A DNA stretch of 26,397 nt from the IMG/VR virus record IMGVR_UViG_3300005529_000088, positions 1 to 26,397 of that record. One strand, given 5' to 3'. Shown in pieces: positions 1-26,397 of the stretch. The position numbers and the translations under genes were made by a program. The number at the start of each line of letters is the position of its first letter. Position 1 is the stretch's first letter. The notes under the pieces were generated by a model. It did not search any database. It was not told the DNA's origin and saw nothing but the letters and a program-made list of their open reading frames with translations. This DNA is from a virus.

Positions 1-687
1 TCCGGAGCCTCCCGCGATCACCGCTTGCGGCAGGGACACTCCAGCCGCCGCCTGAGAAAGATACGTCCAAGCGCCCCACGTACCTACGTAACCAGCAATC
101 TGGCCCTGCTGCCACGGATCGGCATTGGCGATGAGGCTGCTCGCGTCATTAATGAAGACGCCGAGCACCAAATCGTTGACGTGTGTCGTGGTGACGGTAT
201 CGGTGATAATCTCAGCCCCGCCGGAGTTGGCTATACCGGGGCTGAGGGCGTCCACAATCGGTTCGGTTCCGTCGGAATCTGCAAAGTCAATGCCCCACCC
301 GATGAAGAATTGATTGGTTGCGTTGCTCCAGTTACAGGATGCTTGGCCCGACGTAACCGAGATGAGACCCGCTCGAATTTTGAATATCCCGCTCGTACCC
401 TGCTCGACAAAGCTCGTGCAACCTGACGTATTGGTGCCGTTCGTTATGGTAGAGCCATGGCCGAAGGACACGATTAGCAGATCGTTCGAGGCCGCCGGTA
501 TCTCCCACTGCCCGGGGGCTCCTACGCCACCGGTGCCCCACGTTCCGATTGGCATCAACACGTTGCCACTGGTCGCTGCACCGTGGGTCGTAAACCCCGC
601 AGACCAGGTACGCGGCATCAGCGCGCCGGCCGCGTGCGCAAGGGACGCCCACAGGAGGAACGCAATTAGCGTAAAAAGCCGCTTCAT
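1..687 (-). CDS. Secreted beta-rich virion-cluster protein, 3' end cut by window edge
   Basis: The ORF starts at ATG 687 and stays open for 229 codons to the left edge, so the C-terminus is missing. The first 20 or so residues are a clear Sec signal peptide: MKRL, then a hydrophobic run, then a small-residue AHAAG cleavage region. The rest is rich in Thr, Ser, Gly and Asn, with phrases such as NDLLIVSF and NDLVLGVFI. These recall the beta-sandwich domain of the 378-aa protein at 10784-11920, which has GDFLIAVF in the same kind of context. The start lies one codon after the TAG of the 529-aa gene, so the two are probably co-transcribed. A surface or adhesion role is inferred from composition and location only. 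A signal peptide is not expected on an ordinary virion protein assembled in the cytoplasm. Confidence 0.72.
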   Translation of the reverse strand, partial: MKRLFTLIAFLLWASLAHAAGALMPRTWSAGFTTHGAATSGNVLMPIGTWGTGGVGAPGQWEIPAASNDLLIVSFGHGSTITNGTNTSGCTSFVEQGTSGIFKIRAGLISVTSGQASCNWSNATNQFFIGWGIDFADSDGTEPIVDALSPGIANSGGAEIITDTVTTTHVNDLVLGVFINDASSLIANADPWQQGQIAGYVGTWGAWTYLSQAAAGVSLPQAVIAGGSG

Positions 688-690
688 TTA

Positions 691-2280
691 CTACCGCGTG
701 ACCTGCACTGACCAGGTGACGTTCCCGCTCACCGTCCCCGGCGCGTCCAGCTCGCATTTCTCGCCGGCCGCCGACGCATGGCTGCCCGTCGTAGTCGAAT
801 AGCTCGCCGCACACGACGTGCTGACGGTCAGGGTCGCGAGCGTCGTGCCGCCGCATTTCAGCGTATAGGCGTCGCTTTCGCTCGGATTTGTCGAGCAGCT
901 TACGAAGGCATTGGAAGCGTCGAAGGTCGCGGGCCATGTGACCGCGATTGGCACGGGCAGGTGGGACACCTGACTGGCGGAAACAGCGCCGAATGAGAAA
1001 ACAACACCGGTGGTCGTACCGGATAACGCCCCAGTCGGCACGTTCGAGCATGTTGGGACCGCATGACCAGCGGAGATCGCCGTTACCACCTGGTTCGTGC
1101 AAGTACCGCCGGTTACATGGCCACCGCCACCCGGTGCCGAGAGGGACGCAATCTCACCCGGCGGAAACAGATCGAAAGTGTAGGTTCCACCGGTCGCATT
1201 CGTGGACAGGACCGTTCCGATGAGCTGCGTGGTGGTCGGCTGAGACGTTCCGCAATCATGCAGCTCACCCGCAGACGTAGTTGACGCACAAACGAAATCG
1301 CCGGACGTGGTTGCTCCGTCGAAAACCCCCGACGCGAACCCCGTCACTTGTACGGTGGCCGTGCCTGTCGTTCCGCATCCGGTTTTACAGATTCCAAGGA
1401 TACCGCTGGTATCGGCAGTGCTGATGGTTACGGCCTGCCCAGAACCATTGTCCTTGATAAGTTTGCCGGTGGCCGTGCCGGTCACGCCGTCATTCGACCA
1501 TAGCTCGTAAACCGACTTGGATTGCGTGGCGATATTGGCGTTCGAGGCCCCCGTAACATCGCCCGAAAGGGTGACGGTCCCTCCGGTCGATCCGCTAATC
1601 TCCGGCGAAAACAGATCAACGGTGTACGTCCCCTGGCTGATGTTCGTGCTAAGAACTCGGCCGATGACCTGCCCCGACGCGGGATACGTCGCGCCCGCAT
1701 CGTGGCAGGCTCCCGCTGTCGTCGAACTGATCTGTACATAGTCGCCGGCCGTAGTCGCGCCGTCGAAAATGCAGGACGCGGTGCCCCCAAACTGGATCGT
1801 CGCGCTGCCGGTCGTCCCGCCATCCTGCGTCGTTATGCCGACTATCCCGCCCGTGTCAGTCGTAGCCGCTCGCACGGCTTTCGACGGAACGTCTGCCAAC
1901 TTCGTCAGCGTATTGTTGACGGTCCCGACAGAGGAATCGTTTGCGACAATAATCGTGGGCGCGATGAACGAAACCGGCTGCCCATTGAGTTCGTAGCCCT
2001 TGAGCGAATTGATGAATCCGTCGAACGTGCCAGTGTTCGACAATCCAATGTTGATCCAATTGCCGCCAGGAATGGTCAGTTCGTTGCTGATGGTGAGGTT
2101 ATTGAATTGGCAGTTGAGCCCCCACCCGCAGGCATCGCCTTGCGTCGCGCCTTGCCCGAGCTGCTGGAGCAGAAAGCCGTTCGCGTTGGTGTTGGCGGTC
2201 CAAGGCGAGGACTGCGCGAATGCGACTCGCGCCGCAATCAGCAGCGCGAAAATAAACAGCCCGACTCGCCTCAGCGCCAT
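691..2280 (-). CDS. Signal-peptide fibre-like protein with a tandem 110-residue duplication
   Basis: This 529-aa protein begins with basic residues, a hydrophobic core and the cleavage-like RVAFAQSSP at about residues 18-26, a textbook Sec signal peptide. Two homologous segments follow, about residues 119-228 and 268-377. Both contain FDGATT(A/S)GD(Y/F)V, a Cys/His-containing turn (ACHDAG or ELHDCG), then IG(R/T)VLSTN and a GTYT(V/F)DLF strand. The C-terminal third is Ser/Thr-rich with several cysteines and ends in VTWSVQVTR. The low-complexity, beta-rich, Thr/Gly-rich make-up fits a phage fibre or adhesin. The start overlaps the 112-aa gene by 10 bases. The exact function is unknown; it could be exported from the infected cell rather than built into the particle. 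Confidence 0.8.
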   Translation of the reverse strand: MALRRVGLFIFALLIAARVAFAQSSPWTANTNANGFLLQQLGQGATQGDACGWGLNCQFNNLTISNELTIPGGNWINIGLSNTGTFDGFINSLKGYELNGQPVSFIAPTIIVANDSSVGTVNNTLTKLADVPSKAVRAATTDTGGIVGITTQDGGTTGSATIQFGGTASCIFDGATTAGDYVQISSTTAGACHDAGATYPASGQVIGRVLSTNISQGTYTVDLFSPEISGSTGGTVTLSGDVTGASNANIATQSKSVYELWSNDGVTGTATGKLIKDNGSGQAVTISTADTSGILGICKTGCGTTGTATVQVTGFASGVFDGATTSGDFVCASTTSAGELHDCGTSQPTTTQLIGTVLSTNATGGTYTFDLFPPGEIASLSAPGGGGHVTGGTCTNQVVTAISAGHAVPTCSNVPTGALSGTTTGVVFSFGAVSASQVSHLPVPIAVTWPATFDASNAFVSCSTNPSESDAYTLKCGGTTLATLTVSTSCAASYSTTTGSHASAAGEKCELDAPGTVSGNVTWSVQVTR

Positions 2281-2609
2281 ATCACGTCAACGGTGCAGGC
2301 TGTGTTGCCGCTTTCGAGAACGGCGGCCCAGCCGACTCCGAGGCCCGCATCCGCGCCGGACGCCGCGCTGCTCAGCGCATCGTGAAACGGAATCGCACTG
2401 TTTGGCGCCAACTCGTAAGTGTTGGACGGTGCGGCATTCGGGGGCGCGGCGGTGGTGTACGGAAAAATGAGGACCGGAACGGCGCTCGCCACCCGGTTCT
2501 TGATCCATAGCGCCGCAGCAACGAATCCCGGCGCCACGAGTGACACCGGAACCGTCGCCGAGTTCACGCTGACGGTCGCGACATTGACCGTAGGATTGTA
2601 CGTCGCCAT
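2271..2609 (-). CDS. Hypothetical small structural-type protein (112 aa)
   Basis: The 112-aa product begins MATYNPTV and is Ala/Val/Thr/Pro-rich with few charges, typical of small beta-structured phage head or fibre accessory proteins. The ATG lies one base after the TGA of the PGDYG-like gene (TGAGATG), and the 3' end overlaps the next gene by 10 bases, so it is translated as part of the operon. It has no signal peptide, unlike its downstream neighbour. I recognise no family motif. It may be a chaperone or attachment partner of the adjacent fibre-like protein, but that is only positional inference. Confidence 0.7.
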   Translation of the reverse strand: MATYNPTVNVATVSVNSATVPVSLVAPGFVAAALWIKNRVASAVPVLIFPYTTAAPPNAAPSNTYELAPNSAIPFHDALSSAASGADAGLGVGWAAVLESGNTACTVDVIWR

Positions 2610-2610
2610 C

Positions 2611-2874
2611 TCAGTTCAGAACCTCCGCCTTTTTCTTCGGCTTCGGTGCCGGCGGCTCGAACAGCGTCTCGAACACGCCATGCGGCATGACAAGGCGTTC
2701 GCCAGCGACGCTCACGATCCAGTCGCCTTTGACAATCGGCACGTTGCCGCGCGCGGTCGCGCATCGGAAATCCATCGGCCCGAAAGCCCAAGCGCCGTCA
2801 GGGTAAGGCTTCGCCGGGTCGAATTGGACCGCCTCGACGAGCGGAACGCCTGTCTTTGTCTGATAGGTCGCCAT
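2611..2874 (-). CDS. PGDYG-like small phage protein
   Basis: The 87-aa product contains ARGNVPIVKGDWIVSV followed by GERLVMPHGVFETLFEP. This is the pattern of the small phage PGDYG-type domain, in which a GD(W/Y)I(V/I) turn is followed by a GE and then a P-x-x-F-x-x-x-(Y/F) motif. It ends in a Lys/Pro-rich tail (APKPKKKAEV). I chose the ATG at 2874, which forms a TGATG overlap with the upstream gene; a GTG one codon earlier is also open. The biochemical role of the family is not established to my knowledge. It lies between basic mini-proteins and fibre-like genes. Confidence 0.7.
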   Translation of the reverse strand: MATYQTKTGVPLVEAVQFDPAKPYPDGAWAFGPMDFRCATARGNVPIVKGDWIVSVAGERLVMPHGVFETLFEPPAPKPKKKAEVLN

Positions 2875-3107
2875 CACATTCTCCGTCCGCGACCGCGATG
2901 CTTGCGCCGGAGTGCGATCTTCCTCATGTTTTCGGCGAACACCGCCCGCTTGCGCGTCTTCGGATTTCGCGAGTGTTCAGCCTTGCGGATCTTCTTCTCG
3001 GTGAGGTGGCCGCCCATCTGGCGCGTGAATGCGCCAACGGTGCCCTTGCGCTCCATACGCTCGCGCGCTTCCTGGAGAAACTTTCGCGTCCTCTTCTTGC
3101 GTGCCAT
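2874..3107 (-). CDS. Basic 77-aa phage protein with a KGTxGAFT motif
   Basis: The 77-aa product starts MARKKRTRKF and carries 29 Lys/Arg against 6 acidic residues. The centre reads ERKGTVGAFTRQMGG, and the C-terminal half has KTRKRAVFAENMRK. A KGT-GAFT motif followed by an RA-FA-N motif recurs in many small uncharacterised phage proteins, from memory. It ends HRGRGRRM. Start and stop overlap both neighbours (TAATG upstream, TGATG downstream), so translation is coupled. It is the last of four consecutive tiny basic genes. Nucleic-acid binding or DNA condensation is a reasonable inference; nothing in the sequence proves it. Confidence 0.75.
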   Translation of the reverse strand: MARKKRTRKFLQEARERMERKGTVGAFTRQMGGHLTEKKIRKAEHSRNPKTRKRAVFAENMRKIALRRKHRGRGRRM

Positions 3108-3274
3108 TACATTCTCCTTCCCGACTTCGCGCGCTGCTTGTCGCGTTTGCGCTGGATGAACTTGCGCTCGAAACTCGTACGCAATTCGCGCGCGCCGGTC
3201 GTCCGCTTGCCTTCGCCGCCCACTCGCGCCCGCTTGCGCAGAATGAGGTCTTCGGCGCCCGTGTCAAAAGCCAT
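3107..3274 (-). CDS. Basic mini-protein (55 aa)
   Basis: I chose the internal ATG at 3274, which follows a GAGGAGC Shine-Dalgarno sequence about 8 bases upstream, rather than the longer open frame. The product starts MAFDTGAEDLIL and becomes strongly basic (LRKRARVGG, FERKFIQRKRDKQRAK, GRRM), with 18 Lys/Arg and 7 acidic residues. It overlaps the preceding 58-aa gene by 11 bases in another frame and ends in a TAATG junction with the 77-aa gene. Function is unknown. Its mixed acidic start and basic tail differ from the uniformly basic neighbours. Confidence 0.65.
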   Translation of the reverse strand: MAFDTGAEDLILRKRARVGGEGKRTTGARELRTSFERKFIQRKRDKQRAKSGRRM

Positions 3275-3440
3275 AGGTCTTGCTCCTCGTTTTCCGTGAT
3301 GCGCGCAAACGCTTCCCGCGCGAGCGAAGACTGCGAACCTTACCGATATTCGTAAGCTGATCGCGCAACTGTACCGAGCGCCGCGCCTGCCGCCTGCGCA
3401 CGCGATCGAGCGCAACGTCTCGGATCCGCCCGCGTCTCAT
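3264..3440 (-). CDS. Arginine-rich mini-protein (58 aa)
   Basis: This short gene fills what would otherwise be a gap. ATG 3440 overlaps the TGA of the 56-aa gene as ATGA, and its own TGA lies 11 bases inside the next gene. The product has 18 Arg and 4 Lys in 58 residues against only 3 Asp, and includes DRVRRRQARRS and KRLRASRKTRSK. The tight junctions on both sides and the similarity in size and charge to three adjacent genes support it as real. A nucleic-acid-binding, protamine-like role is inferred from composition only. Confidence 0.62.
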   Translation of the reverse strand: MRRGRIRDVALDRVRRRQARRSVQLRDQLTNIGKVRSLRSRGKRLRASRKTRSKTYGF

Positions 3441-3607
3441 TTTCTGCGACTCCCGCGCGAAATGCCGCGTCCTTTGCGTACGCGCCGCCGAATGCTGATT
3501 TGACCGCTGCGCCGTTCGCGACGCAGTTTGCGGCCCTCTTTAGAGTTTGGGCCGAACTTCGCCATCAGAAACCGCCACTGGCGTCCAGTTACATCACTGT
3601 TGGGCAT
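3437..3607 (-). CDS. Arginine-rich mini-protein (56 aa)
   Basis: I chose ATG 3607, which lies just inside the end of the 692-aa gene (14-base overlap). The product reads MPNSDVTGRQWRFLMAKFG, then an almost purely basic tail with RKLRRERR, RRRVRKGRG and RGSRRK. There are 15 Arg and 5 Lys against 3 acidic residues. A second possible start is Met15 (MAKFG). It is the first of four overlapping mini-genes just downstream of the internal virion proteins, which makes a DNA-packing or ejection-related role possible. That role is inference. Confidence 0.65.
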   Translation of the reverse strand: MPNSDVTGRQWRFLMAKFGPNSKEGRKLRRERRSGQISIRRRVRKGRGISRGSRRK

Positions 3608-5672
3608 CGGCTGGCCCTTCCGCTTCGGCGCGCATCGCCGCGTTGAACGCCGCAACCGCGAATCGCGCCGCCGTCTGGGAATCCTTGCTGGCTAACGCCT
3701 TCTCGAATAGCGCCATCGCCGGACGCGAATGCGCGACGATCTGATAGCCCTCGATTCCAAGGAGGCCCGCGCCCGCAATCGTTGCTTCCTGGAAGCCGAA
3801 TGCCTCGCCGCCCGCGATGAGCGCAGCACCCCATCGCAAATAATGCGCAAGCGGCGCGAGCACTGGCGATTCGAGATATTCCCTGACCCTGGCTGCGACT
3901 GCCGCCGCCTCATCGGGATGCGCGAGTAGTTCCTTGTGCTTCGCCAGTACCTCATCGGCGGTGCGCAACCATTGTTTCTTTGCGCCCGCCCCATACAGCT
4001 TGTTGAAGACCTCAGTATCGACGCCGCCGACAGTTTTCTTGAGGGCGCTCAGCCGGTCGGCCATGTTGTTCGCGCCTTCGGTTTCCGCCTTCTGGTAAAG
4101 ACGCGCGGCGAATCCGCGGCGCAGCATTCCGAGCTGGCCGTTGACTTTCATTTGGTCGATGACTTCCGCGACGCGGCCGGTGTCGCCTTTCCCCGCTTTC
4201 AGAATGGCCTCAGCCGCCCCCGGCACCGTAAAAGCCTGACGCACGCCACGGAGAGGAAAGCGCGCAACTTGGCGAGCGTAATAGGTATCCAGCGCACGCC
4301 GCTGCGTTGCCGCCGTAGGCCCGATAACCCTATCAATGTCGTCTTCGGCGGATTTCTGAAGTTCCCCGAGCACCGAAAGCGCGATGCGGTCTTTCTTGGG
4401 ATCCAGATTGCGGGCGAGCTTCCGCATCTGGCTCAGGATGAACTGTTCGCGCCGGACAGTCATCGGCGCGCTCTCGATCTGCTCTTGCAGGTACTTCCGC
4501 ATCGGCTTGCCGACGAGTTTCAGCATCGGTCCACGCGCCGCGAATTTCTGCGCAAGGTCGTTCGCTGTGCGAACATGCGCGTACGGCGCAAGCAGCTTGT
4601 CGTACTCCGTCCCGAGATCGCGAAGTCCCCGCTCCGAAGTCTCCTCGTAAGGTTTCCGCAGCACACTTGCGGGCGCCTGCTCAAGCTGCTTGGCGACCCG
4701 AGGGGAAGTCCCAAAGGTTCCTTCAAGTGCCGCCTCGGCTGTCCGCGCCTCCTCGAGCGCGTCGCGGAAACTTTGACCAGTTGCGCGCATGATTGCGGCA
4801 GCCTTGCGGAATCGCGGAACAAGAGGCAGCAGACCCCCGACCGCAGAACCAACGCCACCTACTGCCGCCTCTTCGCCAACGCTGACAGGCGGCAGTCCGT
4901 AGGCTGCACGGATTTTGTTCTCAGCTTCGGCACCGGCCGCAGAGCCAAGCGCGCCGCCCGTGGTTGCGCCGACGTATTCCGGTACGCCCGTTTCGCCCGC
5001 ACCAGGAATCGCGGCGCCACCTATCGCGCCAAGCGCCTCTCCGCCGAACTGCCCGACCGCAGGCAACCATCCGGCGAGACGCGCGCCCAACGGCTCCGGT
5101 TTTTCGGATGACGTAGGGACCGCCGCCGGTACGGTCGTTTTTGCGATAGGCCCGTGATAGGGAACGAACTTCCCGTCTTTGTCCTTGACGTATCCGACCG
5201 GCTCCGCCGCGTAGGCCGTTCCTTCGCCCATGAGGCCGCTGAGCACTTTCGGGAGCGTCAACACATTTGACGGCTGCGCCGCTTGGCTGACATCGGGCAT
5301 CGCCTGACTGCGTATTAGCGACGGCATGTCGCCGCCGCCCAAAACCTTGTTTGCGTAGGCCTCCGATGCCGCCGGCACGTCGCCCTTCGCAACGTGAGTC
5401 GGGCCCGCATTGTAGGCTTCAAGCGCCAGCCGCGCGTCCCCCTTGAAGCGTTTGAATAGATCGCGAAGATAGGACTTTGCCACGCGCCGATTCGTCGCGG
5501 GGTCTGTCAACTGCTCCGGCATCACGCCGTACTGACGCGCAGTCTGCGGCATGATCTGGAACAGACCAATTTCGCCCTTACGGCCGCGAGCGAACGGATT
5601 GCCTGAGGCGTCCTCAAGCATCCCCATGCGGTTGAGAAGGGTGTCGAGATCGAAATTTGGCATCGCGCCCAT
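3594..5672 (-). CDS. Internal virion protein with N-terminal lytic transglycosylase domain
   Basis: This is a 692-aa protein. Residues about 12-95 form a soluble lytic transglycosylase (SLT) domain. Glu20 in MLEDASGNP is the likely catalytic acid, GEIGLFQIMPQTA spans residues 33-45, and ALEAYNAGP spans 83-91, matching the family's three signatures. A Pro/Gly/Ala-rich linker follows, then helical Ala/Gly-rich stretches (GGALGSAAGAEAE, VGGVGSAVGGLLPLVP), a long charged helical region, and a hydrophobic GAALIAGGEAFGF segment near the end. This layout resembles T7 gp16-type internal core proteins, which cut peptidoglycan and help DNA cross the envelope during ejection. It follows the 386-aa protein with a TGATG overlap; Met4 is an alternative start. 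It is unlikely to be the release endolysin. Confidence 0.82.
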   Translation of the reverse strand: MGAMPNFDLDTLLNRMGMLEDASGNPFARGRKGEIGLFQIMPQTARQYGVMPEQLTDPATNRRVAKSYLRDLFKRFKGDARLALEAYNAGPTHVAKGDVPAASEAYANKVLGGGDMPSLIRSQAMPDVSQAAQPSNVLTLPKVLSGLMGEGTAYAAEPVGYVKDKDGKFVPYHGPIAKTTVPAAVPTSSEKPEPLGARLAGWLPAVGQFGGEALGAIGGAAIPGAGETGVPEYVGATTGGALGSAAGAEAENKIRAAYGLPPVSVGEEAAVGGVGSAVGGLLPLVPRFRKAAAIMRATGQSFRDALEEARTAEAALEGTFGTSPRVAKQLEQAPASVLRKPYEETSERGLRDLGTEYDKLLAPYAHVRTANDLAQKFAARGPMLKLVGKPMRKYLQEQIESAPMTVRREQFILSQMRKLARNLDPKKDRIALSVLGELQKSAEDDIDRVIGPTAATQRRALDTYYARQVARFPLRGVRQAFTVPGAAEAILKAGKGDTGRVAEVIDQMKVNGQLGMLRRGFAARLYQKAETEGANNMADRLSALKKTVGGVDTEVFNKLYGAGAKKQWLRTADEVLAKHKELLAHPDEAAAVAARVREYLESPVLAPLAHYLRWGAALIAGGEAFGFQEATIAGAGLLGIEGYQIVAHSRPAMALFEKALASKDSQTAARFAVAAFNAAMRAEAEGPADAQQ

Positions 5673-6832
5673 CAGGGATTCGGCGCTCCGTAAATGGGCG
5701 TGCCGTCAGGGGTGTAGCCGATGATCGGCGGCTCACTCGACTCACTCAGACGACCGGCCCGCACGAGAGTCGCGCGGTCTTGGCGCATGATCTGCCGTGC
5801 GGTATCGACGGCGCTCTTGAGCGCGGGGAACGTCTGCGCGTTATTGAGCCGACTCACGATCAAGTTTAATTCAGAATTGTTGATGCGACCTGCACGCGCG
5901 AGCTCGCGCACATACGAAATGATGCCCGCTTTAGCGTGCTCGTATCCCGCATATCTGGGATCGACTTTCGCAAGGATGTACCGTTTCGCCGGATTGATCG
6001 CGATGTCGCGCGCGGTCTCCCCGATTCCGGTCGGCACTTTCTTGGGGAGGACCATTCCGCCTGCTTGAAGTAGCGTGTCGAGGTTCTTTTCGGCTGCAAT
6101 CGAACTTGCGAACTGGTCGGCGTCCTTGTCCGTAAGAAGAATCCCGCCGCGCCTTGCTGCCTCGCCTACAGTCATCCTTGGATCGGGCCACGGCTTGCCG
6201 CCCGGCGTCAGCATCGTTCGCCCCGTCAACGCGCCGATGGGCGTATTCTCGAACTTCTGCGCGGGTGCCTGCTCGGCAAGCTTCTGTTTCAGCGCAGCGG
6301 CCTGCGCCATTTTGTAGTTGAACCAATCAAGCGCAGTCGCGTTAGGATAAGCTTTCTTGAACGCATCGAACTCCTGCTGTTCGACGCTCTGCTTGTTGGC
6401 CTGCTCCGGGAGTGCCGTCCCTTTAGGAAAGGCCTTAAATACGGTTTGGTCGCCAGTCGTTTCCAACTGACCAGGGACGCCGTTCTGCATGAAAACTTCA
6501 CCATGCGTCAGTAGCTTCGGAAGCGCCGTCTTCTGCGCCCGTTTCCGCAGGACCGCCTCGTCGAGCTTCGGCTGAATCGCCAGAAACTCGTCGCTCGAAT
6601 ACCCCAGCATCCGGTTCACGTCGTCCGGCGTCAGGACGCCCTCATTGACGTATCCCTGAAGAATCCGTGGACGGTTCGCCTGCTCGAACTTTTCGCGCGC
6701 GCCCTTGTCGATGAAGCCCGCACCGGCGCTCGCAAGGCGCCCCAGCGGCGAGCGTCCGCCGAAAAGCGATCCGACGAGCCCGAGGATGTCCGCGCTGGTC
6801 GGCTCCTGAAACTGCGTGCTGTCGTCAGCCAT
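5672..6832 (-). CDS. Candidate internal virion/ejection protein (386 aa)
   Basis: The 386-aa product is largely helical by composition. It has a Gly-rich N-terminal segment (LGLVGSLFGG), a repeated Ala/Lys/Gln-rich middle (NYKMAQAAALKQKLAEQ), and a C-terminal region with two charged helices (IISYVRELARAGRINN, KSAVDTARQIMRQD). It sits between two small Ala/Gly-rich proteins and the SLT-bearing 692-aa protein, the position of ejection proteins in P22-like and T7-like phages. There are no catalytic motifs. It overlaps the upstream gene by 8 bases and the downstream gene as TGATG. The assignment is by context, not by sequence signature. Confidence 0.6.
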   Translation of the reverse strand: MADDSTQFQEPTSADILGLVGSLFGGRSPLGRLASAGAGFIDKGAREKFEQANRPRILQGYVNEGVLTPDDVNRMLGYSSDEFLAIQPKLDEAVLRKRAQKTALPKLLTHGEVFMQNGVPGQLETTGDQTVFKAFPKGTALPEQANKQSVEQQEFDAFKKAYPNATALDWFNYKMAQAAALKQKLAEQAPAQKFENTPIGALTGRTMLTPGGKPWPDPRMTVGEAARRGGILLTDKDADQFASSIAAEKNLDTLLQAGGMVLPKKVPTGIGETARDIAINPAKRYILAKVDPRYAGYEHAKAGIISYVRELARAGRINNSELNLIVSRLNNAQTFPALKSAVDTARQIMRQDRATLVRAGRLSESSEPPIIGYTPDGTPIYGAPNP

Positions 6833-7229
6833 TTCGCAGCCCTATCGGCGGAACGCCCATCGGCACGCCAGTAAGTCCTCGCTGATACGAGGACTGAATG
6901 ATCGATTGGAGATTCGGCATTACGCCGGTCGGCGCGGTCGGCGCGGATTCTCCACTGCCGCCATGCCCGGCGAGTTGCTGAAGCAGTTGCGGCAGAAACG
7001 AACTGGGGCCGCCCCCGCCAGCCGCCGTTTCGCCGATCTGCGACGCAAGTGTATTCACGTCGCCCGGCGCGAGTGTCGCAAGGCTGTCGGCGCCCGTTTG
7101 CGCGAAGTCGCCAAGCGTCATCCCGGCCAGCGCGGGATTTGCTGCGCCCGCTGCCGCGCCAGCCGCGTCGGCCGCGCCGGCGGTCGCGCCGGTCCCCAAC
7201 GATGCGAAAAGAGATGCTAGAAAGCTCAT
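6825..7229 (-). CDS. Small Ala/Gly-rich candidate ejection protein (134 aa)
   Basis: The 134-aa product opens MSFLASLFASLG and continues through an Ala/Gly run (GAADAAGAAAGAANPA), suggesting a hydrophobic, membrane-active or helix-packing N-terminus. The C-terminal half is Pro/Gly-rich with NLQSIIQSSYQRGLTG. Such low-complexity proteins are often found among the genes for internal virion proteins. It begins at the stop of the 236-aa gene and overlaps the 386-aa gene by 8 bases. A specific role cannot be assigned. Confidence 0.55.
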   Translation of the reverse strand: MSFLASLFASLGTGATAGAADAAGAAAGAANPALAGMTLGDFAQTGADSLATLAPGDVNTLASQIGETAAGGGGPSSFLPQLLQQLAGHGGSGESAPTAPTGVMPNLQSIIQSSYQRGLTGVPMGVPPIGLRNG

Positions 7230-7939
7230 TAGAACAACGAGAATCCCGTCTGCGACGAACTGCCGCTGCTATTCTGGCCGATGAGCGCCGGTAGCCATGA
7301 CGCCACCATGTTCTCCTCGCCCAGCCCTGCCATGAGCTGCCCAAGCCGCTGGTTGTACCGCGAGCTCAAGATGGCTTGCGCTTCCTGCTGCGGGATTCCA
7401 GCGGCCTGGAGCGCGTTTGCGAGGTTCGTGATGCCTTGGTTGAACTGCTGGCTGCCGACGCCGAAAAGCCCCTGGGCTCCTGTTTCTTGCGCTTGGATTC
7501 CCTGTTCGGCCAGCCGCAGCGCCATCTGCTCGCCAGCCATAGCCAGATTCTCGCCAAGCGCGCCGGAGTTCCCCAGCCCCGCCAGCGCCATCTGAGACTC
7601 GACGGTTGGCGCGGTGATGTCCTGAAAGATTTTTTCGCCATAGGGCACCGTGTAATTCGCGCCGGATGCGAGCTGCCCGTAGGCATTCGCGGCCGACTGC
7701 TCCGACGGATTCAGCGCAAATGGATTCTCGCCCAACCCGACGTACTGGTTGATGAGCGCCAACTGGTCGGGCGTCAACGGCGCAATCTTCTGGCGCGGGT
7801 AATCCTGAATGAACTGCCCCGGACTCGGCAGGCCATAAAGCGAGGCGAACTGGTTGCTCGCCATGCTCAACAGTCCTTCAAGGCCCGGTGGGACCGAGGG
7901 GCTGGTCGAACTCGAACTCGAACCGCCGCCGAAGCTCAT
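7229..7939 (-). CDS. Candidate ejection/internal virion protein (236 aa)
   Basis: I chose ATG 7939 rather than the longer open frame. It has an AAGGAG Shine-Dalgarno sequence about 9 bases upstream and starts MSFGGGSSSSS just after the previous stop. The product has a Ser/Gly head, a Pro-rich region with LTPDQLALINQYVGLG, and then a long Gln/Ala/Gly helical region with GLGNSGALGENLAMAG and NLANALQAAGIPQQEAQ. This Ala/Gln-rich helical pattern with an NSGA element is seen in podoviral injection-type proteins that I remember, but I cannot name a family with certainty. It belongs to the block leading to the SLT protein. Confidence 0.6.
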   Translation of the reverse strand: MSFGGGSSSSSTSPSVPPGLEGLLSMASNQFASLYGLPSPGQFIQDYPRQKIAPLTPDQLALINQYVGLGENPFALNPSEQSAANAYGQLASGANYTVPYGEKIFQDITAPTVESQMALAGLGNSGALGENLAMAGEQMALRLAEQGIQAQETGAQGLFGVGSQQFNQGITNLANALQAAGIPQQEAQAILSSRYNQRLGQLMAGLGEENMVASWLPALIGQNSSGSSSQTGFSLF

Positions 7940-7940
7940 T

Positions 7941-8510
7941 TCAGTTTCTCCTTGCCGCCAGCAGCGACGGCACGACAATTCGCCGGTCGGACGGCGCGGC
8001 CAGCTTCCCGGCCGAAGGCTGCTCGACCTCGAAATGCATCAAATGAAGCGCCTTTGGCTGCGTGAAGCCGAGCGGAGCCAAGTAGCGTGCCCACACTTCG
8101 GGGTCCGCCGGACCGACAAATTCCATGCTGCTGAGCGGCGCGACTGCCGGAATATAAGGCACGCGCCCACGGAGAGCGTTGATTTCGTCGATCCACGCGC
8201 GGAGCTCGCCAGCCCACGCGTGCCGGTCCTCGCCGACCAGTCCCTGCGCCTGAAACGCGAAAATCGTTATCGTGCCCAGTTGATACGAAAGCCACGAGCA
8301 AACGTGCGCCCGCACCGCGCCGTCGCCATCACCGAATAGCCAATAGCCGCTCGCGACCGGCGTCATTGCAAAGCGCTGGCGAAGTTCCGTCGCAAGAAGC
8401 GCTGGCTGATGCGGGACGCCGACCTCCTTCGCGTACTCAAGCACGCGCTTCTCAAAGGCCGGATATAGCCCCCAGCTTTCCAAGATGTCTCCGCGAATTC
8501 GCGTTATCAT
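7941..8510 (-). CDS. Possible GNAT-like phage protein (189 aa)
   Basis: I chose ATG 8510, which overlaps the upstream TGA as ATGA. The product has a beta-rich middle (GYWLFGDGDGAVRAHVC, GTITIFAFQAQG), a helix with paired hydrophobics, and an ending in PEVWARYLAPLGF followed by a beta strand (ALHLMHFEV). A late R-x-L-x-x-x-GF element followed by a strand is typical of GNAT-fold proteins. However, the acetyl-CoA loop (R/Q-x-x-G-x-G/A) is not evident, so any acetyltransferase activity is doubtful. Podoviruses often carry inactive-looking GNAT-fold genes near tail genes. It could equally be an unrelated tail accessory protein. Confidence 0.45.
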   Translation of the reverse strand: MITRIRGDILESWGLYPAFEKRVLEYAKEVGVPHQPALLATELRQRFAMTPVASGYWLFGDGDGAVRAHVCSWLSYQLGTITIFAFQAQGLVGEDRHAWAGELRAWIDEINALRGRVPYIPAVAPLSSMEFVGPADPEVWARYLAPLGFTQPKALHLMHFEVEQPSAGKLAAPSDRRIVVPSLLAARRN

Positions 8511-8869
8511 CGGATCGCCACCCAATCGACGCTGAGATTGCCTGCTGGCGGACTGCTCAGCGTGGCCGAAAACCCAGTGGTATTTTTCGCTACCGAAGAA
8601 AAAGTCCCCATCGGCGCTAGGATAAGTGCGTAAGTGTTGTCCGGCATCGGCGCCGTAAACGTCGCGCTCTCCGTGGCGGTGTTGGCGGGGTACGTCAACG
8701 TTCCGTACTGAACCTGGGAGATCCCGAGCGTCACGAATCGCGCCATCATCGCGCCCCAGTTGTTTTGGAGCACGAACCTGACCTGCTGAACGGCCTCGTA
8801 GGCGGCTTGGTCTTGCGGACGCGGCGGCGCCGGCAGCGGGAGCCCCAATGGCGCTTGAACGCCCATCAT
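8507..8869 (-). CDS. H-lectin-like tail protein (120 aa)
   Basis: After a Pro-rich N-terminus and a short helix (YEAVQQVRFVLQNNW), residues about 55-120 form a beta-rich domain. Its ESATFTAPMPDNTYALILAP, NTTGFSATLSSPP and final VDWVAIR match the strand pattern and the DW-(V/I)-A-I ending of H-type lectin modules at phage fibre tips. These domains bind carbohydrate or form trimeric jelly-rolls. The start overlaps the stop of the hub gene; a second Met follows immediately. The position next to the hub suggests an attachment role. Confidence 0.6.
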   Translation of the reverse strand: MMGVQAPLGLPLPAPPRPQDQAAYEAVQQVRFVLQNNWGAMMARFVTLGISQVQYGTLTYPANTATESATFTAPMPDNTYALILAPMGTFSSVAKNTTGFSATLSSPPAGNLSVDWVAIR

Positions 8870-10416
8870 TCGACCCCTTCGCCCGTCAGGTTATAGACGC
8901 CCTTGTTCACGACGTTGACCTGGACGTAAGCCCCAATAAACGCAAGGCTCCCCGGCGACGTGCCGCTGAGCGCAACTTGAATCCAGTTGTAGAAAGTCGA
9001 GCCAGGGGCGTCCACGCCGGGCGCGGAAATTACTTGAAAATCGCTTTCTTTGTAGGACATCAGGTAGGCCGGACTGAGGTCTTCGATGTTCCCGATGGGC
9101 GTTCGCAGACCGTACACGCGAAACGTAAGGATGTCCTTCGCGCTCGACGGCTCTACGAAGGCCTCGACGGCTTGAATCTGCATCTTTTCAAGCGATGCGG
9201 TGCTCCGAGGCCCCCAGACTGCTGTAAATGGAATCTGCGCGCCGTTGTCTCCGGTGTCAGTGTCGTACTCGTAAAACTTGCCCACGCCATCGCCGACGAA
9301 TGCGGTTGGCCGATAGGTCGAAGTCGCCCCACCGAACGGTCCGCTAAAGCCGCAAGTGAATGCTTGCTGGTATTTCGCCGGCGGCTCCCAGCGATTGAAA
9401 TCAAGCGAATAATAGACCGCCTGATCGGGGTCGCTGCCGGTCGTCGGGAAATGGAATCGAGCGTGACGGCCGGACGGGGAATAGAACGCAAAGGACCGCC
9501 CGATGTTCGCAAAGTTGATGTTGTCGAGAACGTACGACTGGATCGGAATGCCGAAGTTCTGCGGGGCGAGCCCATTGAATGTCCAGATGCGGCCGTCATT
9601 ACCGAGGAAGTAGTGCGTACCTTCGATTGCGACGATGGCGGCGGTGCTGGCCGGCCCGACGACACCCTCGCCCAACGCAAACTCTTGAAACGCGAAGGCG
9701 TTGGCGTCGTCGCCGACCTGGGCGTTCATCTGCCACAGATTCTGCTCCATGTAGATGTACGCGCTCAGGTTGCCGAGACGGGCCGCCGCCGCGATTCCGC
9801 TGCCAGGGTCAACGAGATCCGCGACTGCCTGCACCGGAAAACTTGTCGGGTTATTGAACGCCGACCAGCGCACGCGATTGGGATAGAACACGCCGCTCTC
9901 GGTCGTGCCGACGACCACAAGCCGGTTGGCGAGCACGAAAATGTCAATCGCGTTCTCGAAGGGCAATCCTCCGACCTGAGTGATGCTCGCGCTTCCCGGC
10001 GTCCATGAAATCAGGCCGTTTTGGCCGTCCACCGCATAGAGCGTATCGGTGCCATTGACAAAAATGACCGCGAACTCCGTGAAGTGGTCGGCCGACCCGC
10101 TGAGATTGCCGGATAGCTCCGTAATCGTGCCGGTCGCGCCGCCGCTATAGCTCCACCAACGATTCAGTCCCGCCACGACCGTCCGCACCGCGCCATTCAC
10201 GCCAACCCAGCTAATCCCGCCTGTGAACCGTTGTCCGGCCTTGCTGTCCGCAAGCAACGAGTAGCCCGAGCGCACGCGAAGCATGTCGGTCTGGTCGCAG
10301 AAGACGTTGTACGACCCCGCCGCCAGCATTGCGGGGCTGAGCTTGTGGGCTGGCAGGTCGAAACGAGTGCCCTCGACCGGCGACACGATCTCGACGGTTT
10401 TGGTCCCGCGCGGCAC
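8866..10416 (-). CDS. Tail hub/stabilisation protein (P22 gp10-like)
   Basis: This 516-aa protein starts with GTG 10416, in a TAGTG overlap and preceded by GGAGAGG. The sequence is a run of beta-blade-like segments: SGYSLLADSK, DTLYAVDGQNGLISW, FVLANRLVVVGTTESG, RVRWSAFNNPTSFPV, GTHYFLGNDGRIWTFNG. The V-R-W-S-x-x-N-(N/D)-P motif after a tyrosine-rich strand is characteristic of the P22 gp10 family, which has a beta-propeller fold and seals the portal/adaptor channel and holds DNA in the head. It sits between small tail genes and the H-lectin-like protein, as expected. I am fairly confident it is a podoviral hub or nozzle, less so about exact orthology. Confidence 0.68.
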   Translation of the reverse strand: MPRGTKTVEIVSPVEGTRFDLPAHKLSPAMLAAGSYNVFCDQTDMLRVRSGYSLLADSKAGQRFTGGISWVGVNGAVRTVVAGLNRWWSYSGGATGTITELSGNLSGSADHFTEFAVIFVNGTDTLYAVDGQNGLISWTPGSASITQVGGLPFENAIDIFVLANRLVVVGTTESGVFYPNRVRWSAFNNPTSFPVQAVADLVDPGSGIAAAARLGNLSAYIYMEQNLWQMNAQVGDDANAFAFQEFALGEGVVGPASTAAIVAIEGTHYFLGNDGRIWTFNGLAPQNFGIPIQSYVLDNINFANIGRSFAFYSPSGRHARFHFPTTGSDPDQAVYYSLDFNRWEPPAKYQQAFTCGFSGPFGGATSTYRPTAFVGDGVGKFYEYDTDTGDNGAQIPFTAVWGPRSTASLEKMQIQAVEAFVEPSSAKDILTFRVYGLRTPIGNIEDLSPAYLMSYKESDFQVISAPGVDAPGSTFYNWIQVALSGTSPGSLAFIGAYVQVNVVNKGVYNLTGEGVE

Positions 10417-10784
10417 TACTCAGCCTCTCCGGCGCCGTATAGGATTCGCTGGAGCGCCTGAAGCCACTTCGGCGTCTGGTCCTCAGTGATCTTCAATGAC
10501 TGATTGACGCCAAGCTTCCGCAATGGGTCCAGCGTCTTCGTCAATGTCCCGTTATCCACAAGGTACTGACCATATCGGTTGTTCGCGAGCGGAGAACCGA
10601 TCAACCGCAGGAGCGCCATCTGCGCAGCAACTCGCGCGGCTGTCGCCGGACCGAACACTACACCGGTCGCCAATCCCGTGACTGGATCGATGGTCGGTGC
10701 CTGCAACGCTTCCTCGTCGGCAGTCGGAATCCCCGGCGTTCCGGCCATCTTTTGAAGGTGTTCCATGATGTCCGCCAGCGGCAT
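10416..10784 (-). CDS. Hypothetical tail-region protein (122 aa)
   Basis: I chose ATG 10784, in a TGATG overlap with the 378-aa gene; a GTG one codon upstream is also open. The product is helical and mildly acidic at the N-terminus (MPLADIMEHLQKMAG). It has an Ala-rich helix (GPATAARVAAQMALLRLIG) and a Lys/Arg-containing C-terminus ending QALQRILYGAGEAE. No motif is recognised. Its location between a beta-rich surface protein and the hub suggests a tail accessory or assembly factor, which is contextual inference only. Confidence 0.6.
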   Translation of the reverse strand: MPLADIMEHLQKMAGTPGIPTADEEALQAPTIDPVTGLATGVVFGPATAARVAAQMALLRLIGSPLANNRYGQYLVDNGTLTKTLDPLRKLGVNQSLKITEDQTPKWLQALQRILYGAGEAE

Positions 10785-11920
10785 CACTGACCCCCTTGCG
10801 GCTGCGCTTCGAGGTACATCTGGCTCGAAAACTCAACCGCGCCGTTCGTACGCGTAAGCTGAAGTTGCAGGTAGTAGCGTCCTGTGTACGGAAACCAGCC
10901 GCTGCCGCTCGTGCAGTAGGCGTAATAGCCGTCGGGCGCGAACGTCAGGTCTTGGCTTTGGGTCGTGCCGTCCGGCCGCGTCAGCAGTAGCTTGATCTGG
11001 CTGTAGAGTGCGGTTGAAAAGAGCGACCGCGGTCCCGCCTTGTGCGCCGGCCAGACTCGAAGCAGATAGCCGACGCTATTCGCGATGACTCGCGGCTCCT
11101 GCGAATACACATAGCCATATTCGGCGGGGTTCAGATCGAGCGAGGTGTAAAGGTCGATAGTCTGATTGGGGATGTAACCGTTGTCCAGCCACAACGAAAG
11201 CGCGTGCGTGACGAGAGGCGTCTGAATGGTCGTGCCAGTCCAATCCGCGCCGGTTTGCAGCCCCGATGACACCACCGATATGTCGGCGAGCGCAATCGCG
11301 ATTCCGCTGCCGTTGGTCGTCTGGAGCCGCGAAGTGTAGCCAGTTGGCACCGTCAGGCTCGCCCAGCCGGGCGTCGCTAGTACTGCCAGCTCGAAATCCG
11401 CCACGTTCGCAAAGAGGTCGGGCACGACCGCCGATGACACGGGATTGAACGGGCCTGCCGTCTCGGTTTGCTGCGACGCGCTGAACGACAGCGTTAGCGG
11501 CGGCAGATTCAGCAGCGAATGATTCCGGATGGCAACCGCCTGGCTGACATTCTCGTAAGCTGCGGTCAGCGCAACGCCCGCAATTGACCCCGGCGCGGCG
11601 CCGATGACGGCCGTTGGCGCGCTCAGCACCGGAAAGACGTAAGGCGGGTCGTCCGCCGGCGTCACGAAATGCGTAAACACCGCATACGAGATGCTGATCG
11701 GTGCGGGATTCTGTGCGCCCGCCAGTGTGGAATCGACCGTCGAGAAGGCATCAACCTGATTCCAGCCGGGCGACGACCAGATGCCGCCCGCGCTCGGTGC
11801 CGCGAACACCGCAATGAGAAAGTCGCCAACCTGCACGCCGGCGGGCTGGTCGATCTTCCAGAAATTTTGCGCCGTGTTAAAATCCGCCTCGACGGCGCTG
11901 CGGAACGCGATAGTCGCCAT
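10784..11920 (-). CDS. Beta-rich phage surface/tail protein (378 aa)
   Basis: The N-terminal domain (MATIAFRSAVEADF, then PAGVQVGDFLIAVFAAPS) has the strand and PxG-x-x-x-GD-x-(L/I)(L/I)A signature of a beta-sandwich module common in phage tail and fibre proteins. Further strands and an aromatic-rich middle follow (LWLDNGYIPNQTIDLY). The C-terminal domain (SQIKLLLTRPDGTTQSQ, GRYYLQLQLTRTNGAVEF) resembles a BppU-like or baseplate-fibre beta domain. There is no signal peptide, unlike the related partial protein at the left edge. It begins at the TGATG junction with the 306-aa gene. A receptor-binding or decoration role is inferred. Confidence 0.55.
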   Translation of the reverse strand: MATIAFRSAVEADFNTAQNFWKIDQPAGVQVGDFLIAVFAAPSAGGIWSSPGWNQVDAFSTVDSTLAGAQNPAPISISYAVFTHFVTPADDPPYVFPVLSAPTAVIGAAPGSIAGVALTAAYENVSQAVAIRNHSLLNLPPLTLSFSASQQTETAGPFNPVSSAVVPDLFANVADFELAVLATPGWASLTVPTGYTSRLQTTNGSGIAIALADISVVSSGLQTGADWTGTTIQTPLVTHALSLWLDNGYIPNQTIDLYTSLDLNPAEYGYVYSQEPRVIANSVGYLLRVWPAHKAGPRSLFSTALYSQIKLLLTRPDGTTQSQDLTFAPDGYYAYCTSGSGWFPYTGRYYLQLQLTRTNGAVEFSSQMYLEAQPQGGQ

Positions 11921-12840
11921 CAGAGAATCCGCGCGCCCGGCGGCCCTTCAAAGTCGATCTGTTGGATGATTTCGTAGCCGGGACGATAGTTCTGTCCCTG
12001 CTTTTGGCCCTGCCGTTCGATGTCGTCGTTGATCGCGCGCTGCCGCTCCTCCTGGTAACGCTTGTCGGCGGCCTGCGCGGCGTTCATCCAATTGGCGCTC
12101 CCCTGCGAAGCGTACAGCGCCAGATAGCACAAGCTGAGCGCCTTGTTTTCGAGGACACTGACGGGAATCTGCGGCCAATCGTTATCGGCGACGAGCGGCT
12201 TGAACCGCTCGCGATACTCGATCACGAAGGACTGCACGCCGCCGGGGCGCAACCAGAGCTCCAGCCTGACGTTGCCTTGGTTGTCATATCCGGCGATGGC
12301 CCATGCGACCGAAGGCGTTGATGTGCCAGCGAGCCGCGCGGGATCTAGTAGGTGCAGCATGAAGCGCGACACCGGCAGCACTGGCAGGATTTGCCGAACT
12401 AGGTAAACCTGCGCGCCGCCCGGAACGGAATAAAACTGCGGACGCAGATCGAAATTGACGTTGCTTTGCGACACGTCGCCCCACGGCTCGCTAAGCTCAA
12501 GCTCGGTCGGCGACACGAAACGCTCGACGTTGAGCGGCATATACTGCGAGCCCAGCATGACAACCCAGTTCTCAGGCGGGCAGTAGTCCGGCAGGCTGTC
12601 GGGCATCGGAAAATTCGTCTCGTAGCCAACGACGGTCTTCGAGCCGTTCGTCAGGCTGACGACGCCATTGACGTTATCGGGAATGCCCCAGATGACGCCG
12701 GTCTTGAACAGGGCCGACCACTGCCACGACTCGATTTCTTCCTCGAGCGCCTGGTTGACGAGCGTGCCGATGTCCGCGTCCGCAAGCTGCCCCATCGTGA
12801 GGACTTTGAGGCGATTTCGGACTTGCTTAAAGGTCGGCAT
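11920..12840 (-). CDS. Candidate head-tail adaptor protein (306 aa)
   Basis: The N-terminus is helical (MPTFKQVRNRLKVL, TLVNQALEEEIESWQWS). A beta region opens with GVVSLTNGSKTVVGYETNFP, an element often seen in podoviral proteins between the capsid and tail hub. The end is a Gln/Arg-rich helix (ADKRYQEERQRAINDD). A long N-terminal helix, a W-rich turn and a SLTNGS-type strand fit an adaptor (P22 gp4-like or its functional equivalent) that forms a ring under the portal. It has a GGGAG Shine-Dalgarno sequence 6 bases before ATG 12840. It might instead be a tail-tube-like ring protein. Confidence 0.5.
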   Translation of the reverse strand: MPTFKQVRNRLKVLTMGQLADADIGTLVNQALEEEIESWQWSALFKTGVIWGIPDNVNGVVSLTNGSKTVVGYETNFPMPDSLPDYCPPENWVVMLGSQYMPLNVERFVSPTELELSEPWGDVSQSNVNFDLRPQFYSVPGGAQVYLVRQILPVLPVSRFMLHLLDPARLAGTSTPSVAWAIAGYDNQGNVRLELWLRPGGVQSFVIEYRERFKPLVADNDWPQIPVSVLENKALSLCYLALYASQGSANWMNAAQAADKRYQEERQRAINDDIERQGQKQGQNYRPGYEIIQQIDFEGPPGARIL

Positions 12841-12849
12841 TGTTCTCCC

Positions 12850-13347
12850 CTAGAACGGCACGCAAGTCGTGATTTCCGCGGGCGCTTGAGCCCCCACGCC
12901 GGGGTCGTACGCGCGAACCTGATTGCAAACCAGCCGAGAGACTGGCGACCCGAAGCACACGTGAAACTCGCGATGCGAAGACGGCGCGGCGGGCGCGAAG
13001 GAGCAATCGCGTCCGTCTGACATATCGCACGTTGCGCGAGAAACGCTTTCGTACTGAAGAGTCAGATAGTATTCGTCGGCCGCCCCCGCCGGCGTGAGAT
13101 AGCCCGCACCGCGGCCTTGCACAAAGGTATTGCCACGCTGCCCGAGAATTTGGCCGTCGTAGGTGGCGTCGAACGTCAGCGTGAGGTCGTCGTTAACGAC
13201 CAGACGCTCGACCTTGGAATGCTGCCCGATATACGGTGCTTCGGGGTACGAACGCTGTCCCCAGACTTGGCAAACAAGCCGAGTTGCCGCCGCAGCCGTC
13301 GGAGCGAGCCCGAGGACGAACGATAGGGCTAGCGCGACACGCCTCAT
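12850..13347 (-). CDS. Small secreted six-cysteine protein
   Basis: I chose ATG 13347 (TGATG with the fibre gene stop) over the longer open frame, because the product then begins with a clear signal peptide: MRRVALALSFVLGLAPTAA, with cleavage near residue 20-21. The mature part is about 145 residues with six cysteines (26, 107, 115, 131, 141, 162), an even number that suits three disulfides formed outside the cytoplasm. It contains strands such as LVVNDDLTLTFDATYDG and ends TTCVPF. No enzyme motif is visible. It is likely a periplasmic or secreted factor made with the fibre. Superinfection exclusion, envelope modification and fibre binding are all possible. Confidence 0.72.
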   Translation of the reverse strand: MRRVALALSFVLGLAPTAAAATRLVCQVWGQRSYPEAPYIGQHSKVERLVVNDDLTLTFDATYDGQILGQRGNTFVQGRGAGYLTPAGAADEYYLTLQYESVSRATCDMSDGRDCSFAPAAPSSHREFHVCFGSPVSRLVCNQVRAYDPGVGAQAPAEITTCVPF

Positions 13348-15287
13348 CACGACGCCCCGTTCGGCACTCGGTAGCCCTGCACCTGCAGGTACAGCGCCTG
13401 CCCGGTCGTATTTGTCGTTCCTAAGTCCCACTTGTAGTACGGACCGCCGGAAATGTACGGCAGTTCGATCCACCCCGAAGTTCCGCCCGCATTCGCGTTC
13501 GAGATCGCGGCAACGCGAATGTTGAAGAATGCCGTCGAGGCGTTCAGCGTGCCGCTTACCAAGGCGATATAGACGCCCATGTCGCCGCCGGTCGTCCCCG
13601 GCGTCCAGAGCGTTGCGTAGAACAGTTCGTATTGCGTGGCCGTCGAGGGCACGAAGGATGCAATCGGGATGTTCGTCGAAGTCGTCGCGGAGCCGGCGTT
13701 CAGTAGCGTCTGGTTCTGCTGGTAGTACACCGTGTTGCCGCGAACGTACATTGACAGGAGATTGCCGGAGCCGTCCGTCAAAAACGTGCCGAGGTAGGCC
13801 CAAGCGGTGTAGTTCGTCGGCAGCGTCGGCCCGGTCGGCGGCGCCGCCAGGGACGCCAGCAGCGCGGCTGGCTGTCCGCTGCCCGTAATCGCGTACAGGT
13901 GAAAAAAGACGTTGTTCCCGAACGCCGCCGCCTGGTCGCGCCCATTCGCTTGCGAACCGGTTTGCGCGCCCACGACGAGGTCGTTTGCGCTGAACGAAGT
14001 AGTCAGCGTCGCGACCTTAGTGGTGGGATTGATCGTGATGACCCGGTCCGCCGTCACGTCAAATGTGGTCGTCGGATTCGTGCCATCGTTCGCGCCTTGC
14101 AGATTTACCGATCCGTAACTCAACGGCGGCGCGGCCCAAGACGTTACCCCCGAGCCATCAGTTTGAAGCATTTGGCCGGTGCTGCCGTTCGTCGTCGGAA
14201 ATTCAAACGTGGGAGTCCCCGCCGCAGCGGGCACCGTCAAGGTCGCCTGCCCCGAGCTCGACCCGGGGAGCACGATCTTCGGCGTGTTCACTTGCGCTGA
14301 GGCCGTAATCGTCGTACCGGATATGCGTCCGGCGCTTATCTGTCCGGTCGTATTGATGGTCGGCGGCGCGGCCCCTGGCGCCACGGACCCGGTATCCTTG
14401 TAGGTCGCGGTCCCGACGGTCGCGAGCAACCCAAGCGACCCCGCAACCCGCCCGTACACGTTGTATCCGCCGTGGCACGCGGAACTCCCCGTCCACGTCA
14501 ACGTGTTAAAGTTACTCGCCGAAAGGCTGGCCGCATTCGTGACCGTCTGGCTCGCTGACGGTACGGACTCCCCCTCGTCCCCGACGCAAGTGATCTCGTA
14601 GGTGTAGGTCGTGGTGCAGGTGCCCGTACACGTTCCGCCCGCCGAAAGCGCCGGCGCGGTCAACACGCTCAAATCGAGCTGGTTGATGTTGATTCCGCTC
14701 CAATTGTTGAAATTGAGCGTGTTCGTGATGGCGAGATTGCCGGGCGGCCCCGAGCTCACCAACCAATCGCCTAGCGTCGCGTCAACCAGCGTCGCTGCTG
14801 CGTTCTGGATATTCAGCGCGAAGCTTGAGCCGCCGTTAATCTTGTCCGAGCCCGCCGGCGTGATCGTGCAGGCGTTCGACGTGCTGTCGGTCTTAAAAAC
14901 GTAAATAGTAACGCCCAGTCCGCCGGACGCCGGCAAATCGACCGCGATCGGTCCGGTGGCCGCGTTGCAATCGACGATGGCCGACGTGACCGCACAGGGC
15001 GAGGTCGTACAGGTCTGCGCCGTCAGATGCGTGCCGATGATGTGGAAAATCCCCGGCGACACCAAGCTTACGTCGCCGGTCGGTACCAACAGCGAATAGC
15101 TGAACTGAGTGTTGCCGAAAGGTATCGTCTCGTACGGCGGATTCGCCAGAGACGTAAGCGAGTTGAGAAGCTGATTGTTGGCTTGGTAGGTCGAAGTGCC
15201 GGTGGACGGTGGCGACTGCGCGCGCACGCCCCACGCCAGCAAGGCGAGCGCCAGAACCGTCGTCGCAATCAGGATGAGTTTTTTCAT
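13347..15287 (-). CDS. Large fibre-like protein with signal peptide (646 aa)
   Basis: I chose ATG 15287, which yields MKKLILIATTVLALALLAW, a classical signal peptide with a VRA|QS cleavage site after residue 23. The mature protein is Thr/Ser/Gly-rich and fibre-like. It has a fibronectin-like domain (TTYTYEITCVGDEGESV through GGYNVYGRVAGS), a TGQMLQTDGSGVTSW element typical of phage fibre shafts, and a C-terminal beta domain (DLVVGAQTGSQANGRDQAA onward) ending in YLQVQGYRVPNG. It is the first gene of the tail half, starting six bases after a rho-independent terminator. There is no clear Shine-Dalgarno sequence, so expression may be held low. Confidence 0.78.
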   Translation of the reverse strand: MKKLILIATTVLALALLAWGVRAQSPPSTGTSTYQANNQLLNSLTSLANPPYETIPFGNTQFSYSLLVPTGDVSLVSPGIFHIIGTHLTAQTCTTSPCAVTSAIVDCNAATGPIAVDLPASGGLGVTIYVFKTDSTSNACTITPAGSDKINGGSSFALNIQNAAATLVDATLGDWLVSSGPPGNLAITNTLNFNNWSGININQLDLSVLTAPALSAGGTCTGTCTTTYTYEITCVGDEGESVPSASQTVTNAASLSASNFNTLTWTGSSACHGGYNVYGRVAGSLGLLATVGTATYKDTGSVAPGAAPPTINTTGQISAGRISGTTITASAQVNTPKIVLPGSSSGQATLTVPAAAGTPTFEFPTTNGSTGQMLQTDGSGVTSWAAPPLSYGSVNLQGANDGTNPTTTFDVTADRVITINPTTKVATLTTSFSANDLVVGAQTGSQANGRDQAAAFGNNVFFHLYAITGSGQPAALLASLAAPPTGPTLPTNYTAWAYLGTFLTDGSGNLLSMYVRGNTVYYQQNQTLLNAGSATTSTNIPIASFVPSTATQYELFYATLWTPGTTGGDMGVYIALVSGTLNASTAFFNIRVAAISNANAGGTSGWIELPYISGGPYYKWDLGTTNTTGQALYLQVQGYRVPNGAS

Positions 15288-15293
15288 CGCTTT

Positions 15294-15335
15294 AAAAAAA
15301 TGCCCCCAGGCCGGGAGGAACGTCAGCCTGGGGGC
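15294..15335 (-). terminator. Rho-independent terminator upstream of the fibre gene
   Basis: Read on the minus strand, a perfect 10-bp GC stem (GCCCCCAGGC, 14-base loop, GCCTGGGGGC) is followed by one A and seven T's. It ends six bases before the fibre start codon. Orientation and T-run fit leftward transcription from the capsid cluster. The plus strand has no T-run, so it is one-directional. Confidence 0.85.
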
Positions 15336-15395
15336 CGGTCGCGCCTGCCCCGTAAACACGACGCAAGGCGTTAGTGACCTGTAGCCGCAGCGCGA

Positions 15396-15473
15396 CTACA
15401 TCTCCCGCTTCTTGCCACGGTGACGACGCCGTTCGCCGTGATGACGACGGGCCTTATGACTCCTGCGCGCCAT
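15396..15473 (-). CDS. 25-aa protamine-like peptide
   Basis: This tiny gene begins at ATG 15473 with a perfect GGAGG six bases upstream (15480-15484), which decides the start. It overlaps the 3' end of the glycosyltransferase gene. The peptide begins MARRSHKARRHHGE and holds 9 Arg, 3 Lys and 4 His in 25 residues, against 2 Glu. Size and composition closely recall the adenovirus core peptide mu, which condenses DNA in the capsid, though there is no evidence of common descent. It is the last gene before the terminator. A head-internal DNA-condensing role is possible. Confidence 0.55.
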   Translation of the reverse strand: MARRSHKARRHHGERRRHRGKKREM

Positions 15474-16269
15474 TTGCGACCTCCTTTTTCGGATTCTCGA
15501 ATCTGACCATCTGCATCGAGCCGTCGACGCCGGTGATCAGAAATTCGCTCTTGGCCGTGTTCTGCTCGTCGATGTCCCAGCCCCACTCGTTCTTGCTGTT
15601 CCAGACGTGCGCGCCGAAGTGGTTGATCTCGACCGCGCGCGTCGCAAACACGCGGAGTCCGAGCGCGTGGCACTGCCGCGCGAAATTCCAGTCCTCGGGC
15701 TCGCAGCTCGGCTTCCACTCGCCATTTTCGTCGGCGTAAATCTCGTCGTTGATGTGGAAACAGACCTTCTCGACCCAAGGCTTTCGGAAATCCACGAGCA
15801 TCAGTCCGGTATTCGTCAGGAGCTGGTCGCAAGTCCAGGTGGCGGGCAGCGTCTTAGCCTGCTTTTGCGTGATGCGGACCGGATGCCACTTGTTCGTGTC
15901 GAGCGCGGTCGAAGTCACGCCGCGGGCATCCTTGATTGGTACGATGGCCGAAAGCACATCGGCCTGCGCCTTCTCCATCTCGCCCAACATGATGTCGATC
16001 CAGGGTGGATCCATGTTTTCGGGCTTAATGTCGGCGTGCATCAGCAGGAAATGCGTCAGGCCGGCCTTACGCGCGTTCAGCGCCCAACACCAGCAGGTGT
16101 TAAACGACGCCGTAAGGATCGAGCCCGTCATCTCGAAGAACGCGACGCCCTTGAGCCGCTTCGACTGGCTGAGCTTGAGGAGCGCGCCGCCGCTGACGTG
16201 GCCCGGACCGTAGCTCGGCACCGCAATGCCGAGAACGACGTTTTTCTGATCGTCGTGCGCTTCTACCAT
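15454..16269 (-). CDS. GT-A-fold glycosyltransferase (GT2-like)
   Basis: This 271-aa protein begins, after a short polar N-terminus, with VVLGIAVPSYGPGHVSGG, then FNTCWCWALNARKAG and THFLLMHADI. HAD at 78-80 occupies the place of the metal-binding DxD. VVPIKD-type strands follow, and later EPEDWNFARQCHALGLRVFAT (residues 190-210) and INHFG, with His217 as a possible third metal ligand. This pattern is common in GT-A enzymes that transfer sugars from nucleotide-sugars. The gene lies inside the capsid cluster, overlapping the 120-aa head protein by 7 bases. It may therefore glycosylate virion or host surface molecules. Donor and acceptor are unknown. Confidence 0.7.
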   Translation of the reverse strand: MVEAHDDQKNVVLGIAVPSYGPGHVSGGALLKLSQSKRLKGVAFFEMTGSILTASFNTCWCWALNARKAGLTHFLLMHADIKPENMDPPWIDIMLGEMEKAQADVLSAIVPIKDARGVTSTALDTNKWHPVRITQKQAKTLPATWTCDQLLTNTGLMLVDFRKPWVEKVCFHINDEIYADENGEWKPSCEPEDWNFARQCHALGLRVFATRAVEINHFGAHVWNSKNEWGWDIDEQNTAKSEFLITGVDGSMQMVRFENPKKEVANGAQES

Positions 16270-16625
16270 CCGATCGCCATGAATTGCGCGGTGTACGCCG
16301 ACAGGTTCGTGTTGTTAGCGACCTGCGGGAATGCCGCCCCGCTCGTATTGGAGCTGCCGAACGCGAGAATCGCGCCGTTCGCCGCACCGCCGGTAGCATT
16401 CGGATACGCGACCGACAGAACGTACGAGTTTGGCGTTCCGTTGACTGCGGTCGGCCCGATGTCGAGGTAGCTCAGTTCTTCGAGGCCAAATTGGCTGAGC
16501 GTGAAAGTGTCGCCGCCCGCCTGATAGTTGCTCGACATCGTGATCGTGCCGAACACGACCTTGCGCGAGCCGAAGTAATCAACCGGCTCGGTGGTATTCG
16601 AGACTGCGACTGTGATCGCGCCCAC
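16263..16625 (-). CDS. Small head/decoration-type protein (120 aa)
   Basis: Start is GTG 16625, with GGGGG seven bases upstream. The product begins with a VAVSNTTEPVDYFGSRKVVFG strand pair and continues with TITMSSNYQAGGDTFTLSQ. This matches a type of small phage structural protein in which an SS-Y-x-x-GG element follows a V-F-G strand, usually encoded just after the capsid gene. It ends with YTAQFMAIGW. It is likely a capsid decoration or head-stabilising protein. The 3' end overlaps the glycosyltransferase start. Confidence 0.55.
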   Translation of the reverse strand: MGAITVAVSNTTEPVDYFGSRKVVFGTITMSSNYQAGGDTFTLSQFGLEELSYLDIGPTAVNGTPNSYVLSVAYPNATGGAANGAILAFGSSNTSGAAFPQVANNTNLSAYTAQFMAIGW

Positions 16626-16635
16626 AACGACCCCC

Positions 16636-16914
16636 TTAGAAAATCAGCACGTCCACGCTGGTCGGCGCCGTCGAAACCCAGAGGTTGAAGTTCACCACTC
16701 CGTTGCTCTGGTTGATCGAGGCGTTGTCCGCATACGCAATGGCGCCCGAGGCGTTGTCGTACGGGAAGCACCAGATGTGCGACGGGGTCCATCCGCCATC
16801 CGGCGGAAAATCGCTGACGCTGATTGCGTTCGAGCCGTTCGCCAGTCCGGTGATGTTGTAGAGATACCCCACCACCGGGACCGAGTTCTTGAGCAAGGTT
16901 GCCGTGATTGCCAT
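16636..16914 (-). CDS. Hypothetical small head protein (92 aa)
   Basis: The 92-aa product starts MAITATLLKNSVPVVGYLY and is beta-rich, with Asn/Ser-rich loops and an ending in TAPTSVDVLIF. It lies 15 bases after the coat gene stop and 10 bases before the next gene's GTG, so it is co-expressed with the coat protein. The size and position suit a second decoration protein. No family motif is recognised. Confidence 0.6.
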   Translation of the reverse strand: MAITATLLKNSVPVVGYLYNITGLANGSNAISVSDFPPDGGWTPSHIWCFPYDNASGAIAYADNASINQSNGVVNFNLWVSTAPTSVDVLIF

Positions 16915-16929
16915 TGCGGATGCCTCGCG

Positions 16930-17934
16930 TTACGAAACGTTCTGGATAATGGCCTGGAATCGCGGGCCGGTTACGATGAGGTCGCCGTACACAATGAACT
17001 GGTCGATGTAGGCGTCCTGGTTGAAGACCGCGAATCCGTCTTTGCCGAGCGTCCGGCCACGACGAACGAAATCGTAGCCCTTCATGATCCAGAGCTGGAT
17101 GAAGTCGGTGTTGAGCAGATAGACGGTGTTGGCCGGGCAGTAGTCATCGACCACGACCTCGGCGCCGTTGAACCGGATAGTGTCGAAGCCGATGTCGCGC
17201 ACCGGACCGGGCTGGTTGCGCTCAGAAGGCTGCGAGCGCGCCCACCACTTCTGCCAGATATCCAGCGTCGTGATGATGAGGTCCGGCTTGATCTTGCCGA
17301 ACGTCACGTTCGCCATCGCCTGGTTGACCATCGAGAAGGAAAATGGACCGCCCGTCGAATTGACGTAGGCCTTGATGGTGCTGCCGGGGTCGCCCGCTGT
17401 GCTGGACCGCGTGATGCCGCCGTAGGTGCCCGACGCCGACACGCCGTTGCCGAGCCCGTCGAAGTTCTTGCCGTTGTTTCCGGTGCCGTCGCCGAAGAAC
17501 ATGCTGTCGAGCTGGTCGGCCAACGACATCGCGGCGTTCTGCGCGAGCGCGCGATCATACTTGATGATCTGCGTGAGCGAACCGGCGTTTTTCGCGAGGT
17601 CAAGCGCGTCCACGTTGATCGGCGCGTAGGCCCGCTTCCACTGGAACACCATCGCGGTCAGGAAGTTGGTGAATCCGGTGTAGAAGGTGTCGCCCTTGCC
17701 GTAGGAGGCAGCCGGGAACTTGTTGTAGAGGATGTTCGCGCGGATGTACTCGCCGCCATCGAACACGACCGTCGGCTCGCCGGCCGCGCCGTAGTCCTCG
17801 TCGCGGAACCGAGAGTACAGCAACCCGATCAACGGAATACGACCGTAGATCGAGTCCACGACCTCGGGCAGAACCGCATCGAAGGTCGTCGCGAAGACGT
17901 CCGATATTGGAAAGTTGTAGGACGGTAGCGCCAT
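16930..17934 (-). CDS. Major capsid protein
   Basis: This 334-aa protein begins MALPSYNFPISDVFATTF with a helix leading to PLIGLLYSRFRDEDYG. Next come a GGEYIRANILYNKFP segment and a TNFLTAMVFQWKRAYAPINVD strand typical of the E-loop/P-domain region of HK97-fold coat proteins. A long spine-like helix follows (LTQIIKYDRALAQNAAMSL), then KPDLIITTLDIWQKW and ANTVYLLNTDFIQLWIMKG near the A-domain. The place directly after a scaffold-like gene and after the portal supports the call. No protease gene lies nearby, so maturation by cleavage is not indicated. A 20-bp motif sits 26 bases before the start, with only a weak Shine-Dalgarno sequence. Confidence 0.85.
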   Translation of the reverse strand: MALPSYNFPISDVFATTFDAVLPEVVDSIYGRIPLIGLLYSRFRDEDYGAAGEPTVVFDGGEYIRANILYNKFPAASYGKGDTFYTGFTNFLTAMVFQWKRAYAPINVDALDLAKNAGSLTQIIKYDRALAQNAAMSLADQLDSMFFGDGTGNNGKNFDGLGNGVSASGTYGGITRSSTAGDPGSTIKAYVNSTGGPFSFSMVNQAMANVTFGKIKPDLIITTLDIWQKWWARSQPSERNQPGPVRDIGFDTIRFNGAEVVVDDYCPANTVYLLNTDFIQLWIMKGYDFVRRGRTLGKDGFAVFNQDAYIDQFIVYGDLIVTGPRFQAIIQNVS

Positions 17935-17960
17935 CGTTCAGCTCGCTTTGTGTGGATTCG

Positions 17961-17980
17961 TTTGACAGATATCCGTCAAA
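17961..17980 (-). promoter_or_regulatory. 20-bp repeated motif, copy A (upstream of the capsid gene)
   Basis: On the minus strand this reads TTTGACGGATATCTGTCAAA, a near-perfect palindrome with TTTGAC/GTCAAA arms. It overlaps the TGA of the scaffold gene and ends 26 bases before the coat start. It matches copy B at 16 of 20 positions. It may be a promoter or operator for the capsid and downstream genes. Confidence 0.5.
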
Positions 17981-18797
17981 TTACGGGGATTGATTCCCAA
18001 ATCCCCGGAAATTTCGCACCGAGCGCTTTGACTAGGCTCGCCACGCTGTCGGCCGGTTTCTGGGCCGTCAGCGGCAGCGTCCCGGCGCTGCGACCGTCGA
18101 GGAGGGCCTTCACGCGGCTCTCGTCGTTCTGCTGGGTCTTTTCGGCCAGCTTCGCGGCGACCTGGCGCTCGACTTCCTCGGCAAGGGTCGCCTCTTTGAT
18201 TCTCGACTGAACCAGCCTGTCGAGAAGCTGATCGGCGGGCAGCTTGGCGAGGTCTGCGCCCTCCGCAATCACCTTGTCGAAATCGACGTTTGGATACTTC
18301 GACTTGAGATCGAGAACGTGCGCGAAAAGGTTCATCTGGTCGTGAAGCGCCTTCACCGACTGGTTGAAGCGCGCCTCGTAGCCCTTCGCGACATCTTCGA
18401 TCTGCTTCTTGGTCAGGCCGGTGAGTTCGTCGCGCAGCTTGTCGCGTACCGGCGCAAAGATCGCCTCGTCGGGGTCGTCTGCCGCCGACTGCGCCGCCTT
18501 GTCGCGCCCGTTTTTGGCGAACCCCTCGTAGGCTTTCCAGTCGGCGTCGTTGAGAACTTTGAGTTCGCCCTTGGCGACCTTCTCGATGAGCGGCGCGTAG
18601 GTCTTACCCCACTTCACCAGCTCCTCGATCTCCTCGGGCTTGCCGTACTTGGAATAAGCCTCGAGCGTCTTGGCGCGAGGCTCGTACTCGCTGCGGAACT
18701 TCTCGAACTCGGTCTTGGTGTTGAGGTACTGCTTGGCAATCTCCTCGGGCGACTTGCCCTTGAGATCCTCCGGCATTACGAAATCGCCCTCGGCCAT
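17976..18797 (-). CDS. Scaffold protein candidate
   Basis: The 273-aa product is highly charged and helical: MAEGDFVMPEDLKGKSPEE, then TKTEFEKFRSEYEPRAKTL, a long Lys/Glu/Ala region, and EEVERQVAAKLAEKTQQNDE. It ends with a short hydrophobic tail (FPGIWESIPVI). Acidic, coiled-coil-prone proteins encoded immediately before the coat gene are the usual assembly scaffolds, which guide shell growth and then leave. ATG 18797 has an AGGGAGG Shine-Dalgarno sequence. The family is assigned by composition and place; scaffold proteins are poorly conserved. Confidence 0.7.
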   Translation of the reverse strand: MAEGDFVMPEDLKGKSPEEIAKQYLNTKTEFEKFRSEYEPRAKTLEAYSKYGKPEEIEELVKWGKTYAPLIEKVAKGELKVLNDADWKAYEGFAKNGRDKAAQSAADDPDEAIFAPVRDKLRDELTGLTKKQIEDVAKGYEARFNQSVKALHDQMNLFAHVLDLKSKYPNVDFDKVIAEGADLAKLPADQLLDRLVQSRIKEATLAEEVERQVAAKLAEKTQQNDESRVKALLDGRSAGTLPLTAQKPADSVASLVKALGAKFPGIWESIPVI

Positions 18798-18813
18798 CGT
18801 TGCCTCCCTCTTC

Positions 18814-18978
18814 CTACTGAGCCTTGAACTCGCGGTGCGTTCGGCGGATCTTCGTGCGCTCGCCCTCGTTGGGCCGCATCCCGTCGGGATACTTGCGCGC
18901 CATCACGCCCTTGACCGCGAAGGTGCCAGCGCGACCCGTGATCCGGCGCTTGTTTCCGCCGCCTCGTCTCATTGCCAT
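18814..18978 (-). CDS. Basic small protein (54 aa)
   Basis: I chose ATG 18978 at a TAATG overlap with the 131-aa gene stop, rather than the longer open frame that runs through that gene out of phase. The product begins MAMRRGGGNKRRITGRAGTF and has further basic patches (ARKYPDG, ERTKIRRTHREFKAQ). It is the third clustered type of tiny basic protein in the window. It sits between portal and scaffold, so a head-assembly or DNA-binding role is possible. No family is recognised. Confidence 0.6.
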   Translation of the reverse strand: MAMRRGGGNKRRITGRAGTFAVKGVMARKYPDGMRPNEGERTKIRRTHREFKAQ

Positions 18979-19373
18979 TAGAGAGCTCCTTCGCCCCGCC
19001 CGGTCGCCGAATACAGCTTTGCGAGCAGCGCGAGAAATCCAGGGTTTGCATCGCCAAGCAGCGCGGGCGTTCCGCCAGCGCCGCCAACCGGAAGGCCCGG
19101 TGCTCCGCGAGAAGCACCAAGCATCGAAAGAAGTCCCTGCGCCTGAGAGGGCGGCTTCTTGTCGCCGCTCTTTTCGGGCCGCAGGTCTTTTACCGCCTTC
19201 GCGAAATTGTGGAAGCCGAGGCCAGCCAGGAACAGCATGATGGCCTGCCCCATGCCGCCAGGCTTCTGCGGGGGACGCATCATCGCGAGCGCCGCAGAAG
19301 GGGGAGGAGCGGGCGTTGGGGGGGCGCCCGCTCCCATTGGAGGAATCCCGCTGGCCGGAGGCATCGCTGCCAT
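18978..19373 (-). CDS. Pro/Gly/Ala-rich hypothetical protein (131 aa)
   Basis: The product has a Pro/Ala-rich head (PPASGIPPMGAGAPPTPAP), one hydrophobic segment (QAIMLFLAGLGFHNFAKA), and a Gly/Ala/Leu-rich tail (LGDANPGFLALLAKLYSA). ATG 19373 is only one base from a GAGG; Met4 at 19364 has better spacing (10 bases) and may be the true start. It is the first leftward gene after the rightward HTH gene, with copy C of the 20-bp motif 45 bases upstream. Function is unknown. Confidence 0.55.
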   Translation of the reverse strand: MAAMPPASGIPPMGAGAPPTPAPPPSAALAMMRPPQKPGGMGQAIMLFLAGLGFHNFAKAVKDLRPEKSGDKKPPSQAQGLLSMLGASRGAPGLPVGGAGGTPALLGDANPGFLALLAKLYSATGRGEGAL

Positions 19374-19455
19374 GCCTCAAGCTTTGCGGGAGAAATCACT
19401 ATCGCCGCAATAGCGAACTTGACAATCTTCGGTAAAACAACGTAATTACTTGCTC
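19374..19455. promoter_or_regulatory. Intergenic region between opposed genes, probable control region
   Basis: This is the only spacer between divergent genes in the window, and it is AT-richer than its surroundings. On the plus strand TTGACA (19419-19424) stands 16 bases before CGTAAT (19441-19446), a plausible sigma70-type promoter that would give a leaderless or near-leaderless HTH mRNA. On the minus strand TTGTCA and GATAGT also have promoter-like spacing. The palindrome GTAATTAC (19442-19449) could be an operator. Confidence 0.4.
19418..19437 (-). promoter_or_regulatory. 20-bp repeated motif, copy C
   Basis: On the minus strand this reads TTTTACCGAAGATTGTCAAG, matching copy D at 17 of 20 positions. 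It lies in the divergent spacer, 45 bases before the 131-aa gene and 18 bases before the ATG of the rightward HTH gene, so it could control either. Confidence 0.5.
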
Positions 19456-19632
19456 ATGCGGGGAAGTCAACGACAGGAACGGTATCTGTCGGCAAAAGAG
19501 GTCGGCGCAATCATCGGCCTTAACGAGGATACTGTCTGCCGACTGCTGAAGTGCGGAAAGCTGAAGGGCGCGAAAATCGGGCGGTCGTGGAGAGTCAGGC
19601 CGAGCGACATCGACAGAATGTTCGAGCGGTAA
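19456..19632 (+). CDS. Excisionase-type helix-turn-helix DNA-binding protein (58 aa)
   Basis: This is the only rightward gene. I chose ATG 19456; a TTG two codons earlier is also open. Nearly the whole protein is a winged HTH of the MerR/excisionase (HTH_17) type: YLSAKEVGAIIGLNEDTVC gives the first helices and recognition helix, KLKGAKIGRSWRV the wing, and RPSDIDRMF the last helix. No effector or recombinase domain is present. The stop abuts the portal stop (convergent), so its transcript would run antisense into portal. It may repress or activate the leftward genes or regulate its own promoter. It could be a leftover excisionase, but no integrase is in the window. Confidence 0.72.
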   Translation: MRGSQRQERYLSAKEVGAIIGLNEDTVCRLLKCGKLKGAKIGRSWRVRPSDIDRMFER

Positions 19633-21471
19633 TTATTTCTTTTTCGACTTCTGGGCGCCCGGCGGCGGCAGCAATCCAAGTTGCTGACGCATCATCGCTT
19701 CTTCGGCTGCTTCTTTAGCGAGATCCTGCCAGTTCGAGAATCCGGCCTCTTCGAGCACCAGTCGAGAAGGAATCCATCCCAGTTCCGCGAGCTGCGCGAG
19801 TGTGCGACCGCGCGCTTCGCGAGCCGCCGCGAGCGACGACAATGGCGCGATCTTGAACTTGAACTCGCGCCACGCCCCGCGCAATGCCTGCTCGATAGCC
19901 ACGCGAATCGTCCGCATGTTTGCTTCGCGGTCGTCTTTGAGTCGTGCCGCAACCGATTCGATCGCCGCCTTGCGAATTTCCCCGCGTAACTTTTCGGCCT
20001 CGAAGTGAAAGCTTGTGGCGCGTCCGTCGTTGCCGATGTACGGAATAAAACGGTCTGCACGATAGAACTGAAAAATGCGCGAGATGACTTTCGTGAAGAC
20101 GCGCTCGAGGAACGATTCCAGCCGGCGCGCTTGCGCGTTCACGAGCGGATGGGAGCTCTGCTCAAGCCCGAACAGCAGCGACAGCGAACGCACTTCCGCC
20201 CGCCCCTGCCCGCGAATCGGCGAATCGCCGATCCCGATGGCGGAATCCATCAGTTGCTGCACGAGATTGATAAACGCGATACCGACCTGCACCGGATTTT
20301 CGGCGGGAATGCGCGAGACTTCGAGGCCGCGCATCTTGCTGATGATGGCGTCGCCGAAATCCTTGAGACGTTCGAGCACTTGCGGCGGAAGCGCGCCCGT
20401 GTCGGCCACGACGAACGGAATGTTCTTGACGAGATAGCGCATCATCATGTGGCCGGCGCGGTTTAGGGCTTCTTCGAGGCGCCGCACGTCCTCGACCTCC
20501 GACGAGCCCCAAGGCGAGTCGATGTCGGGACGATTGTCGTACATCTCGAAGGCCCACAGCCCGTCAAAGTAGGGGTTCCGCGACTCTTCGGGCGCCGGAT
20601 TCATTATCGTCGCTTTGTTGCCGCTACCGACGATGTAGAGCACCCGACCATCGGGATAAAGCGGTTCGCCATCCTGGTGTGCCGGGTCCGCAAACCAGAA
20701 CTCGCGAAACCGAACGTAGGGAATGGGGCTGACCGCGCCCGGCTCGCCGCTGCCGCCGCGCATGCCGGCAAGATAGTAGTTGAGCGGGCTGCGGATGGTC
20801 CGCGACGACCAGCGGCGTCCCTGCGAGGCTTCCTGCTCCGGCAGTGACGGCGGCGGCGCGCTGAAATCCTGGACGTCGCGATAGGTGCGCGGAAAATTCT
20901 CCGCGACCCAGCTGAACGGCACGACCGACTCGTGAATAATTACGAGACTTTTGTCGATACCGTAGGCGCGCAGCGTGTAGGGGTCGAGCGCGATCGCGCG
21001 CGGGTCTATCTCGCCAACGGCAATGTCGCCCAATCCGTGAAGCGCGGAGCGGTCCCAGACGATTTTGAAAAACGCGCAGCCGAACGGACGCACGAACGCC
21101 GAAAGCTGCTCAAGCTTCATCTGGACGTTCCAAGCGTCCCAGCCCGCATGAATCGTGCGCTGGAGAAGTTCGGCGGTCTGCGCGAGGCCGTTGCGCAGCG
21201 GCAGCACGTTCATCTCGGGCTTGGCCGCCGTCATCATCGCGGCTTTGCGGTCGAGTTTCGCGCGCGCCAGATTCGTTTTGAAGAACGGATTGCCTTCTTT
21301 CTTCGTGTCCCAGTTGTTACCGCGGTAGATTTCGGCGTCGCGCGACCAGCCCTGCGTCCAACGGTCCTTGTAGGAGATCGCGGCGGCGTGCAGGTTCTCG
21401 CAGAACTTCAGGAGGGCGGCATAGTCCTGCGGAACGTAAGAGCTGCGGGTGACTTCGCGCTGGGCGGCCAT
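19633..21471 (-). CDS. Portal protein (podovirus type)
   Basis: This 612-aa protein has an N-terminal region with RDAEIYRGNNWDTKKEG and NPFFKTNLARAKLDRKAAMM. Then come PEMNVLPLR and FGCAFFKIVWDRSALHGLGD (stem/wing strands), EIDPRAIALDPYTLRAYG, and SPWGSSEVEDVRRLEEALN followed by a helix. The C-terminal part is helical and basic, ending KSKKK. These elements follow the order seen in podoviral and P22-like portals, the dodecameric ring through which DNA enters and leaves the head. It lies two genes downstream of the large terminase, as expected. No clear Shine-Dalgarno sequence precedes ATG 21471; the 15-codon ORF upstream may deliver ribosomes. Confidence 0.78.
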   Translation of the reverse strand: MAAQREVTRSSYVPQDYAALLKFCENLHAAAISYKDRWTQGWSRDAEIYRGNNWDTKKEGNPFFKTNLARAKLDRKAAMMTAAKPEMNVLPLRNGLAQTAELLQRTIHAGWDAWNVQMKLEQLSAFVRPFGCAFFKIVWDRSALHGLGDIAVGEIDPRAIALDPYTLRAYGIDKSLVIIHESVVPFSWVAENFPRTYRDVQDFSAPPPSLPEQEASQGRRWSSRTIRSPLNYYLAGMRGGSGEPGAVSPIPYVRFREFWFADPAHQDGEPLYPDGRVLYIVGSGNKATIMNPAPEESRNPYFDGLWAFEMYDNRPDIDSPWGSSEVEDVRRLEEALNRAGHMMMRYLVKNIPFVVADTGALPPQVLERLKDFGDAIISKMRGLEVSRIPAENPVQVGIAFINLVQQLMDSAIGIGDSPIRGQGRAEVRSLSLLFGLEQSSHPLVNAQARRLESFLERVFTKVISRIFQFYRADRFIPYIGNDGRATSFHFEAEKLRGEIRKAAIESVAARLKDDREANMRTIRVAIEQALRGAWREFKFKIAPLSSLAAAREARGRTLAQLAELGWIPSRLVLEEAGFSNWQDLAKEAAEEAMMRQQLGLLPPPGAQKSKKK

Positions 21472-21475
21472 TTTT

Positions 21476-21523
21476 TTATTGTGTCAGCGACAACAAGGTG
21501 CGATAGGGCCCCGTCGTACTCAT
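21476..21523 (-). CDS. Possible 15-aa coupling peptide between the 204-aa and portal genes
   Basis: ATG 21523 overlaps the TGA of the 204-aa gene (TGATG), and the TAA is four bases before the portal ATG. The peptide is MSTTGPYRTLLSLTQ. It may simply carry ribosomes to the portal start, which lacks a Shine-Dalgarno sequence. The evidence is only geometric, so it may be chance. Confidence 0.3.
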   Translation of the reverse strand: MSTTGPYRTLLSLTQ

Positions 21524-22137
21524 CAACGTATGATTGTTGCGGTCGGCGTCCCTGCGTCGCGTCCGCCGGTCGTCGGCTGCGGCGCCTGCGGCGGCTCCTG
21601 CCCATTCAATTCCTCGAACCATTCCTCGGCGGTCTTGAAGAATCCCTCGGGATACTCCGTCGCCTGCTTCGGAGCGGTCGGCGGGAAATGTTTGCTCGCG
21701 CAATCGTTCGAGCAACACACTTGACCGGGGTACGCGCGCCGGAAAATCTGCGGGCGCCCGTCGGCGTGCGGAACCGGACATCGCCCGTGCATGACCGCGA
21801 GCGGATCGGCGGCCGTTTTCTCGCCCGGCTGCCCCACGTCGTATCCATTGATGAGCTGAAGTTGAAGGCCGTTATCGAGAATGATCGCGATGTACTTGAG
21901 AACGCGTTGGCCCGGCCCCATGCCGTGTTCTGCCGCGCAAGCTTCGTCGCGCTCGCGCCAAGCGGGTTCGGCCGCGTAGATATGCTCCAGCAGCTTTTTG
22001 GCGGCTGCGTCGAGATCGGAGTCCTTTGCGGGCGCAGCCTCGGCGGCGGCGACTTCCGCCTCGGTCGGCGGCGACGCAGCGGTCTTCTGCCTGTTGGCCG
22101 CTACGATGTCGGGGTCGAACTTGAATTTGTTTGACAT
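21523..22137 (-). CDS. Cys/His-rich protein with possible zinc knuckle (204 aa)
   Basis: The product has an Ala/Pro-rich N-terminal half, a helix-strand stretch (GPGQRVLKYIAIILDNGLQ), and a compact Cys/His set: GRCPVPHADG (C120, H124) and QVCCSNDCASKHF (C141, C142, C146, H150). The CCS-x-x-C spacing is typical of treble-clef/FCS-like zinc sites. The gene lies between the large terminase and the portal, where packaging helpers can be found. The start codon falls inside copy B of the 20-bp motif. No family is recognised; binding of zinc and DNA or protein is inferred. Confidence 0.65.
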   Translation of the reverse strand: MSNKFKFDPDIVAANRQKTAASPPTEAEVAAAEAAPAKDSDLDAAAKKLLEHIYAAEPAWRERDEACAAEHGMGPGQRVLKYIAIILDNGLQLQLINGYDVGQPGEKTAADPLAVMHGRCPVPHADGRPQIFRRAYPGQVCCSNDCASKHFPPTAPKQATEYPEGFFKTAEEWFEELNGQEPPQAPQPTTGGRDAGTPTATIIR

Positions 22138-22149
22138 TTTTCCGTCAAT
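22130..22149 (-). promoter_or_regulatory. 20-bp repeated motif, copy B
   Basis: On the minus strand this reads ATTGACGGAAAAATGTCAAA. It contains both the TGA of the large terminase and the ATG of the 204-aa gene. With copy A it shares 16 of 20 bases, and similarity continues a few bases further. Confidence 0.45.
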
Positions 22150-24043
22150 CCCATCCTTTCAGCGAGCCCACCGCCGCGCTCAAGCCGTCGTGCTCGCCGC
22201 TTCCTGGCTCGAAATTATCAACCGCCCAGTCTCCCTGCGCAATGGCTCTCGCGACTTCCAGCTCTCGCAACCGTCGCTGCTCCGTCGGATCGGCTCGCTG
22301 CTGTTTCGCCTGCGGAAGATTATCTCCAAAGTCTTCATCGTCCGCCGCCACCAGCGCGAAATTCCACGCCATTACTGCGTCGTCGTCGCCAGTCTCAGCG
22401 TAATACTGGTCCTGAATGAAGCCCGGCGCAACGACGAAATCGCGAAGCTCGTCCAGCAGCACCTGCGAGCGGATTATTACGCCGTCGTGGTTGAGCAGCG
22501 ACCGGCTGACTCCGATGAGGTATCGCTTGGACTCGTTCGACGTTTTCCAGCCGGTCAGATTCGTAATTTTCGGGGCGATGCGCTCGCGATTCTTCCAGAA
22601 ATACAGGTTCGGATATCCGTTCTTCTTGAGTCGCGCGTCTGTGTTGTAGCCCGGTCCGGTCAGCTCCGTGTTGATCTGCGCCTCGTTGTAGTACATGCCG
22701 AGCGAGAACATCAGCCAGCCGAGGTCGTCGGGATCGACGAGAATGTGGGCTTCTGCGACCTGCTCGCGCGTTTCGCCATCAATAACCTCGCCGACCGACC
22801 AGTTGCGTCCCTCGATGCCGAGGCTCACGTCGATGCCCAGATAGTACCGCCGACCGGGCTGCGGCTCCTTCCAGATCGCGATGTACTCTTTACCGGCGGC
22901 GATTTCGGTATCGGTGCGCAGCGCATTAAACAACTGCGGCTTGATGACATTCCCGGCGTGCGACGGCTTCAATTCGGCGTACCATTTCGGCGGCCGGACG
23001 TTCGCCTCCTGGCGTTCGAGCGCGTCGAGCGGATACACGTTCACGTCCATCCGCACCCAGGCGTCTTCGTAGCGGTGTGGATACTCTTGTGCGAATAGCC
23101 GCTCGCCATCGGCGCGGTCCGCGATGGTGATGCGGCGCCACTTCAACTGCTCAAACGTCAGTTCCCACGGCGGCAGCCCCCCGTCGCATTGCTTCGTGCC
23201 TTGCGCCGCAAGCTTGATGAGCGCGCGTTCCTCGGCATTCGGCCTGAACTTCTCACCCTTGTCGAGCACGACCGAATACGTCGGATCATACCACCACGGC
23301 ACGAACAGAAAAAAATACGATGTTTTACCGCTGCGCGCCGCGTCGCATTTTTCGCGAAAGTAATTGCCGCGATAGAACGCCGTCGATTCGTCGAGATGAA
23401 TCGTGCCTGGTTCAAGATGAAGCGCCGGCAGCAAGGTGTTTTCCAGCATCGTGCAGGCGTTTTCCGGCCATTTCGACGTTTCGCTCGTGTGCAACCCTTG
23501 GAGCGTCGCCGCCGTGCCGGTTACTTCCTTCGCGACCGCGAACGTCATGCGCGAGTTGTTCCCGGGATCGATATGACGACTTTTGGGGTTCGGATTCTCG
23601 AAAACGAGCTCCGACTTTGAGGCGTATCGCGTCAGCGGCTTGTAGTCCGGTCGAAGATTGTCGTAGGCGAAGCGCGCGATGTTGAAGATCAGCTCGGTCG
23701 TCGGCTTGTCGTTCGCGATGAGCAGCGAGTTGAAGTTGCGCGTCAGCACCGCGCCCTGAAGCATCCGATTTTCCGAGTACGTCGAAAGTCCCTGCTGACG
23801 GGCCTTGACGCAGCGCCCGCGAACCCAGCCGCGCGTCCGTGCCTGCTCCTCGATCTTTTTGTGGAATGCGAGCTGCGCCGGCCGCTGCGTGATATCGAGC
23901 GAACAAATGTCGCCGGGTCGTTTGCCGCGGATGCGGATTTGCTCACGCGCGAACGCCTCGAAATTGCGCCGATAGAACTCCTTGCGGAGCGCGACTTGAA
24001 GCAGGCGCTGCTGCTCAGCTTGCGCTCGATTCGCCGTTCGCAT
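22145..24043 (-). CDS. terL: Terminase large subunit
   Basis: This 632-aa protein is the packaging motor ATPase plus nuclease. The ATPase has a deviant Walker A, KARQQGLST (residues 70-78), common in terminases. A Walker B-like LHTSETSKW follows with Ser187-Glu188, then IHLDESTAFYRGN near 215-227, fitting the coupling motif. The RNase H-like nuclease supplies acids at GIDVS (Asp405), INTELTGPG (Glu460) and GDDDAVMAW (Asp553-555). The length is usual for the family. It overlaps the ribbon-helix-helix-like gene by 29 bases and ends eight bases before the 204-aa gene's start codon. Cutting mode (headful, cos or terminal repeat) cannot be told. Confidence 0.92.
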   Translation of the reverse strand: MRTANRAQAEQQRLLQVALRKEFYRRNFEAFAREQIRIRGKRPGDICSLDITQRPAQLAFHKKIEEQARTRGWVRGRCVKARQQGLSTYSENRMLQGAVLTRNFNSLLIANDKPTTELIFNIARFAYDNLRPDYKPLTRYASKSELVFENPNPKSRHIDPGNNSRMTFAVAKEVTGTAATLQGLHTSETSKWPENACTMLENTLLPALHLEPGTIHLDESTAFYRGNYFREKCDAARSGKTSYFFLFVPWWYDPTYSVVLDKGEKFRPNAEERALIKLAAQGTKQCDGGLPPWELTFEQLKWRRITIADRADGERLFAQEYPHRYEDAWVRMDVNVYPLDALERQEANVRPPKWYAELKPSHAGNVIKPQLFNALRTDTEIAAGKEYIAIWKEPQPGRRYYLGIDVSLGIEGRNWSVGEVIDGETREQVAEAHILVDPDDLGWLMFSLGMYYNEAQINTELTGPGYNTDARLKKNGYPNLYFWKNRERIAPKITNLTGWKTSNESKRYLIGVSRSLLNHDGVIIRSQVLLDELRDFVVAPGFIQDQYYAETGDDDAVMAWNFALVAADDEDFGDNLPQAKQQRADPTEQRRLRELEVARAIAQGDWAVDNFEPGSGEHDGLSAAVGSLKGWD

Positions 24044-24377
24044 TTTCTGCTGCTGCCGCCGCTACCGTCGCCGTTGCGCTGGCCGCTTCTTCGGCTTCCC
24101 GCGCCGCCCGCTTGGCCTCCATCGCGGCGTGCGCCTTTTCCAGATTCTTGAGGGCGACCCCCCTCATTTTCTTGTGCCGGTCGAGCGTCCGCAGCTCCCG
24201 CAACAGCAGAAACTCGATGTATTCGTGGGTGCTCAGGTGTCGCTCCGCCGCAAGCTGGCGGACTTGCAGATGCTGCTCCGGCGTAAGCCAGACCGAATGG
24301 TTGACACGCGTGACCGTCACCTTCGTCCCGTAGGACTGCTGCTTCATGCTTTCGAGCCTGCCGCGCGTGAGATACAT
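24015..24377 (-). CDS. Ribbon-helix-helix-like protein, small terminase candidate
   Basis: I chose ATG 24377 (TGATG with the 47-aa gene); the frame is open 19 codons further, and Met11 (MKQQSYG) is another option. In the 120-aa product, VTVTRVNHSVWLTPEQ forms a strand, then HLQVRQLAAERHLSTHEYIEFLLLREL makes two helices, as in CopG/Arc-type ribbon-helix-helix DNA-binding domains. A basic helix follows (KKMRGVALKNLEKAHAAME), then an Ala/Glu-rich coil. A small DNA-binding protein with a coiled coil, translated into the large terminase, is a good small-terminase candidate. It could also be a transcription regulator. Confidence 0.55.
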   Translation of the reverse strand: MYLTRGRLESMKQQSYGTKVTVTRVNHSVWLTPEQHLQVRQLAAERHLSTHEYIEFLLLRELRTLDRHKKMRGVALKNLEKAHAAMEAKRAAREAEEAASATATVAAAAAENANGESSAS

Positions 24378-24520
24378 CAGAATCGCCTCCAGCGATGTTC
24401 GCGCATGTCGAGAACCGGACGCCGCGCGTCCCACGGACGACGCCGGCGGCGCGAAGCCGGATTATTCATCCGCAAACGCTGCATCTGCATGAAGCGGCGC
24501 TGCTCAGGCGTTACCGCCAT
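24377..24520 (-). CDS. Basic mini-protein (47 aa)
   Basis: This short gene occupies the space between the one-TM protein and the ribbon-helix-helix gene. ATG 24520 is inside the upstream gene (17-base overlap) and its TGA forms TGATG with the next ATG. The product starts MAVTPEQRRFMQMQRLRM and continues with a run of five Arg and WDARRP, ending HRWRRF. The double coupling supports it as a real gene. Function is unknown; nucleic-acid binding is plausible. Confidence 0.5.
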   Translation of the reverse strand: MAVTPEQRRFMQMQRLRMNNPASRRRRRPWDARRPVLDMREHRWRRF

Positions 24521-24851
24521 TCAGTTGCTCCATGATTGCCGCCACTTCGTCCGTCGTCGGCGCGGGCTCGCGGAACGTGCCGCGTGCCATTCCGGCCACA
24601 TCATGCGGAAATTCCACGGCGGGCTGCTCGCGCGATTGCGGCGGCGGCGGAGTCGCGAAGGTCGCCGGCTTCCCAGGCATCATCTCCGCCGCAGCGGGCG
24701 CGAGCACGCGATTGAGTGCGCGCAGCGCTGGCCACAACCGCATCAGGTCGCTCAACGCCTGTGCCTGCCGTTGCACCCAGTACGCGATGTACGCGAGTTC
24801 CGCGACCGCAGCCACTGCGATGACCAAAATCAGTAAGCTAAGATTCGACAT
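24504..24851 (-). CDS. Single-TM small protein (115 aa), possible lysis or membrane protein
   Basis: Residues about 4-26 (LSLLILVIAVAAVAELAYI and flanks) form one strong membrane segment. A mildly basic region (RQAQALSDLMRLWPALRAL) and a Pro-rich, probably disordered remainder follow. The gene lies just upstream of the terminase genes, where T7-like phages keep a holin and an Rz-type spanin. It could be such a lysis factor, but no cysteine-lipobox or coiled-coil partner is seen. It overlaps the 303-aa gene by 14 bases. The role is inferred only. Confidence 0.6.
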   Translation of the reverse strand: MSNLSLLILVIAVAAVAELAYIAYWVQRQAQALSDLMRLWPALRALNRVLAPAAAEMMPGKPATFATPPPPQSREQPAVEFPHDVAGMARGTFREPAPTTDEVAAIMEQLNGGNA

Positions 24852-25749
24852 CCGCCGTCCCTCCGTTTTTCATCTGCCGCTCCAGTTCCTCGTCGCTCAG
24901 CGTCGATACGTCTTTCACGGGAAACGCCTGTCCCGGTATCACCGCCGTCGGCGTCGGCGCCGGCTGCTCCGCCGCATACTTCAGCAGCCGCGTATAAATT
25001 TCCACCGCCTCCTCAAGCCGCCCCTCTTGGACGTAATATACCGCGAATCGCTCCAGCGCCCTCGCGTACCGCCCGCGCTGCTCCCCGAGCCATTCCGGCG
25101 GCACCCGCGCCCGCAGCGTCGGCAGCCGCAACTTTTTGGGAACCGGCAGTCCGCCCTGTCCGTCACCGTCCACGATGCCGTTCAAATCCTCCGCGAGTCG
25201 CGCACGCCGCAGCAGCTCGTCCTGGATCGCCACGACGGGAATCTCCACCATTCTGCCGCCCAAGCCGCCCGGATCCTCGTCCGGCTGCGGCTCCGTGCCT
25301 TTCAGGATGTCGCTGAACGCGCTCGGCTCCCCCTGCGGCCAGTCGCTCACTTGCCCGAGCTGGCCGTTGACCCATTTCAGTCGCTCCCACAGCTCGCGCC
25401 GAACCAACAAAACCAATTCCCGCCGAAGCGCCTTCTCGCGTCGGCCGGCCGAATCCAACGTCGCGCGCGCCTTTTCGAGACGCCGCACGCCATCCGCATC
25501 CAACGCGAAAACGTCCCGTTCCAATTCGGGAATCTCGGCCCGCGCGCGCTCCGCGCGCTCCTGCTCGCGCCGTATCCCCTTCGCGATGATGCGACGCTTC
25601 TTCTCGAACGTCCGGTCGCTCGGCGTGCCCCCGTGCCAGTCGATCGCGCGCGCCCGCTGTCGCGCCTCCAGTCCCACCATTGCGCGCATCCACACCATCC
25701 GGTCCGCATACAGCACCGCGCGTATCTGCTCGGACGTCGGCAATTCCAT
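24838..25749 (-). CDS. Coiled-coil/TPR-like hypothetical protein (303 aa)
   Basis: The N-terminal half is strongly helical and charged (KKRRIIAKGIRREQERAER, RRLEKARATLD), so it is likely a coiled coil. Residues about 225-258 (RYARALERFAVYYVQEG, RLEEAVEIYTRLLKYA) look like one tetratricopeptide repeat. The C-terminus has STLSDEELERQMKN, an ending also seen in terminase-associated proteins. ATG 25749 follows the methyltransferase TGA directly. It could be a packaging factor or a large-subunit partner. I recognise no family with certainty. Confidence 0.6.
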   Translation of the reverse strand: MELPTSEQIRAVLYADRMVWMRAMVGLEARQRARAIDWHGGTPSDRTFEKKRRIIAKGIRREQERAERARAEIPELERDVFALDADGVRRLEKARATLDSAGRREKALRRELVLLVRRELWERLKWVNGQLGQVSDWPQGEPSAFSDILKGTEPQPDEDPGGLGGRMVEIPVVAIQDELLRRARLAEDLNGIVDGDGQGGLPVPKKLRLPTLRARVPPEWLGEQRGRYARALERFAVYYVQEGRLEEAVEIYTRLLKYAAEQPAPTPTAVIPGQAFPVKDVSTLSDEELERQMKNGGTADVES

Positions 25750-26343
25750 TCACTTCGACGGCCCCCGAAAGTCCCTCACAGCCCAAATGCTGTCCGGCAG
25801 CCGCTCCCATTCCCCCACCGCCTCCGCCAGCGCCCGCCGCACGCTCTCGTACCCCTCGTCATGCCCCGCCAACACCCCGCCGCGCGCCACCCGCGCCCCA
25901 TACCCTCTCACATCCGCCAATACCGCCTCGTATGAATGATCCGCATCAATAAACACCAAATCGAAAAACGGCAGCCCCCGCCTCGCCGCCTCCACCGACC
26001 GACACGGATGCACCACCAGCCGATCCAAAATCCCAAACCGCCCCACCGCCGCCAAAAACCCCGGAAACTCCGCCGGCGGCCCGTCCCCGCTCAGCAAATC
26101 CCCAAACGTGTCTACCACATGCACCGTCAGCCTCCGCGCCCGCACAATGTCCGCCACGCTACACAGACTCCGCCCTCGCCACGCCCCAACCTCACACGCC
26201 ACCCCGCCCTCGGGCACCCCACCATACAACCCCCGATAACTCTCAATATCCCCGCCCGAAAAGTTACCCCTGCGGCAATTCCATCTCAGTTTTCCCGATT
26301 CTCCCCGTTGACCATCTTCCGTAAAATCCCTATACACCCACAC
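25750..26343 (-). CDS. Class I SAM-dependent methyltransferase (5' end uncertain)
   Basis: The core is clear. CEVGAWRGRSLCSV is motif I, HVVDTFGDLL motif II, and FFDLVFIDADHSYEAVLADV is the Asp-containing strand and helix seen in the Methyltransf_24/TylF-like group, followed by GGVLAGHDEGYESV. These enzymes methylate small molecules or sugars using S-adenosylmethionine. The listed start is a GTG at 26343, but the same frame stays open to the window end and copy D of the 20-bp motif lies within it. The true start may be downstream, or the gene may continue beyond the edge. The minus strand is markedly G-rich here (plus-strand 26041-26100 has 31 C and 12 G), unlike the rest of the window, suggesting recent transfer or skew. 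Confidence 0.75.
   Translation of the reverse strand: MWVYRDFTEDGQRGESGKLRWNCRRGNFSGGDIESYRGLYGGVPEGGVACEVGAWRGRSLCSVADIVRARRLTVHVVDTFGDLLSGDGPPAEFPGFLAAVGRFGILDRLVVHPCRSVEAARRGLPFFDLVFIDADHSYEAVLADVRGYGARVARGGVLAGHDEGYESVRRALAEAVGEWERLPDSIWAVRDFRGPSK
26307..26326 (-). promoter_or_regulatory. 20-bp repeated motif, copy D
   Basis: On the minus strand this reads TTTTACGGAAGATGGTCAAC, 17 of 20 identical to copy C. It sits in the poorly defined 5' part of the methyltransferase frame, which suggests that part is leader rather than coding. Confidence 0.45.
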
Positions 26344-26397
26344 CGCACCAAAAACTAGCCAGCGGCCACGCAGCTCGCGCGAAACGAACCCCCCCCC
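26344..26397. other. Right contig edge
   Basis: These 54 bases hold no identifiable gene start. They end in nine C's (26389-26397), probably an assembly edge. The methyltransferase frame stays open through them on the minus strand. Confidence 0.5.

Follow-up and report, generated by a model that had tools for sequence, protein, structure and literature searches.

The window analysed here, a stretch of viral DNA of 26,397 nucleotides (IMG/VR record IMGVR_UViG_3300005529_000088), carries on its minus strand four genes whose products begin with predicted Sec signal peptides (SPs): a protein truncated at the window edge (edge protein, 1..687), a 529-aa protein (691..2280), a 165-aa protein (12850..13347), and a 646-aa fibre-like protein (13347..15287). 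They share this strand with the terminase, portal, MCP, and internal virion genes, and their location within a head-tail gene cluster, which is expected of virion fibres, has its equivalent in three other phages (G302, G303, and G306). Three of the four genes abut the preceding gene: a single base is shared by the start of the 165-aa gene and the stop of the 646-aa gene, the start of the 529-aa gene overlaps a 112-aa gene by 10 bases, and the remaining junction is a gap of 3 bases.

The sequence-only reading of this DNA had ascribed typical Sec SPs to the four proteins; scoring confirmed these, and the coordinates of all four proved correct on re-check. Each N-terminus has n, h, and c regions with an AxA-like site, an n-region charge of +2, a hydrophobicity of at least 2.5, and a cleavage site in matrix scoring. 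The predicted SPs comprise residues 1-19 of the edge protein (631..687, MKRLFTLIAFLLWASLAHA, then cut before AG), residues 1-22 of the 529-aa protein (2215..2280, MALRRVGLFIFALLIAARVAFA, cut before QS), residues 1-20 of the 165-aa protein (13288..13347, MRRVALALSFVLGLAPTAAA, cut before AT), and residues 1-23 of the 646-aa protein (15219..15287, MKKLILIATTVLALALLAWGVRA, cut before QS). In the case of the last, the scorer places the cut at 25 and the AxA-like site seen by eye is at 23; the longest opening of this frame is GTG 15359 (minus strand), and ATG 15287 yields the SP. Among 500 shuffled versions of each N-terminus, those scoring equally well numbered none for the edge and 529-aa proteins, two for the 165-aa protein, and one for the 646-aa protein. 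The combination of charge, hydrophobicity, and cleavage site was absent from the rest of the 30 ORFs scored in the window. A 115-aa ORF (24851-24504) has a hydrophobic N-terminus without the charge.

The scorer, used in relaxed and strict versions, combines a von Heijne-type matrix with Kyte-Doolittle hydrophobicity. In one region of E. coli K-12, the relaxed version called 8 of 13 proteins taken to be exported and none of 29 others; it misses about two fifths of true SPs. In 80 capsid-related phage loci, the best of at least 519 relatives, it called 12 of 1218 ORFs (4 of the 694 of at least 200 aa), and the strict version called 2 of 1218 and none of the 796 ORFs of at least 150 aa; as these loci are 4-21 kb long, fibre genes may fall outside them. 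The survey of SPs in related phages, which the earlier reading had proposed, thus points to a near absence of the trait, and since no large SP-bearing protein was called in the 80 loci, the particle type does not need it. In ten other phage loci (nine capsid-related and one selected by the fibre tip described below), the strict version called 3 of 376 ORFs under a non-overlap filter that dropped the 165-aa gene, the product of which was scored directly instead.

The cysteines of the exported proteins are even in number and co-vary, as expected of Sec-exported disulfide proteins. Mature chains contain 14 cysteines in the 529-aa protein, eight in the 646-aa protein, six in the 165-aa protein, and 14 in the protein of 929 aa that corresponds to the edge protein in a close relative, G001. 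With relatives included, and with the G001 counterpart replacing the truncated edge protein, counts are even in 31 of 34 SP-bearing phage proteins vs. 62 of 122 Cys-bearing ORFs without SP. This count leaves aside the chromosomal loci L166 and L183, opposite-strand genes, genes truncated by a locus end, and mature chains shorter than 140 aa; the set without SP contains shadow frames and one protein (L141, 19 Cys) whose SP the scorer missed, and the sharing of domains makes the proteins non-independent and the p-values optimistic. An earlier count over fewer loci gave 24 of 26 vs. 39 of 82. The SP-bearing proteins with odd counts are those of G306 (148-3288, 13 Cys), L159 (2817-4775, 5), and L184 (10719-11825, 5). 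Overall cysteine density is only modestly higher in proteins with SP (1.85% vs. 1.08%). Aligned copies of the repeat domain of the 529-aa protein contain cysteines exclusively in pairs in 13 of 13 cases; in the window these are C170/C192 in the first domain (1585..1947, minus strand) and C298/C302 and C331/C343 in the second (1147..1512, minus strand). Likewise, C90 and C118 of the edge protein are kept in G001, and both extra cysteines of G001, C42 and C127, are missing in the window copy.

These patterns bear on the possibility that the proteins are ordinary cytoplasmic fibres whose hydrophobic N-terminal docking peptides mimic SPs. Such mimicry would be in line with SP calls made with a home-made matrix rather than SignalP, with the failure of the scorer on two of the 14 repeat-domain carriers examined (L141 and L166, SP-like by eye; the other 12 were called), and with the SPs of three carriers (L144, L145, and L146) beginning 20-58 codons inside the longest frame. 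We consider it very improbable, as even and co-varying cysteines do not follow from N-terminal criteria and therefore provide independent support for export. Moreover, in proteins that bear the same tip as the 646-aa protein but lack an SP call, cysteine parity is unbiased (10 even, 15 odd, and 2 Cys-free among 27 distinct proteins, hand-picked from 34 by removing seven repeats, with each frame taken from its first start and one of them, L110, being open at its 5' end). The predicted export of the four window proteins is thus well supported by their SPs and by their even, co-varying cysteines.

The 529-aa protein comprises two domains of a fold that models as that of phage cement, head-fibre, and appendage proteins. 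The predicted structure (pLDDT 88.6) matches phage cement proteins, phi29 gp8.5, and phi29 gp12 with Z of about 9-12; the best Foldseek hit in the PDB had an E-value of 0.0025, none passing 0.001, and the repeat profile gave only weak matches to PDB sequences. Neither the 529-aa protein nor two SP-bearing relatives matched anything in the phages collection, and a second viral scan with a wider alignment (A4) returned the same nine records and none further. A weak family match was seen in G410 (L182). Two of the 14 carriers (L166 and L183) belong to bacterial chromosomes, where they lie in three-gene clusters of proteins with SPs or SP-like N-termini and no neighbouring phage gene was seen; this leaves room for a non-virion role. 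The fibres might act on or from the host cell, coating its surface or occupying receptors (in superinfection exclusion or adhesion) like secreted phage-derived adhesins. SPs and paired cysteines suit life outside the cytoplasm, and Bdellovibrio MAT fibres provide a cellular precedent (PMC10769870). On the other hand, no lipobox, anchor, or outer-membrane exporter was seen by eye in the four window proteins, and the overlapping or nearly touching junctions of three of the genes place them inside the morphogenesis string.

The 646-aa protein contains 8-Cys modules (residues 93-271) and a Cys-free C-terminal tip domain (13350..14186, minus strand). This tip also occurs on annotated tail fibres and other fibre-like proteins, in 34 other loci on proteins that were not called as SP-bearing, and is 43% identical over 286 residues to the SP-less fibre of the L133/L168 prophage, in a comparison in which L141 and L166 were entered as SP-less. 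Searches of PDB sequences gave only weak matches for the whole protein (E 0.12, 'Major cement') and for the tip profile. The 165-aa protein was found elsewhere only in G001; no relatives were detected either in the phages collection or in genome contigs, the latter searched with patterns sensitive only to close relatives, there was no PDB sequence match, and its single-sequence structure model (pLDDT 37) was useless. Upstream of the 646-aa gene lies an intrinsic terminator hairpin (15302..15335, minus strand; 12 pairs followed by A and seven T; -27.4 kcal/mol, z -3.3), also present in G001. It could mark a separately expressed cassette of the 646- and 165-aa genes, which would suit action on the host cell, but it ends 14 nt before the start codon, leaving no room for a promoter there, and attenuation is the more likely explanation.

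The edge protein is only 51% identical to its G001 counterpart over the shared part, compared with 97-100% for eight other proteins tested; such local divergence is expected of an adhesin or host-range determinant. Its SP shares 16 of 19 residues with that of G001. With this identity, the 929-aa G001 protein is a diverged counterpart rather than a completion of the edge protein; it had no match in the phages collection or PDB sequences. A gene for a GH108-type lysin lies about 900 bases after it in G001, which would fit another explanation, namely, that the exported proteins are soluble helpers (depolymerases or decoys) set free when the cell lyses, whose stripping or saturation of surface glycans lets progeny escape debris. 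Pantoea WceF, a Tat-exported protein of tailspike fold, is a precedent (PMC7949094), and the SP-bearing 736-aa relative in L183 resembles a beta-helix tailspike, with tail-spike PHROG matches from residue 32, its best match being a family of unknown function. Family searches, in turn, found no catalytic family in the window proteins. We know of no cement or head-fibre domain that is an enzyme, and this explanation appears quite unlikely.

Among proteins of other phages, a 273-aa SP-bearing protein of G302 matches a tail-fibre PHROG at residues 31-119, directly after the SP, in a search in which one 350-aa entry is a fragment of the SP-bearing 930-aa protein of G303, and a 565-aa SP-bearing protein of G303 has a tail-fibre PHROG match near its C-terminus (471-551). 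Six SP-bearing proteins, the largest of 1672 aa, are encoded on the morphogenesis-gene strand of G303, and these are many and large for a superinfection blocker; altogether, we regard action on the host cell as unlikely, though less so than soluble helpers. Five SP-bearing genes of G303 come after those of internal virion proteins, the position occupied by the fibre gene of phage T7.

The combination of paired cysteines and an export tag on fibre-like proteins of several quite different viruses suggests that these proteins leave the cell interior and are locked by disulfides. The sequence-only reading had left their roles open between released decoys, surface modifiers, superinfection blockers, and an unusual maturation of the virion; to this our analysis adds the evidence for predicted export, and it favours adhesive fibres that would mature outside the cytoplasm, because of the gene position, the virion-type folds, the tip common with SP-less fibres, and the divergence of the edge protein. 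Our leading interpretation, held with somewhat less than even confidence, is that they are virion-type adhesive fibres, exported by Sec, oxidised in the periplasm, and joined to particles at lysis. Besides the chromosomal carriers and the lack of large SP calls in the capsid-related loci, several observations count against it: in the L168 prophage an SP-less fibre adjoins the SP-bearing protein, the window itself encodes a possible ordinary appendage (378 aa; 10784..11920, minus strand; no SP, 1 Cys, fibre-like by eye only), searches of PHROGs and Pfam with the four window proteins gave no tail-fibre match and nothing useful, and the Foldseek E-values exceed 0.001. According to the favoured interpretation, the fibres would be made together with the particle, presumably late, exported through Sec, and freed of their SPs in the periplasm, where their cysteines would pair into disulfides, probably by DsbA-type oxidation. 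They would stay there while heads and tails are assembled in the cytoplasm, until holin and endolysin open the cell and the fibres could meet the particles, attach, and complete the host-recognition apparatus. Slightly more tentatively, we propose that several tailed-phage lineages split virion assembly in this way, mounting Sec-exported, disulfide-locked receptor-binding fibres at lysis and finishing the virion outside the cytoplasm. If true, recurrent exported fibres with paired cysteines would imply either that virions are assembled in two compartments or that phages encode extracellular adhesins, and either bears on host range and fibre annotation. The claim can be tested in metagenomes through the parity and co-variation of cysteines, and at the bench by comparing expression in E. 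coli strains that have or lack DsbA.

The reducing cytoplasm is where ordinary phage fibres are taken to fold and be assembled. The window proteins share with phage tail fibres the 646-aa tip domain and the place among morphogenesis genes, and the 529-aa repeat has a predicted fold in common with phi29 gp8.5 and gp12 (Z 10.7 and 10.3). Unlike ordinary fibres, tailspikes, and head fibres, they combine these virion-appendage domains with a predicted Sec SP and paired cysteines, which argues against cytoplasmic folding. In titles and abstract openings of the open-access literature, no description of SPs of phage fibres as a class appeared among the matches listed. A similar arrangement occurs in the MAT fibres of Bdellovibrio, in which an SP precedes phage-tail-fibre-like adhesive modules, with a conserved beta-rich domain of about 130 aa after the SP and a C-terminal S74 domain in one subgroup only (PMC10769870); these are encoded by the cell and not by a phage. 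Pfam gave no S74 match in the window proteins or the 929-aa G001 protein, and one MAT subgroup also lacks this domain. WceF of Pantoea stewartii similarly joins a tailspike-like fold with an export signal, but it is exported by Tat and not Sec and is the product of a cellular biofilm gene (PMC7949094). Gp40 of Xanthomonas phage PBR31 is, like the window proteins, phage-encoded and equipped with an SP, and is similar to tail-associated hydrolases; it differs in being a single esterase named together with lysis genes and proposed to aid lysis (PMC10975493).

The signal peptide (SP) scorer used in this study was home-made and was applied in a relaxed and a strict version calibrated on known proteins and phage loci. 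In one region of E. coli K-12, the relaxed version called 8 of 13 exported proteins and 0 of 29 others. The sequence-only reading had assigned typical Sec signal peptides to the truncated edge protein and to the 529-, 646- and 165-aa proteins of the window, and they are present at the N-termini where it placed them. The survey of related phages that it proposed indicates that large proteins of this kind are rare: in the best 80 of at least 519 capsid-related loci, which are partial, the strict scorer called 2 of 1218 ORFs and 0 of 796 ORFs of at least 150 aa, while the relaxed one called 12 of 1218 and 4 of 694 ORFs of at least 200 aa. In ten other phage loci, 3 of 376 ORFs were called by the strict scorer. 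Since calls in the related loci are near zero, the presence of several large SP-bearing proteins is unusual inside this phage group, as judged from partial loci and with a scorer that overlooks about two in five signal peptides.

The long genes of this 26,397-base IMG/VR virus record lie on the minus strand, in the order terminase (phrog_2), portal (phrog_156), a major capsid protein (phrog_9953) of the type known from phages Mx8 and Mx9 of Myxococcus, and then tail and internal virion genes, one of which encodes a transglycosylase/endolysin-domain protein of 692 aa. A strong intrinsic terminator hairpin (15302-15335, minus strand), possibly an attenuator, occurs just before the start of the 646-aa fibre gene, between the head and the fibre/tail genes, and is found also in G001, the single longer close relative (57,658 bases). 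A 271-aa protein encoded between the capsid genes and this fibre (15454-16269, minus strand) is glycosyltransferase-like by eye, with no match in Pfam and PHROG searches, and a 60-aa helix-turn-helix, excisionase-like ORF, also assigned by eye, lies on the plus strand (19450-19632), opposite to the long genes. G001 may be temperate, since an integrase-like ORF recognized by eye (G001 16044-17318, minus strand) adjoins a tRNA-antisense-like ORF; no tRNA was found with ARAGORN. A 209-aa ORF of G001 (20065-20694, minus strand; 64-694 in locus L009) has by eye a lipobox-like start (LTLAAC) and matches no PHROG or Pfam family.

Disulfide-bonded exported proteins tend toward even numbers of cysteines. 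The numbers in the mature chains are all even: 14 in the 529-aa, 8 in the 646-aa and 6 in the 165-aa protein, and 14 in the edge protein's 929-aa counterpart from G001. Cysteines make up 2.02% of residues in the SP-bearing proteins of the window (30/1485, truncated edge protein included) vs. 0.50% in the others (34/6798). Across phage loci, even counts were found in 31 of 34 SP-bearing proteins (mature chains of at least 140 aa) vs. 62 of 122 cysteine-bearing ORFs without SP (Fisher p ~8e-6, a value inflated by relatedness). The domain present twice in the 529-aa protein contains cysteines only as pairs in 13 of 13 aligned copies: at columns 43/52 both are present in 5 copies and neither in 8, at columns 68/91 both in 11 and neither in 2, and further pairs occur at 82/94 in the second window repeat and at 94/99 in locus L167. 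Such pairing would be expected of disulfides gained or lost as units, and the cysteine counts are evidence of export independent of the signal peptides.

A search with the cysteine-free C-terminal tip of the 646-aa protein led to a contractile-tail prophage (baseplate wedge phrog_6) in a deltaproteobacterial MAG, whose fibre has no SP and bears a tip of 43% identity over 286 residues. The adjacent gene encodes an SP-bearing protein of 1730 aa; its mature chain has 34 cysteines, and one of its domains shares 53% identity over 111 residues with the 529-aa repeat. Among 35 loci with the tip, the 34 besides that of the 646-aa protein have it on proteins that lack an SP call, and in another phage record its bearer is annotated as "tail fiber protein"; the 27 distinct tip-bearing proteins without an SP call show no parity bias (10 have an even count, 15 an odd one and 2 no cysteine). 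The profile of the repeat domain matched eight further virus records and 5 of 41 genomes of the bacterial family of the MAG, the MAG itself and one weak match included, as well as 2 of 297 and 1 of 395 genomes in two phylum-wide draws. Twelve of the 14 carrier genes examined score as SP-bearing, three of them (in L144, L145 and L146) from starts 20-58 codons within the longest frame; the N-termini of the carriers in L141 and L166 were judged SP-like only by eye. Besides the contractile-tail prophage, the carrier loci include the podovirus-like G302, G303 and G306 and the siphovirus-like L158 (tail protein phrog_1101).

The AlphaFold model of the repeat domain (11-sequence alignment, pLDDT 88.6) resembles virion proteins. 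In VIA-align it aligned with a Haloferax virus protein (Z 11.9), with the head-fibre protein gp8.5 of phi29 at its base (Z 10.7, rmsd 2.5, 103 residues), with gp12 of the same phage (Z 10.3) and with a number of cement proteins. Foldseek ranked gp8.5 first, with an E of only 0.0025, and the best BFVD match is named preneck appendage protein (E 2.4e-5). Tail-fibre PHROGs match an SP-bearing 273-aa protein of G302 directly after the SP and an SP-bearing 565-aa protein of G303 near its C-terminus; no tail-fibre family match was found among the eight G303 proteins without SP that were scanned. In the 464-aa carrier of G302, the stretch after the SP resembles by eye the N-terminus of fibres without SP, such as those of L103 and L107, and is assigned by PHROGs to a family of unknown function. 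The T7 fibre gene is located after the internal virion protein genes. In G303 this place, behind the genes for internal virion proteins of phrog_6651 and phrog_418 and tail proteins of phrog_394 and phrog_376, is taken by genes for five SP-bearing proteins; the large internal virion proteins next to them are cysteine-free. A sixth SP-bearing protein (930 aa, 14 mature cysteines; 50447-53239, minus strand) is encoded far from the others on the same strand.

While eight compared proteins are 97-100% identical between the window and G001, so that G001 adds little independent evidence for them, the edge protein (1-687; G001 27380-28057) is only 51% identical (119 of 233 aligned positions). In its SP, 16 of 19 residues are conserved, and C90 and C118 are shared too; C42 and C127 of the counterpart are both absent from the window protein. 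By its sequence, the edge protein is a predicted hypervariable exported protein, and a conserved SP ahead of a rapidly changing chain is as expected of an exported adhesin.

The best supported steps of the putative pathway are export by Sec and the pairing of cysteines into disulfides, in proteins whose genes accompany those of the virion. Chromosomal copies of the carriers, and fibres without SP kept beside some of the SP-bearing proteins, point at least partly to a role on the surface or in solution. Three-gene clusters of SP-bearing or SP-like fibre/tailspike-like proteins occur in the bacterial chromosomal loci L183 (6496-10627) and L166 (8717-12236), adjoining genes that by eye resemble those of glycosyltransferases, with no phage genes seen beside them; in L183, tail-spike PHROGs match a 736-aa SP-bearing protein from residue 32. 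These clusters possibly represent domesticated or secreted fibres. We favour a model in which exported fibres would join the particles when the cell lyses, since in fold, tip, gene position and divergence they match virion fibres.

Among the open-access papers listed in literature searches, none treats exported fibres as a class in phages. An SP-bearing esterase encoded by a phage is named together with lysis genes (PMC10975493). The nearest published analogues found are cellular: the MAT fibres of Bdellovibrio (PMC10769870) and WceF (PMC7949094).
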